DNA from: Cladocopium goreaui
Lineage: Eukaryota > Sar > Dinophyceae > Suessiales > Symbiodiniaceae
Length of the DNA stretch: 64,000 nucleotides
Direction: 5' to 3'
Assembly: GCA_947184155.2 (NCBI GenBank)
Contig: CAMXCT020001446.1
Span: forward strand, 1-64,000
Shown here: positions 1 to 64,000 of the stretch, one piece after another
Position numbering within the stretch: the first letter of the stretch is position 1
Layout: the number at the start of each line of letters is the position of its first letter
The notes under the pieces: generated by a model
Databases searched by the model: none
The model's input: only the letters and a program-made list of their open reading frames with translations
Told to the model about the DNA's origin: nothing
Made by a program: the position numbers and the translations under genes

Positions 1-38
1 TCCAGCCGAAGAACATCATCAGTCGCGGAGGTCGCCAT
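1..38 (-). CDS. Copy 1 ORF6, N-terminal fragment at window edge
   Basis: Only the first dozen codons of copy 1 ORF6 are inside the window. The start codon is at 38-36. The short readable peptide (M-A-T-S-A-T-D-D) lines up with the start of ORF6 in copies 2 and 3 (M-T-S-N-M-D-D). The position, directly downstream of ORF5 on the minus strand, also matches. The rest lies outside the window, so nothing can be said about its integrity. Confidence 0.55.
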   Translation of the reverse strand, partial: MATSATDDVLRL

Positions 39-260
39 GTACACAAGCATTAATATGATATCGAAACGAAATGAGCTGAAGCCGAAATTCCGTTGAAAGA
101 AGTCCAAATTGGAAAACAACAACAAGAAGTATAGTAGGGAACACCATGAGATCATAGGAACTCGAAAAAGAATCAACAGAAAGGCGGAAGATTTGAAGAT
201 CAGGTCTTTTCCCTTTTTCTATAGACGTGAGCGGGTCAAGATTGTATCTCGAAAAGCTTG

Positions 261-935
261 TCACGCAGCGGTCTTAGTGTATCGGGTGGCAGTGACGAAT
301 GGATGCCCTCGAGGAATCACTTGAAGATGGACAGCAAAGCCCGTGTCTTGCGGATCTGGATGGGGTGTCAGCAACAAAGGTGAGCAGTCACGAGACGTGA
401 AGGCATCGAGATGTTGATGAGTTTTCCATGACGGGTAGAACCAGTTCAAAATGTCCAGGAGCGAATGAGGGAGGTCATCAAGCATCTGAGCTCCTTGGTC
501 GGTGTCGATCATCATGTAGAAGTCCGTCGCCTGTAAGTGTATCGACCATCTCTGTAGAAGCGTGTCCGTTACCACTGTTTTCAGGTCTGAAACGAAATGA
601 CTGCGGGCGTAGTCAGGGTAGATCACCTTGAAGGTCTGGAACAGGCTATCATATGCTTCAGTGGAGAGGTTGCCCGCGACCTTGGGGGCCAGGATGTTGT
701 AATATGGGTTTCTGGCCGCCAATTGCTGCATAGGTTTCAGGTCCAATTGGAAAATAACCGGTCGATGGGGTGTAGAAGGCGGAGATGTCCGGCCGGGTGG
801 GTGCTGAAAAGGTGAAGAACCCGTAGCGGGAGGTGGTGCCCTGGTCGGAGAGCGTGATCGTCGAGCAGGAGAGATACCATCGTGGGCCATAGCTCGCTGC
901 TGGCAATATCGGTCCAGGTGAATGCGGAGAGACAT
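261..935 (-). CDS. Copy 1 ORF5, small element protein (224 aa), intact
   Basis: I do not recognise the family. The first 60 residues are basic and Ser/Arg/Pro-rich (RRSRSPTRAP). A globular part follows that starts at HRPVIFQLD and ends near VIPRGHPF. That domain can be aligned along its length with ORF7 of the same element: shared RPV....D..P.Q.L near its start, N.....Y..LF in the middle, then L...W.I, D.....S.L..L...YP.W and a hydrophobic F.VHLQ strand near the end. This suggests the two are paralogues. The start is the ATG of MSLRIHLDRY, conserved in all three copies. The stop is TGA. It lies 205 bp downstream of ORF4 with no overlap. A structural or nucleic-acid-binding role is possible from the basic N-terminus, but this is inference only. 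Confidence 0.8.
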   Translation of the reverse strand: MSLRIHLDRYCQQRAMAHDGISPARRSRSPTRAPPPATGSSPFQHPPGRTSPPSTPHRPVIFQLDLKPMQQLAARNPYYNILAPKVAGNLSTEAYDSLFQTFKVIYPDYARSHFVSDLKTVVTDTLLQRWSIHLQATDFYMMIDTDQGAQMLDDLPHSLLDILNWFYPSWKTHQHLDAFTSRDCSPLLLTPHPDPQDTGFAVHLQVIPRGHPFVTATRYTKTAA

Positions 936-1140
936 AATAAATGGCTAACGGTGTAGATAATGTGGAGTTTGAATGTTCAAGTAGAGCAACCGTACCGAAA
1001 GGGTTAAGACTGTGAAATAATGTAGTGCAAGGTTAGGCAATACCGTCACGTAAAGGAAAATAGATACACAGGAGGTTGAGTATGGAAGATGGTACACGGT
1101 GCCGCCGGGCCTCTTTTTCTTGTGTGCATGTCGCCGGTGG

Positions 1141-1773
1141 TCAGCCAAGTTTGTCTTTGATCTTATTCCACATAGAGCGAACGTCTTCCTCCGATTTGCC
1201 CATCTTGGTCGAGATCACTCGCCACGAAAATCGAGACTTTTCATCTGCCTTCAAAGTACGAAGTTTCTGTTTGTCTTCAGAGGTCCAAATTGACAATGGG
1301 CTCGAGGAGCGGGATCTTGATTTTTCGTGTCGGCGACGGCGTTTTGCTGGTGCTTTGGGAACTGCTTTGGCTTTCTGTTTGCGATTCGGAGTTATTGGTG
1401 TGGTGGTTGAAAGCTTCGAGGGTGCAGGGAGGACTTCAGGTGACGGGGCAGCAACGTGGTGATGTGGTTCAGGAAGGTTTGTTTCCAAAAGCTCATCCAT
1501 AAGTGTCTCTTCCTCAGCCATGTCCGGTGAAGGGATGTGGGCGGTGTCAATAAAGGCGTTGGTCCGGTCCGAGTAGTGCGGTCGTAGCCCATCAGGTTGA
1601 TTCCATACGTCAGTGCTGGGAAGAGGTGTAGGTTCGATATTGGGGATGAGAGTAGGTGGAAGTAACGCCATTGCTCGGTGTAGTAGGAGATAAGCATGGT
1701 GAACATCATGAAGAAATTGAAGAAACACCGGCTCTTGAATCGGAATTGAAGTTGTAGGAGACGAAGAAGCCAT
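1141..1773 (-). CDS. Copy 1 ORF4, Myb/SANT-like DNA-binding protein (210 aa), intact
   Basis: This is the only intact ORF4 in the window. Residues 1-110 are Pro-rich and acidic (E-E-E-T near 90). Residues 130-160 are strongly basic (K-Q-K-A-K, K-R-R-R-R, then an R-S-R-S-R-S-S-S stretch), which would suit a nuclear localisation signal. The last 50 residues look like one Myb/SANT repeat: tryptophans at about 163 (WTSEDKQKL), 183 (FSWRVIS) and 201 (MWNKIKD), spaced about 20 residues apart between predicted helices. That spacing is the family hallmark. A single repeat at the extreme C-terminus would be expected to bind DNA or chromatin, perhaps for targeting. The start chosen is MASSSPTTS, conserved in all copies. 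A longer upstream frame begins with a hydrophobic stretch that is not conserved in the other copies and is probably 5' leader. Confidence 0.75.
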   Translation of the reverse strand: MASSSPTTSIPIQEPVFLQFLHDVHHAYLLLHRAMALLPPTLIPNIEPTPLPSTDVWNQPDGLRPHYSDRTNAFIDTAHIPSPDMAEEETLMDELLETNLPEPHHHVAAPSPEVLPAPSKLSTTTPITPNRKQKAKAVPKAPAKRRRRHEKSRSRSSSPLSIWTSEDKQKLRTLKADEKSRFSWRVISTKMGKSEEDVRSMWNKIKDKLG

Positions 1774-1946
1774 CACGCTGTGTCGAATAAGGCCCAGGGT
1801 ATAAATGAAAACGAATGTGAGGGTGAGCCAGCTGAAAAGGCAATACAACGACATTGGGTAAAATAAAGTTCAAGTGGAAGGGGTGAGACGTCCAACAGGA
1901 AGTGAAACATGAGACATGAGCAAAGGTGTCAGGGCGGCACCAGATT

Positions 1947-4706
1947 TTACCAGAATGAAGAGGTGTGTAGGTATTGACGTATAGGCTTGGCGGCGGCAGC
2001 TAAATCGGATTCGCAAAAACCTGCTGCTCTGTACAATCGGTGCAATGCGGCAAAACCTCGAGTTCGTTCGTGTGCAGGGTGCGCACATTTGGCGACCAGA
2101 AATAATCGTGAGACAAAACCCGAAAGTTGAACTGCTATAGGCGATGCGGAGAATGGGGCCATGACCTGGTTGAAGTCGCGTGGAGGGCTGTAGCGAAGTG
2201 CGAAAGGTTCGAACTCGATGCAAAAACCCAGGAACTCCTGGTCCGGTTCCGTTTCCAAAATGATTGGGTGGCCGTAGAACTCCGGATGAAGGAAATTGGC
2301 GAAGCAGATTTCGTAGTCCCACGAGGGATCCGACAAACACAGTTTGTTGTCAACATAGCGAAGGAGACGAGCTGTGAGATCCATGGTAGTCAACGTAGTG
2401 CGGTAGGTTCGGTACCAGATTTCTTCAGAAAGTGCGACGACCATCATGCACAGCGCCGGACTCAGTGGGGAGCCCATAGGGGAGCCGCGGATTTGCTCGA
2501 AAACGGCGGTACCAATGGAAAATTGGGTCATTTTCAAGGACATAAGGATGATGTGTTCAATGTCACGAATGAAAATCTTCCTGGTCACATTGAGTGTACG
2601 ACACGTACGGCCTTTGACTACATCGCCTGTGGTATTGCCAGGGGTCGCCTTCACTGAGATGATTTCGTCGGGGTCGGTGCTCATGAGGGTCGACAGGAAT
2701 TGCAAGGTCAATCGCCAACTGGCAATGAAGCGGTCAGTGTCAATGCTTGTGAAAAAACCAGCAAGGTCTTGATTATGTATACGCGGGGTGGGGAGCGTGT
2801 CGAAGTCGGTGTCCTTGAGGATCTTGATGAGGTCGAAGACATCTCCTTTTGCCAGGTTGTGGGGAAACGCTTGGGGCAATAGGTTGTAGATCAGTTTGGC
2901 AATGCAGTTCAACATGGGCCGGAAAGGTGCCGTGAAGAAGCTGACAATGGGTCGCCCAGCCCGAAATTGTTTCTTCCGTTTGGGCAGGACGTAAGCATTC
3001 GGTAGATCCCGTCCAGCACCAAGGGCCCAAGGGTATGACTTGCCAAATTGCTTGTTGATCTCGGCGATGGTCTTCTCGATGATGTCATTTGGGCTGTTCT
3101 CCAATTTTCGAAACACCAACGGGTCGGCGAAGGTGGTGGTGAGGCACTGGAAGTAGAGAACTGGGCAGTAGATTCGTAGAGACGTAGCGCGCTTGTCCTC
3201 GTTGTGAAAGATGGCCTCTGGGAAGAGGTGTTTGAAGCGTAGGATGTCTTTGTGCGTGATGTGGTTCTGGAGGGCGTGGTAGTGGGAGTTGATAGATCGG
3301 TGCCAAAGTTCATCAAGATGGGTTTTTTGTAATGAAGGGAGGGAGTTCCGTGTAGTCCATGTCCGCAAAGCAAGGCGAAGGGTATTCTGGATTTCTTTGG
3401 AAGGTGGGAAAATTTTGTTTTGAAGCGAGCCCGTCGCTATGGATGTGTGCGGGCCTTCATCGAAATGTAGGTTGTCGCCGTCCAGGACCAAGTGTTGATC
3501 AGGTTGGTGATGATGACGAGCATGAGGCCGTAGAGCGTCACAGGCACATTTTGGGGTTTCGCCGTCAGCCCACTTGGCTGCGGCCTCCTTGTGGTTGCAC
3601 AAGCTGTCCATAACCGACGGAAACTTTGTGAAGACGATCCCGGTAGATGGAGTCTGCATGGTGGTATTGTAGCATTGGGTTCGATGGACATGGGAGGTGA
3701 GCAACTGTCGGAGGTCGCAAGTCCAGCTGGGGGCCAGTAGCCAAGGTGCACGAAGGGGAACCGGTTTGCGGACCCGTTTGGCTTTCCAGAAGGTCAAAGC
3801 ACGGTCAATGGCATTGATTGCGTACGACCTTTGAGGTTCTCCAAGGTTGTTGGCCAGGCGTCGAATGAAATAGCATCCTTGGGCGCCAGTTTCGTTTGAT
3901 CTGAGTCTCTTCTCCATGTGGAAGCGTCGGATGGGGTTGCTGCCCAAATCCTGAATGATCTCCCAAAATTGTACTCGTCGATGGAAAAGAGGACTATGAA
4001 GAGCGCGTCGAAGATGTTGGGGTGTGGATTGCCAACGGAGTTTCCGCCACAGAGAAAAAGCTCCAAATTGCCGTGAGTTGGAAAATTTGGTACGCGAAAT
4101 GAGTCCCTTGCGGCAATTGAAAAACTGGTAAATGAACGGAGTATTCAATCGAGGTTGCCACAGTTGAATTAAGGCTTGTTCCAAAGCCCAAAAGTTGGAT
4201 TTATTGGTGTAGATCGGGAAAACAGACCACATCCAAAAATTGTCGAATCTGCACCAAAACCGTAAGGCGACTTCGGCCAATACGAATTTGTTCTGCCGCA
4301 CTTGCAGAAATTTCCGATAGCGAGAATGTTCACGATCCAAAACAAAAGAAGAAGTGGAACCCACATAGAACTTTGGTTGGAAATTAGCAATATGGCTGAA
4401 GCGTATATACACTGCCTGAGGGTGTTTGAAACATTGGAGGGCAACTGTCAGGTCGTCCCACGATGTGCAAAAGAAAATGCTCTGCATCGGGGTGCCTTTT
4501 AACAAGGCCTGAAGTTTCGAATTGGCACGTGGGTGTAATAGCACATATTGGCCCATCAATACAGTTTGGATCATCCGACAAGCAAAAAAGACATCAACAG
4601 AAGGAGACAAAGTGAAGGGGGTCAACAATGCAAGGGTGAGAATACAAGCATGAGCCACGGCCAAAGTTCTCATAATATTGGCTGCTTTTGAGCCTGGTGA
4701 TTTCAA
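1947..4706 (-). CDS. Copy 1 ORF3, GIY-YIG endonuclease + Penelope-like reverse transcriptase
   Basis: This is the catalytic ORF of the element (919 aa from the first TTG; first in-frame ATG at 4673). An N-terminal GIY-YIG-type nuclease is suggested by VYIR (about 99), FYVGSTSS (113-120), R125, and the Glu of ALEQALIQLWQPRLN (about 175). A middle region of unknown function follows, with a Cys/His cluster (CNHKEA, CACD) at 370-390. The RT shows LPKRKKQ..AGRPIVSF (574-590), motif A DLAGFFTSID (647-656), motif B GSPMGSPLSP (741-750), motif C RYVDN (783-787) and FLGF (825-828). MGSPLSP with RYVD is typical of Penelope-like elements. Motif C reads YVDN instead of YVDD. The frame is open back to the ORF2 stop, four codons upstream, so it may be made by readthrough. 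It ends in TAA. Confidence 0.88.
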   Translation of the reverse strand: MKSPGSKAANIMRTLAVAHACILTLALLTPFTLSPSVDVFFACRMIQTVLMGQYVLLHPRANSKLQALLKGTPMQSIFFCTSWDDLTVALQCFKHPQAVYIRFSHIANFQPKFYVGSTSSFVLDREHSRYRKFLQVRQNKFVLAEVALRFWCRFDNFWMWSVFPIYTNKSNFWALEQALIQLWQPRLNTPFIYQFFNCRKGLISRTKFSNSRQFGAFSLWRKLRWQSTPQHLRRALHSPLFHRRVQFWEIIQDLGSNPIRRFHMEKRLRSNETGAQGCYFIRRLANNLGEPQRSYAINAIDRALTFWKAKRVRKPVPLRAPWLLAPSWTCDLRQLLTSHVHRTQCYNTTMQTPSTGIVFTKFPSVMDSLCNHKEAAAKWADGETPKCACDALRPHARHHHQPDQHLVLDGDNLHFDEGPHTSIATGSLQNKIFPPSKEIQNTLRLALRTWTTRNSLPSLQKTHLDELWHRSINSHYHALQNHITHKDILRFKHLFPEAIFHNEDKRATSLRIYCPVLYFQCLTTTFADPLVFRKLENSPNDIIEKTIAEINKQFGKSYPWALGAGRDLPNAYVLPKRKKQFRAGRPIVSFFTAPFRPMLNCIAKLIYNLLPQAFPHNLAKGDVFDLIKILKDTDFDTLPTPRIHNQDLAGFFTSIDTDRFIASWRLTLQFLSTLMSTDPDEIISVKATPGNTTGDVVKGRTCRTLNVTRKIFIRDIEHIILMSLKMTQFSIGTAVFEQIRGSPMGSPLSPALCMMVVALSEEIWYRTYRTTLTTMDLTARLLRYVDNKLCLSDPSWDYEICFANFLHPEFYGHPIILETEPDQEFLGFCIEFEPFALRYSPPRDFNQVMAPFSASPIAVQLSGFVSRLFLVAKCAHPAHERTRGFAALHRLYRAAGFCESDLAAAAKPIRQYLHTSSFW

Positions 4707-4718
4707 GTACGAGGCTAG

Positions 4719-6023
4719 TCAGGAGTGCATCAGTAACGCCACGGTCATGACCTTGAGGACGACCTCATCAGTAGTGGCCCCTTTGTGCTTGCAGGGGTCA
4801 ATGCCCATAGCCACGCTGGCGCGTTGGATAGTTTTGGAGGCATCATCGGGTTGGTTTTGCCACCATTCGTTGACCTTCTCCAAGTTCTTCTCCAGGATGT
4901 CCAGCTTGGGCTGGGGCAGCTTCAAGTCTTTTAACCATTTCTTGTACTGGGTGTCAGTCAACAATGAAGGTTGGTTGTCCACGAGCCATGAGTTGACAGA
5001 TCCCGGAGAAATCAATAGAGACGAAGGGTCAAAGGATGTGGAAGCTGCGGGTTGTCCTTGGAGTGCACGTCCGATCGGTGTCGTAGCTGGTGTAGACCCC
5101 TGAGGTGCCGTAGCCGGTGACGTACTGGCGGCTGATTTCATCTTTGCCAATTCCGCTTCTAGCTCAAGAATGCGTTGTTGGCTCGCCACATCCGCAGATG
5201 GTTGGGTCGGAAGCCAAGATTGGAGCAACTGAGCGACGTCCTTGGCCATATTTTGAGTGGCTTCCTTTTGATTCACACATTGGCCAGCCGAGCGAGATCG
5301 AAAAGTAGCAAGTTTGTCCAAGTCCACATTGCGAGTACGTAGTTGCGATACCAATTCAGCAACGAATACTGTAGTGCCTATGTTGTCAAAAGGAAGGACT
5401 AAGGTTTCTCGTCCGTATGCAATACGGCGGAGCCAGGTGTTGTGTAAGCCCTGGTACAAGAACTTCCAGAGTGGGACTTGTAAAGGATCCATACCTTCAA
5501 TGTCTTTGTAGCTAGAAAAACGGCTTTGTCGGATTCTGGAGGGAAAGTCCAAGCCATTGATCTTGTTGGAGTCGTGGAAGTCGACATCGGGTTTCCATTG
5601 GTCCACCGGAGGGATCTCGATCGGCCGACAGGTATATCCTTCATTGACAGCAGAGCATGCGCCCGGAGATGACATAGGTCTCGGCGATCTCGGTGTGAAA
5701 GGATGTCGTTGAGGTGCAAAATTGGCGTTGTTGGGAGGTGGTTGGGAAAACGAAGGTGGTGTAGGTGGGAAAGGTGCCGTAGATGGAGTCCATGGGGGCC
5801 GTGTTGGGAACGATGTAGATGTAGGTGGCGGAGGCGGTACCCCCGAAGGGTTCCAAAATGGTCGATGGGTTGCCATAGCATAGTGCATCGGGCCACGAAA
5901 CATAGGTACTGCTTGGTGCCAGCCATGTTGATGTCGAGGAGGGGTGCGTGAGCGATCCGGCTGGGAAGGAGGAATGGCATTCAAGTCAGAGCTATACTGG
6001 GAGATCAAATCCTGGGACGCCAT
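4719..6023 (-). CDS. Copy 1 ORF2, Gag-like protein (434 aa), ends in leaky-context UGA
   Basis: Its position directly before the RT and its composition suggest a Gag-like nucleic-acid-binding or particle protein. No named domain is recognised. Residues 1-125 are extremely Pro-rich with a few Arg pairs. Residues 130-265 form a conserved globular region (RPIEIPP, LDFPSRIRQSRFS, GLHNTWLRR, VFVAELVSQLRTRNVDLDKL). Residues 275-295 look like a short coiled coil (QQRILELEAELAK). An Ala/Thr/Pro linker follows, then a helical C-terminus (about 345-434) ending ..VALLMHS. The start is MASQDLISQ at 6023, giving exactly 434 aa in all three copies. The stop is UGA followed by CUAG, and ORF3 continues in the same frame after it. 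The gap to ORF1 upstream is about 350 bp. Confidence 0.82.
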   Translation of the reverse strand: MASQDLISQYSSDLNAIPPSQPDRSRTPPRHQHGWHQAVPMFRGPMHYAMATHRPFWNPSGVPPPPPTSTSFPTRPPWTPSTAPFPPTPPSFSQPPPNNANFAPQRHPFTPRSPRPMSSPGACSAVNEGYTCRPIEIPPVDQWKPDVDFHDSNKINGLDFPSRIRQSRFSSYKDIEGMDPLQVPLWKFLYQGLHNTWLRRIAYGRETLVLPFDNIGTTVFVAELVSQLRTRNVDLDKLATFRSRSAGQCVNQKEATQNMAKDVAQLLQSWLPTQPSADVASQQRILELEAELAKMKSAASTSPATAPQGSTPATTPIGRALQGQPAASTSFDPSSLLISPGSVNSWLVDNQPSLLTDTQYKKWLKDLKLPQPKLDILEKNLEKVNEWWQNQPDDASKTIQRASVAMGIDPCKHKGATTDEVVLKVMTVALLMHS

Positions 6024-6372
6024 GATGTAGACGGAAGCCACGAGATGATAGATCAAAATAAGCTCGATCAGCCGACTGAAAACTGCGGTAGGGTGAAAAG
6101 GTGATACGAAGGTGGCGTGCGATCAGAAAAGTGTGAAACATGATAACTGCCCCGGTGTGTGAGACTTGAGGTGAAAATCGAGAGCAACTCAGAATTCAAA
6201 TACCATGAGCATGCAGCCAAACAAATATCTTTTGATGGAAGAAGTGGCGTCAATACCGAATGTCGGGAGAAGCATTGTTACTCCAAAAGAATCGGGCAAG
6301 GCCACTAGGCTCACTAGATCGCTGTCGCTGAATAGTCGATAGTTTGCCAGGTAGTCCTCAAGGGTGAAGTGT

Positions 6373-8997
6373 TTACCATCGAGATCTGGAGTAGTTATAT
6401 GCCGAAGTGCGAGAACGAGCTTGGCCTTCACGGTGCTGATCTCGAGAATGGCCTTCATGATAGGAGGAACGGCAGTCTCGACGGTTGTATGTTGAACCAT
6501 CCCAAGAAGGATTGTCATGCCAATGTCGGCGAGCATGATCTCGTGTGGCATGTGCGGTGGTCTCGTGGTGGCTGGTGGTCGCTCGAGAGTCATCTGGAGG
6601 TGGGTCTGAAGGTGCAGGTGTGTCAGCGGTAGAGTCAGGTAGTTCTGGACGTTCATGGTCAGCTGGTGGTTCATTTGGTGCTGCGGCAGTGGATGGGTTT
6701 GTTTCCGCAGCCTGGGGTGTGATCAAGCCTGGATAAACCGAATGAGTAGAGGCAACATAGCATATGGATGCAGCGCTGGAGTTCATAGCCGTTGCATTGT
6801 CTTTGCCCTTGGAGATGCCCTGTAGGTTGCACAAGCGTTGAATTTGGTCATTTCCTCCGGATAGGGCCCGCATGCATTTGGGAGAGCGACAGATGGCCAA
6901 TAGGCCCGATGGGTTTTGTCCTTTCCCTATGCGGTAGAGCTGGGATGTACAGAGCTTGACAGCATAGCCCGGCAGGACATCGATGTCAGGAATCTCACAG
7001 GACATGCCGAAGAACCCGTAACATGGGTATTGGGTCGGGTAGCCGGCTTCGTTTTTTGTCCAAGTTGCCGAGCGAATGCAATCTTCAGCAAGGATCTTGG
7101 CAACTGTTTCCCAACTCGTTTTGTGGTAGATCAGGTAGGTGCCCATGTGCTCGCCACGATAGATCGGTTTCTTGGGCAATCCCGTTGGGACCGTGATGGT
7201 CAGCAGGTTCTCTGGCTCGATGTAAAAGGCTTTGGTTTGCTTCGCCAGCTCGATGTCAAGTAATCGGGATTGTGCAAAGGCCCTGGCAATGTTCTTGACG
7301 GTGGCCTGACTTGCTCGGATGAAAATGCGTTGGTTGTTGACGTTGCGATATGGTTGGGCCAACTGGAGGAACATCTCGTCAACGAACTGGTTGAAGAGCT
7401 GCATGTTGGACTGGTTCAATGATTGGCGTAGGGATATGGTATAGTCGGGGCCGAGCTCGGTCAAGCAGCGTACCCTAAGTGGATCATTGGCCGCCTCAAC
7501 CATTTCACTGAGGTCGATGTCATTCGAGTCAAATTTTGAGATCGAAAATGCATCTGTAACCTCGGAGTTTTCGCTGTCGCCGTCAGGGACGCGGAAGGCC
7601 ACGGCTCCAAGTGGTGCTGCGGGAGGTAATGGTGGGTTGGTAGATGGTTCAGGTGGTGGTGGGCCGGCGGGAGAGTTGGGTCGAGCATTGTTGTGATGGT
7701 TGTCGTCGGGGTAGTGACTGTTGTTCCATTCGCCCCAGGTGTCATCAGCATCAGGTGTGGGGATGTAGGCCGGATTGGATGGGCGTGCAGCAGGTCGTAA
7801 TGAATAAGACGACATCGCGGCCCCTGGAACGACGACGAGAGGATTCTTGAACGTGGTCTGGGGTGAGATCGATGACGTCGAGGAACCACGGGAGAGCGGC
7901 GTCTTGGTGGTGATCGTCGTCGATATGGAGAAGGAGTTCCGGCGATCCTTGTCGTGTTTCGTGGAAGACCGAAATCGAGGAAGGGGCGAACGAGGTCGGA
8001 CAGCACGGCGAGGAGAATGTCGACGATGATGTGGTTGTGCAGAATGTCGGCGAGAGCGGGATCTTGGAGTCCTGGATCGTGGTCTGTGCGGTGGCGACGT
8101 TGGAGCATGTAGATGGTGAGGCAAAGAGGTGGCTGGAAGAGAGTTGATGCGATGGTCCGGAACTTCAGGTTCGGTGGGTCGTGCTTTCGGTGCGGGTGAA
8201 GGCATGGTTGAAGGTGGTGTTGTTGCTTTTGGCAATGGTGTAGGCGGTGTAGGGTCCGGTGCAGGTACATCGTGGCGGAGAAGCAGCTGACGTTGTTCTT
8301 GGGCACGTTGAGAATCCAGAATTATTTGTTGTTGAGCTTGAATAAGACGAACAGATTCGGCAAGTTGTTGTGTAGTGGAGCCCAGTGCTGCAAGTTCTGG
8401 TGAAATGGATGGAGACGGTGCTACCGTTGGTGCCGGTCGTGTAGCAGGGGCGGAGGCTTTTGGAGCTGAACGACGTTGTTTGTCAGGTCTCTTGTCGGAG
8501 CGAAGCTTTGGGGCAGCCTTAACTGCCGGTAGTGGAGGTTCATCTGGAGGAACTGTAGGTGCTTCCGTCATTAGTGGAGGGTGAGGATGGCGAGGTGGGT
8601 ATGGAGAGCTCTGCAATGGTGTCGGTGGAGTAGTCATTGTAGGCGATGGAGCCGGAGCAGAATGCCATGTGGGTGGAGCGGTGGGTGCCGGAGGAGTAGT
8701 GAAGGTCGGTGGAGCGGTGTGCATCATAGTGGTTTCAGGGGCCAGAGGTGTGGGCATTGTCGGCACGATTTGATGGGCTGGTACCGCATGAGGGGCCGAA
8801 GTCAGTGATGTAAATGGCAAAGATGGTGTGACTGACGTAGACGGCATGAGCGAAGACGACGAAGACCATGTAGGATGTAGTGGCGAAGGCTGTCCAAATA
8901 GATGCGCGTTCTGCGGTGATTGCGGCCACGTCGAAGATGGATTCGTAGGCTGCGGTGGGGTAGGCCATGACGTCGGAGGGGTAGTCCACGGGTACAT
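6373..8997 (-). CDS. Copy 1 ORF1, Pro/Arg-rich protein with ART-like block (874 aa), locally frame-altered
   Basis: This is the first ORF of the element. Residues 1-300 are Pro-rich. An Arg/Ser-rich stretch follows, then a conserved domain from about 430. Within it, YRGEHMGTYLIYHKTSWETVAKIL (about 610-637) and TQYPCYGFFGM (about 655-665) recall the H..TS...A..IL pattern of ADP-ribosyltransferase or 2'-phosphotransferase folds. That match is weak and catalysis is not shown. The tail (800-874) is again His/Arg/Ser-rich. Compared with copies 2 and 3, the segment read from about 7945 down to 7820 is in a different frame, so the SR-rich stretch is replaced by a Ser/Thr-rich one. Two compensating indels must flank it. 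The rest of the frame is intact. The ATG of MYPWTTPP is shared with copy 3. Confidence 0.78.
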   Translation of the reverse strand: MYPWTTPPTSWPTPPQPTNPSSTWPQSPQNAHLFGQPSPLHPTWSSSSSLMPSTSVTPSLPFTSLTSAPHAVPAHQIVPTMPTPLAPETTMMHTAPPTFTTPPAPTAPPTWHSAPAPSPTMTTPPTPLQSSPYPPRHPHPPLMTEAPTVPPDEPPLPAVKAAPKLRSDKRPDKQRRSAPKASAPATRPAPTVAPSPSISPELAALGSTTQQLAESVRLIQAQQQIILDSQRAQEQRQLLLRHDVPAPDPTPPTPLPKATTPPSTMPSPAPKARPTEPEVPDHRINSLPATSLPHHLHAPTSPPHRPRSRTPRSRSRRHSAQPHHRRHSPRRAVRPRSPLPRFRSSTKHDKDRRNSFSISTTITTKTPLSRGSSTSSISPQTTFKNPLVVVPGAAMSSYSLRPAARPSNPAYIPTPDADDTWGEWNNSHYPDDNHHNNARPNSPAGPPPPEPSTNPPLPPAAPLGAVAFRVPDGDSENSEVTDAFSISKFDSNDIDLSEMVEAANDPLRVRCLTELGPDYTISLRQSLNQSNMQLFNQFVDEMFLQLAQPYRNVNNQRIFIRASQATVKNIARAFAQSRLLDIELAKQTKAFYIEPENLLTITVPTGLPKKPIYRGEHMGTYLIYHKTSWETVAKILAEDCIRSATWTKNEAGYPTQYPCYGFFGMSCEIPDIDVLPGYAVKLCTSQLYRIGKGQNPSGLLAICRSPKCMRALSGGNDQIQRLCNLQGISKGKDNATAMNSSAASICYVASTHSVYPGLITPQAAETNPSTAAAPNEPPADHERPELPDSTADTPAPSDPPPDDSRATTSHHETTAHATRDHARRHWHDNPSWDGSTYNRRDCRSSYHEGHSRDQHREGQARSRTSAYNYSRSRW

Positions 8998-9828
8998 CGC
9001 TCAGGTAAAGAAAACTACAATGGAAAGTCACACAACAGAATTCACGACCAGGATTCAGTCCCTAGATTCCTAAGTGTCGTGCGATTATTCCCTGCACCGG
9101 GACCGTGGTCAAGTCTTGCCCCAATTGGCATATAACGGCTTTCAGGTTCCATCGAATTAGATGCACAATATGTTTCACCTCACCAGAAAACCAAAAGGAA
9201 AGAAAACCACACCTGCAAGACGTGTGCCTGCCTTTTCACAATGTCTAGAAATAATGTCATGTAGCTGCAAAGGTTGCTGCAAAAAACGGAGGTTTCTGGT
9301 AGTTCGAAGTGGCTTCACTCAATAGAGATGCATTCCACTGGGTTCACAAGGGACAGCCGGAAAGGCAGGAATTCACAAAAGGTACAAAACGGAAAGGCCA
9401 ACTGTTGCAATTTACTTAAACGAATTACCAAATTAAAATGTGTTAATTCGGCAGTCAGGACAGTTACTCACTGAACCCTGAAACATGCAGATTAGATACG
9501 AAACAATGAAATTAACGATACATCCTACGAATAGGTTCAGAATCGACATCAAAAAGAATAAATAAGCCAGCAATAATGTCATCGGCGATGTCTCGGCGAG
9601 GCTTAACCAATAAATAAATAAATAACTGTCGGCGACGATGGTGTCGGCGATCATATAAACAGATTGTTCCAAGTATGTTTTCTACGTCCTTGGTCTGAGG
9701 AAGGTTCTGATACAACGAAACCAATAGTAAATGACCAAAGGTAATTCCAGATTGCGACAACAGTGCAGGAAATTATGTAATAGTGTGATTGGGGTTCTAA
9801 GCTTGGCCCCTTGCTATGTCCGAAAAAA

Positions 9829-9924
9829 GCAGGTACGTAACAAAGGCGTCCCTTCGTCATATCACCATGGAAAGGCAGTGTCTTCGTTGGTGGATGACTG
9901 CCAGACCATGCATCCACCCCTTGC
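9829..9924 (-). ncRNA. Pseudoknot motif PK1
   Basis: On the plus strand it runs from GCAGGTACGT to CCTTGC. The first hairpin is ACAAAGG/CCTTCGT, with one A-C that becomes G-U on the minus strand. Pseudoknot stem X is GGCAGT/ACTGCC and stem Y is GGTGGATG/CATCCACC, in the interleaved order X-Y-X'-Y'. TTCGTT lies between X and Y. The closing stem is imperfect in this copy. Confidence 0.65.
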
Positions 9925-10418
9925 AAATGTGAGATAAAAACAAAGGAAGTTTTACATCTGTTCAGATGTTACACACACACACTAGACAAGAATGGATCAC
10001 TATATGATCCGGCAGGAACTGAATCCTGAAACATGCAAACCAGCCTAGGTTATTTAATGAATAAAAGAGCCACAAGAGGTACATCTCGAAAACGATGTAG
10101 GGCATCCGATATTGTCAAACGTAGTCATAACCAGATTCCATAGAGTATTTTGACCAGCATGTTGAAATCCAAAATGATCTTTCGGCGATTGTTTCCCAAA
10201 ATAACCCAGAGTTCGTCGGCGACAGGATCTCCGCGAAAATAAGTCAAAAAACATAATACTGTCGGCGATATGGTTTCGGCGAAAATCTGAGGAAGGTTCT
10301 GATGCATGTAAATCTCAAAAATGATTCCAGATTGCGACAACAGTGCAGTAAAGTGAAATTGTCAAATAAACGACGCGGAGGTTCTTGGGTTCAGCCTCTT
10401 CCCATTCCAGTAAGATTG

Positions 10419-10514
10419 GCAGGTACGTCAGAAAGGCGTCCCTTTCTGATATCACAGATCAAGGCAAGTGTTTTTGTTAGTGCCAGACTTGCAATGATCC
10501 CTGGCACCCCCTGC
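10419..10514 (-). ncRNA. Pseudoknot motif PK2
   Basis: It runs from GCAGG to CCTGC. The hairpin is TCAGAAAGG/CCTTTCTGA (9 bp), stem X GCAAGT/ACTTGC and stem Y GTGCCAG/CTGGCAC. The usual CTTCGTT linker is degenerate here (TTTTTGTTA). Nearly identical to PK3. Confidence 0.68.
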
Positions 10515-10570
10515 AAATTTGTGAAAACCAATCAGAAGTTTTACATCTGTTCAGATGGTACACACACACA

Positions 10571-10600
10571 CCTCGCATGTAGCGAGGTTGGTTTTTTTTG
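10571..10600. other. Hairpin CCTCGC/GCGAGG with T-run next to (CA)n
   Basis: A 6-bp hairpin (10571-10576 with 10582-10587) directly follows the (CA)n tract, and a run of eight T follows it on the plus strand. An equal hairpin stands at 26664-26680. Different 6-bp hairpins occupy the equivalent place at 23702 and 39454. It lies about 90 bp beyond the ORF8 stop, so it may mark the 3' end of the element or a processing site. Confidence 0.5.
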
Positions 10601-10680
10601 GAAGAACTTCGCTGGCGGAATCGGCAAGATACCAGTGAAAATGAACCTGTAAGATCCTAATGCACAAACGGGCGGTCACT

Positions 10681-11406
10681 TCAATCAGAAGAGGAATTCG
10701 GAGCTTGTAGAAGGACTTCCATAGCATCGTGGAAGCTCATGCGTTCAACCATCGCCCAAGTCTGATCGAATGCCCCAGATGCCGTAGCAGCCTTCAAGGT
10801 ATCAGATAGATCTTTGGCTAATTCATGGATCCGGGTGGTCAGGCTTGGTTCATCGCCAGGAGATGTCGTCTCAATGGGCACATTGTGAAAAGGATGGTGT
10901 CCGTGTACAAGGGGAATCTCAAAATGATGTCGCCAATAGTCCGCTGTGCACAGGGACCACTCCCAGTTGCCCGAGAGACCATAAAAATAGTGTTCAGGGT
11001 CACGACATCGGGAATGCCCTAACAAGGGAATTTCTTCAATGAATAGCTCCCTGGTGTTGTTGGAGTGGGTAATGACCTTGAATTGGATCTGGTGAACCAC
11101 GCGAGAAGAGAATTGAGCACGATGGAGGTAATTGTGTGTGGAACTTGACTCCATCGGAAAAGGAACGCCAGGAGGTACTGGTGCTGAATATGTATCAGAA
11201 TGGGCCATAGTATCCGTAGCAGGTGCCGTACTGTCAGTTACCAAAGGTGCCGACGTAGGGTTGGTCGTAGTGTCAGGAGCTCCTGAGTGACATAGTGCAG
11301 AAGGCTGGATGTCTGGTACGTGAACTGGGTTGGTAGGAGCGAGTCCACGAGTAGGATTCGAAGGCCAAGACAAGCCCGCCAGGGTCGCGTCTCGTTTGTG
11401 TTCCAT
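10681..11406 (-). CDS. Copy 2 ORF8, small element protein (241 aa), intact
   Basis: The family is not recognised. The first 85 residues are Ala/Thr/Pro/Ser-rich low complexity. The conserved part starts near VVHQIQFKVITHSNN and includes ELFIEEIPLLGHSR, EHYFYGLSGNWEWSL and ADYWRHHFEIPLVHG. The C-terminal 70 residues look helical. ORF6 of the same element has matching landmarks in the same order (VH....K, N..EL....E, then ANHWRRHYDVP), so I read ORF6 and ORF8 as paralogues. The start is MEHKRDA. An upstream in-frame stretch with a hydrophobic segment opens only with TTG and is treated as leader. It is the last ORF before the 3' noncoding array and ends in TGA. Confidence 0.78.
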   Translation of the reverse strand: MEHKRDATLAGLSWPSNPTRGLAPTNPVHVPDIQPSALCHSGAPDTTTNPTSAPLVTDSTAPATDTMAHSDTYSAPVPPGVPFPMESSSTHNYLHRAQFSSRVVHQIQFKVITHSNNTRELFIEEIPLLGHSRCRDPEHYFYGLSGNWEWSLCTADYWRHHFEIPLVHGHHPFHNVPIETTSPGDEPSLTTRIHELAKDLSDTLKAATASGAFDQTWAMVERMSFHDAMEVLLQAPNSSSD

Positions 11407-11676
11407 GGGTGAAAATGTCACAAATGCGAGAAATGCGAGAAATAGTGCAACAACGGCTGAGGTATCAAGAATAGCAGAAAAAAGCCAATATCGAGCATGA
11501 TAAAATTCACAAAATTGACAAAAGTGAAGTCCAGACCTCAATCAATTGGTTCAATTGCGACGGATAAGCTACTGCGCAAAGTCAAATAAAATAAGAATCA
11601 AAGAATCCTTGGTGTTGGTGGGGAGTCAAGGGAGAATTGAAACCCTGTAGCATGGTTTTTTCCGCCGGCTAGCGTA

Positions 11677-12270
11677 TCAGGGTAGGATCACACCGGAGCT
11701 AATTTTGTAGCATTGCAGATGTAGTACGAAAGGCTGTCTGGTACCCGGAATGAGGAAAGAAGATTCGCTGGAGTTGTACTGCCGAAGTCGCCATTCAGGT
11801 CGGTATGCCTCCAAAAGCTGCAAGACCGTCATATCATTGGAAACTTGGAATGTATCACCGTCCAGGTCACAAAAGCGAAACTCCAGATTCGAGGGATCAA
11901 GTTGGATGTCCCATTGGGACCTCAATCTTTTGGAGATACAGAAGCGTAGTTCAGCAATTGGGATGAGGCCAGCTTCAACTGGTTCCATCTGACGTGACCA
12001 GGTAAACAAAGCTTCAAGTTCGTAGCCACTGACATGTCTAAAATTGGAGCTCGCCAGAGCCATGTAGTGTTCACGGTCAGGTTCGCTTCGGTGAGTCAAT
12101 GCCCGTAGGGGAGAGAAGTCAACCAAAATAAGGACAGGTTTGTTTGGGGGAGGGTTCGCATCACCAGGAAGGCCTCGATGTCCAGCGATCCATCCAACGG
12201 TTCGTGTACCCAGCGGTGTCTCAATCGTTGATGTAGCGCGATATGGATTGGGTCGAGAAGAACGAGGCAT
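11677..12270 (-). CDS. Copy 2 ORF7, small element protein (197 aa), intact
   Basis: Not a recognised family, but alignable with ORF5. It reads NKPVLILVDFSPL, then YELEALFTWSR, then ELRFCISKRLRSQWDI, DLDGDTFQVSNDMTVLQLLE and FVLHLQCY. Compared with ORF5 it lacks the SR-rich head and has a shorter N-terminus (MPRSSRPNPYR). The start chosen is the ATG at 12270, equivalent to MAHSSRP in copy 3. The open frame extends further upstream, into the region just past the ORF6 stop, through a hydrophobic, poorly conserved leader. The spacing to ORF8 is 270 bp. Confidence 0.76.
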   Translation of the reverse strand: MPRSSRPNPYRATSTIETPLGTRTVGWIAGHRGLPGDANPPPNKPVLILVDFSPLRALTHRSEPDREHYMALASSNFRHVSGYELEALFTWSRQMEPVEAGLIPIAELRFCISKRLRSQWDIQLDPSNLEFRFCDLDGDTFQVSNDMTVLQLLEAYRPEWRLRQYNSSESSFLIPGTRQPFVLHLQCYKISSGVILP

Positions 12271-12451
12271 GGCATCTAATGTCGGGTGTCGAGGATAAAG
12301 CGGAAAGCCCAAGCTGCAGAATAGGTGAATAATGACCAAAGGATAAAGCTCAAAGAATGGAAAATTGAAGAGAAACAGGTTACCTAAACAGTGGTCACAA
12401 AAAGACGGTAAAGCCCTGTTCTTTTCCGGTGCTGCCAAATAATGTGGTGTA

Positions 12452-13138
12452 TTATACACTGGAGTCTAACATATCCATCGGGTCCGTATCGTTCGCATCC
12501 AGTGGACCTTGTACTTGTTGAGGAGGGACAGTCGGCCGAGTGAGATGTAAAGTACGTTGTAATGTTGCCGGTGGTGACGAAGGTGGTGTAGACCGCCATG
12601 GTGGCCAGTATAAGGAGGTAGTAGTTCCTTGAGAGTGATGTTGCGCAGAGCGTCCCCAGCATGACTGCAAAATATAGAGTTGGTCTGGTATTGCTTCACA
12701 CGGTTGGGAAACATAGACATTGGAGTGTTCAGGGTGTGGTAGAACAGGAACGGCAGTAGTCGTAGGGGAGGAGGATGATGATTGAATTGGTACGTCATAG
12801 TGTCGGCGCCAATGATTAGCCGTGGTACGTAGAGTCGCCTGATCAGTAGTGAGGTACATGTTCTTCAGAAAGGTTTCCACAGGTTTCCACGTTTCGATAC
12901 CATCCATGGTCCTTTCCACGACCCAAAGTTCATCCGGACGGTTAGACAACGGGTAGTTCAGCTTCTTGATGAATATGGAATGAACAGTTGTCGAGGTCGG
13001 GATGGTTCGTGCTTCACGAGGGATATACGATGACGAAGTAGGATCATCCGGAGGTAGATGTGGAACAGGGCCATGTAGGGATATAGGTAGGGAACGGTGT
13101 GAAGCCGATCGAGCAGTATCATCCATGTTGGAGGTCAT
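12452..13138 (-). CDS. Copy 2 ORF6, small element protein (228 aa), intact
   Basis: The family is unknown. The N-terminal 50 residues are His/Pro/Ser-rich. The conserved core runs from TTVHSIFIKKLNYPLSNRPDELWVVE to ATLRTTANHWRRHYDVP, alignable with ORF8. A Ser/Thr tract (SSSSSPTTT) and a Gln/Pro-rich tail ending DPMDMLDSSV follow. The frame is complete in this copy, whereas copy 3 is frameshifted in the tail. The start is the ATG at 13138 (MTSNMDDTA), with a second conserved upstream TTG not used here. It lies 181 bp upstream of the ORF7 start. Confidence 0.76.
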   Translation of the reverse strand: MTSNMDDTARSASHRSLPISLHGPVPHLPPDDPTSSSYIPREARTIPTSTTVHSIFIKKLNYPLSNRPDELWVVERTMDGIETWKPVETFLKNMYLTTDQATLRTTANHWRRHYDVPIQSSSSSPTTTAVPVLPHPEHSNVYVSQPCEAIPDQLYILQSCWGRSAQHHSQGTTTSLYWPPWRSTPPSSPPATLQRTLHLTRPTVPPQQVQGPLDANDTDPMDMLDSSV

Positions 13139-13365
13139 CGTGTACAACAATAATAATATGGTTTCGGAATACGCTGGACTGAAGCCAAAGAGCCATGAGA
13201 AAGGTAATGATGACGGGATGAATACCGGAGATCAATAAAAGGAAAAGAAAGGAAAGAAGTAAAGGAAACCAAGGAAAACGAAAACCAGGATGGCGGACCT
13301 CATAACGAATGTTTTCTTTTTTCTTCATAGGTGTCAGCATCGCCAAGATCTATTTGGAAAACGAA

Positions 13366-14037
13366 TTACTCGGCCGTCTTAGTATATCTTGTGGCCGTGA
13401 TGAATGGATGCCCGCGGGGAATTACTTAAACATGTACAGCGAAGCCTGTGTCTTGTACATCTGGATGGGGTGTCAGCAACAAAGGAGAACACTCACGAGT
13501 CGTGAAGGCATCGAGATGTTGGTGAGTCTTCCATGACGGATAAAACCAGTTCAAAACGTCCAGAAGAGAATGAGGAAGGTCATCAAGCATCTGAGCTCCT
13601 TGATCAGTGTCAATCATCATGTAGAAGTCGGAAGCTGGTAAGTGTATCGACCAGCGTTGTAGCAGCGTATCGGTGACTACTTTTTTGAGGTCGGAGACAA
13701 AGTGACTGCGAGCATAGTCCGGGTAGATCACCTTGAACGTCTGGAACAGGCTATCATAGGTGGCCGTAGGAAGGTTGCCCGCTACCTTGGGGGTCAAGAT
13801 GTTGTAGTAAGGGTTGCGGACGGCCAGTTGCTGCATCGGCTTCAGGTCCAATTGGAAAATAACGGGTCGATGGGGTGTCGAAGGCGGAGTCCGATTGGGT
13901 GGATGCTGAAGTGACGAGGAGCCCATAGCGGAGGACGATGCCCGTGTCGGAGAGCGTGAGCGTCGTGTAGGTGAGATCCTCTCGTGGGACATAGCTCGCA
14001 GTTGGCAATATCGGTCCAGGTGGATGCGGAGAGACAT
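13366..14037 (-). pseudogene. Copy 2 ORF5, truncated by a nonsense codon
   Basis: It matches ORF5 of copies 1 and 3 from MSLRIHLDRY to GFAVHV, then reads TAA at 13426-13428 where the other copies have a Gln codon (CAA) followed by VIPRGHPF. The remaining 20 codons to the original stop position (about 13366) are still recognisable downstream. The lesion is a single C-to-T change on the coding strand. The truncated product of 203 aa would keep most of the conserved domain and could still be functional. The family description is at copy 1 ORF5. Confidence 0.72.
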
Positions 14038-14213
14038 AATAAATGGCTGGCGGGTTGTGTGATACGACGTGTCAGAATTCAATGGGCCAACAGCGCCCAT
14101 GGTTCTGAAGATAAACAAGAAGAAAAATTCCCAAAAGGAAAGTCAACTGGTCGGTGAATCTGTAATACTGTGCCGCAAACTACCTTTTTCTTTTGGTTCG
14201 CATATGTCATTGG

Positions 14214-14850
14214 TCAGCCAAGTTGGTCTTTGATCTTATTCCACATAGAGCGAACATCTTCTTCAGACTTGCCCATCTTGGTCGAGATCACCTTCCATGA
14301 AAATCGAGATTTCTCGTCAGCCTTCAGAGTGCGTAGTTTCTGTTTGTCTTCAGAGGTCCAGAGTGACAGTGGGCTCGAGGAGCGGGATCGGGATTGGTCA
14401 CGTCGGCGACGACGCTTGGCAGGAGCCTTTGGAGCGGATTTGGCTTTCTGTTTGCGACTTGGCGGTGATGGTGTTCTAGTAGAAAGCTTCGAAGGTGCAG
14501 GTAAAACATCATGCAGGAGGCGGAGCAGCAACATGTTGGTGTGGCTCAGGGAGATGGGCTTCCACCAGTTCATCCATAAGTGTCTCTTCTTCCTCCAGAT
14601 CCGGCGATGGGATGGGGGCATTGTCAATGAAGGCATTGGTCTGGTCCGAATAATGTGGTCGTAGCCCATCAGGTTGATTCCATACGTCTGTACTGGGAAG
14701 AGGAGTAGGTTCAATGTTGGGAATGAGTGTGGGTGGTAGTAGTGCCATTGCTCGATGTAGTAGAAGGTAAGCATGGTGAACATCGTGAAGAAATTGGAGA
14801 AACACTGGTTCTTGGATCGGAATTGACGTCGTAGGAGACGAGGAAGCCAT
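14214..14850 (-). pseudogene. Copy 2 ORF4 (Myb/SANT-like), frameshifted
   Basis: The N-terminal 110 residues (from MASSSPTTS at 14850) and the C-terminal basic plus Myb-like part (ending MWNKIKDQLG) lie in different frames. Comparison with copy 3 shows four extra bases around 14506-14520, in the segment between VAAPPPA and VLPAPSKLS. The lesion removes the DNA-binding domain from the protein started at the normal ATG. The three Trp of the Myb-like repeat are all preserved in the second frame. Confidence 0.74.
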
Positions 14851-15022
14851 GACAATGCGTCGAATATGGGCCAACAAGTAAATGAAGCCGAGTTTGAGGG
14901 TAAGCCAGCTGGAAAAGCACTATTCCGTGATCAAATAAATTCTAATAAGGTCCAAAAGGTGAAACGTTCAGCAAGGTGTGAGTAATGAAACGTAAGCACC
15001 AGCGGCAAGACGGTTCAGGATT

Positions 15023-17782
15023 TTACCACAGTGAGGAAACGTGCAAATATTGACGAATCGGCTTGGCGGCAGCGAAAAGATCGGACTCGAGAAAACCTGC
15101 AGATCTGTACAAACGATGCAATGCGGCAAAACCTCGTGTTCGTTCATGTGCAGGGTGCGCGCATTTGGCGACCAGAAATAATCGTGAAACAAAGCCTGAA
15201 AGTTGGACGGCCAAAGGTGATGCGGAGAATGGCGCCATGACCTGGTTGAAGTCGCGTGGAGGGCTGTAGCGAAGGGCAAAAGGCTCGAACTCGATGCAAA
15301 AGCCCAAGAACTCCTGGTCCGGTTCCGTCTCCAAAATGATAGGATGGCCGTAGAATTCCGGGTGGAGGAAATTGGCGAAGCAGATTTCGTAGTCCCACGA
15401 GGGGTCCGACAAGCACAGTCTGTTGTCCACATAGCGAAGGAGGCGAGCTGTAAGATCCATGTTGCTGAGGGTGGTGCGGTAGGTTCGGTACCAGATCTCT
15501 TCAGACAGTGCGACAACCATCATGCACAATGCTGGACTGAGTGGGGAGCCCATGGGGGATCCTCGGATTTGTTCAAAAACCGTAGTGCCAATGGAGAATT
15601 GAGTCATTTTCAAGGACATAAGGATGATTCGTTCAATGTCCCGAATGAAGATCTTCCTTGTCACATTGAGTGTACGGCATGTGCGGCCTTTGACTACGTC
15701 CCCTGTGTGGTTGCCCGGAGTTGCCTTCACGGAGATGATCTCGTCGGGGTCGGTGTTCATGAGGGTCGAAAGGAACTGTAAGGTCAGTCGCCAGCTCGCG
15801 ATGAAGCGGTCGGTGTCAATGCTTGTGAAAAAGCCCGCAAGATCTTGGTTGTGTATGCGGGGAGTGGGGAGCGAGTCGAAGTCGGTGTCCTTGAGGAGCT
15901 TGATGAGATCAAATACATCACCCTTTGCCAGGTTGTGGGGAAACGCTTGGGGTAGAAGGTTGTAGATCAGCTTGGCAGTGCAGTTCAACATAGGTCGAAA
16001 AGGCGCCGTGAAGAAGCTGACAATGGGTCGTCCGGCCTTGAACTGCTTTTTCCGTTTGGGTAGAACATAGGCGTTCGGCAGGTCTCGTCCAGCACCAAGT
16101 GCCCATGGGTATGCTTTGCCAAAATGGCGGTTGATCTCGGCGATGGTCCGTTCGATGATGTCACTGGGGCTTTGTTCCAATTTGCGAAATACCAACGGGT
16201 CGGCGAAGGTGGTGGTGAGGCACTGGAAGTAGAGTACGGGGCAGTATATTCGTAGGGATGTAGCTCGCTTGTCCTCGTTGTGGAAGACGGCTTCTGGGAA
16301 AAGACGTTTGAAGCGGACGATGTCCTTGTGAGTGATGTGGTTGTTGAGTGTGTGGTAGTGGGATTGAATAGAACGATGCCAAAGCTCATCAATAAGGTGC
16401 TTTTGTATGGAAGGAAGTGAGTTCCGGGTGGTCCACGTCCGCAGAGCCAGGCGAAGCGATGTCTGGATTTCTTTGGAAGGTGGGAAGATTTTGTTTTGGA
16501 GCGATCCAGTCGCAATGGATGTGTGTGGGCCATCATCGAAATGTAGGTTGTCGCCGTCGAGGACCAGGTGGTGATCAGGTTGGAGACCATGAAGGGCATG
16601 AGGTCGCAAGGCATCACATGCACAATGTGGGGTTTCGTCATCAGCCCATTTGGTGGCGGCTTCTTTGTGATTGCACAAGCTGTCCATCACCGAGGGGAAC
16701 TTTGTGAAAACAATCGCCGTGGAAGGGTTCTGCAATGTGGTGTTGTAATGTCGAGTTTGATGAACGTGGGAAGTGAGCAGCCGTCGAAGATCCCGAGTCC
16801 AATTGGGGCATAGTAGCCAAGGGGCACGAAGAGGGACCGGTTTTCTGACTCGTTTGGCTTTCCAGAAGGTCAACGCTCGGTCAATGGCATTGACGGCATA
16901 CGACCTTTGGGGTTCTCCAAGGTTGTTGGCAAGACGTCGAATAAAGTAGCAGCCTTGAACTCCAATTTCGTTGGATCGTAATTTCTTCTCCATGTGGAAG
17001 CGTCGAACGGAGTTACTGCCCAAATCCTGGATAATCTCCCAAAGTTGTACTCGTCGATGGAAGAGAGGACTATGAAGAGCGTGTCGAACATGATGGGGTG
17101 TAGATCGCCACCGAAGTTTCCGCCACAAGGAGAATGCTCCAAATTGTCGAGAGGCGGAAAATTTGGTACGTGCAATGAGTCCCTTTCGGCAGTTGAAAAA
17201 CTGGTAAATGAACGGAGTGTTCAATCGAGGTTGCCACAGTTGAATTAAGGCCTGTTCCAAGGCCCAAAAGTTGGATTTATTGGTGTAGATCGGGAAAACA
17301 GACCACATCCAGAAATTGTCAAATCTACACCAAAACCGTAAGGCAACTTCGGCCAGCACGAATTTATGTTGTTGCACTTGCAGAAATTTCCGATAGCGAG
17401 AGTGTTCGCGGTCCAAAACAAATGAAGACGTGGATCCAATGTAAAACTTAGGTTGAAAATTCGCAATGTGGCAGAAACGAATATACACCGCCTGAGGATG
17501 CTTGAAACATTGGAGGGCGACAGACAAGTCATCCCAGGATCTGCAAAAGAAAATACTCTGCATCGGAGTGCCTTTCAGCAAGGCTTGGAGTTTCGGATTG
17601 GCCCGTGGATGTAATAACACATATTGGCCCATCAATACTGTTTGAAGCATCCGAAAAGCAAAAAAGACATCAACAGAAGGGGACAACGTGAAAGGAGTCA
17701 ATAGTGCGAGAACAAGAATACAGGAATGAGCCACGGCCAAAGTTCGCATAATGTTGGCTGCTTTTGAGCCAGGTGCTTTCAA
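15023..17782 (-). CDS. Copy 2 ORF3, GIY-YIG + Penelope-like RT, intact
   Basis: Same architecture and length (919 aa) as copy 1. The differences are scattered single-residue changes, with no indel. The catalytic landmarks are all present: FYIGSTSS in the GIY-YIG region (the more canonical YIG, against YVG in copies 1 and 3), ALEQALIQLWQP, motif A DLAGFFTSID, GSPMGSPLSP, RYVDNRL and FLGF. The Tyr-Val-Asp-Asn form is again seen. The frame stays open upstream for four codons (CTA GCA GCC TAT) to the ORF2 UGA. The first ATG is 11 codons inside (IMRTLAV). It ends in TAA, about 175 bp before ORF4. Confidence 0.88.
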   Translation of the reverse strand: MKAPGSKAANIMRTLAVAHSCILVLALLTPFTLSPSVDVFFAFRMLQTVLMGQYVLLHPRANPKLQALLKGTPMQSIFFCRSWDDLSVALQCFKHPQAVYIRFCHIANFQPKFYIGSTSSFVLDREHSRYRKFLQVQQHKFVLAEVALRFWCRFDNFWMWSVFPIYTNKSNFWALEQALIQLWQPRLNTPFIYQFFNCRKGLIARTKFSASRQFGAFSLWRKLRWRSTPHHVRHALHSPLFHRRVQLWEIIQDLGSNSVRRFHMEKKLRSNEIGVQGCYFIRRLANNLGEPQRSYAVNAIDRALTFWKAKRVRKPVPLRAPWLLCPNWTRDLRRLLTSHVHQTRHYNTTLQNPSTAIVFTKFPSVMDSLCNHKEAATKWADDETPHCACDALRPHALHGLQPDHHLVLDGDNLHFDDGPHTSIATGSLQNKIFPPSKEIQTSLRLALRTWTTRNSLPSIQKHLIDELWHRSIQSHYHTLNNHITHKDIVRFKRLFPEAVFHNEDKRATSLRIYCPVLYFQCLTTTFADPLVFRKLEQSPSDIIERTIAEINRHFGKAYPWALGAGRDLPNAYVLPKRKKQFKAGRPIVSFFTAPFRPMLNCTAKLIYNLLPQAFPHNLAKGDVFDLIKLLKDTDFDSLPTPRIHNQDLAGFFTSIDTDRFIASWRLTLQFLSTLMNTDPDEIISVKATPGNHTGDVVKGRTCRTLNVTRKIFIRDIERIILMSLKMTQFSIGTTVFEQIRGSPMGSPLSPALCMMVVALSEEIWYRTYRTTLSNMDLTARLLRYVDNRLCLSDPSWDYEICFANFLHPEFYGHPIILETEPDQEFLGFCIEFEPFALRYSPPRDFNQVMAPFSASPLAVQLSGFVSRLFLVAKCAHPAHERTRGFAALHRLYRSAGFLESDLFAAAKPIRQYLHVSSLW

Positions 17783-17794
17783 ATAGGCTGCTAG

Positions 17795-19099
17795 TCAGGA
17801 TTGCATCAATAACGCCACCGTCATGACCTTGAGGACTACTTCATCCGTGGAGGCCCCCTTGTGCTTGCAAGGGTCGATACCCATAGCCACGCTTGCGCGT
17901 TGGATAGTTTTCGAGGCATCATCGGGTTGGTTTTGCCACCATTCATTGACCTTCTCCAAGTTCTTCTCCAGGATGTCCTGTTTGGGCTGTGGTAGCTTTA
18001 AGGCTTTCAACCACTTGGTGTATTGAGTGTCCGACAATGATGTGGGTTGGTTGTCAACGAGCCAAGTGTTCACGGAGCCCGGAGAGATAAGCAGAGTTGA
18101 GGGTTCAAAGGTCGTAGACGCGGCAGGTTGTCCTTGAAGTGCACGTCCTATCGGTGTCGTGGCTGGAGTGGAGCCCGGAGGTGCCGTAGCTGGTGAGGCA
18201 GTAGCTGCCGATTTGACCTTGGCCAGTTCTGCCTCCAGTTCGAGAATGCGTTGTTGGCTGGCCACGTCAGCCGAAGGTTGAGTCGGAAGCCAAGATTGGA
18301 TAAGTTGAGCAACATCTTTGGCCATGTTTTGGGTAGCCTCCTTTTGGTTGAGACATTGGCCTGCTGAACGAGCTCGGAATGAAGCAAGTTTGTCCAAGTC
18401 TACGTTGCGGGTGCGTAGTTGGGATACCAATTTGGCCACAAATACTGTAGTGCCTATGTTGTCAAAAGGAAGGACGAAGGTTTCCCTTCCGTATGCAACT
18501 CGACGAAGCCAAGTATTGTGTAAGCCCTGGTACAAGAACTTCCAGAGTGGGACTTGTAAAGGATCCATCCCTTCAATGTCCTTGTAGCTTGAAAATCTGC
18601 TCTGTCGGATTCTGGAAGGGAAGTCCAAACCATTGATTTTGTTGGAGTCGTGGAAGTCGACATCCGGCTTCCAGTTCTCCACTGGCGGGATTTCAATTGG
18701 TCTGCATGTATATCCTTCGTTGACAGAGGAACTTGCTCCTGGGGATGACATAGGTCTCGGTGATCTCGGTGTAAAAGGGTGACGTTGAGGTGCAAGGTTG
18801 GCGTGGTTGGGAGGTGTCTGTGAGCTCGGAGGCGGCGTGGGCGGGAAAGGTGCCGTAGGTGAAGTCCATGGTGGGCGTGTTGGGAACGATGGAGACGTAG
18901 GCGGCGGAGGCGGTATTCCGGAAGGGTTCCAAAAGGGTCGATGGGTCGTCATGGCATAGTGCATCGGGCCACGGAACGCCGGTACTGCTTGGTGCCATCC
19001 ATGTTGATGACGAGGTGGTGTGCGCGAGCGATCCGGCTGAGAAGGAGGAATTCCATTCATATCCGCGCTGTATTGAGAGATCAGGTCCTGGGACGCCAT
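17795..19099 (-). CDS. Copy 2 ORF2, Gag-like protein (434 aa), intact
   Basis: It matches copy 1 ORF2 in length and order of regions. The Pro-rich N-terminus varies most, and the globular part from RPIEIPPVENWKPDVDF to LDKLASF is nearly unchanged. The coiled-coil-like QQRILELEAELAK is kept. The ATG at 19099 (MASQDLISQYSAD) was chosen because it is shared. The frame happens to be open 75 codons further upstream in this copy only. It ends ..VALLMQS followed by UGA CUAG, with ORF3 in the same frame. Confidence 0.83.
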   Translation of the reverse strand: MASQDLISQYSADMNGIPPSQPDRSRTPPRHQHGWHQAVPAFRGPMHYAMTTHRPFWNPSGIPPPPPTSPSFPTRPPWTSPTAPFPPTPPPSSQTPPNHANLAPQRHPFTPRSPRPMSSPGASSSVNEGYTCRPIEIPPVENWKPDVDFHDSNKINGLDFPSRIRQSRFSSYKDIEGMDPLQVPLWKFLYQGLHNTWLRRVAYGRETFVLPFDNIGTTVFVAKLVSQLRTRNVDLDKLASFRARSAGQCLNQKEATQNMAKDVAQLIQSWLPTQPSADVASQQRILELEAELAKVKSAATASPATAPPGSTPATTPIGRALQGQPAASTTFEPSTLLISPGSVNTWLVDNQPTSLSDTQYTKWLKALKLPQPKQDILEKNLEKVNEWWQNQPDDASKTIQRASVAMGIDPCKHKGASTDEVVLKVMTVALLMQS

Positions 19100-19443
19100 G
19101 ATGTAGCGAGGGTCACGAGATGATAGATCAAAATGCGCTCGAACTGCCGAAGGAAAGCTGCGGAAAATGTCGAGGTGAGACAAGGGTAATGTGAAATTGA
19201 AAAGGTGTGAGACATAATACGTGGTCCCAGTGTGTGAAACGTGAAGTGAAAACGAATCGGTGAAAGGATCAACAATATGAGCATGCAGCGATTCACAAAC
19301 CTTTTGAGGAAGAAGTGGCGGCAATACCGAATGTCGGGAGAAGCATTGTTACTCCAAAATGATCGGGCGGGGCCACTAGGCTCACTGTATCGCTGACGTA
19401 GAATAGTCGATACTAGTTCCGGTGCTTCTCAAGGGCAAAGAGT

Positions 19444-22065
19444 TCACCAACGAGATCGAGAGTAGTGGGTCGAATGTCGAGAACGAGGTCGGCCTTCATG
19501 ATGCTGGTCACGAGAGTGGTCTTCCTGGTATGAGGATCGGCGATCTCGGTGGTTGTAGGTTGAATTGTCCCAAGAGGCATTGTCGTGCCAAGATCGGCGA
19601 GCATAGTCCCGAGAGCCAGAGGTCGCGGTTTCGCGGTGGCTCGGTGTGTCGCGAGAGTCGTCCGGGGCCGGCTCCGAAGGTTCAGGGGCGTCGGCAGAGG
19701 GGTCAGGTCGTACTGGACGTGCAGAATCATCAGGAGGTTCCGAAGGTGCATTGGTCTCTGCAGTCTGGTGTGTGATCAAGCCCGGGAAAACCGTGTGAGT
19801 GGAGGCAACGTAGCATATAGATGCGGCGCTTGAGTTCATAGCCGTTGCATTGTCTTTGCCCTTGGCGATGCCCGCAAGGTTGCACAAGCGTTGGATTTGG
19901 TCATTTCCTCCAGCTAGGGCGCGGATGCATTTGGGTGAGCGGCATATGGCCATTAGGCCTGAGGGGTTTTGTCCTTTGCCTATTTTGTAGAGCTGAGAGG
20001 TACAGATCTTGACAGCATAGCCGGGTAGGTGGTCGATGTCTGCGATCTCTGAGGACATTCCGAAGAACCCGTAACATGGGTATTGAGTCGGCATGCCGGC
20101 TTCGTTTTTGGTCCAAGTTGCCGGGCGAATGCAGTCTTCCGCAAGAATTTTGGCAACTGATTCCCAACTTGTTTTGTGGTAGATCAGGTAGGTGCCCATG
20201 TGTTCGCCACGGTAGATTGGTTTCTTCTTCAGTCCTGTGGGAACCGTGATGGTCAGCAAGTTCTCCGGCTCGATGTAGAAGGCTTGTGTTTGCCTTGCGA
20301 GTTCGATGTCCAGTAAGTCGGATTGTGCAAAGGCCCTGGCAATATTCCTGACGGTGGCTTGGCTTGCTTTGATGTAAATACGATGGTTGTTGACGGTGCG
20401 GTATGGTTGAGCCAACCTTTCGAACATCGCGTCCACAAACTGGTTGAAGAGCTGCGAGATAGCCGGGGTCAATGATCGGCGTAGAGGAACAACATGATCG
20501 GGGTCAAGTTCAGTCAGGCAACGGACCCTATGGGGGTCATTGGCCGCCGCCACCATTTCATCGAGGTCGATGTCATTCGTGTCAAACTTGGTGAGCGAAA
20601 TTGTATCTGTAAATTCAGAATTTTCACTGTCGCCGTCCGGAACTCGGAAGGACACCGCGCCGAGTGGTGCTGAAGTGTGGGTTGGTGGGTTGGTTGGTGG
20701 TTCCGTTGGTGGTGGACCGGCAGGAGAATTGGGTCGAGGATTGTGGTGATGGTCGTTGTCGGTGTAGTGACTGTCGTTCCATGTACCCCAGGTGTCATCA
20801 GCATCGGGAGTGGGGATGTAGTTCGGATTCGATGGGTTCGCAGCTGGTCGAAGTATGACTTCACGGCCTCTGGATCTGTGACGTGGTGTCGCGGAACGTG
20901 GACGTGGGCGAGATCGATGACGTCGAGGGACCGCGGGAGAGCGGCGTCGTGGTGGGGAGCGTCGTCTGTATGGAGATGGAGTTCTGCGGCCTTTGTCGGG
21001 TTTTGTGGATGATCGATGACGAGGGAGAGGAGAACGAGGTCGCTCTGCTCGTGGAGGAGAATGGCGATGGCGATGAGAATGTACCGAAGGTCGATGGGAA
21101 CGTGGTCGTGGAGTCCTGGATCGTGGCCTGCGTGTTGGGGATAATGGAACTGGTAGTGGGTGAGGAGGAGCAATGGCTGGGACTTGAACAATGCGAAGGT
21201 CTGGAACGTCAGGCTCGGTAGGTCTGGCTTTCGGTGCGGGTGGAGGTGTGGCTGTCAGTGGTGGCACGGGCGTAGGTGGTGGTATGTGTGGAATAGGGTT
21301 CGGTGGAGGTCCATCTTGTTGGAGAAGTAGCTGACGTTGTTCTTGGGCCCGTTGAGTATCCATGATCACCTGTTGCTGGGCTTGAATAAGTCGAACCGAT
21401 TCCGCAAGTTGTTGTGTAGTGGAACCCAATGCAACCAGTTCGGGTGGCACGGATGACGTCGGTGCTGCCTTGGGTGCTGGTGGTGTAGTCGAAGAAGGGG
21501 CTTTTGAAGCTGGCCTGCGCGGTCGATCCATTCTTTTGTCAGAGCGAGGTCTGGGAGCTGCCTTAACTGCAGGAGGCCGTGGAGGATGTTCATCTGGAGA
21601 AACCATCAATGCGTTCGTTTGTAATGGAGGTTGAATGTGATGGGGTGGGTAAGGGGAACTTGGCAAAGGTGTCGGTGGCATAGTCGATGTAGGTGGTGGA
21701 GTCGACGTAGGAGATGAAGTCGGAGGAGAAGGCCAGGCAGGTGGAGCGGTAGGTGCCGAAGGAGATGGGAAAGTCGAAGGAGCGGTGTGCGCCATCGTGG
21801 GTTCGGAGGCCAAAGGTGCAGGCATGGTGGGTACGAGCTGTGGGCCTGGTACTGCATGAGGAGCTGGAGACAATGAGGTAAACGGCAACGATGTTGGGGA
21901 TGGTGTAGACGGCATGATCGAAGCTGAAGAAGACCATGTAGGATGCAAGGCTGAAGGATGTCCAAATAGATGTACGTTCTGTGATGATTGCGGCCACGTC
22001 GAAGGTGCGTTCGTAGGCTGCGGTGGAACAGGCCATGACGTTGGCGGAGGGTTCCACGGATGCAT
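19444..22065 (-). CDS. Copy 2 ORF1, Pro/Arg-rich protein with ART-like block (873 aa), intact reference copy
   Basis: The best-preserved ORF1 in the window. Pro-rich 1-300 with a Gln-rich patch (QLAESVRLIQAQQQVIMDTQRAQEQ split by Asp/Thr) near 220-250. An SR-like domain at about 310-410 (YRRRSPPRRRSP, PRHRSRGRE) resembles splicing-factor RS domains or a nucleic-acid-binding basic tail. The conserved domain follows from ILRPAANPSNP to the ART-like segment (YHKTSW, TQYPCYGFFGM) and CRSPKCIRALAGGNDQIQRLCNL. A charged RS/His tail closes it (HSRDQHHEGRPRSR). It starts at MHPWNPPPTSW (22065), 35-45 bp downstream of the conserved leader module. Confidence 0.8.
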   Translation of the reverse strand: MHPWNPPPTSWPVPPQPTNAPSTWPQSSQNVHLFGHPSALHPTWSSSASIMPSTPSPTSLPFTSLSPAPHAVPGPQLVPTMPAPLASEPTMAHTAPSTFPSPSAPTAPPAWPSPPTSSPTSTPPPTSTMPPTPLPSSPYPPHHIQPPLQTNALMVSPDEHPPRPPAVKAAPRPRSDKRMDRPRRPASKAPSSTTPPAPKAAPTSSVPPELVALGSTTQQLAESVRLIQAQQQVIMDTQRAQEQRQLLLQQDGPPPNPIPHIPPPTPVPPLTATPPPAPKARPTEPDVPDLRIVQVPAIAPPHPLPVPLSPTRRPRSRTPRPRSHRPSVHSHRHRHSPPRAERPRSPLPRHRSSTKPDKGRRTPSPYRRRSPPRRRSPAVPRRHRSRPRPRSATPRHRSRGREVILRPAANPSNPNYIPTPDADDTWGTWNDSHYTDNDHHHNPRPNSPAGPPPTEPPTNPPTHTSAPLGAVSFRVPDGDSENSEFTDTISLTKFDTNDIDLDEMVAAANDPHRVRCLTELDPDHVVPLRRSLTPAISQLFNQFVDAMFERLAQPYRTVNNHRIYIKASQATVRNIARAFAQSDLLDIELARQTQAFYIEPENLLTITVPTGLKKKPIYRGEHMGTYLIYHKTSWESVAKILAEDCIRPATWTKNEAGMPTQYPCYGFFGMSSEIADIDHLPGYAVKICTSQLYKIGKGQNPSGLMAICRSPKCIRALAGGNDQIQRLCNLAGIAKGKDNATAMNSSAASICYVASTHTVFPGLITHQTAETNAPSEPPDDSARPVRPDPSADAPEPSEPAPDDSRDTPSHRETATSGSRDYARRSWHDNASWDNSTYNHRDRRSSYQEDHSRDQHHEGRPRSRHSTHYSRSRW

Positions 22066-23034
22066 CGCTTCAGTAGATCAAAACAAAGGTGAACAATTGT
22101 AAAAAGTTTCACATACAGGATTCAGTCCCTAACTGCCTAAGATGTCGTGCAATTATTCCCTGCACCGGGACCGTGGTCAAGTCGTGCCGCAATGGCATAA
22201 AACAGCTTCCAAATTCCAACGAATTAGATGCACAAAATGTTTCACCTCACCAAAAACCAAAGAGACCACACCTGCAGGAAAAGGACATGCCTGTTGCCTT
22301 TTGTCGTGAATGTCATGTTGAACTTCAAATGCGCAAGCTGCAGTGATAAAAAAGGTTTCTGGTAGTTCGAAGCAGCTTCACTTGAAAGATCAGATCACTG
22401 GGATCCCTGGGACAGCCGGGACGGCAGGACTTCTCAAAAAAGGTGCAGAACAGAACGGCCATCTGTTGCACATTACGTAAACGAATTACCAAATTAAAAT
22501 GTGTGAATTCAGAATTCAAGACTGTCAACACTCACCCTGAAAAGGGTTGCCTCAATTGGCTCCATGGCACCATGTCGGAGCCACCATGGAAATCACACTA
22601 GACAAGAATGGATCATTATATGATCCGGCAGGAACTGAATCCTGAAACATGCAAACCAGCCTAGGTTATTTAATGAATAAAAGAGCCACAAGAGGTACTT
22701 CTCGAAAACGATGTAGGGCATCCGAAATTGTCAAACGTAGTCATAACCAGATTCCATAGAGTATTTTGACCAGCATGTTGAAATCCAAAATGATGTTTCG
22801 GCGATTGTTTCCCAAAATAACCCAGAGTTCGTCGGCGACAGGATCTCGGCGAAAATAAGTCAAAAAACATAATACTGTCGGCGATATGGTTTCGGCGAAA
22901 ATCTGAGGAAGGTTCTGATGCATGTAAATCTCAAAAATGATTCCAGATTGCGACAACAGCGCAGTAAAGTGAAATTGTCAAATAAACGACGCGGAGGTTC
23001 TTGGGTTCAGCCTCTTCCCATTCCAGTAAGATTG

Positions 23035-23130
23035 GCAGGTACGTCAGAAAGGCGTCCCTTTCTGATATCACAGATCAAGGCAAGTGTCTTTGTTAGTGCC
23101 AGACTTGCAATGATCCCTGGCACCCCCTGC
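23035..23130 (-). ncRNA. Pseudoknot motif PK3
   Basis: Almost identical to PK2 (hairpin TCAGAAAGG/CCTTTCTGA, X GCAAGT/ACTTGC, Y GTGCCAG/CTGGCAC). One difference lies in the X-Y linker. Confidence 0.68.
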
Positions 23131-23462
23131 AAATTTGTGAAAACCAATCAGAAGTTTTACATCTGTTCAGATGGTACACACACACACACACTTGCTCAGA
23201 ACTGTCTTATCGAACTTTATTGTGGAATGCATCTTACGTGCAAAACAACTTCAGTAAAACCTGACAGGAGTGGGTCAATGATACGACCCGAGAAATGTGC
23301 AACATGTTCCCTGTGAACAGATTGCGAAAACCGTACAGGCACTGAAATGACATGGAACGGAAAACTGAAAGTTTGGTTTGGTTTTACACAGTTTGAAATA
23401 CAAATCGGCACGGTGGTTCTTGGGTTAGCCACGTCCCATTGCAGAAAAATTGAAGTGATGAA

Positions 23463-23557
23463 GCAGGTACGTCACGAAGATCGGCCGTGATATCCTAAGG
23501 ACACCATAGAGAGCTTCGTTGGGCACAGCTCTATGGGCCTTCTGTGCCCCCCTTCTG
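23463..23557 (-). ncRNA. Pseudoknot motif PK4
   Basis: Hairpin TCACG/CGTGA. X CCATAGAG/CTCTATGG and Y GGGCACAG/CTGTGCCC, both 8 bp with no mismatch. The linker AGCTTCGTT is between X and Y, and X' follows Y immediately. The 3' closing strand is CCTTCTG. Confidence 0.72.
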
Positions 23558-24851
23558 TTACAATTGTCAGGTTCGCGAGAAACCAAAACCAAAAGTAAAA
23601 CATCATAAACCAGGAGACCCGAGAGGGAAGTACCCTCAAAAACAAGGATCAACGACGCTAGCAGGTAGAAGTTTTACATCTATTCAGATGTTCCACACAC
23701 ACCCTCCGGTAGGAGGGTGGGAAAATTAAGGCCCGGACAGTGAGATGAAAATGAATAAGAGAGGAAATGAAGATGAGGTGAAGATGAAAATGAGATGAAA
23801 GTTACTTAACCAGGACGCGAAGAGGGGAACGCAAAAGAAGAGGGAAGGAGAAAACACCAACACAATGAAACCTGGCCCAAGACGGGCAAACCCTGAAAAG
23901 GCAAGAGAAAAGAAAAACGGAGGCAGACGGACACGGAACAAGACCAGCAGAGGGGGGGGGAGGACGGACGCGCCTCAACCAACCTACCACAGCGAAACCT
24001 ACGCCTACCTAAGCACGCACAGAACCCAACCTACCTGTAGAGAGGAGAACGCAGGAACACATGAAATAGGGGACCCATGGGGGACTAGTTAGTGAAAAGA
24101 TGCATCCACAGTCCACGCATGATTCGTGATCAGGCTCAAGGCCCTCTGTCGTCGGTTCAACCCTATGGACAGCTGAAGTGGTCAACCCTTGAATTACATG
24201 CACAATTTAAACTTCACCAACGACCATAAAAAAGAAAAACGCCATACCTGCAAGCATGTCCTATTACCTGCTCATGTGAAAATGGCTGCAGACAGTCTCT
24301 CAGTTGAAAGCTGCAAAAGGAGTTGTTGGCGCAGCTTCAGGCTACAAACCCTTGCATCACTGGAAAGTGGTGAAGCCAATCACAGCGGCCAGTTGTTCAA
24401 CAATTCGACATCGACAGGGTGAAAAATGAAATAAGACCAGCTGCTCACTTTACTTAAACGAATTACTAGGTTGTAAATTGTAAATTCGGAGATCAGATTA
24501 TGGCGTTCAAGTCCTGCTTAGAAGAGCATTCCCCGAGGGGCTCACAACATCATGTCGAAAGGCGTTGTGAGTGACACACTTGCTCAGAACTGTCTTATCG
24601 AATTTTGTTGTGGAATGCATCTTATGTGCAAAACACACTTCAGTAAAACCTGACAGGAGTGGGTCAATGATACGACCCGAGAAATGTGCAACATGTTCCC
24701 TGTGAACAGATTGCGAAAACCGTACAGGCACTGAAATGACATGGAACGGAAAACTGAAAGTTTGGTTTGGTTTTACACAGTTTGAAATACAAATCGGCAC
24801 GGTGGTTCTTGGGTTAGCCACGTCCCATTGCAGAAAAATTGAAATGATGAA

Positions 24852-24944
24852 GCAGGTACGTCACGGTGATCGGCCGTGATATCCTAAGGACACCATAGAG
24901 AGCTTCGTTGGGCACAGCTCTATGGGCCTTCTGTGCCCCCCTGC
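24852..24944 (-). ncRNA. Pseudoknot motif PK5
   Basis: Same X and Y stems as PK4, but the hairpin is extended (TCACGG/CCGTGA) and the closing pair GCAGG/CCTGC is perfect. Confidence 0.72.
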
Positions 24945-25396
24945 TGTTACAATTGTCAGGTTCGCGAGAAACCAAAACCAAAAGTAAAACATCATAAACC
25001 AGGAGACCCGAGAGGGAAGTACCCTCAAAAACAAGGATCAACGACGCTAGCAGATAGAAGTTTTACATCTATTCAGATGTTCCACCCACTTGCTCAGAAC
25101 TGTCTCATCGAATTTTGATGTGGAACGCATCGTACGTGCAAAAAACAATCCATTTAAACCTGACAGGAGTGAGAAAGCGACCAGACTCGAAAGTGAGTCA
25201 AAATGAATCAGCAGTACTGTAAAAGGCAATCAACATGATACTGACGTTTTCCTTTCAACAAAGCCAAGTCGTTACCCTTAGACAGATTGCGACAACCGGG
25301 CAACTGGGAAAACGGAAAATTGATTGTTTGGAAACGGCATGGTGGTTCTTGGGTTATAGCCACGTCCCATTGCAGAAAATTGACATGAAAATTGAA

Positions 25397-25488
25397 GCAG
25401 GTACGTCACGGTGATCAGCCGTGATATCCGCATGTACTGTGGCCGCTTCGTTGGACCATCGCACACAGTACATGGATGGTCCCCCTGC
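25397..25488 (-). ncRNA. Pseudoknot motif PK6
   Basis: Stem X is 11 bp (CATGTACTGTG/CACAGTACATG) and stem Y 8 bp (GGACCATC/GATGGTCC). The sequences are unrelated to those of PK4/5 although the hairpin and GCTTCGTT linker match. It is one of the clearest covariation cases. Confidence 0.75.
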
Positions 25489-25887
25489 ATTAGAAATAGG
25501 TGCACAAAGGTGGAAATCGTAAAACCAAAGATTCGACAAGAATCAGCAATCCTAATCCGGGACAATCAGCAAAGTTAGAAGTTTTACATCTCTTCAGATG
25601 TTCCACACACACTAGACAAGAATGGATCTTTATATCGATCCGATTGAGACCGGGGTCCCCATGCATGCAACAACAGTGAATTGGAAAAAGGAGGAGATTG
25701 GTCCTGTTTGTTCATAATAGTAAGTCAACGTCGGCGAAAAGCAAAACCAGTAAATAAATACCTCGGCGAAATAGACGATCTCGGCGAAATAAATATATAA
25801 GAAGCGGGACCTCCAGCTATCATTAACGGACCCAGGAGCGTCCCCGGGACCCCCAGCTGCCACACAAGGGCCCAAGAGCGTCCCGAT

Positions 25888-25979
25888 GCAGGTACACACC
25901 GGAGCGTCCCCCAGTGCATCCCCCGTCATATCCCAGCTTCATTGGACCAGGTTGGAAATGACGGGCCTGGCCCCCCTGC
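25888..25979 (-). ncRNA. Pseudoknot motif PK7
   Basis: X CCCGTCAT/ATGACGGG. Y GGACCAGG/CCTGGCCC has one A-C on the plus strand that reads as a G-U wobble on the minus strand. The linker is GCTTCATT. The first hairpin is poorly formed, so this is a divergent class, also present as PK9 and PK11. Confidence 0.65.
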
Positions 25980-26513
25980 ATTATTTATAAATATATATAT
26001 ATAAATCTAGGTTAGAAAGGGAGAAGGACGAAGAAAGAAAAAAAGGAAGAAGTTTTACATCTATGCAGATGTTACACACACACTAGACAAGAATGGATCA
26101 TTATATGATCCGGCAGGAACTGAATCCTGAAACATGCAAACCAGCCTAGAATATTAGAAGAATAAAAGAGCCACTTGAGGTACTGCTCGAAAACGTTGTA
26201 GGGCATCCGATATTGTCAAACGTAGTCATAACCAGATTCCATAGAGTTTTGACCAGCATGTTGGAATCCAAAATAATGTTTCGGCGATTGTTTCACAAAG
26301 TAACCCATGATTCGTCGGCGACAGGATCTCGGCGAAAATAGGTCAAAAAACATAATGCTGTCGGCGATATGGTTTCGGCGAAAATCTAAGGAAGGTTCTG
26401 ATGCATGTAAATTTTAAAATTGATTCCAGATTGCGACAACAGTGCAGCAAATTGTATAATATTGTGGTTGGGGTTCTTAGCTTGGCCCCTTGCTATGTCG
26501 GAAAAATACAAGC

Positions 26514-26606
26514 GCAGGTACGTCGGGATGATCAGTCCCGATATCACAATCTCAAACCACCGTCTTCGTTGGGCAGTGGATGGAATGAGATTCACTGCCC
26601 CCCTGC
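26514..26606 (-). ncRNA. Pseudoknot motif PK8
   Basis: Hairpin TCGGGA/TCCCGA with loop TGATCAG. X AATCTCA/TGAGATT, Y GGGCAGTG/CACTGCCC, linker TCTTCGTT. Same variant as PK10. Confidence 0.72.
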
Positions 26607-26772
26607 AAATTAGTGAAAAACCAAAAAGAAGTTTTACATCTGTTCAGATGGTACACACACACACCTCGCATGTAGCGAGGTTGGATTTTTTGGAAGAACT
26701 TCGCTGGCGGAATCGGTAAAGCACCAGTGAAAGTGAACCTGTAATAACCTAATGTACAAACGAGCGATCACT

Positions 26773-27498
26773 TCAGTCAGAAGAGGAATTCGGAGCTTGT
26801 AGAAGAACTTCGATAGCATCATGGAAGCTCATGCGTTCAACCATCGCCCAAGTCTGATTGAGTTCCCCAGACGCCGTAGCAGCCTTCAAGGTGTCAGATA
26901 GATCTTTGGCTACTTCATGGAGCCGGGTGGTTAGGCTCGGTTCATCTGCAGGAGATGTCGTCTCAATGGGCACATTGTGAAAAGGATGGTGTCCGTGTAC
27001 AAGGGGGATCTCGAAATGATGTCGCCAATAGTCCGCTGTACGCAGGGACCACTCCCAGTTGCCCGAAAGACCATAAAAGTAGTGTTCAGGGTCACGACAT
27101 CGGGAATGCCCTAACAAGGGGATTTCTTCAATGAATAGCTCCCTGGTGTTGTTGGAGTGGGTAATGACCTTGAATTGGATCTGGTGAACCACGCGAGAAG
27201 AGAATTGAGCACGATGGAGGTAGTTGTGTGCCGAACTTGACTCCGTCGGAAACGGGACGCCAGGAGGTGCTGGTCCTGAATATGTATCTGAATGGGCCAT
27301 AGTACCCGTGTCAGGAGCCGTACTGTCAGTTACCAAAGGTGCCGACGTAGGGTTGGTAGTAGTGTCAGGAGGGCCTGAGTGACATAGTGCGGAAGTCTGG
27401 GCGTCTGGTACTTGAACTGGGTTGGTAGGAGCGAGTCCACGGGTAGGATTCGACGGCCAAGACAAGCCCGCCACGGTCGCGTCTCGTTTGTGGTCCAT
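26773..27498 (-). CDS. Copy 3 ORF8, small element protein (241 aa), intact
   Basis: Same length and order of regions as copy 2 ORF8. It begins MDHKRDATVAG and ends VLLQAPNSSSD. The conserved core from VVHQIQFKV to VHGHHPFHNVPIETTSP is unchanged apart from one or two residues, while the low-complexity head varies more. That pattern is what selection on the core would give. The stop is TGA, followed on the minus strand by about 90 bp of 3' flank, the CCTCGC hairpin and (GT)n. Confidence 0.78.
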   Translation of the reverse strand: MDHKRDATVAGLSWPSNPTRGLAPTNPVQVPDAQTSALCHSGPPDTTTNPTSAPLVTDSTAPDTGTMAHSDTYSGPAPPGVPFPTESSSAHNYLHRAQFSSRVVHQIQFKVITHSNNTRELFIEEIPLLGHSRCRDPEHYFYGLSGNWEWSLRTADYWRHHFEIPLVHGHHPFHNVPIETTSPADEPSLTTRLHEVAKDLSDTLKAATASGELNQTWAMVERMSFHDAIEVLLQAPNSSSD

Positions 27499-27743
27499 GG
27501 GTGAAACTGTCAGAAATGCGAGAAATAGTGCAACAACGGCTGAGGCATCAAGAATTGCAAATATAAGCCAATCCCCAAGATGATAACATTCACAATAATG
27601 ATAAAAGTGAAGTCCAGTCCTCAATCAAGTGATACAATTGCGACGGAGAAGCCAAAGTGGAAATCAGAGAATCATTAGTGTTGGTGAGGTGTCAAAGGAG
27701 AATCGAAACCTTGCATCATGGTCTTTTTTGGCCGGTTAGCGTA

Positions 27744-28337
27744 TCAGGGCAAGATCACACCGGGGCTCATTTTGTAGCATTGCAGACGTAGTACGAACGG
27801 CTGTGAGGTACCCGGAATGAGCAAAGAGGATTCGCGGGAGTTGTACTGCCGAAGTCGCCATTCAGGTCGGTATTCCTCCAAGAGCTGCAGGATCGTCATA
27901 TCATTGGAGACTTGGAATGTATCACCGTCCAGGTCGCAAAAGCGAAACTCCAAATTCGAAGGGTCAATTTGGATGTCCCATTGGGACCTCAATCTTTTCG
28001 AAATACAGAAGCGTAGCTCGCCAGTTGAAATGAGGCCGGCTTCAACGGGTTCCATCTGACGCGACCAAGTAAACAGAGCCTCAAGTTCGTAGCCACTGAC
28101 ATTTTTGAAATTTGAGCTAGCCATAGCCATGTAGTGTTCACGGTCAGGTTCGCTGCGATGAGTCAAGGCCTGTAGGGGAGAGAAGTCAACCAAGATAAGA
28201 ACAGGTCGGTTTGGAGGAGGGTTCACATCACCAGGAAGGCCTCGATGTCCAGCAAACCATCCAATAGTTCGGGTGCCCATTGGTGTCTCAACCGTGGAGG
28301 TAGCACGATATGGATGGGGCCGAGAAGAATGAGCCAT
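27744..28337 (-). CDS. Copy 3 ORF7, small element protein (197 aa), intact
   Basis: Identical in length to copy 2 ORF7. Start MAHSSRPHPYR, end KMSPGVILP. Substitutions are conservative (for example NRPVLILVDFSPLQAL against NKPVLILVDFSPLRAL). It keeps all the landmarks shared with ORF5: the RPV..L.D..P opening, YELEALF, the W-D-I triplet, the D-x-D pair, YRPEWRLRQ and FVLRLQ. Confidence 0.76.
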   Translation of the reverse strand: MAHSSRPHPYRATSTVETPMGTRTIGWFAGHRGLPGDVNPPPNRPVLILVDFSPLQALTHRSEPDREHYMAMASSNFKNVSGYELEALFTWSRQMEPVEAGLISTGELRFCISKRLRSQWDIQIDPSNLEFRFCDLDGDTFQVSNDMTILQLLEEYRPEWRLRQYNSRESSLLIPGTSQPFVLRLQCYKMSPGVILP

Positions 28338-28525
28338 GGCGTCCAATATCGAGTGTCGAGGATCGAGGATAGAACGGAAAGCCCAAGCTGCAACATAGGT
28401 TGATAATAACCAAGGAATAAAGCTCAAAGTGTTGAAAATTGGAGGGAAACGGTATGCCTAGAAAATAGTCACAAAACGGCAGTAAGTCACTGTTCTTTTC
28501 CGGTGCCGACAAATAATGTGGTGTA

Positions 28526-29213
28526 TTACACACTGGAGTCTGACATATCCATCGGGTCCGTATCGTTCGCATCCAATGGACCTTGTACTTGTTGAGGAGG
28601 GACGGTAGGCCGAGTGAGATGTAAAGTACGTTGTAATGTTGCCGGTGGTGACGAGGGTGGTGTAGACCGCCATGGTGGCCAATATAAGGAGGTGGTAGTT
28701 CCTTGAGAGTGATGTTGCGCAGAGCGTCCCCAGCATGACTGCAAAATATAGAGTTGGTCTGGGTATTGCTTCATACGGTTGGGAAACATAGACATTGGAG
28801 TGTTCAGGGTGTGGTAGAACAGGAACAGCATTTGCCGTAGAGGAGGAGGATGATGATTGAACTGGTACATCATAGTGTCGGCGCCAATGATTGGCCGTGG
28901 TACGTAGGGTCGCCTGATCAGTGGTGAGGTGCATGTTCTCCAGAAAGGTTTCCACCGGTTTCCACGTTTCAATACCATCAAGTGTCCTTTCCACGACCCA
29001 AAGTTCATCCGGACGGTTAGACAACGGATAGCTCAGCTTCTTGATGAATACAGAATGGACAGTTGTAGAGGTCGGGATGGTTCGTGCTTCGCGAGGGATA
29101 TACGATGCCGAAGTAGGATCATCCGGCGGTAGATGTGGAACTGGGCCATGTAGGGATGTAGGTGGGGAACGGTGTGAAACCGATCGAGCAGTATCGTCCG
29201 CATTGTAGGTCAT
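28526..29213 (-). pseudogene. Copy 3 ORF6, frameshifted in the C-terminal third
   Basis: The protein reads normally from MTYNADDTA through HWRRHYDVP and the Ser tract to EAIP, then shifts frame because of an extra G in a G-run at about 28761-28763. The original tail (DQLYILQSCWGR ... PMDMSDSSV) continues in the neighbouring frame to 28526. The shifted frame stays open to 28458, so a longer altered protein would be made. The conserved core shared with ORF8 is unaffected. Confidence 0.72.
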
Positions 29214-29436
29214 CGTATACAATAGCAATAATATGGTTTCGAAATACACTGGGCTGAAGCCAAAAAGCCATGAGAAAAGTCAATGATAAGGGAATGAAGA
29301 ACGAACATCACCAAAGGGAAAAGAGAGAAGTGAAAAAGACAACGGAAAACCAAAACCAGGGTGGCGGGCATCATAACGAATGTTTTCCTTTTTCCTCATA
29401 GATGTTAGCATCGCCAGGATCAATCTTGAAGGCTAA

Positions 29437-30108
29437 TCACTCGGCCGCCTTAGTATATCTGGTGGCCGTGACGAAAGGATGCCCACGGGGAATCACTTGA
29501 ACATGTACGGCGAAGCCTGTGTCTTGTGCGTCTGGATGGGGTGTCAGCAGCAAAGGTGAACACTCACGAGTCGTGAAGGCATCAAGATGTTGGTGAGTTT
29601 TCCATCTCGGGTAAAACCAGTTCAAAACGTCCAGAAGAGAATGAGGGAGGTCATCAAGCATCTGAGCTCCTTGATCGGTATCAATCATCATGTAGAATTC
29701 TGAAGCTGGTAGGTGTATCGACCATCGTTGTAGCAGCGTGTCGGTGACTACTGTTTTGAGGTCTGAAACGAAATGACTGCGAGCATAGTCCGGGTAGATC
29801 ACCTTGAACGTCTGGAACAGACTATCATAGGTGGCCGTAGGGAGGTTGCCCGCGACCTGGGGGCTCAAGATGTTGTAGTAAGGGTTGCGGACGGCAAGTT
29901 GCTGCATCGGCTTCAGGTCCAATTGGAAAATAACTGGTCGGTGGGGTGTCGTAGGCGGAGTCCGGTTGGATGGGTGCTGAAGTGACGAAGAGCCCATAGT
30001 GGAGAACGATGCCCTTGTTGGAGAGCGTGAGCGACGTGTAGGTGAGATCGTCTCATGGGACATAGCTCGCAGTTGGCAATAGCGGTCCAGGTGAATGCGG
30101 AGAGACAT
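29437..30108 (-). CDS. Copy 3 ORF5, small element protein (223 aa), intact
   Basis: A complete version with the VQVIPRGHPF tail that copy 2 lost. It starts MSLRIHLDRYCQLRAM and has the SR-type head (RRSRSPTRAS). One residue fewer than copy 1. Substitutions cluster in the Ser/Pro head. The core (LDLKPMQQL, YDSLFQTFKVIYPDYARSHF, DDLPHSLLDVLNWFYP) is nearly invariant across the three copies. Confidence 0.8.
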   Translation of the reverse strand: MSLRIHLDRYCQLRAMSHETISPTRRSRSPTRASFSTMGSSSLQHPSNRTPPTTPHRPVIFQLDLKPMQQLAVRNPYYNILSPQVAGNLPTATYDSLFQTFKVIYPDYARSHFVSDLKTVVTDTLLQRWSIHLPASEFYMMIDTDQGAQMLDDLPHSLLDVLNWFYPRWKTHQHLDAFTTRECSPLLLTPHPDAQDTGFAVHVQVIPRGHPFVTATRYTKAAE

Positions 30109-30286
30109 AATAAATGGCTGGCGGGTGGTATAATACGACGTGTCAAAATTCAGTGGACCAACAATGCCCTAGGTTTTGAAAATCACCAAAGGGAACAAAC
30201 AGCTCAAAAGAAAGGACCAACTGGTTGGTGAAGCTGTAATACAGTGCCGCAAACTACCTTTTCTTTTTGTTCGCATATGTCGTTGG

Positions 30287-30920
30287 TCAGCCAAGTTTGT
30301 CTTTGATCTTATTCCACATAGAGCGAACATCTTCCTCGGACTTGCCCATCTTGGTCGCGATCACCTTCCATGAAAATCGAGACTTCTCGTCAGCCTTCAA
30401 TGTGCGTAGTTTCTGCTTGTCTTCGAACGTCCAGAGTGACAATGGGCTCGAGGAGCGGGATCGGGATTGGTCACGTCGGCGACGACGCTTGGCAGGCGCC
30501 TTTGGGGCGGATTTGGCTTTCTGTTTCCGATTCGGTGGTGATGGTGTTCGCGTAGACAACTTCGAGGGTGCAGGTAGGACATCAGGTGACGGAGCGGCAA
30601 CATGGTGGTGTGGCTCAGGGAGATGGGTTTCCACCAGTTCATCCATAAGTGCCTCTTCTTCCACCAGATCCGGCGATGGAATGGGGGCATTGTCAATGAA
30701 GGCGTTGGTCTGGTCCGAATAATGTGGTCGTAGCCCATCAGGTTGATTCCATACGTCTGTACTGGGAAGAGGAGTAGGTTCAATGTTGGGAATGAGAGTG
30801 GGTGGTAGTAGCGCCATTGCTCGATGTAGTAGAAGGTAAGCATGGTGAACATCATGAAGAAATTGAAAAAAACACTGGTTCTTGAATCGGAATCGACGTC
30901 GTAGGAGGCGAAGAAGCCAT
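30287..30920 (-). pseudogene. Copy 3 ORF4 (Myb/SANT-like), frameshifted early
   Basis: From MASSPPTTSIPIQEPVF the frame is lost after about 18 codons. There is an extra A in an A-run at about 30866-30873, where copies 1 and 2 read GAAGAAAC or GAGAAAC. The remaining protein, from FLHDVHHAYLLLHRAM to MWNKIKDKLG, is intact in the next frame, so a product started elsewhere could still carry the Myb-like domain. Copies 2 and 3 are therefore broken at different places in the same ORF. Confidence 0.74.
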
Positions 30921-31091
30921 GACAATGCGTCGAATATGGGCCAACAAGTGAAGAAACCGAGTTTGAGAATAAGCCAGCTGGAAAAGCACTAGTCCAAATC
31001 CTATAAATTCACATGTAGTCCAAATAGGTGAAACGGTCTGCAAGATGTGAGTAGTGAAACGTAAGTGCCAGCAGCAGAACGGTTCAGGATT

Positions 31092-33848
31092 TTACCACAA
31101 TGAGGAAACGTGTAAATATTGACGAATCGGCTTTGAGGCAACGACAAGATCGGACTCGGTAAAACCTGCAGCTCTGTACAAACGGTGCAATGCGGCAAAA
31201 CCTCGTGTCCGTTCGTGTGCAGGGTGCGCGCATTTGGCGACCAGGAATAATCGTGAAACAAAACCCGAAAGTTGGACCGTCAAAGGTGATGCGGAGAATG
31301 GCGCCATGACCTGGTTGAAGTCGCGTGGAGGGCTATAACGAAGGGCGAAAGGCTCGAACTCGATGCAAAAGCCCAAGAACTCCTGGTCCGGTTCCGTTTC
31401 CAAAATGATTGGATTGCCGTAGAACTCCGGGTGAAGAAAATTGGCGAAGCAGATTTCGTAGTCCCAGCTGGGGTCCGACAAGCACAATCTGTTGTCCACA
31501 TAGCGAAGGAGGCGAGCTGTAAGATCCATGGTGTGGAGTGTGGTGCGGTAGGTTCGGTACCAGATTTCTTCCGAGAGTGCGACGACCATCATGCACAGTG
31601 CTGGACCCAGTGGGGAGCCCATAGGGGAGCCCCGGATTTGTTCAAAAACCGTAGTGCCAATGGAGAATTGAGTCATCTTCAAAGACATAAGGATGATGCG
31701 TTCGATGTCCCGAATGAAGATCTTCCTGGTCACATTGAGTGTACGACACGTGCGGCCTTTTACTACGTCCCCGGTGGTGTTGCCCGGGGTTGCCTTAACA
31801 GAGATGATCTCGTCCGGGTCGGTGTTCATGAGGGTCGAGAGGAACTGCAATGTTAGGCGCCAGCTAGCGATGAAGCGGTCAGTGTCAATGCTTGTGAAAA
31901 AGCCCGCAAGATCTTGGTTGTGTATTCGTGGAGTGGGAAGCGAATCAAAGTCGGTATCCTTGAGGAGCTTGATGAGATCAAATACATCGCCCCGTGCCAG
32001 GTTGTGGGGAAGCGCTTGGGGCAGAAGGTTGTAGATCAGCTTGGCAATGCAATTCAACATTGGTCGAAAAGGTGCCGTGAAGAAGCTGACAATGGGTCGC
32101 CCGGCCTTGAACTGTTTCTTCCGTTTGGGGAGAACATAGGCATTCGGTAGGTCTCGTCCAGCCCCCAGTGCCCATGGGTATGTTTTGCCAAATTGGCGGT
32201 TGATCTCGGCGATGGTCTTCTCGATGATGTTACTCGGGCTCTGCTCCAACTTGCGAAATACCAACGGATCGGCGAAGGTGGTGGTGAGGCACTGGAAGTA
32301 GAGTACGGGGCAGTAGATCCGTAGGGATGTAGCTCGCTTGTCCTCGTTGTGGAAGATGGCTTCTGGGAAGAGACGTTTGAAGCAGCCGATGTCTTTGTGA
32401 GTGATGTGGTTGTTGAGGGTGTAATAATGGGATTGAATAGAGCGGTGCCAAAGCTCATCAATATGGGACTTTTGTAGGGAAGGGAGTGAGTTCCGGGTAG
32501 TCCACGTCCGCAAAGCCAGGCGAAGCGATGTCTGGATTTCCTTGGAAGGTGGGAAGATTTTGTTTTGAAGTGATCCAGTCGCAATGGATGTGTGTGGGCC
32601 GTCGTCGAAATGTAGGTTGTCGCCGTCCAGGACCAAGTGGTGATCGGATTGGGGAACGTGAAGGGCATGAGGTCGAAGGACATCGCAGGCACACTTTGGG
32701 GTTTCGCCATCAGCCCATCTTGTAGCGGCTTCTTTGTGATTGCACAGGCTGTCCATCACCGAGGGGAACTTTGTGAAAACAACTGCCGTGGAAGGAGTCT
32801 GCAAAGTGGTGTTGTAATGTCGAGTTTGATGAACGTGGGAGGTGAGCAGCCGCCGGAGGTCCCGAGTCCAGTTTGGGCATAGTAACCAAGGTGCACGAAG
32901 AGGAACCGGTTTTCTGACTCGTTTGGCCTTCCAAAAGGTCAAAGCTCGGTCGATGGCATTGATGGCGTACGACCTTTGGGGTTCTCCTAGGTTGTTGGCA
33001 AGACGTCGGATAAAATAGCAGCCCTGGACCCCAATTTCGTTGGATCGGAGTTTCTTCTCCATGTGGAAGCGTCTGACGGAGTTACTACCCAGATCCTGAA
33101 TAATCTCCCAGAGTTGTACTCGTCGATGGAAGAGAGGACTGTGAAGAGCGTGTCGAACGTGATGGGGTGTAGATCGCCAGCGAAGTTTCCGCCACAAGGA
33201 AAAGGCTCCAAATTGTCGGGAGGCGGAAAATTTGGTACGTGCTATGAGGCCCTTTCGGCAGTTGAAAAACTGGTAAATAAACGGAGTATTCAATCGAGGT
33301 TGCCACAATTGAATTAAGGCCTGTTCCAAGGCCCAAAAGTTGGATTTATTGGTGATCGGGAAAACAGACCACATCCAGAAATTGTCAAATCTGCACCAAA
33401 ACCGTAAGGCAACTTCGGCCAGCACGAATTTATGTTGTTGCACTTGCAGAAATTTCCGATAGCGAGAGTGTTCACGGTCCAAAACAAACGAAGACGTGGA
33501 ACCAACATAAAACTTAGGTTGAAAATTAGCAATGTGGCTGAAACGAATATACACCGCCTGAGGGTGCTTGAAACATTGAAGGGCGACTGACAAGTCATCC
33601 CAGGATTTGCAAAAGAAAATACTCTGCATCGGAGTGCCTTTGAGCAAGGCTTGGAGTTTCGGATTGGCCCGTGGATGTAATAACACATATTGGCCCATCA
33701 ATACCGTTTGGAGCATCCGAAAAGCAAAAAAGACATCAACAGAAGGGGACAACGTGAAAGGAGTCAATAGTGCAAGAACCAGAATACAAGAATGAGCCAC
33801 GGCCAAAGTTCGCATAATGTTGGCTACTTTTGAGCCAGAGGATTTCAA
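31092..33848 (-). CDS. Copy 3 ORF3, GIY-YIG + Penelope-like RT, intact
   Basis: 918 aa. One Tyr codon is missing next to FPI-TNKSNFW (in-frame 3-bp deletion) relative to copies 1 and 2, between the YVG and ALEQ landmarks of the endonuclease part, so it probably shortens a loop. RT motifs A, B (GSPMGSPLGP, with Ser to Gly at one place) and C (RYVDNRL) are kept. The frame is open back to the ORF2 UGA through CTA GCA GCC TAT, as in copy 2. Confidence 0.87.
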   Translation of the reverse strand: MKSSGSKVANIMRTLAVAHSCILVLALLTPFTLSPSVDVFFAFRMLQTVLMGQYVLLHPRANPKLQALLKGTPMQSIFFCKSWDDLSVALQCFKHPQAVYIRFSHIANFQPKFYVGSTSSFVLDREHSRYRKFLQVQQHKFVLAEVALRFWCRFDNFWMWSVFPITNKSNFWALEQALIQLWQPRLNTPFIYQFFNCRKGLIARTKFSASRQFGAFSLWRKLRWRSTPHHVRHALHSPLFHRRVQLWEIIQDLGSNSVRRFHMEKKLRSNEIGVQGCYFIRRLANNLGEPQRSYAINAIDRALTFWKAKRVRKPVPLRAPWLLCPNWTRDLRRLLTSHVHQTRHYNTTLQTPSTAVVFTKFPSVMDSLCNHKEAATRWADGETPKCACDVLRPHALHVPQSDHHLVLDGDNLHFDDGPHTSIATGSLQNKIFPPSKEIQTSLRLALRTWTTRNSLPSLQKSHIDELWHRSIQSHYYTLNNHITHKDIGCFKRLFPEAIFHNEDKRATSLRIYCPVLYFQCLTTTFADPLVFRKLEQSPSNIIEKTIAEINRQFGKTYPWALGAGRDLPNAYVLPKRKKQFKAGRPIVSFFTAPFRPMLNCIAKLIYNLLPQALPHNLARGDVFDLIKLLKDTDFDSLPTPRIHNQDLAGFFTSIDTDRFIASWRLTLQFLSTLMNTDPDEIISVKATPGNTTGDVVKGRTCRTLNVTRKIFIRDIERIILMSLKMTQFSIGTTVFEQIRGSPMGSPLGPALCMMVVALSEEIWYRTYRTTLHTMDLTARLLRYVDNRLCLSDPSWDYEICFANFLHPEFYGNPIILETEPDQEFLGFCIEFEPFALRYSPPRDFNQVMAPFSASPLTVQLSGFVSRLFLVAKCAHPAHERTRGFAALHRLYRAAGFTESDLVVASKPIRQYLHVSSLW

Positions 33849-33860
33849 ATAGGCTGCTAG

Positions 33861-35165
33861 TCAGGATTGCATCAATAACGCCACCGTCATGACCTTGAGG
33901 ACGACTTCATCCCTGGAGGCCCCCTTGTGCTTGCAGGGGTCGATACCCATGGCCACGCTTGCGCGTTGGATGGTTTTTGAAGCATCATCAGGTTGGTTTT
34001 GCCACCATTCATTGACCTTTTCCAAGTTCTTCTCCAGGATGTCCTGTTTGGGCTGTGGTAGCTTCAAGGCTTTCAACCACTTGGTGTATTGAGTGTCCGA
34101 CAATGATGTGGGTTGGTTGTCAACGAGCCAAGTGTTCACGGAGCCCGGAGAGATAAGCAGAGTTGAGGGGTCAAAGGTCGTAGAAGCGGCAGGTTGTCCT
34201 TGAAGTGCGCGTCCTATCGGTGTCGTGGCCGGAGTGGAGCCCGGAGGTGCCGTAGCTGGTGAGGTAGTAGCGGCCGATTTTACCTTGGCCAGTTCTGCCT
34301 CCAGTTCAAGAATGCGTTGTTGGCTTGCCACGTCAGCAGAAGGTTGAGTCGGGAGCCAAGATTGGAGAAGTTGAGCAACATCTTTGGCCATGTTTTGGGT
34401 GGCTTCCTTCTGGTTGAGACATTGGCCTGCTGAACGAGCTCGAAATGTAGCAAGTTTGTCCAAGTCTACATTGCGGGTGCGTAGTTGTGATACCAATTCG
34501 GCCACAAATACTGTAGTGCCTATGTTGTCAAAAGGAAGGACGAAGGTTTCTCTTCCGTATGCAACTCGGCGAAGCCAAGTATTGTGTAAGCCCTGGTACA
34601 AGAACTTCCAGAGTGGGACTTGTAAAGGATCCATCCCGTCAATGTCCTTGTAGCTTGAAAATCTGCTCTGTCGGATTCTGGAAGGGAAGTCCAAACCATT
34701 GATCTTGTTGGAGTCGTGGAAGTCGACATCAGGTTTCCAGTTCTCCACTGGTGGGATTTCAATTGGTCTGCATGTATATCCTTCGTTGACAGAGGAACTT
34801 GCTCCTAGGGATGACATAGGTCTCGGTGATCTCGGTGTAAAAGGGTGACGTTGAGGTGCAAAGTTGGCGTTGTTGGGAGGTGTCTGTGAGCTCGGAGGTG
34901 GCGTGGGCGGAAAAGGTGCCATAGGTGAAGTCCATGGTGGGTGTGTTGGGAACGATGGAGACGTAGGTGGCGGAGGCGGTATTCCGGATGGGTTCCAAAA
35001 AGGTCGATGGGTCGTCATGGCATAGTGCATCGGGCCACGGAACGCCGGTACTGCTTGGTGCCATCCATGTTGGTGAGGAGGTGGTGTGCGCGAGCGATCC
35101 GGCTGGAAAGGAGGAATTCCATTCACATCCGCGCTGAATTGGGAGATCTGGTCCTGGGACGCCAT
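33861..35165 (-). CDS. Copy 3 ORF2, Gag-like protein (434 aa), intact
   Basis: Again 434 aa from MASQDQISQFSAD. It ends ..VALLMQS UGA CUAG with ORF3 in frame. Differences from copy 2 are mostly in the Pro-rich head. The globular region and the QQRILELEAELAK segment are identical. The upstream spacer to ORF1 (about 350 bp) keeps a conserved block (GCATTGTTACTCCAAAA... on the plus strand) also seen at 6275 and 19343, which may be a 5' UTR or trans-splice region. Confidence 0.83.
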   Translation of the reverse strand: MASQDQISQFSADVNGIPPFQPDRSRTPPPHQHGWHQAVPAFRGPMHYAMTTHRPFWNPSGIPPPPPTSPSFPTHPPWTSPMAPFPPTPPPSSQTPPNNANFAPQRHPFTPRSPRPMSSLGASSSVNEGYTCRPIEIPPVENWKPDVDFHDSNKINGLDFPSRIRQSRFSSYKDIDGMDPLQVPLWKFLYQGLHNTWLRRVAYGRETFVLPFDNIGTTVFVAELVSQLRTRNVDLDKLATFRARSAGQCLNQKEATQNMAKDVAQLLQSWLPTQPSADVASQQRILELEAELAKVKSAATTSPATAPPGSTPATTPIGRALQGQPAASTTFDPSTLLISPGSVNTWLVDNQPTSLSDTQYTKWLKALKLPQPKQDILEKNLEKVNEWWQNQPDDASKTIQRASVAMGIDPCKHKGASRDEVVLKVMTVALLMQS

Positions 35166-35512
35166 GGTGTAGACAAGGTCGCGAAATAATAGGTCAAAGA
35201 GAGCTCGAACTACCGATTGAAAGCTGCGGAAGATGTCGAGGTGAGACAATAGTAGTGTGCGGCTGAAATAGTGTGAAACATAATACGAGGTCTCAGTATG
35301 TGAAACATGAAGTGAAAAACGAAGCGGGCGAACGGATCAACAATCATGAGCATGCAGCAGTTCACAAACCTTTTGAGGAAGAAGTGGCGTCAATACCGGA
35401 TGTCGGGAGAAGCATTGTTACTCCAAAATGATCGGGCGGGGCCACTAGGCTCATTGTATCGCTGGCGTAGAATAGTCAATACCTGTTCCGGTGCTCCTCA
35501 AAGATAAAGAAT

Positions 35513-38140
35513 TCACCAGCGGGATTTGGAGTGGTAGGTCGAATGTCGAGAACGAGGTCGGCCTTCGTGGTACTGGTCTCGAGAGTGGCCTTCATGATAT
35601 GTGGAGCGGTGGTCTCGGCGATGATAGGTCGAGTCATCCCACGAAGCATTGTCGTGCCAAGATCGGCGAGTATGATCCCGAGAGCCAGACGTAGTTGTCT
35701 CGCGGTGGCGGGGTGTGTCTCGAGAGTCGTCTGGATGTGTTTCCGAAGGGCCTGGGGGGTCGGCAGGAGGATCAGGTCGTGCTGGACGTCCGTGATCGTC
35801 AGGAGGTTCCGAAGGTGCATTGGTCTCCGTTGTCTGGTGTGTGATCAAGCTCGGGAAAACGGAGTGAGTGGAGGCAACATAGCATATGGATGCCGCGCTT
35901 GAGTTCATAGCTGTTGCATTGTCTTTGCCCTTGGCTATGCCCGTAAGGTTGCACAAGGGTTGAATTTGGTCATTTCCTCCAGCAAGGGCACGGATGCATT
36001 TTGGTGAGCGGCAAATGGCCAGCAGGCCTGATGGGTTTTGTCCTTTGCCAATTTTGTAGAGCTGAGAGGTACAGATCTTGACAGCATAGCCGGGGAGGTT
36101 GTCGATGTCTGCGATCTCAGAGGACATTCCGAAAAACCCGTAACATGGGTATTGAGTTGGCATGCCAGCTTCGTTTTTTGTCCAAGTTGCCGGGCGAATG
36201 CAATCTTCCGCCAGAATTTTTGGCAACTGTTTCCCAACTCGTTTTGTGGTAGATCAGGTAGGTGCCCATGTGTTCGCCACGGTAGATTGGTTTCTTTGGA
36301 AATCCTGTGGGTACCGTGATGGTCAGCAGGTTCTCTGGCTCGATGTAGAAGGCCTGTGTTTGCCTCGCAAGGTCGATGTCCAGCAAGTTGGATTGTGCAA
36401 AGGCTCTAGCAATGTTCCTGACGGTGGCTTGGCTTGCTTTGATATAAATACGATGGTTGTTGACGGTACGGTATGGTTGAGCCAGCTGTTCGAACATCGC
36501 GTCGACGAATTGGTTGAAGAGCTGCAAGATAGCCGGAGTCAATGATTGGCGTAGAGGGACAACATGGTCGGGTCCAAGCTCCGTCAGGCAGCGGACCCTA
36601 AGGGGGTCATTGGCTGCCTCAACCATTTCACTGAGGTCGATGTCATTCGTGTCGAACTTGGTGATCGAAATCGTGTCGGCAACCTCAGAGTTTTCACTGT
36701 CGCCGTCAGGAAGTCGGAAGGACACAGCGCCAAGTGGTGCTGAAGTGTGGGTTGGTGGGTTGGTTGGTGGTTCCGGTGGTGGTGGATCGGCAGGAGAATT
36801 GGGTCGAGTATTGTGGTGATGGTAGTTGCCGGTGTAGTGACTGTCGTTCCATTTACCCCAGGTGTCATCAGCATCGGGAGTGGGGATGTAGTTCGGATTC
36901 GATGGGTTCGCAGCTGGTCGAAGTACGACTTCACGGCCTCTGGATCGGTGGCGGGGCGTCGCGGAACGTGGACGTGGGCGAGATCGATGACGTCGAGGAA
37001 CCACGGGAGAGCGGCGTCGTGGTGGTGAGCGTCGTCTGTATGGAGATGGGGTTCTGCGTCCCTTGTCGGGTTTCGTGGATGATCGATGACGAGGGAGAGG
37101 AGAACGAGGTCGCTCTGCACGTGGAGGAGAATAGCGATGGCGATGAGAATGTACAGAAGGTCGATGGGAACGTGGTCGTGGAGTCCTAGATCTTGGTCGG
37201 CGTGTTGGGGATGATGGAACTTGTAGTTGGTGAGGAGGAGCAATGGCTGGGGCTTGAACAATGCGAAGGTCCGGAACGTCAGGTTCGGTAGGTCTGGCTT
37301 TCGGTGCGGGTGGAGGTGTGGCTATCAGTGGTGGCACGGGCGTAGGTGGTGGTATTTGTGGAATAGGGTTCGGTGGAGGTCCATCTTGTTGGAGAAGTAG
37401 CTGACGTTGTTCTTGGGCTCGTTGAGTATCCATGATCACTTGTTGCTGAGCTTGAATAAGTCGAACCGATTCCGCAAGTTGCTGTGTAGTGGAACCCAAT
37501 GCGACCAGTTCGGGTGGCACGGATGACGTCGGTGCTGCCGTGGGTGTTGGTGGTGTAGTCGAAGGAGGGGCTTTTGAAGCTGGCCTGCGCGGTCGATCTA
37601 TTCTTTTGTCAGAGCGAGGCCTGGGAGCTGCCTTAACTGCAGGAGGCCGTGGAGGAGGTTCATCTGGAGAGACCATCAATGCGTCCGTTTGTAATGGAGG
37701 TTGAATGTGATGAGGTGGGTAAGGAGAACTTGGCAAAGGTGTCGGTGGCATAGTCGATGTAGGTGGTGGAGTCGATGCAGGAGATGGAGTCGGAGGAGAA
37801 GGCCAGGCAGTTGGAACGGTGGGTGCCGTAGGAGATGGGAAAGTCGAAGGAACGGTGTGCACCATAGTGGGTTCGGGGGCCAAAGGCGAAGGCATGGTGG
37901 GAACGAGCTGTGGGCCTGGTACTGCATGAGGAGCCGGAGACAATGAGGCAAACGGCAACGATGTTCGTGTTGATGTAGACGGCATGGCATGATCGAAGCT
38001 GAAGAAGACCATGTAGGATGCAAGGCCGAAGGATGTCCAAATAGATGTGCGGTCTGCGATGATTGCGGCCACGTCGAAGATGCGTTCGTAGGCTGCGGTG
38101 GAGCAGGCCATGACGTCGGAGGAGTGGTCCACGGATACAT
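35513..38140 (-). pseudogene. Copy 3 ORF1, broken by two frameshifts
   Basis: It begins like copy 1 (MYPWTTPPTSWPAPP). A duplicated GGCAT at about 37981-37990 shifts the frame near the Pro-rich head, and an extra T in a T-run at 36217-36221 shifts it again just before the ART-like block. The three parts together cover the whole of ORF1 as in copy 2, with the SR-like domain and the CYGFFGM segment recognisable. Both lesions are in short repeats, so assembly error should also be considered. Confidence 0.76.
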
Positions 38141-38676
38141 CGCTCACGAAGAATCATGAAAAATAACGCAAATGCAACGACAGGATTCAGTTCCTAGACC
38201 TACTGTTCGTGCAATTGTGCCATAACAGGCCCGATGTCAGGTCGTGCCCCGATGGCATAAAACAGCTTCCAAGTTCCAACGAATTAGATGCACAATATGT
38301 TTCACCTCACCAGAAAACCAAAAGGAAGAATACCACACCTGAAAGTCGTGTGCCTGCCTGATTCATATGTCGTGATTTGATGCAACGGTGCTATAAAGTT
38401 GCTGCAAAAAACGGAGGTTTGTGGTTGTTCAGTACGGCATCCCGAGGAAGAATGCATCTCTCAAGGTTCTCATGGGACCGCAGGAGCAGCGGGACACTCA
38501 AAAAATGGTGCAGAACAGAAAGGCTGACTGTTTCGCTTTACTTAGATGAATTACTAAATTAAAATGTGTTAATTCGGCAGTCAGGACAGTCATCACTCAC
38601 CCTAAAAAGGGTTGCCTCAAATGGCTCCATGGCACCATGTCGGAGCTGCCACACAAGGGCCCAAGAGCGTCCCGAT

Positions 38677-38768
38677 GCAGGTACACACCGGAGCGTCCCC
38701 CAGTGCATCCCCCGTCATATCCCAGCTTCATTGGACCAGGTTGGAAATGACGGGCCTGGCCCCCCTGC
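38677..38768 (-). ncRNA. Pseudoknot motif PK9
   Basis: Same variant as PK7. It sits immediately after a junction that fuses the leader to the middle of an A-like module, so the 5' part of that module is missing here while the pseudoknot is complete. Confidence 0.65.
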
Positions 38769-39301
38769 ATTATTTATAAATATATATATATATAAATCTA
38801 GGTTAGAAAGGGAGAAGGACGAAGAAAGAAAAAAAGGAAGAAGTTTTACATCTATGCAGATGTTACACACACTAGACAAGAATGGATCATTATATGATCC
38901 GGCAGGAACTGAATCCTGAAACATGCAAACCAGCCTAGATTATTAGAAGAATAAAAGAGCCACTTGAGGTACTGCTCGAAAACGTTGTAGGGCATCCGAT
39001 ATTGTCAAACGTAGTCATAACCAGATCCATAGAGTTTTGACCAGCATGTTGAAATCCAAAATAATGTTTCGGCGATTGTTTCACAAAGTAACCCATGATT
39101 CGTCGGCGACAGGATCTCGGCGAAAATAGGTCAAAAAACATAATGCTGTCGGCGATATGGTTTCGGCGAAAATCTAAGGAAGGTTCTGATGCATGTAAAT
39201 TTTAAAATTGATTCCAGATTGCGACACCAGTGCAGCAAATTGTATAATATTGTGGTTGGGGTTCTTAGCTTGGCCCCTTGCTATGTCGGAAAAATACAAG
39301 C

Positions 39302-39394
39302 GCAGGTACGTCGGGATGATCAGTCCCGATATCACAATCTCAAACCACCGTCTTCGTTGGGCAGTGGATGGAATGAGATTCACTGCCCCCCTGC
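39302..39394 (-). ncRNA. Pseudoknot motif PK10
   Basis: Same variant as PK8: hairpin TCGGGA/TCCCGA, X AATCTCA/TGAGATT, Y GGGCAGTG/CACTGCCC. Confidence 0.72.
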
Positions 39395-40462
39395 AAATTA
39401 GTGAAAAACCAAAAAGAAGTTTTACATCTGTTCAGATGGTACACACACACACACTCGGCAGAAGCCGGGTCAACCCTGAAAGGCAAGAGGAAGAAAAAAG
39501 CGGACACACGACGGGCCGACGGCCAAAAAACAGCGCAGGAGGGGGAGGGGAACAGACGGACCTCCGGAACCAACCTACACGGCGAAACGGACCTGACAAA
39601 AACAGAGAACGCACCTGAACCCCACGACACATTACGGAGAAGCCGCCGGGAGGGTTATTTGGGACCAATGGGGATTAGTTGGTGAGGAAGCGGAAACAAC
39701 AAAATTAAAGGGACCCAGGTCCATTACTTAGAGGTCAAGCACGTTACTCCCTTGCCGGGACAGTGGTCAAGTCAAGCCACATGGGCATAAACGGCTGTTC
39801 AAGTTCCATCGAATTAGGTGCACAATATGTTCAACCTCACCAAAAACCAAAGAGACCACACCTGCAGGAAGAGGACATGCCTATTGCCTTGTCATGCATG
39901 GGCCATGTTGCTTGTCACAAGTTGGAGCTGGGAAAGGAATAGTTTCTGAATGTTCAGAACGGCTTCACGGCGAAGGAATGCAGATTCCAAGGGCTCACAA
40001 GGGACGATGGGAGCAGCAGGACGTTAAAAAAGGTGCAAAACCGTAAGGCCAACTGTTTCACTTTACTTAAACAAATTACCAGATTAAAATGTGTAAATTC
40101 GGAAGTCAAGTCAGTCGAAATTCACCCTAAACAGGGCTGCCTCAAATGGCTCCATGGCACCATGTCGGAGCCACCATGGAAATCACACTAGACAAGAATG
40201 GATCTTTATATCGATCCGATTGAGACCGGGGTCCCATGCATGCAACAACAGTGAATTGGAAAAAGGAGGAGATTGGTCCTGTTTGTTCATAATAGTAAGT
40301 CAACGTCGGCGAAAAGCAAAACCAGTAAATAAATACCTCGGCGAAATAGACGATCTCGGCGAAATAAATATATAAGAAGCGGGACCTCCAGCTGTCATTA
40401 ACGGACCCAGGAGCGTCCCCGGGACCCCCAGCTGCCACACAAGGGCCCAAGAGCGTCCCGAT

Positions 40463-40554
40463 GCAGGTACACACCGGAGCGTCCCCCAGTGCATCCCCCG
40501 TCATATCCCAGCTTCATTGGACCAGGTTGGAAATGACGGGCCTGGCCCCCCTGC
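40463..40554 (-). ncRNA. Pseudoknot motif PK11
   Basis: Same variant as PK7 and PK9, followed by a TA-dinucleotide tract and the ACATCT-ATGC-AGATGT hairpin near 40630. Confidence 0.65.
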
Positions 40555-40863
40555 ATTATTTATATATATATATATATAAATCTAGGTTAGAAAGGGAGAA
40601 GGACGAAGAAAGAAAAAAAGGAAGAAGTTTTACATCTATGCAGATGTTACACACACACACTTGACAGACCGTTTGTCGTCTATGAGTCACTTCTTGTTTC
40701 CCATCAAGGGATCTGGAGATTCCAGTTTAAGGCCTTTTTCAGCACAAAAGATTGAAACTGCTGTGATGAACTCTGTTCGAAAGAACTGCTGAAACGGATT
40801 CTGTTGTGTACATACTGAAGAAAAACAATCGCTCACTGAAACGGAATGAAATGACGAAAAACT

Positions 40864-40955
40864 GCAGGTACGTGGAGTTGGTCAGAGTCCATATCCTAGT
40901 CTACTGCATGGAGCTTCGTTGGCGACAGCCATGCAGCGACTCTGTCGCCCCCTGC
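40864..40955 (-). ncRNA. Pseudoknot motif PK12, divergent module
   Basis: X CTGCATGG/CCATGCAG and Y GGCGACAG/CTGTCGCC, both 8 bp with no mismatch. Linker AGCTTCGTT, closing GCAGG/CCTGC. The hairpin is only TGGA/TCCA. The flanks differ from the A and B modules, so this copy gives independent support for the structure. Confidence 0.74.
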
Positions 40956-41431
40956 TGCTGGTGATGAATTAAAACTTAGACGCCGGAGTAATTCTGATTA
41001 TAGCCCTTTGGTACAGGGGTTGCCCCCACACACGAAGGCCGTATGTCGCACAAAGAGCTGAACATCTAAAACGGAAAAACTGAAAACTGAATTATATACA
41101 GGGAATGCGAGAATGGATCTGCAGCCATCGGTAGCGGAGAAAACACGGTTGACCTGAGCAAGGGTGCTGCAAGTTTGAGCAAAAAGATTAATGTTAGTAT
41201 TGCAACGAACAGCACAGCTTCAGCAGAGTTAAGAAAACAGGATTTGTCAAAACAGGTTCTGAGAATCACTGTCGCCCAACTGCGTTTTTTACAACTGCAA
41301 CGCTTGGTGAACATCAGCTTGGTTAAACCCTTTCTGTACATACAGGGTTCCCAGCTGGGAAAGGCTTGCAAATACCAAATCCGGAGGATAGGTATATTTT
41401 CGAATTAGGTGAGCCCGGCTCTTTAATCCGC

Positions 41432-41795
41432 TCAATCTGAGGCGGAGAGATCCCGCAGAAACACAGTCCCGAATTCTGGCTGGCGATATTTTACAGTTCG
41501 ATCCTGTATATTGAGATCAAAACCCAGTAACAGATCATCATCAACAGTTTCAAGTTCAACGGGGGGCCCATAAAAGTCCAAATCACAGAGTTTTCAGCGC
41601 ATCAGTGTGGAAATGGTGCGCAGAGCAAATCAAAAATCGATTGTCCACATAACGTACAGAACAAATGTGTAGAGTTGGTTGTCCTAGAATTTCAGCAAAA
41701 GATTCCGACCAACTTCGTTCCACCAACGTGACGGCCAGATTGGAAAGTGATGGAGAAATCTGGCTTCCAATGCCTGCTCCACTAAGGATGTCCAA
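41432..41795 (-). pseudogene. Decayed RT of a more distant Penelope-like element
   Basis: The minus strand reads SGAGIGSQISPSLSNLAV (motif B, where the tandem copies have GSPMGSPLSPALC) and VRYVDNRFLI (motif C, again YVDN). After a frame change near 41580 the next frame gives LDFYGPPVELET and LLLGFDL, matching the FYGHPIILET and FLGF part of ORF3. It ends in TGA at 41434-41432. Only the palm region is left. Identity to ORF3 is low, so it is a different lineage rather than a fourth copy. No other ORF of the eight-ORF unit is recognisable around it. Confidence 0.7.
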
Positions 41796-41949
41796 AGTGT
41801 TGGTTTTTAAGGGGTTCCTATGTTATGCAGTGGAGCTGGGGCACTGCACCGTTTTGGTGCCCTAGTTGGTTGGGAGACTATGTTCTTGACCTATGACATG
41901 GATGTAACATGGATGTTTGTATAATGCTTGACCAAATCTGAACATATGT

Positions 41950-42400
41950 TTTATTCCCAAAAGTGTATCTTGAATATCAATTTTGTTGAACAAAAAAAAT
42001 GAATATTATATTTTTCCCCACAAAAACAAATGCTTTTGCACCCAAAAAAAATATGAATACCAAATTTGTTGTTAAAAAAACATGTTGGATATTGCTTTTT
42101 GTCAAACAATATGTTGGATATCAGGTTTTTGTTCCAAAAAAAACATTATGGACATCAGGTTTTTTGTGGAAGAAACAATGTATAAAATCAGATTGTTGTT
42201 TAAAAATTATTGTTTTTTCCAAAAAAAATTGGAATACCAGATGGCTTGTCAGAAAATAATTTTGAATATCCTTTTTTTTTGCCAAAAAACAACTTTGAAT
42301 ATCGTTTTTTGCCAAGAAAACAACTTTGAATATTATTTTTTTTTCAGAAACACATATTGGTTATCAGATTTTCTGTTTTTAATCATTTTTTCTATCAGTT
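41950..42400. repeat. AT-rich degenerate minisatellite with T-run/A-run units
   Basis: About a dozen diverged units of roughly 30-40 bp. Each has a GAATATC-like or GGATATC-like segment, a T-run, a short spacer (GCC, GTTCC) and an A-run, for example TTTTTTGCCAAAAAACAAC. Each unit could form a small T/A hairpin. Weak open frames across it follow from the repeat and are not genes. Confidence 0.6.
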
Positions 42401-42921
42401 TGTTTGTCAATACTCAACATGTTTTCTCATCAAAGTGGGTTTCTTGCATACCAACCGCTGGAAGAAACACATGTTTTTTCCCTTCACATGCAGGTTGAAA
42501 CATATGGTTTTGAGAGAAAAAACAGGATGATGTTTCACCAGTGAGATGCAGCAAACAGATCACTTGTTGAAAGGCGTGCATTTTTTCGAACAACCACAGC
42601 AGCCAGCAGCCATTTGTGATGATCATGTTTAACCACAAAATGTGGTGTTGCACTACCACACATTCAGAAAAAACATAGTGTTCTGTACCCAGGGATGTGT
42701 GCCCAATTAATGTATTGATAGTTTGTGATATTTGGAATATATAAAAAAAAACAAAATCAACTTACCAACATCATAAAAACTAGTGCGCTGCCCAGGCTGC
42801 CCAGCAGGGTTCTGCCACACCAGGTGGCACTTTGCAAACACGATAGTCAGGGGATGTAAATTTCAGGGGTCATAGCACCTCTCAACTTGTTTGCATGGGT
42901 TGGGTTTGCTTTTGGCGTCCC

Positions 42922-42960
42922 ATGGCCGCTGTTGCTGCTTTTGCAGCAACGCTCTTGAAG
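42922..42960 (+). CDS. Candidate first coding exon of the multi-exon gene
   Basis: It encodes MAAVAAFAATLLK and ends exactly at AAG|GTGAGT, a strong donor, in phase 0. It is short and Ala-rich, so the call depends on the donor and on the phase agreeing with the next candidate exon. Confidence 0.35.
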
Positions 42961-43142
42961 GTGAGTGCTAAAGTCGATCTTGGTGCTGGAGAGCCGGAAC
43001 TCATATGTTCAGAGACAATGTGCCTTTTCTGAATTGTTTATATGCTGGATGTTACAGATGTTACATCATTTGTTTTTATTTCTGTTTGAATGTGTGGGTG
43101 TGGATACAGATACATCAAGTATGAAATCTCGTCACCGTTTAG

Positions 43143-43284
43143 GGTGGACGTGTTGAAGTGTTGAGGCTGGTATCATTTCTCGAAGGGGTGTGCAAGCAAT
43201 CTGCCATCTCGAAAGTGTCCCGGCCACGCATTCTGCAAGTTCTGGAGAGCTTCTCGGGAAAGGCAGCGGGCTGGCATGTGAAGG
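43143..43284 (+). CDS. Candidate exon 2 of the multi-exon gene
   Basis: After the acceptor TTTAG the frame GGRVEVLRLVSFLEGVCKQ ... LQVLESFSGKAAGWHVK is open, with balanced amino-acid use. It starts in phase 0, as required by the candidate first exon. The donor is one of two GT sites at 43285 or 43291, both leaving phase 1. No motif is recognised. Confidence 0.4.
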
Positions 43285-43803
43285 GTCAGGGTTGATGTTT
43301 TTTTGCAACAATACGTTTTTAGAGGTGAGGTGTTTAACAATAATAAACAAATGCATTGATATGACTTCACCCCATAGATGTGTAATTCATAGCCAATTTT
43401 AAGTTGCATCCAGATGTCATCCAGAATAGAAAACATACCGATAGATATGCACGAATGTATGATTTTTTTGCATTATAGAAATCATAGAAATCAATCAACA
43501 ACACCAAACAGGATACACAAGTTGAATAGGGGGGGAACTTACGATCCACAATCCGACAGGCGGTCGGGACTTCTAGGGTACCAGTCAAGTTTAAAGATAC
43601 AACTACTGGTTGATCTGTTTACTACTATTTATTATACTTTATACTATTCACTATTTACACACCCACACCCGTTGGATACGATTCTGACATCTGCGATGGA
43701 ATACGAGTATACGAGTCACCGGTGTGCAATGAACTTCATATCCCCCTGTGTGTCACAGCGCCTGCATGACATGAGGCCATGCGTGTTGATGTCTCGGGAA
43801 CAG

Positions 43804-44930
43804 TACATTCGATGTTCCAGCTACGATTGGTCCCACAGATGTGTCGGTGCTTGGCACTTGAATTCAGTGAGGCTGAGTGGTGGCAATTGTGTGTGTCATC
43901 TATGGACACCAAACGGTTGGACTATTTAAGACAGACTGGCGACCATGATGACCATAGTGGTGGCTCTGGACCAGGGCCTGACTATCATGGTGTTCGTAGT
44001 GGTGGAGTGACATCCACACTATCACGTCAGGGTTCAAGTTCAATGTCCGTTGCAGCGTCAACTGACAGCGGAGGGAAGGATTCAGCTGTTTCTGTTTCTT
44101 CAGGGCAATTTGACGAGTTGGTACAACAAGTTGAAGCACTACAAAGGTCTAATGCCAACTTGAGGAAACTGTGCAAAGCCAAGAACAAGACAATTTACTG
44201 TTTGCGCAGACAAATGCAAGGGTTTCAGACTGAAACAGGTGTGAAAACAGTCACTGCATTTCGGAAGCAAAAGTCGCTTAGGGAGGCTAGATCCCGGGAC
44301 CAGCTGAATGTAACCAAGAAAGGACGTTGCGAGAGGAACTTAAGTGATTCTGGGTCTATTGCGGTTGCATTGAGAATGTCGCTAGGTTGCTGTTCTGCTC
44401 TTGGGTTCCCTTCTGCATCATGGAGTGACATCAGCAGGCAAACAGTAGCCAGGTGTGAAGTTAACATTGCAGCTGCAAGTATGATGAGGGGAGCATTGTT
44501 TGGCCATTTTCTTCTACTGTGTATTTCAAAGCAGAAGCATGCAGTGTTCAATCGACCATTGGCTACCCCTTTCTTACGATGGGATCTGAATGTGATGAAA
44601 CCTTTTTTCATACGGCAAGATGATGGCAATCAATTGGACATTGGTTCTTTGCGAGACCGAGTGCAAGCCTTTTTATCCATGATGAGATTTCCACAACATA
44701 TTGCTAGTCTGGTTGTGCCAGTCCGGGCTTCTGCCCGGGGCCAGCGGGTGGGGCGGCTCTCAATTGCCGGGATATCATTGCAGAATGATGCGACCAACAG
44801 TTCCATCTGGCAGAGGAAGAAGTTGACAACAGCAGTGATCCATGCTGGGATGCTGGTAGACGCAGGTGCACTCTCATCTGGTGATTTCAACAAAGCCTTT
44901 GAGATCCACGCTGTCATGTTACCTGACTTG
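43804..44930 (+). CDS. Exon 3 of the multi-exon gene (coiled-coil region)
   Basis: A long open exon. The N-terminal part reads MCRCLALEFSEAEWWQLC. A Gly/Ser-rich linker follows, then a likely coiled coil at FDELVQQVEALQRSNANLRKLCKAKNKTIYCLRRQ, shown here only as positions about 44110-44215. A conserved-looking globular region continues to FEIHAVMLPDL. The acceptor AACAG at 43803 gives phase 1, matching candidate exon 2. Other AG sites (43819, 43837) are possible. The frame stops at 44942, so the donor must be before that. GTTACC at 44918 or GTACTG at 44930 are candidates. The exon resembles the N-terminal, non-catalytic part of a transposase-derived protein, but that is context-based inference. 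Confidence 0.55.
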
Positions 44931-45417
44931 GTACTGACTTGATACTGAGGTAAGGTCATGAGGTCAAACTGACAGGCACATACTAACAAGTTGAAGTCAA
45001 AATGAGATACGTTCTACATTGTGGCATATTGTGACGCTTTGGTAGAACAATACTACATTATCGTCATTGCTATCCAAGATGGTTTCAGTCAAAATGTGGT
45101 CTCTGATTTTGTGAACTTTGTTTGTTGGATTTGTTTGAACGACCACAATCATTGCCAACCAACTTTGAGACTGCACTGCACAATGTTTTGTTTTTATGGT
45201 GGCCAGGGGGTGTGGGCCGGACAGGCCAGGGTTCAGTACATGTGTAGAACTACAGTTGAAACTTACGATACGGTTTGCTAATCACTTATTATTTGCATTT
45301 CAATTTTCATAGTTTGGTGAACATCTTCTTTTTCAGAGGAATCACACATCACAGGGTCGTATCATCTTACAAGTTAACACTAATTGTGGTTTGGTCTTTT
45401 GCCTGTTTGAAGTTCAG

Positions 45418-45581
45418 CTCGATCCCAATGAGATGTTGTGCTGGTTATGTTGTCCATCCCAGGTCAGATGTCTTGCCGGTGGGGCCTGGTTCAGCAAAGG
45501 CTAGCCTGGCAATCTTGCTGAAACAGCTCCATTCTGTGGGTATGCCAACTTGGGAGGACATAGCAGATTTGTCCAGGAGAC
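45418..45581 (+). CDS. Exon 4 of the multi-exon gene
   Basis: After the acceptor GTTCAG the frame SIPMRCCAGYVVHPRSDVL is open and continues through GSAKASLAILLKQLHSVGMPTWEDIADLSRR to a candidate donor C|GTGTCA. The helical GSAKASLAILLKQL segment looks like real protein. The phase needed from exon 3 is 2, which fits the weaker donor at 44918, so this junction is uncertain. Confidence 0.45.
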
Positions 45582-46492
45582 GTGTCACGACATAACATCC
45601 TGTAAGGGTAAGGGTTTGTTTACATGCTGGGATCTGGAATCTGGTGATGGTGACTGTGACTGGATTAGTACTACGTTTTAAGACTTTAAGATGTTCAACA
45701 ACATTCAGTATATATCACTCATCACCATCATTGTCGTGATCGGTTTCAGCTGTCGGTATCCATTCACCTTAGACTTTTGAACGTACCATTCTGGCTATGA
45801 TTGAATTATAATTCAAATTCACCCTCATTTAGATCTGTGTGTTTGTGATGATGAAGAGCAGTGAGCCAGCAACGAATGGGCTTTGAATGCTATTATGTTA
45901 CTATGTTGACATGTCATTCCACATTGTACATTGGTGACACTTATGTGCTGGAGTGTTTGTTGTTTTCCCTTGAGCTTGGTAATGTTAGATGGTGCCACCG
46001 CACCACTAGCGGTAGCAGCAATTTACATGCAAGTTTGAAACTGCAATACGCTGTGTCAGGGTTTTGACTCTTGAAGGAATGTTCAACTATGTAGCACAGC
46101 TTCATGATTGGTAAGTTGATAGTGTCAATATATAGACGATAGATCTGGCAATCAAAACTACATTGAACGAGCTAATGAGCATCATTGATCTGATGTGAGT
46201 TTGAGAGGCCAGGCCAGGCAATGAGGGGCTTGAAGTGGGTGGGGGGTAGAATGTCTTGGCCTTGGCTTAGGCTAAGACAAGTCCACAAGTTGACGAGGTA
46301 TTTATTGTTCTTGTTTCGGACTTGTTTCGTTTTCATGTCACCTAGTGAAACGTGAAATGTAGTACAGTAAAGCTTTAACGTCACAGACCTCCACCAAGCG
46401 CAAAATTGGGAATTGTTAGATATTCCATCGTAATGATTAATGAATGTGGTTCGAATTTCATTTGGTTCATCCATGTTAACCCACCACCCCAG

Positions 46493-47449
46493 GTCCTCCA
46501 GGGTCAATTATCAGCCATCAACAATCCAGAATCCATCATCAGGAGCAACCGGCTAGAAGATGAAGCAGTGTTTATCTTATGTGTGACGGAAGATGCTGGG
46601 AGCGACCAAAAGGCACAACGGTTGATGCTGCTTTCACACATTTGCAAAGGGGAGCTCGAATCTTCTGATGATGATCAAGATCATTATTCACAGATATGGT
46701 TTTTCGATATCTCGTGTTTGGTACACCAGTTCAACCTGATTGTGGGATCTCAGTTGTCTCTGATGGATTCTTGCCTGGTCGAGATCGAGAAAGACTATCG
46801 CTATTTTTCATCACTTGCAAAATTTATCCACTCATGGCGGGCGATGCCAAGTGTGATAATGGCGGAGTTTCCACCTGAGCACTTTGCTTCTGTAAGATTG
46901 CCACCATCACCATGTGCTGCTCGTTGGGGATGTGTGCATGAGCTGGAAGCATTCCTTCTAGCTATTGGTGTTGAAAAGATTCAATCAGCTTTCACACATG
47001 CATGTATGGTATATGCTTCCAAAAGAAAGAAAAAGGCAAACACAGGTTCATCTGCCAACCCCGTTGATGAGATAGCCTTGGATGAGTACACTCAGTTTCA
47101 AGAGAAGCTAGGAAGATACATGCGGTCAGCAAGCGACATTGTCAAGGATAGTGTTTTCTGGTTCTTGGTGGCTGCTAGCTTCCATGCAAAGGAGCCCCTG
47201 ATTTCATGCTATGCTTGGCTGCAAAAGCCAAGAGAGACACCCATGCTTGATTTCACTTGTGGTCAGTCGTTTGAATTTCTCCGCCAATTGCAGATGTTGA
47301 CCGTGGACTTGACGTGGGTCACAGAGTGCATGAATGAGTCAGGGGCGACAAGGTCATTGACAGAAGAGGTGCAGGTTCAGTTGGCCGGTGTGGCAATCAG
47401 AATGGCTATACACAATGCTGCAGCATATGAAAGGCGTATCTACACATAC
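46493..47449 (+). CDS. Exon 5 of the multi-exon gene (hAT-transposase-like core)
   Basis: Acceptor CACCCCAG at 46492, open frame to 47470, donor candidate TAC|GTGACA. The segment DAGSDQKAQRLMLLSHI is followed by an acidic stretch and then IWFFDISCLVHQFNLIVGSQ, W-R near 46830, and AARWGCVHELEAFLL. The order Asp-rich start, C..H...L, then RW....ELE..L is reminiscent of hAT transposases and of hAT-like families expanded in some protists. I cannot show a complete catalytic triad. A domesticated or degenerate transposase is the best guess. Confidence 0.55.
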
Positions 47450-47469
47450 GTGACATCGATCCTTGTTTG

Positions 47470-50059
47470 AACTTACTCTCTCTTGGATGGAAAGCATCAC
47501 TCATCACTGGATTCGCTTCTTTCAGGTAATTTGATTTGACAGTGCTTTCCAATTGAGTTGGTTACACCAGAAACAGTTGGGTCATTAAAACATTGAACCA
47601 TGATCTTTGACTTTGACAATAGTTGCGACCCAGGGTTGATCATCCAAAACATTGTCCAATAGTCCAACAGTCCACTAGGGTTAAGGATATACATGAATTT
47701 AGAAAGACCAGGCACCTATGATGCACCATTCATTGCATTACACGGATTCAGGCAGGTTCCGGACGAGCCCATGCAGGTCCCACAATGTGCTGTGGTTCTG
47801 GTTCCCTGTGGTTTGGTTTAGCCTATGGTTTTTCAAACCGTTTTAGTTTTAGTGTCAGTGTCAGACTTAAACTTCTCAAACGATGTTTTTCTTGTGGGAA
47901 TAACCGCATACACAGACACACACACACGCAAACTAAACACACAAACGCTCACATATATTTATATATCAAGAAATGAACATATTTTTACAAATAAATGAAA
48001 TTATTTGTATCATACTTACTATGACTGAGCTCAGGATGCCATATCGGCTTTTCTGGCTGATCAAAGACAAATGTGATGAAGAGTCGGCAGTCCGCATGCG
48101 CAGGGGGCCCCAGGTAACATTTTGGCACACTGCTAGACTGCCAATGGCCAATGACCAATGGCAACATGGGGCAAGTCAACAACAATTCAATAACATGATG
48201 ATTTTACTGAATTGGTCGGAGCATTTTTGTTTAAACAGTCCACCGGGAATCATCGTGCAGTGGGATATATGACTTTGGTATGTCAAAGGTGTATCAGTCA
48301 GTCAACATGAATGGGCAACAGCCACAGCATCAGAGGGCACTTGACTTGATTTGCACTGAGCAAAGAAAACCTGGGAATGTCATGCCAAATCTGCTTTGGG
48401 TTCGTTAAGATTTTTTACACATCTGGACAGCGCAAGAGAAACCAATGACCAGAGTAATTTTGTTAAACCTTTACCATTACTCGCAGACAGATATGATGTT
48501 GTAGGTGAGGCTAAGCACTGATGATGGACCCACCCACCTGCTCGCCTGCTAAGGCATTGCTTCTGAGCTCCTGGATTGTGATTCTACAACGTTGCATGCA
48601 ACTGCACAGCGTATTAGGCCAGGCGGCCAGGAAGCAACAAGCAGTGCAGCAAGCAGGAAGCAAACAACAAACCTGGAACCTTGCATAAGTGGACCCCAAA
48701 GGGGATATAAAATTGAATTGAAGCGGTACTGAAGGAAAGTGAATTTATTCTTTCAGGAGGATGACAGGATGATGATTGGATGATGAGGGATGCTTTGGTA
48801 TTGGTTTTGCCGCTCACTAAAGAGAAGAGTTGCCCAAGAGTCTAAGCTGTGTAACTACATCAAGGGCCAATGCAAAATGATGTTTGATTTGATTGATAGC
48901 TGTGGTCGGTCACATTGTTTTTTGTTTGGGGGAGTGTGTTGTCTCTGATCTGCATTTTAGAAATCTGTTTGGCAATCAGCAAGCTGACTGGAGTAGAGAC
49001 TCTGCACCACCGGTTCAGTCAGTAGAGTACTGCTATTGACTGCATGATGACGCATGAGCACCACGTGCAGAACTGCAATAAATATTTGATATAATATGGG
49101 TCCGAACTTGTCAATGGTAAGTGTAAGTGTTGGGCATTAAAGGACACATGTGTTTAACTGTGATCGTCTATGATCAAATATATTCCATACATCATCTAAT
49201 ACATCTACATTAACCTGCACAGGCACATGTGGACATCTACAATAACATTAACATTTAAACATTTAAACATTTAGATGTGATGTGATGTGATGTGTTATAA
49301 ACGTTTGTTTGTCTTCTTGTCTGCATCTCTCTCTTCGTCTCTTCGTGTGTATGTCTGTTTATTTCCGTGCATCTGCCTTAGTTTCTTTGTCCATTCGTCC
49401 ATTCGTTTATTCGTCTATTCATCTGTCTGATTGTATGCCTGCTGTGCTGTGCTGTGTGCTGTGTGTGTGTACGTGTTTGTTTGTTTGTGTGTTGTGTTGT
49501 TTGTCGTTTGTGTGCTGTGGTTGGTTGGTGATTGGTTGGTTGGGATCCCTGGGGTTGGTTGGTTGATTGGTGTGTTTGTTTGCTCGCTTGTTTGTGTGTA
49601 TGTCCTACTGTCTTACTGTATGTGATGTGTTCGATGCATGCATATCTCCTGGTGTATGTATCATAATCCTTATGTATGATGAATTATGGCATTATGTGAA
49701 CTGGTGTATGTATGTGCCCTGTGTGCCTGTGTGCCTGTGTGCGAATGTTTGCATGTATGTATGCCATGTATGTGACTGGCTGTGTGTGTATGTGCGTTCT
49801 ACTCATGTCATTGTCATTGTATTTGATAGTTGGTATCATTTATCCTGTGGCTGACATCTCCGGACTCCTGACTTTGACTGTTTGACTCCCGACTACTGAC
49901 TGACTTTAGCACTGAACGATTAACGATGGATAATGGATACTGGCCCTGCCTGACTGATGAAACTCATAGACTCTGGTTATTATGGTTAGTGAACTTGTGC
50001 TGTGCATGTGACTGGATGGCAGGAGAAGATGTTGGTCGGAGTTGCATGTGATGGTACAG
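47470..50059. other. Long intron-like stretch without exons, several simple repeats
   Basis: No coding-looking frame. It contains a CA/ACAC tract at about 47917-47950, AT-rich spacers, a T/G-rich low-complexity tract (about 49290-49860, TGTTTGTTTGTG type) and short runs of TGATG at 49275-49292. If exons 5 and 6 belong to one gene this is a 2.6-kb intron. Confidence 0.5.
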
Positions 50060-50782
50060 ACAGGAACCATCAATCCCAGTGGGGTTCTCTACGCTGGGTT
50101 GTCTCTGGCTGCCAAGCTCCTCAAACCACATGTTGTCTTGATGGAGAGCATCAACTCTTTGCTGAAGAGAGTTGCCCAGGATTCTCCGAACATCAGTCTA
50201 GAACTGCTGTCAGCACGTGTGATGTTGAAGAAACATGTCGGGTTTACAGCTGATGAAGATTCAGTGGTTCAACTTCAACAGAACCCTTCAAAAGCTGACA
50301 TGACCATAACCACAGCTGCGTCAGCAGCACCTGGTCTTGGCCAGGGAACAGGAACATCAGGAACATTGTCTCTACGTGTTCAGCCCAAGGTGACCAAGGT
50401 CAAGTCGTTCAAACAGATCAAACCATTTGCTCTCAAAATGGCAGATAGGTTAAAACCTCTTGTCCAGGATGTCAACCAGTGGGTACAAAGAATGGACCGT
50501 TGGTCATGCCCCCCAGCTTTGAAAGAATTGGAGCCATCAAATTCGTTTATGTTGAATGCAATTGATCGTCCATTCTCAATGTTACCACAGACACATCAGA
50601 AACAACTGGCGGCAGCTGCCTATTTCCATCGAATATGGTTTCGAGAACATGTTACAGCTGGTCAATTAGCCCTACTTGCGTTTTGTAATCGTGGTACAGC
50701 CTCAACCCGAGCACGTGGCAAAAAATCTTTGCTGGTCGATGTAGTGCGTGGATACTTCGTGGGTGAAGTGCATTCCATGCAG
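50060..50782 (+). CDS. Exon 6 of the multi-exon gene
   Basis: Acceptor GTACAG at 50059 and donor CAG|GTGTCG at 50783 enclose 241 complete codons (phase 0 at both ends). The protein starts TGTINPSGVLYAGLSLAAKLL and includes a low-complexity Ala/Gly linker, a Lys-rich segment (KSFKQIKPFALK), NSFMLNAIDRPFSML and YFHRIWFREHVTAGQLALLAF, and ends GEVHSMQ. Both junctions agree in phase with neighbours (exon 5 ends in phase 0, exon 7 begins in phase 0), which supports one gene. No known domain. Confidence 0.58.
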
Positions 50783-51121
50783 GTGTCGGCAGCCGTGGGC
50801 ACTGGGGGCGACACACTCACATTTTGTTTCAAAATGATATGTATGTTTGGACAACATGTTGGTGTCACAGTTTGCATTGAATCCTGAAGTGGGGTTATGA
50901 GCTCATAGCTGTGGCTGGGGCATTGGGGCATGCACACATAGGTATTCTTTGTCATTGCCAATTGCCTTTGTTACAGTAGGAGTAGGATTTGACACGATGT
51001 GGTTCAGGTTTAGTAGCATTCAAGATTAAAAACGGTATGATGTTTCAGGTTTTCCTATCCCTTAGTCTGTACCACTGTGCCATTGTACCAGACACTCCTT
51101 ATATCATCTCCTTTGTCGCAG

Positions 51122-51823
51122 GCCAGAGTGGTGGAAGCGGATGTGTTTCAGAACGATGATGGACGGGTGGTGGTCACAATGCGACATCCACCGACATTCG
51201 ATCGGTCTGCGGATTGCTTTCTGAAAGCGATTCAATATGAAACGGTTTTGACTGTGGTTGTAAGTCCTGTGCAGATGATCCAGTTGCTTGGTGGTGGTTC
51301 CAATGATCGCTGGATTGGCTTGGCTGCAAAACCAGTCAGGGTTTGCGATGTGGACCCAATGATGGTACCTCGACCCATTCGCTCAGGTAGTAGGCCAGCA
51401 AAGACATCCAAGACAGCCACAGGTTCTGATGTTGCTGCAGCTGCGGCCGCAGCTGCAACTGGTGATGGATCTTTAGACCATGACCATGATATCACAGAAG
51501 AGCTGTTGAAGGAAGCAGCAGGCATCCATGATAATGGTCTATCTGTAGCCCATACCACTGAAGATGTCGATAATGCAACACTCACAACTGAAGTCTGGGA
51601 GTTGACAGAAGACATGGGTCCGTCCCAGGCCATAAATTCTGCTCGTGCAAAGGGATCCCTACCGGAGCAGGTTGAAGTCTCTGTCTTTGGAGGTGCAACT
51701 TGTTATACCACTGACGAACTTGAGTTCGATGCAGTGCAGACCATGTTGATGAGGCGCATCACATCGGGTTATTGGTTTCGGGATTGCATAGTGTTGAGAC
51801 GAGTAGCTACTTATTTACTTTGA
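51122..51823 (+). CDS. Exon 7 of the multi-exon gene
   Basis: Acceptor TTTGTCGCAG at 51121, phase 0. The protein starts ARVVEADVFQNDDGRVVV, passes a hydrophobic block (TVLTVVVSPVQMIQLL), then a poly-Ala run of about nine and acidic Asp/His repeats (DHDHDI), and ends near GYWFRDC. The open frame runs to 51823, but a donor upstream is expected. GTGTTG and GTAGCT around 51790-51805 are candidates and neither is strong. Confidence 0.52.
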   Translation, partial: ARVVEADVFQNDDGRVVVTMRHPPTFDRSADCFLKAIQYETVLTVVVSPVQMIQLLGGGSNDRWIGLAAKPVRVCDVDPMMVPRPIRSGSRPAKTSKTATGSDVAAAAAAAATGDGSLDHDHDITEELLKEAAGIHDNGLSVAHTTEDVDNATLTTEVWELTEDMGPSQAINSARAKGSLPEQVEVSVFGGATCYTTDELEFDAVQTMLMRRITSGYWFRDCIVLRRVATYLL

Positions 51824-52649
51824 TTTTGATATATGCTCTTCTGATACTGTTTGTCACTGACACTGACGTGACATTGATTGGAAACAGTGTGGTTGGGAAG
51901 TGTGTATGTGTATGGATTTGACTATTGGCCGGATCAAACAATCGATAACTCAATAGTTAATCTATTTTATTTCTTTTACCATACCTGTTGTTCTCTGAGG
52001 GGGGCAGCATCGCCACGTCTCCTGGGAGTGATAATTGCCTGTGGGCACTGTGATGTATAATGTACATGATAAATGTATATGTCATACCACTGCAATAACA
52101 TATAAGAGAGTTGCAACTTTTGGATCTCTATGGTTTGAAAACATTCTGTGGTAGATCGGTTGAGTTCAGCAACATCTAGTAGCAGGCAACAAGCAATCAC
52201 GCACATTGACGATGTTTGTTGCAACACAGCATCATCATCATCTTGTGCCGTGCCAACGTGCCCACTAGCTTCACTGCTAATTGGCCAAAGCACATGGTTC
52301 TGATGTGCACACCACTGCACCACAATCACGGACTTTTCAATCTGCAACTTTCCACCAACAACTACTACGGGTTTAAGGTTTAAAACAACAATCAGATTCT
52401 ATTATGTTGTGTTCAATTTGTGTTCAAGTTCCATTTATATCATCACCAATCATCCCCAAGCACAAAACAATATTGGTCTTAATATTTCTAATATATGAGT
52501 CATTGCTTTCTTTTGGATAACATATGATCATATGTTTCTGATTCTGTACGTAGCCGTGGCTGTGAAGTGGGTCCCTATCTGATAAGTGCCTTCCGCCTGC
52601 TGGCTCTGGAGTAGATCCTTTTCCTCATCCAATCTCAGCCTCGCGTTAG

Positions 52650-53520
52650 GCCAAGCTCCGCTTCTCAATCACGGTTGGGGGCTGAAGACTCAGTCCTGAC
52701 GGAAGGTGCTGATGTTGCCATGTCTTCGGTACCTATGACTCAGTCTGCATACCATTTCATTTTCGAATTTTGGTGCAATGGAGTTCAAGAGTCGTGTGCT
52801 GCACTGCAACACCGAGCCAATGCTTGGAAGCATTGTCCAGTTGGTGGCCCAGCCGATGACGACAGACAGGCGTCACTAGTCATTGCCTTTGATTCCCGTG
52901 ATGCTAGAAGTGTACGCTTGTTGTGGGTGCACTGGGTTGACACCGCTAGATTGGTGGGGAAGCCGTTCACACTAGATGCAAGAAGTGCAATTATTTACAC
53001 TCCCAATTTCATCAAAAATGAAGAACACTTTCAACATGTGATCCACCCAGCAATTGGTGCTCGCATGAAACGCTCTCGCAGTGAACGTGAACCTGTACCC
53101 CCAGAAGTCCTCAGGCTGAAGAAGATTTGTGAGACAGCCTTTGCTCCTCCAACAACTGGTTTTGAAGACACTGATGATGATCAATGCTTCATTTGTGCCA
53201 ACCTTTGCAATGATGATGAATATGGTTCATCCTCATCGTCAGTACCAATGGCTACAGGATCTGACTTCAGGTGTATGATATGTCTTTTATATTCACACAG
53301 AAGATGCTGTGAACAAGTCATCGAGTTTTTGGAAAAGTCTGGTCACAATCACAACCACAACGCAAGTTCCAGTTCCAGTTCAAGTTGTGGCCAACCAAAG
53401 GACTTGAGGAAACATGAGGTGAAGAACTTTTTTCTCGAGATGGTTCCAGCCATACTGCTACAGTCGCCGCTGGAGAGGTTGGGGCTCCCAGTCGTTATTC
53501 AAGTCTGCATTGAGCTCTGA
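52650..53520 (+). CDS. Terminal exon of the multi-exon gene, Cys/His zinc finger
   Basis: The acceptor is probably GCGTTAG at 52649, after which the frame PSSASQSRLGAEDSVL is open. A C-x2-C pair (CFIC, about 53188) is followed by a further Cys, a Ser-rich spacer, then CMIC and H-R-R-C-C near 53275-53315. That order of ligands suits a treble-clef, PHD-like or RING-like zinc finger. A His/Asn plus poly-Ser stretch (about 53345-53385) precedes a Leu-rich end that stops at TGA 53518-53520, so this looks like the last exon. Zinc fingers are common in transposase-derived genes, but a chromatin role is equally possible. Confidence 0.52.
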
Positions 53521-53899
53521 CTCTAGTTGGAAAAGTTCTGTAGTTCTGTAGCTTTCTCATGGCACAGATAATTACAGGACATACGTACATACATTACTAC
53601 ACAAATAAAACACACACGTAAACATGTAACATATACAATATACACAAACATATACCTTTGCATATACATAGACATATGTTACATAGATTTCAATATTTAC
53701 ATGTTCATTCACAATCAATTCAAGTACATATTCATTTTCATTTAAAATATACATAATCCATACCATGCCATGCCTGCCATGATCTGACCTTTCCTTAAAA
53801 TATAATTACCATGCCACAACACACATACCAGAGCCAGACAGACAGACAGACAGGCATACAGAGATTACGTACATTGTAATTACACACAGATACATGGTA

Positions 53900-54200
53900 C
53901 ATGCATAAATACGTACATCGTACATACATACATACATACATACATACATACATACATGCATGCATGCATGCATGCATACATGCATACATGCATACATGCA
54001 TACATGCATGCATGCATGCATACATACATACATTCTTGCATACATGCATACATGCATACATATATGCATACATACATATATACATACATGCATACATACA
54101 TACATACATACATACATTCTTGCATACATGCATACATACATACATACAGACAGACAAACATGTACATATGTGCATACACACATTTTACATACATGACATG
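53900..54200. repeat. (ACAT)n / (GCAT)n microsatellite
   Basis: A long tetranucleotide tract of CATA and CATG units with occasional TTCT interruptions. It produces open frames in several phases that encode only Met-His-Thr-Tyr-Ile-Ala-Cys strings and are not genes. A PyPu flank with CAGACAGACAG units extends on both sides. Confidence 0.9.
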
Positions 54201-54390
54201 CATACATGCATGCATGCATACTCTATTCTCCATCCAACCGTACAACTCATAGACAGGCAAACAAACAAACTGACAGACAGACAATCAAACAGACAAACAT
54301 CATACATTCGCACATACAGACATCATATATTCATTCATTATTCATACAGACAGACAGGTCTAGAGATTCATGCATACTATTACATAATAT

Positions 54391-54546
54391 TGTTTGCCAA
54401 GCGTGCTTTGCCGCCTGGGGCATGTGCATGTGTGGCATGCTGCTGCCAGAAGACACTGCTGCGGAATGAAGAAAATTGGGACAGAGGCCAGGACGAAAGA
54501 AAGCAAGCAGGGGGATATCAATAGTGAAGGGCCATCCGTGGCACTG
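54391..54546 (+). repeat. Inverted repeat arm, left
   Basis: This 155-bp arm is repeated in reverse orientation at about 55406-55560 (shared blocks include GGAATGAAGAAAATTGGGAC and GGATATCAATAGTGAAGGGC). The arms flank a 99-bp minisatellite and the U6 gene. No function recognised. Confidence 0.75.
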
Positions 54547-54549
54547 CAA

Positions 54550-55160
54550 TTTCCATAGCCTCGATCGAGGCCTGCCTCGAGGCCTGCCTTGCGGCTTGCC
54601 TCCTCCTAGCCAAGTGTCTGTTTTGCTCCACTTTCCATAGCATCAACGGCAATTTCCATAGCCTCCAGGCCTGCCTCGAGGCCTGCCTTGCGGCTTGCCT
54701 CCTCCTAGCCAAGTGTCTGTTTTGCTCCACTTTCCATAGCATCAACGGCAATTTCCATAGCCTCCAGGCCTGCCTCGAGGCCTGCCTCGAGGCCTGCCAT
54801 CCTAGCCAAGTGTCTGTTTTGCTCCACTTTCCATAGCATCAACGCCAATTTCCATAGCCTCGAGGCCTGCCTCGAGGCCTGCCTCGCGGCATGCCTCATC
54901 CCAGGCAAGTTTCTGTTTTGCTCCACTTTCCATCGCATCCATGGCAATTTGCCAAGTGCACTTTCCATAGCATCAATGGCAATTTCCATAGCCTCGAGGC
55001 CTGCCTCGAGGCCTGCCTCGAGGCTTGCCTCATCCTAGCCAAGTGTCTGTTTTGCTCCACTTTCCATCGCATCCATGGCAATGTCCATAGCCTCGAGGCC
55101 TGCCTCGAGGCCTGCCTCGGCTAGGATGAGGCAAGCTTCGAGGCAGGCAGGCCTTATTGC
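54550..55160. repeat. About 99-bp minisatellite with CCTCGAGG cores
   Basis: Five units, with the marker CAAGTGTCTGTTTTGCTCC starting at 54611, 54710, 54807, 54906 (CAAGTTTCTG variant) and 55040. Spacing is about 99, 97 and 99 bp, then 134 bp where one unit has a partial insertion. Each unit includes repeats of GGCCTGCCTCGA. The right end (55128-55160) turns to the reverse complement, making a local palindrome. Confidence 0.85.
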
Positions 55161-55251
55161 AGCGCGGCAAAGGAGAGACTTAGGGAAGGTGAGGGAAGAC
55201 TCGAGGCAGGCCTCCACACCCATACATACATAGATTCAGTCACGCATGAGC

Positions 55252-55303
55252 AAAAAACTTGTTACACTTCTCGATTTGTGCGTGTCATCCTTGCGCAGGG
55301 GCC

Positions 55304-55335
<32 letters not shown>

Positions 55336-55363
55336 TCGGATGATCCCCGAAGGGAATCCACTG
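55252..55363 (-). ncRNA. U6: U6 spliceosomal snRNA gene
   Basis: The minus strand reads the universally conserved core: AATTGGAACGATACAGAGAA, then GATTAGCATGGCCCCTGCGC and AAGGATGACACGC. This includes the ACAGAGA box that pairs with the 5' splice site and the AGC that forms U2/U6 helix I. A 5' stem-loop closed by UUCG (GATTCCC/GGGATC with one bulge) precedes it, and the gene ends in a run of six T, a Pol III terminator. U6 acts in the nucleus at the spliceosome active site. All core blocks are intact, so it may be functional. No TATA box is obvious upstream. It sits between the arms of an inverted repeat. Confidence 0.93.
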
Positions 55364-55405
55364 GGCAGTGAGCAAAAAAGGTGCTTACCCTGCCTCCCGG
55401 CATCA

Positions 55406-55560
55406 CCAGTGCCACGGATGGCCCTTCACTATTGATATCCCCCTGCTTGCTTTCTTTCGTCCTGGCCTCTGTCCCAATTTTCTTCATTCCGCAGCAGTGT
55501 CTTCTGGCAGCAGCATGCCACACATGCACATGCCCCAGGCGCCAAAGCACGCTTGGCAGC
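55406..55560 (-). repeat. Inverted repeat arm, right
   Basis: Reverse-complement partner of 54391-54546. Differences between arms are few, so the inversion or duplication is fairly recent. It lies just upstream of U6 (minus strand), where a U6 promoter would be expected. Confidence 0.75.
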
Positions 55561-56765
55561 GGCATCCCACTTACTAGACTCAGTTGGGCCACTTCAGATA
55601 GAACGGTAAAGGAAGTTGCAAGTATCTGCATATAGCATGAAAGTATTTGAAGCACTCGCGCTAGGTATGTTATCTTTAAGTCATCTCTTCAAAGGGCTGA
55701 ACATGCTGAAAGTTGTTCACGCTTCTTGGCACAAGGAAAGTTGGCTCGAGAATAATTCCCGAAAGGATACCGTTGAGATAAGAGAAACCGAAAGGATTGA
55801 ACATGGCGAAACGAAGGAAGAAAACATGTTTGCAGCCTTTTTGAGAGAAAAAATGACTTTTCAGGACGTGCGTTCGAAGTTGCGGTTGGCGCGCCGTTAG
55901 TTGGATTGGCGCGCTACGCTTTGAAATAGAAAGGGAAAAAACGGAAGAGTCTTAATCTTAACGCGAATTCCAGAAGTTCTCCGATACTTCCCCTTTGTAT
56001 TGCAAAAAACATGTTCTTCAGAAATGGAGATTTCTTTGTATTCCCAAAGATTTATTAATTGATTGACATGTACACCATCATGCACAACGAGAAGATGGGA
56101 AAAATCCAGCAAGTTCAAAACAAACACCTTCCTGAAACTCTTTTGGTTTTCAGAAATGACCGAGCAGTTTCTGATGTTTCTGAATGTTTTTTTCCAATAC
56201 CAAAAATGCCACAAACTTAAATTGAAAAAACAAGACACTCAGTTTTCTGGATTTTCCGTTTTTTTTTCCCCTGATCGTTGTCCCTTTTTCGTTCTTTTCA
56301 ACATGAAGAGAAATAGAGAGATGTTGAGCCAAAACGAAAAAGGTCATAGAAATTTAGCTTTTTGAGCTCTCTGCTTCTCTTTGTGAACTTTTCCTGTTTT
56401 ATTTTGCTTTACAATCAGAGATAGCGTAAAGCTGTCAAGGCTCAGAGAACTGAAATTAAAACTTTTTTCTGTTCATTGTCTGAAAAATGGGTCTTAGGAT
56501 AAAAAGAGTTCAGCCACAAAAGCGAACTGTTTCAAAGTAAGTTTCCAGGTGTTCTTTAATTACTGTTCAGCTTCAAAAAAAAAAAGGTTTAACACAACAA
56601 GATAGAGATTCCAAATATTTTTTTTGTGTGTCTAAATCTTTTCTGTTAAAACCAAGTTTGTTAAAACCGTCAAAAGGTCGGAAATTCATTCTTGCGATTT
56701 TTCCGGAATTGCTTCCGACGTAAGCTGAATACAAGATTCACAGCAATTCAGTTTTCAGATTTTTC

Positions 56766-57115
56766 TTGCAGAACTTGTTTGATTTTTCTACAAATACAGA
56801 ACTTTTTAGAATTTTCGAGATTTTCGAATACGGAACATACACGTTCATATGCCCTTTTTGTATCAAAATTTGGAAAGCTGAAGGCATCCGCCAAACAATT
56901 ACGGAACTTTCAATCAAAGAGTTGATCCTCAGAGGCTTCGTAAACTGTTCCACAAAGATCGGAATTTTTCTTTTTTCAAGCGCGCAGTTGGTTAAAATTA
57001 TGTTTCCTTCAGCATTTTCTGAGCTATGGCCGTACTTTGAAATGTCTGACTTTGCAAAGGTTGAAAACATTGTCGAAAACATTGAAGAGCTTGTCGTGAA
57101 ACATTATCAAAGCTT
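56766..57115 (+). repeat. Interspersed repeat copy, plus orientation
   Basis: About 330 bp matched in inverted orientation at 58755-59085. Shared blocks: CAAACAATTACGGAACTTTC, CTCAGAGGCTTCGTAAA, AAGCGCGCAGTTGGTTAAAA (second copy with a few changes) and GAGCTATGGCCGTACTTTGA. An open frame runs through both copies, but its composition is ordinary and I do not call a gene. Confidence 0.7.
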
Positions 57116-57529
57116 TCAAGGATGAAAAGGTTCTTCGAAATAACTGCTAGGTTCTTCGATTTTGTGGCATCATGTTGGAATTCCAGAAGAAGTTTCTCAA
57201 ACTAATACAGTATATACAAGCCAAAACTTGCAGTCTTCGTTGGGTCAAATTCGGCAGCGGAAAAGAACCGAATACTATCTGAACCCCCACGCTGCTTCAT
57301 GACGATAAAAATGATGCCGAAAGATGGGGTGGTAACAGCACAGAAAAGTGTACCACTTTGTTTGCAAACGTGTGGTGTCTTTATCTTGCGGCATTGCGTG
57401 GGCCTTGGTGCCGCGCGCGTGAAGATTGGAAAGTTCCGGCTGGCCCGCTGCGGGGCAATGCCCCGGGTTGACCAAACAGAGCGCGACGTGTCCTATAGTA
57501 TTAGATATTCAACCCAGTAAACGATATTT

Positions 57530-57790
57530 GCGCCGCCGTATACAGGCACTGCTGACCGCACGCGCGCACCGTACGCTCGCAAGCACGCACCGTACGCCCT
57601 GACCGTTCACAAATTTTGGTGGCGAAATCGAGCGTTTTGTCAGCAAAATCAAAGTTTTTGTCAGCAAAATCCGGGATTTTGGAAGCAATTTTGCGCGCGC
57701 AGTGCGGGCGCGCAGTTTGAGCGCGCAGTGTGCGCGTGCAGTGCGTGCGGGCAGTGCGTGTGCGCAGTGCGCGCGCACAGTGTGACTGCG
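57530..57790. repeat. GC-rich alternating CG/GTGC tract
   Basis: Runs of GCGCGCAGTG, TGCGTGCGGG and CGCACCGTACG with a short internal repeat (TCAGCAAAATC twice, about 57639 and 57661). Alternating purine-pyrimidine sequence of Z-DNA type. A similar tract is at 63705-63790. Not coding. Confidence 0.6.
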
Positions 57791-58754
57791 TGCAGTTACC
57801 AGCGCAGATTGATCTTGGCTTTGAGCTTGCTGCGAGCATCTCGCGCTGTACAGATTTGAGATCTCGTGCAGATGTCCCGCGTTTTTTGGAAAACTGTTTG
57901 CAGCTTCTCATGCAGCTTCCCGATGTCACAGAGTCTGTGCCGAGCCGGCGTGGAGGAAGTACCTGTGGGGACACGAAAACCCAGGAAAGCAAAGCGCGGT
58001 CCTTTTGCCTTTGTTCTTGCAGTCGTTCTGTTCCCCTGTGTTTGAAGCTGGTTTTGGTTTGCATGGTGTATATTTGCGGCTGTGTGAGGATCTGTTTGAG
58101 CCAAGATGCGCCTTACTGACTATAGCATACTCAATAGCAGTTACTATCGCGGTGAAATCATCCAAAGACAAGCAAAACTCTGGTTTTGCAGGGTTTCAAC
58201 ATCAGCTCCGAAACCTTCATTGGTGGAGGAGCTACCCAGGGGAAACATAGCCTGGCGAAGGTGTCTCGAGTCTTGCTTGATAGTTGTTGGTGGTTTGCGC
58301 ATTATTCCTTACAACTTCTGAGAACAAACGGGAAGGTGACGGAAGGTGTGGGATTTTTAGGTTTTCGGCTTCACCTGGGCCACAGGGACGTGTCGTGAAA
58401 AAAGCAAAATTATTCGTATCTGCCGAATATTCTTCTTGAATACAAACCCATGAGGCAATCTGCAAGGTGCTTGCCCTTAGAGGCAATAGATTAGCTACCA
58501 AGCTGACTAGGATCTATTAGGGGAATGGAAGCAGCCTGGCCAAGGTGCCAACCTTGGAACATCATAGGTAACCATGTCCACAGTGTTATTGGCAAAAATT
58601 ATGGCTTGGCAAGGTCCTTCATCCGTGATGTTGTCTGTGGAGGCTGTGTGTATAGATTTTTGGAACTTTTGCAGTAACGTTGATTTTTGGAAGTTCTAGG
58701 GAAGCTAACATGATTTCGAAACACAGCTTTTTGGTAGTTTTTCCCTGACATTTG

Positions 58755-59085
58755 CTAGCTCCGTTTCACGACTAGCTCTTCAATGTTTTTGACAATGTTT
58801 TCACCCTTTGCAAAGACAGACATTTCAAAGTACGGCCATAGCTCAGAAAATGCTAAAGGAAACATAATTTTAACAAACTGCGCGCTTGAAAAAATAAAAA
58901 ATCCGATCTTTGTGGAACATTTTACGAAGCCTCTGAGGATCAATTCTTTGATTGAAAGTTCCGTAATTGTTTGGAGGAGGCGTTCAGCTTTCCAAATTTT
59001 GATACAAAAAAGGGCATATGCTTGTGTATGTTCCGAAAATATTCGACATTTTCGAAAGGATTCAAGACAATTCTGAGATCTCAAT
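58755..59085 (-). repeat. Interspersed repeat copy, minus orientation
   Basis: Inverted partner of 56766-57115, about 1.6 kb away. Together they could form a hairpin in a long transcript. They may simply be two insertions of one AT-rich family. Confidence 0.7.
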
Positions 59086-60014
59086 GCCTGAACTTTTTTC
59101 TAAAAGCATCTTCTGAATTTGGATTATTGGAAGGGATTGCAAACAGAAATTGGCACAAATACCAGAAAAACCTCAGAAATCTTTATTAAATAATTTTGCA
59201 AAAAAAGTTCTGAAAACTAATTTTCTGATTTCTCTACTTTGAATGTTCTGAATATTGACTTCAATTTACGTCGGTAGAAGATCAGGAAAAACAAGACAGT
59301 TCGGAAAACTGATTGGCTGGGCTGACCTTTTCTTGTTTATTCTGACATACATACTGAATCCACAAGCAAAGAAATAAATTATGGATTTTTCCTGAACCTG
59401 TTAGAATGTTAAAACAAGGCAACATTTTTAGAACAAAAAGGGACAAAAACTAGAAGAATAATTTTCTTCCGCCTTTTGCCTGCTTTCATTGCAGAAGCAG
59501 TTTAAAACAAAAACAAAGCAGAAAAGAAAGGCAAACTTTAAATCACGCTTCGGGTTTTTCAACCTTTCCAAAAAACGAAATAAAAAATTCAGATAAAATA
59601 CGAAAAACATCCATGAAAACAGGTTTTCTGTTTTCTGAACTTCTTTTTCATATTAATTAAAAAATCGAAAAGGAAAAAAACACTAAAGACAACTTCAGAA
59701 AACTGATATTATTTTGACCTTGCTCTTTTTTGTAAACTTCGTGGTGTTCAAAAAGCAGTTTTGAAAGTGCCAATTTTCAATCAAGTCAGAAATTGCTCCG
59801 ACAATTTCACTTTTCAAAAATACATCTGTCAGGTCTTTCAAAAACCAGAAGCAAATTTCAGGAATATGAATTTTCGATTTCTTCTCATTTTGCATAATTA
59901 TGTACAAACCCAAGAAATCATATTTTTTCCCCAACAGCAGAATGCTTTGGGGTCTCAGCCCACATAGCCTTCGGGGTGCTCCGGGGCACTGCTCGATCCT
60001 GCCGCCTCGTTTCG

Positions 60015-61506
60015 CCGGTTCCGGGAACCAGGGTTCCGAGAACCGGTTCCGGGAACCAGGGTTCGGGGCAAGGTTCCGGGAACCCAGGGTTCCGGGAACC
60101 AGGGTTCGGGGCAAGGTTCCAGGAACCCAAGGTTCCGCAAACCAGACTTTCAAGCAAGGTTCTGGGAACAATGGGTTCTGGCTACCTTTTGGGTTCCGGG
60201 ACGTCAAGGTTCCGGGAAGGTTCCGGGCACACTTGGCTTTCGACAAGGTTCCGGGAACCTTAGCATGGTTTCGAGCAGCCAGAGCCTGGATTGTGCCAAA
60301 GTTCTGGAATCACCGGAACACCAATTTTGAGACATCCTGCAAACCCAGAGTTTGGGGAACCAGGATTCTGGCAAGGTTCCAGCAACACTGGGTTCCGACA
60401 AGGTTCCGAGAACCACCACAGATGCGGACCCACAGTTTGGATATACTTCCTGGATTATGCCACAGGTTCCGGACAGGGACAAGGTCAGAGTTCTGGCAAG
60501 GTTCCGAGGTTCCGGAAACAACCCAGGGGTCGGATATACGCCGTGGGTTGTACCAAGGTTCATGCTACGGACAGGGTCCCAGAAAACCAATTTGCAAGGA
60601 AACCAAGGTTCCAGGACCAAAAGGGCCCGGTCAACGAGCAATCGCTGACAGGGGGGGGGACAGCGTGACAATAAATCAGCGCGTCTCGGTTCCGGAAACC
60701 CAGGGTTCCAATATACGCTGTGGGTTGCGCCAAGGTTCCGGAAACGAGGGTTCCAGGAAGACAAGGTTCCAGGGACACAAGGTTCCAGGAACACAAGGGA
60801 TTCCGGAAATCCCCCAGCCAATCTTGGGTGCTTTGTGGCCCCTCACTGAATTCCGAATTCATGTTCGTTTGCTCAGTGGGCGCACAGCGTCGGTCGACTG
60901 ACCTGTTCTGATGTTGCTGTAAAATCTTCTGTTTGAACTGTTCCGATGTCGCATCTACCAAAGCACATGCCACATCAAGCAATTAAGTTCGATGCCTTGG
61001 AACACCTAAATATTGGCAGCAAACCTGTGTGAGGCTTCTCGAAGCCAGGTAGATGATTTTTTGAAGCTAAGTGACCAAACAGCAACACACAATGAAACTT
61101 CAGACACAGTTGTGACACAACAACCAAGTATTGACATGAAACTAATTCTGGAATCATGATGGACAATTTGGCCAAAACCAACTGTTTCACCAATCACTTG
61201 CGCAAACTGACCGATGTTGTCCAAGCACGACAAGATAATCCCAAACCAACACACACACACAATTTTGTAAACACTTAATGACACACCGTGGTCTGCAAAT
61301 ACTGCCATTCGTTTGTAACCAAATGTATGTAAATTCAACTATGCGCGCTTTCTTAAAGAACATGTCTCATCCTGCCTTTGGTCCAAAAGGGGAGGGGGCA
61401 AGGCGGGCAAAAAATCGCCGAAGAGACTTAGGCTATGGAATCCTGTTCCTGCCATCATTAATCCGTCTTGGGTTGCAAAGTTGGACCACTGTTTGAAACC
61501 AACCGC
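60015..61506. repeat. Tandem duplication unit 1 with GGTTCC minisatellite
   Basis: The first half carries tens of GGTTCC/GGGAACC words, with a recurrent near-palindrome GGTTCCGGGAACC. The second half (about 60900-61490) is unique-looking. The same unit follows at a distance of about 1487 bp. Open frames here encode only Gly-Ser-Gly-Asn-Gln or Pro-Glu-Pro-Trp repeats derived from the motif. Confidence 0.82.
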
Positions 61507-62993
61507 TGCCGGTTCCGGGAACCAGGGTTCCGGGCAAGGTTCCGGAACTCAGGGTTCCGGGAACCAGGGTTCGGGGCAAGGTTCCAGGTTCCGCAAACCA
61601 GACTTTCAAGCAAGGTTCTGGGAACAATGGGTTCTGGCTACCTTTTGGGTTCCGGGACGTCAAGGTTCCGGGATCCCCAGGTTCTCGGCGCCAGGAAGGT
61701 TCCGGGCACACTTGGCTTTCGACAAGGTTCCGGGAACCTTACCATGGTTTCGAGCGGTTCTGGAATCACCGGAACACCAATTTTGAAACATCCTGGAAAC
61801 CCAGAGTTTGGGGAACGAGGGTTCCGGCAAGGTTCCAGCAACACTGGGTTCCGACAAGGTTCCGAGAACCACCGCGGATGCGGACCCACAGTTTGGATAT
61901 ACTTCCTGGATTATGCCACAGGTTCCGGACAGGGACAAGGTTGCGGAACAACAATTTTCAAGAAGCCCAGCCCAGGTTCCAGAGAACCAGGGTTCTGGCA
62001 AGGTTCCGAGGTTCCGGAAACAACCCAGGGGTCGGATATACGCCGTGGGTTGTACCAAGGTTCATGCTACGGACAGGGTCCCAGAAAACCAATTTTCAAG
62101 GAAACCAAGGTTCCAGGACCATATAGGCCCTGTCAACGAGCAATCGCTGACAGGGGGGGGCACAGCGTGACAATAAATCAGCGCGTCTCGGTTCCGCAAA
62201 CCCAGGGTTCCAATATACGCTGTGGGTTGTGCCAAGGTTCCGGAAACGAGGGTTCCAGGAAGACAAGGTTCCAGGAACACAAGGGATTCCGGAAATCCCC
62301 CAGCCAATCTTGGGTGCTTTGTGGCGGGTTCCGCACATGCCGATTCATGTTCGTTTGCTCAGTGGGCGCACAGCGTCGGTCGACTGACCTGTTCTGATGT
62401 TGCTGTAAAATCTTCTGTTTGAACTGTTCCGATGTCGCATCTACCAAAGCACATGCCACATCAAGCAATTAAGTTCGATGCCTTGGAACACCTAAATATT
62501 GGCAGCAAACCTGTGTGAGGCTTCTCGAAGCCAGGTAGATGATTTTTTTAAAGCTAAGTGACCAAACAGCAACACACAATGAAACTTCAGACACAGTTGT
62601 GACACAACAACCAAGTATTGACATGAAACTAATTCTGGAATCATGATGGACAATTTGGCCAAAACCAACTGTTTCACCAATCACTTGCGCAAACTGACCG
62701 ACGTTGTCCAAGCACGACAAGATAATCCCAAACCAACACACACACACAATTTTGTAAACACTTAATGACACACCGTGGTCTGCAAATACTGCCATTCGTT
62801 TGTAACCAAATGTATGTAAATTCAATTATGCGCGCTTTCTTAAAGAACATGTCTTATCTTGCCTTTGGTCCAAAAGGGGACGGGGCAGGGCGGGCAAAAA
62901 ATCGCCGAAGAGACTTAGGCTATGGAATCCTGTTCCTGCCATCATTAATCCGTCTTGGGTTGCAAAGTTGGACCACTGTTTGAAACCAACCGC
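61507..62993. repeat. Tandem duplication unit 2 with GGTTCC minisatellite
   Basis: Second copy of the 1.49-kb unit. The AACCAACCGCTG word is at both unit ends. The GGTTCC half is shorter in places and has gained a segment near 61940-61985. The unique half (62400-62990) is almost identical to 60915-61500. Confidence 0.82.
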
Positions 62994-63865
62994 TGTTGGG
63001 GATCTACGTCGGCTTATTACAATTATGGTTCGAGAAAATATCGGAGAACTTCTGGCTTCAAAGCGCAACATTTTTCTGACCTTTTCCTTGTCATTTACGA
63101 CCTGTTGTTTTTTCCAAACAATAGCGCGCCAACGGAAATTTTCAATGTACTGAAAGTCATTCCTGCGCTCAGAACGGCTAGGACAAGCCCTTTTTCTTCC
63201 ATCGCTTCGTGCAACTTCAATCCTTTCGGGTTCTTTGGTTGCAACAATATCGCTGTCATAACGGAAATGTTTGTTTTGTAGTAAAATTTGGATAACTTCA
63301 GATAATTTCAGTACAGCAGTTGTGCCAAGCGCTGTGCAACACATGTTTTAAATGGCCTATAGATAGAATACATATATGTTAGGTTCTTCAAATCCTTATA
63401 TCATACGTAACAAAGTTGCAACTTCATCTATGGTGCTACCCGAACTTACAATTTTTTATTGATAGATACACCATTTTCGCACTTGCAAACAAATTGTAGA
63501 ATACAAACACTTTACAAACATGTTCAAAACCCGTAAACATCTAGAGGCATTGATAACTCGGAATGTCCAACCTCCATGGATATCTTACAACCTAAGCCTC
63601 ATCCGTTCTTATTTATCTGTGAAACTCACCATTGAGATTGAGTGCTGGGGTTTTAAGAAGCCGTGAGCCGACGTATATACAGCGTATATGTTCCAGCAGA
63701 GGGGTTATTGCGCGCGTATATCGCGCACTGCATGCGTCACTGCGCGCATATATCGCGCACCGCACGCGCGCACCGCACGCGCGCATTGCACCGTACACAT
63801 GTTCATCGCACACGTTCGCTTTCGGAGGGGTCAATCGTTCACCACTCTTGAGTTTAGATAACCTG

Positions 63866-64000
63866 CCACGTAAAAGAGGCGGAGACCAAGGGACGCCAGG
63901 GCGTACATCCGACCCCTTGGCAGTGCACATTGTCCCACGTCTGTCACGCAAAAGAGGCGGAGACCAAGGGACGCCAGGACGTACATCCGAGCCCTTAGCG
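63866..64000. repeat. 78-bp direct repeat at right edge
   Basis: AAAAGAGGCGGAGACCAAGG occurs at 63872 and 63950, with the following GGACGCCAGG-CGTACATCCGA block also repeated. A tandem array may continue beyond the window. No gene is seen in it. Confidence 0.7.

Follow-up and report, generated by a model that had tools for sequence, protein, structure and literature searches.

Telomerase RNA includes a pseudoknot, and in pistol and HDV-like ribozymes a hairpin loop forms a pseudoknot with a downstream strand, HDV also having a 2-bp helix. The core of the hammerhead ribozyme is CUGANGA/GAA. Among the Penelope-like elements with an N-terminal endonuclease, Chlamys and Naiad, described by Craig et al. 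in 2021, reportedly carry GIY-YIG before the RT, a CxC motif, pLTRs and microsatellite flanks. Penelope-like elements are kin of telomerase. The R2Tg protein binds a small RNA with a pseudoknot, and this RNA is both necessary and sufficient for R2Tg integration (PMC12222951). Penelope-like elements are described as unreported in the TSAR supergroup before Ectocarpus (PMC12477816); the abundant one documented here resides in an apparent alveolate.

Within the window, i.e. the whole 64,000-nt stretch of DNA analysed, a structured motif recurs that is most likely a cis-acting RNA module in the pseudo-LTRs (pLTRs) of a dinoflagellate Penelope-like retroelement, in the sense of the RT strand. The pLTRs are roughly 570 nt long, with the motif inside. 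The host elements comprise:

9982..10557, minus strand: 3' pLTR of element I, taken as far as the end hairpin; identical to 22598–23173 in 569/576
22598..23173, minus strand: 5' pLTR of element I; pair of 9982–10557
26083..26650, minus strand: 3' pLTR of element II; 564/567 aligned bases identical to 38872–39438
38872..39438, minus strand: 5' pLTR of element II; pair of 26083–26650
15023..17782, minus strand: RT ORF of element I, with a GIY-YIG-like N-terminal region, CxC (C387, C389) and a telomerase-like RT
31092..33848, minus strand: RT ORF of element II, 96% identical to that of element I
1947..4706, minus strand: RT ORF of an additional copy, at the beginning of the window, 92% identical
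17795..19324, minus strand: ORF upstream of the RT ORF and sharing its frame, a single TGA between them
19444..22065, minus strand: first large ORF of element I, with a predicted C-terminal domain without assigned family

Judged from its structure model, which is of modest quality (pLDDT 66.8, pTM 0.44), the RT resembles telomerase: Foldseek ranks 1–8 were all telomerase (best E 3.1e-4), with TM scores of only 0.17–0.24. RVT_1 was matched at E ≤ 1 in 23 of the 26 aligned RT members (best 5.3e-5; element I, 0.07), and C387 and C389 of the CxC are invariant in 26/26. The tandem arrangement of pseudo-LTRs used to recognise Penelope-like elements is found in the two pairs (569/576 and 564/567) and in series of pLTRs. 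An N-terminal GIY-YIG domain is possible: Pfam GIY-YIG was matched at E ≤ 1 in 2/26 members (best E 0.1, residues 99–185, below cut-off), the UvrC GIY-YIG Foldseek match had E 3.3 or worse, and Y114, G116, R125 and E176, which would correspond to residues with a role in GIY-YIG, are near-invariant among the 26 members. For the 240-aa C-terminal part of the first large ORF, Pfam gave no match up to E 10 and a low-confidence structure model no fold match.

The two large elements in the window carry the motif in both pLTRs, as do short elements, in which the motifs lie about 1 kb apart; the short-element pLTRs holding copies 4 and 5 (see below) are 492/500 identical. One short element (L018) consists of two pLTRs on either side of a 749-nt middle in which no stop-free run exceeds 80 codons, and keeps the motif twice, while locus L050 has four motif sites 1.3–1.5 kb apart in one orientation. 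Wherever an RT adjoined the motif, the motif was in RT sense. In RT-anchored flanks, picked independently of the motif from ten RT copies out of 46 listed, it was present in 8/10 5' flanks and 3/10 3' flanks, 18/18 matches being in RT sense; it was absent from 2/10 and 7/10, respectively, the 3' failures resulting perhaps from a mis-placed stretch. The motif lies 15–121 nt from a GT-flanked end hairpin (measured in 60/95 copies) and 86–676 nt from the pLTR 3' edge (in the 30/95 copies with a visible edge), closer to the 5' than to the 3' edge. Insertions end upstream of the motif, at the hairpin and (GT)n; GT is repeated at least three times within 300 nt upstream in 92/95 copies.

The 12 motif copies reported by the initial annotation are all present, and a covariance model recovers precisely those 12 (cmsearch, all on the minus strand, 92–96 nt, E ≤ 2.3e-13), with no further match in the window up to E = 1; this recovery is partly by construction, since the 27 rows of the model include seven window classes. 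Against 1.01 ± 0.99 expected, GCAGGTAC was counted 13 times in the window; 12 occurrences are motif starts, given below as the first, plus-strand coordinate of each copy, and the one at 8261 is not.

9829..9924, minus strand: copy 1, of class GGTGGATG, with damage to outer helix Z (cmsearch E 8e-14)
10419..10514, minus strand: copy 2, within the 3' pLTR of element I (E 1.7e-14)
23035..23130, minus strand: copy 3, within the 5' pLTR of element I, class as copy 2 (E 1.5e-15)
23463..23555, minus strand: copy 4, in a short element, Z damaged (E 1.6e-13)
24852..24944, minus strand: copy 5, in the other pLTR of copy 4's short element (E 7.3e-16)
25397..25488, minus strand: copy 6, in an apparently solo pLTR (E 1.4e-15)
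25888..25979, minus strand: copy 7, in an apparently solo second-type pLTR; G.U replaces A.C in P3 (E 2.3e-13)
26514..26606, minus strand: copy 8, within the 3' pLTR of element II, the reference copy (E 1e-17)
38677..38768, minus strand: copy 9, in a truncated second-type pLTR within element II (E 2.3e-13)
39302..39394, minus strand: copy 10, within the 5' pLTR of element II (E 1e-17)
40463..40554, minus strand: copy 11, in a second-type pLTR (E 2.3e-13)
40864..40955, minus strand: copy 12 (E 1.9e-16)

These 12 copies amount to only seven sequence classes, the remainder being near-duplicates generated by the element (10419=23035, 23463=24852, 25888=38677=40463, 26514=39302), and the GCAGG and CCTGC borders ascribed to all of them hold in 10/12 and are damaged in two (9829 and 23463). 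Across the genome to which the window belongs, 1.17 Gb in size and apparently that of a dinoflagellate, a strict motif pattern gave 1,212 matches and its reversed control none; 27 classes were resolved.

Over these 27 classes the same fold recurs, consisting of P1, P2, P4, the P3 hairpin, the outer helix Z and the joiner AACGAAG. Covariation establishes the order 5'-GCAGG-G-[P1 8 bp]-[P2]-[P1']-AACGAAG-[P4 2 bp]-[P2']-[P4']-G-[P3 hairpin]-A-CCUGC, which is a double pseudoknot because P1 and P2 are interleaved, as are P2 and P4. In the reference copy the parts are:

26593..26600, minus strand: P1 5' strand, pairing with 26571–26578 (8 bp); 8/8 paired in 22/22 classes
26571..26578, minus strand: P1 3' strand, supported by pairing and covariation tests
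26579..26592, minus strand: P2 5' strand, which is the P1 loop, pairing with 26548–26561
26548..26561, minus strand: P2 3' strand, supported by the shuffled-partner test
26564..26570, minus strand: conserved joiner AACGAAG, present in 52/66 distinct copies
26562..26563, minus strand: P4 5' dinucleotide AC, pairing with GU at 26546–26547; both pairs changed on two sides
26546..26547, minus strand: P4 3' dinucleotide GU, supported by covariation
26520..26544, minus strand: P3 hairpin; close to its base are U.G and A.C (or G.U)
26514..26518, minus strand: 3' strand CCUGC of outer helix Z, whose 5' strand GCAGG is at 26602–26606; paired in 27/27 classes

The two interleaved stems of the initial annotation, X and Y, are thus real, although longer than listed: Y is the 8-bp P1, and P2 is X plus extensions. 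That inventory lacked P4, a 2-bp helix on either side of the P2' strand. P2 takes up almost all of the P1 loop, starting at loop base 1 in 26/27 classes and at base 2 in one; it is 9–14 bp long, with a bulge or mismatch interruption in 23/27. By our geometric judgement, a straight, linker-less P2 helix of 9–15 bp is incompatible with P1 and P4, which calls for a kink or for alternation between states. P4, paired in 96.3% of cells of the 27-class alignment, occurs as AC/GU, CU/AG, CU/GG, AU/GU, CG/CG, AG/CU and AU/AU, with a mismatch in 4/66 distinct copies; its 3' side could extend P2 instead in 5/27 classes, four being CU/GG. The joiner reads AACGAAG in 52, AACAAAG in 11, CACGAAG in two and AATGAAG in one of the 66 distinct copies, a count that admitted NA[CT][AG]AAG forms only (other joiners exist). 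Classical pseudoknots place an A-rich strand in a minor groove; the constant 8-bp P1, together with the constant 9-nt joiner (AACGAAG plus two P4 bases), suggests such a strand in the P1 minor groove. The P3 hairpin, missing from one short class, has the U.G in 27/27 classes, with A.C or another non-pair in 24/27 and G.U in 3/27. The complete pairing of Z is biased, copies having been located via the Z sequence; Z shows one two-sided change, GCGGG/CCCGC in L079.

That the stems covary, as first claimed, is borne out by the comparison of own with shuffled partners in 22 classes: P1 scored 176 vs 106 ± 6, P4 43 vs 26 ± 3, P2 369 vs 114 ± 16 and P3 251 vs 121 ± 12, and 0 of 2000 shuffles attained the observed pairing for any of the four (the P1 and P3 borders were picked on their own pairing). 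In the 27-class alignment, the covariation score was 0.574, as against 0.141 ± 0.015 after shuffling and at most 0.086 after sliding; paired cells and cells changed on both sides exceeded 500/500 shuffles, and 7/8 P1 pairs changed on two sides. Pairs with two-sided change (11 vs 8.9 shuffled, attained by 25/500) and further pair types (31 vs 28.9, attained by 114/500) were not extreme.

The RNA had first been read on the strand opposite to that favoured here: the wobbles of P1 and P4 point to the minus, or RT, strand. In 66 distinct though partly related copies, 14 G.U and 1 A.C were counted in P1 (6 and 0 by class), and 11 G.U and 1 A.C in P4 (5 and 1 by class); the P1 count leans to the RT strand because copies were retained on sense pairing including G.U. 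P3 wobbles at positions 4–10 were undecided (30 G.U, 29 A.C), and energy folding of four copies did not favour the sense strand.

In agreement with the absence of a family name in the initial annotation, the motif reached no Rfam 15 family at its threshold in the window and 20 own loci of 91 kb; at gathering score, the window yielded U6 alone. No hammerhead reached gathering score in the window or those loci, nor was one listed when stretches of 4.7 kb and 12.4 kb were searched permissively. The closest match, SCARNA7, overlapping the end of one motif copy in L106, is read as chance (E 0.37, 18.9 of 65 bits). Over 346 kb of sequence, most of it picked for holding the motif, GTACCTGC has 111 distinct sites, 97 with P1 and the joiner; by our reading, the other 14 are eight whole motifs with altered parts and six unrelated sites. 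None of the 111 is a copy ending inside the motif.

A fold kept through so many sequence changes probably helps the element to copy itself. The initial interpretation finds partial support: its general part, a selected RNA fold, is upheld by covariation. By analogy with telomerase and R2, our leading though tentative reading, held at somewhat less than even confidence, is a docking signal by which the element's RT recognises its own RNA. The telomerase-like RT protein would bind the fold and thereby select its RNA, in cis or, for short copies, in trans, after which the RNA would be copied into (GT)n/(AC)n microsatellites; geometry and joiner would be what is read, leaving helix sequences to drift freely. 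Covariation, strand bias, pLTR pairs with the same motif and the RT-anchored flanks argue for docking, as do the short element of L018, which lacks a long ORF and still holds the motif in both pLTRs, and an RT model closest to telomerase, albeit at low TM. Against it, compact pseudoknots, drifting helices and fixed joiners are typical of ribozymes too, 7/10 3' and 2/10 5' RT-anchored flanks are without the motif, and the R2Tg signal is at the extreme 3' end whereas the motif is nearer the pLTR 5' edge; an Anolis element needs RNA located within the first 172 nt of its ORF (PMC11167929), P1 and P4 leave no room for a straight P2, and the RT model is of modest quality. The main competing reading is a new class of self-cleaving ribozyme in the hammerhead's role, cutting multimeric or read-through transcripts into units, which we consider possible but rather unlikely. 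The nearly invariant joiner amid drifting helices, the compact, doubly interleaved sense-strand fold in both pLTRs, copies in series such as the four sites of L050 and the lack of a gathering-score hammerhead in the window and the 20 loci are what such a ribozyme would explain, hammerheads being the structured RNA known from other Penelope-like elements (PMC11167929). However, no copy ends within the motif among the 111 GTACCTGC sites in 346 kb, insertions end upstream at the hairpin and (GT)n, no Rfam ribozyme was matched, and 10/10 non-hammerhead candidate motifs did not cleave in PMC10085705. Slightly less likely again is the fuller proposal that this double pseudoknot, with its almost fully paired hairpin loop, 2-bp helix and AACRAAG joiner, is a new natural self-cleaving class that replaced the hammerhead in a telomerase-related retroelement, a single dinoflagellate genome holding roughly a thousand copies.

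That the motif acts as a roadblock or for stability (a ring like that of exonuclease-resistant RNAs) or as a translation signal seems improbable: nearly the whole 13–15 nt P1 loop pairs with a strand closed by P4, so that one strand would thread a ring, but the first large ORF of element I begins about 530 nt past the pLTR, leaving a translation signal a remote role. A shade less probable is a splicing or 5'-UTR element in which GCAG|G serves as acceptor and the fold starts the mature mRNA or masks the acceptor. Dinoflagellate acceptors prefer AG|G, and the 40 nt upstream of GC[AG]GG are U-rich and G-poor (T 42–46%, G 7–18%; 57 non-redundant copies), yet U-richness is much the same over the first 20 nt downstream, GCGGG copies, one with a compensating CCCGC (L079), have no AG there, and P1–P4 are left unexplained. 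That the inverted repeats have no RNA function and persist as DNA sites (promoter or target) or through copying bias is very improbable: energy folding without sense preference and even P3 wobbles would fit, but the P1 and P4 wobbles favour one strand (14:1 and 11:1), and interleaved stems, A.C/G.U exchange and a covarying 2-bp helix are unexpected of DNA sites.

Whatever its role, the motif provides a large natural set of one fold, with 1,212 strict-pattern matches, 27 classes and strong covariation. Were docking to hold, it would be a new pseudoknot for RNA recognition, in retroelements related to telomerase; were self-cleavage to hold, a new ribozyme class. With pistol and HDV-like ribozymes the motif shares a loop-to-downstream-strand pseudoknot, P4 resembling the 2-bp helix of HDV, but its strand order (Z P1 P2 P1' P4 P2' P4' P3 P3' Z') differs and the motif has no Rfam match. 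The hammerheads of Penelope-like elements are likewise structured RNAs of the sense strand in a terminal region of the same retroelement class; in contrast, the motif has another topology, no visible hammerhead core and no Rfam match, and lies 15–121 nt inside the pLTR 5' edge. Non-circularly permuted hammerheads (PMC10085705) share two pseudoknots and covarying stems with the motif, whose joiners differ and in which no hammerhead core is seen. Like the R2Tg 3' UTR RNA and the telomerase RNA pseudoknot, the motif is a small pseudoknot that goes with a target-primed or telomerase-like RT, but one with two interleavings, a fixed 8-bp P1, an almost fully paired loop, a 2-bp P4 and putative binding. 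Finally, the element appears to share with Chlamys and Naiad a possible GIY-YIG before the RT, CxC, pLTRs, microsatellite flanks and the absence of a detected hammerhead, while differing in its length of about 12 kb, its several extra ORFs, its dinoflagellate host and the RNA fold that it bears.

The structure-aware covariance model of the motif, R1, which includes P1, matches the window at exactly 12 places, all on the minus strand, 92–96 nt long and with E-values from 1e-17 to 2.3e-13, and gives no further match in the window up to E 1; likewise, GCAGGTAC tags 12 blocks. The 12 copies of the initial annotation are thus confirmed as a count, but they represent seven independent sequence classes (defined by a string-similarity cut of 0.88) rather than 12. 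In the assembly containing the window (1.166 Gb in 6,202 contigs, the window lying on contig C1446), a half pattern requiring GCAGGTACGT and GATATC gave 1,365 matches versus 18 with the reversed control, and a full pattern also requiring CCCCTGC gave 1,212 versus none, with a few sites counted twice (two of 100 listed matches were a repeated site); both selections therefore favor the fold. Copy counts are given without loci L001–L010 and L049, the latter being a viral database match. Motif copies are often paired, commonly 1–1.5 kb or about 12–13 kb apart, and in some cases 5 or 8 kb apart.

The motif is a sense-strand RNA fold under selection, present in both pseudo-LTRs (pLTRs) and retained by short elements. 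The fold was analyzed on 66 copies anchored on GTACCTGC and kept if they had at least six of the eight P1 pairs and one joiner pattern, stretches with N being dropped, and on an alignment (A4) with one row for each of 27 classes, all of which occur verbatim in fetched sequence (in a few classes, the row is not the first listed member). In the partner-shuffling test, P1 was placed at whichever of four offsets was best and P3 at its best anchor, choices that favor the fold. Because the P2 register shifts by one between classes, fixed-column counts were abandoned for this helix and replaced by duplex energies with shuffled partners. As to the strand, the wobbles found in 66 distinct copies comprise 14 G·U versus one A·C in P1 (six versus none by class) and 11 versus one in P4 (five versus one by class), the pattern that an RNA of RT-strand sequence should show. 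At P3 positions 4–10 wobbles are even (30 versus 29), and the MFE z-scores of four copies did not decide the strand.

A P1 of constant length (8 bp) facing a joiner that is always 9 nt (AACGAAG together with two bases of P4) is consistent with an A-rich joiner strand lying in the P1 minor groove. In our judgement, an unlinked P2 of 9–15 bp cannot run as a straight helix alongside P1 and P4, and therefore must kink or alternate; P2 carries a bulge or mismatch in 23 of the 27 classes. Note that P3 in the own-genome loci is capped either by a GACG tetraloop or by a loop of 7 nt, YUGRYCA; the core of the latter, UGAUCA or UGGCCA, can pair with itself and, judging from its sequence, would allow kissing dimers. 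One copy, at L097:808–884, lacks P3.

The minus strand of the window carries a chain of repeats, and the repeat pairs flanking its two large elements are identical at 569/576 and 564/567 positions. The pLTRs also occur in series, joined via (AC)n stretches, and in a short element (L018) two of them enclose a 749-nt middle within a microsatellite-rich region. Upstream (in sense) of 95 placed copies, we found (GT)n plus an end hairpin at 15–121 nt in 60 cases, (GT)n alone in 32 and the hairpin alone in three. When 10 of at least 46 RT copies were picked independently of motif sequence, the motif was present in eight of 10 5′ flanks and three of 10 3′ flanks, all 18 matches being in RT sense. In element II, the 5′ pLTR is separated from the body by a truncated pLTR of the second type (within window 38650–39440), and a complete pLTR of that type follows the 3′ pLTR (within window 25612–26650), as if the terminal unit were two pLTRs. 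Elsewhere in the genome (L050, C97:43500–52000), four motif copies in one orientation, spaced by 1.3–1.5 kb, form a possible head-to-tail multimer. A second covarying hairpin lies 21–64 nt downstream (in sense) of the motif in 37 of 84 downstream regions (e.g. L027, L054 and L038), its stem of 4–5 bp reading GTGG/CCAC, CCGG/CCGG, GGGG/CCCC or GAGG/CCTC and its conserved loop staying close to CYAAGCCNAGAA. The 40 nt that precede the motif (in sense) form a U-rich, G-poor tract, which ends in GCAG|G and looks like a 3′ splice site.

Three RT-coding stretches are present in the window. Their protein is closest to telomerase in predicted structure: the top eight PDB matches are all telomerase, with low TM-scores, for a model of pLDDT 66.8 and pTM 0.44. 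Among the best 120 of 244 relatives is a Durusdinium trenchii protein 65% identical to it, which suggests that the host is a dinoflagellate close to Symbiodiniaceae. Residues 99–185 match a GIY-YIG profile weakly (E 0.1), and C387 and C389 are invariant across 26 aligned RT sequences. In all three window copies, one TGA parts an upstream ORF from the in-frame RT ORF, in the context TGA-CTA-G, which we take to be a stop-readthrough context; this arrangement suggests programmed stop readthrough. At least one TGA lies inside the match, anywhere within it, in 44 of 46 listed genome RT copies.

Features of the window
17795–17797, minus strand: TGA between upstream ORF and RT ORF
33861–33863, minus strand: TGA between upstream ORF and RT ORF
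4719–4721, minus strand: TGA between upstream ORF and RT ORF
14214–14855, minus strand: small ORF, weak Myb/SANT-like domain (E ~0.001)
1141–1854, minus strand: small ORF, weak Myb/SANT-like domain (E ~0.001)
55253–55358, minus strand: U6 spliceosomal RNA gene (Rfam, 112 bits)

The first ORF was considered for a domain of the KptA/ADP-ribosyltransferase kind, which would have suited a cleavage-and-ligation cycle, but this reading was rejected: Pfam gave no family up to E 10, the PDB sequence search no match and Foldseek a best E of 0.81. The AF2 model (pLDDT 52.5) is of too low a quality to speak against a distant fold. The divergent own-genome RT P0106 was also set aside: the copies scored (at least 46), 45–48% identical to it, are apparently the window's own family and therefore gave no second lineage for a co-inheritance test.

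At the gathering thresholds of Rfam 15, the whole window matched U6 only, in keeping with the earlier view that the motif matches no named family, and 20 own-genome loci (91 kb) gave zero matches. Permissive searches returned two weak matches, both off the motif, in 4.7 kb with six motif copies, and three in six further loci, none taken as real; one of these three, SCARNA7 (E 0.37, 18.9 of 65 bits), overlaps one end of a motif copy in L106. In IMG/VR, 10 loose matches, six of them the same stretch, had no motif-like fold, and the covariance model found none there; the sole strict match, L049 (19 bits, E 0.022 among 11 pattern-picked loci), is read as chance, in coding DNA. An RT profile search for IMG/VR relatives found none.

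N-terminal-endonuclease Penelope-like elements were reportedly described by Craig et al. in 2021 as devoid of canonical hammerheads and preferring microsatellites. The literature searched on Penelope-like elements, including its dinoflagellate, ribozyme, microsatellite and pseudoknot themes, showed no such motif, nor did the passages of PMC10085705, PMC11167929, PMC6431247, PMC12477816 and PMC12222951; the fold is therefore new as far as these searches reach. According to the sections available from one of these papers, no Penelope-like elements had been reported in TSAR before Ectocarpus (PMC12477816).

Docking of the telomerase-like RT on the motif, which would then be a candidate recognition signal, is tentatively the most likely role, because the short copies must rely on a shared recognition signal, and because integration of R2Tg uses a small pseudoknot, described in the available part of the report as necessary and sufficient (PMC12222951). 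The next-ranked explanation, that the motif is a new self-cleaving ribozyme, is less likely. The fetched loci, a sample biased to motif-bearing copies, show no insertion ends inside the motif, which counts against self-cleavage, but weakly, because in Anolis Penelope, as far as the excerpted report goes, hammerhead cleavage needs protein, hammerhead mutation is without effect on in vitro insertion, and the ends of insertions correspond to the sites where the RT starts (PMC11167929). In Terminons, by the extracts of their description, the hammerhead adjoins the 3′ telomeric repeats (PMC6431247), whereas in the window element the order is reversed, the repeat preceding the motif.
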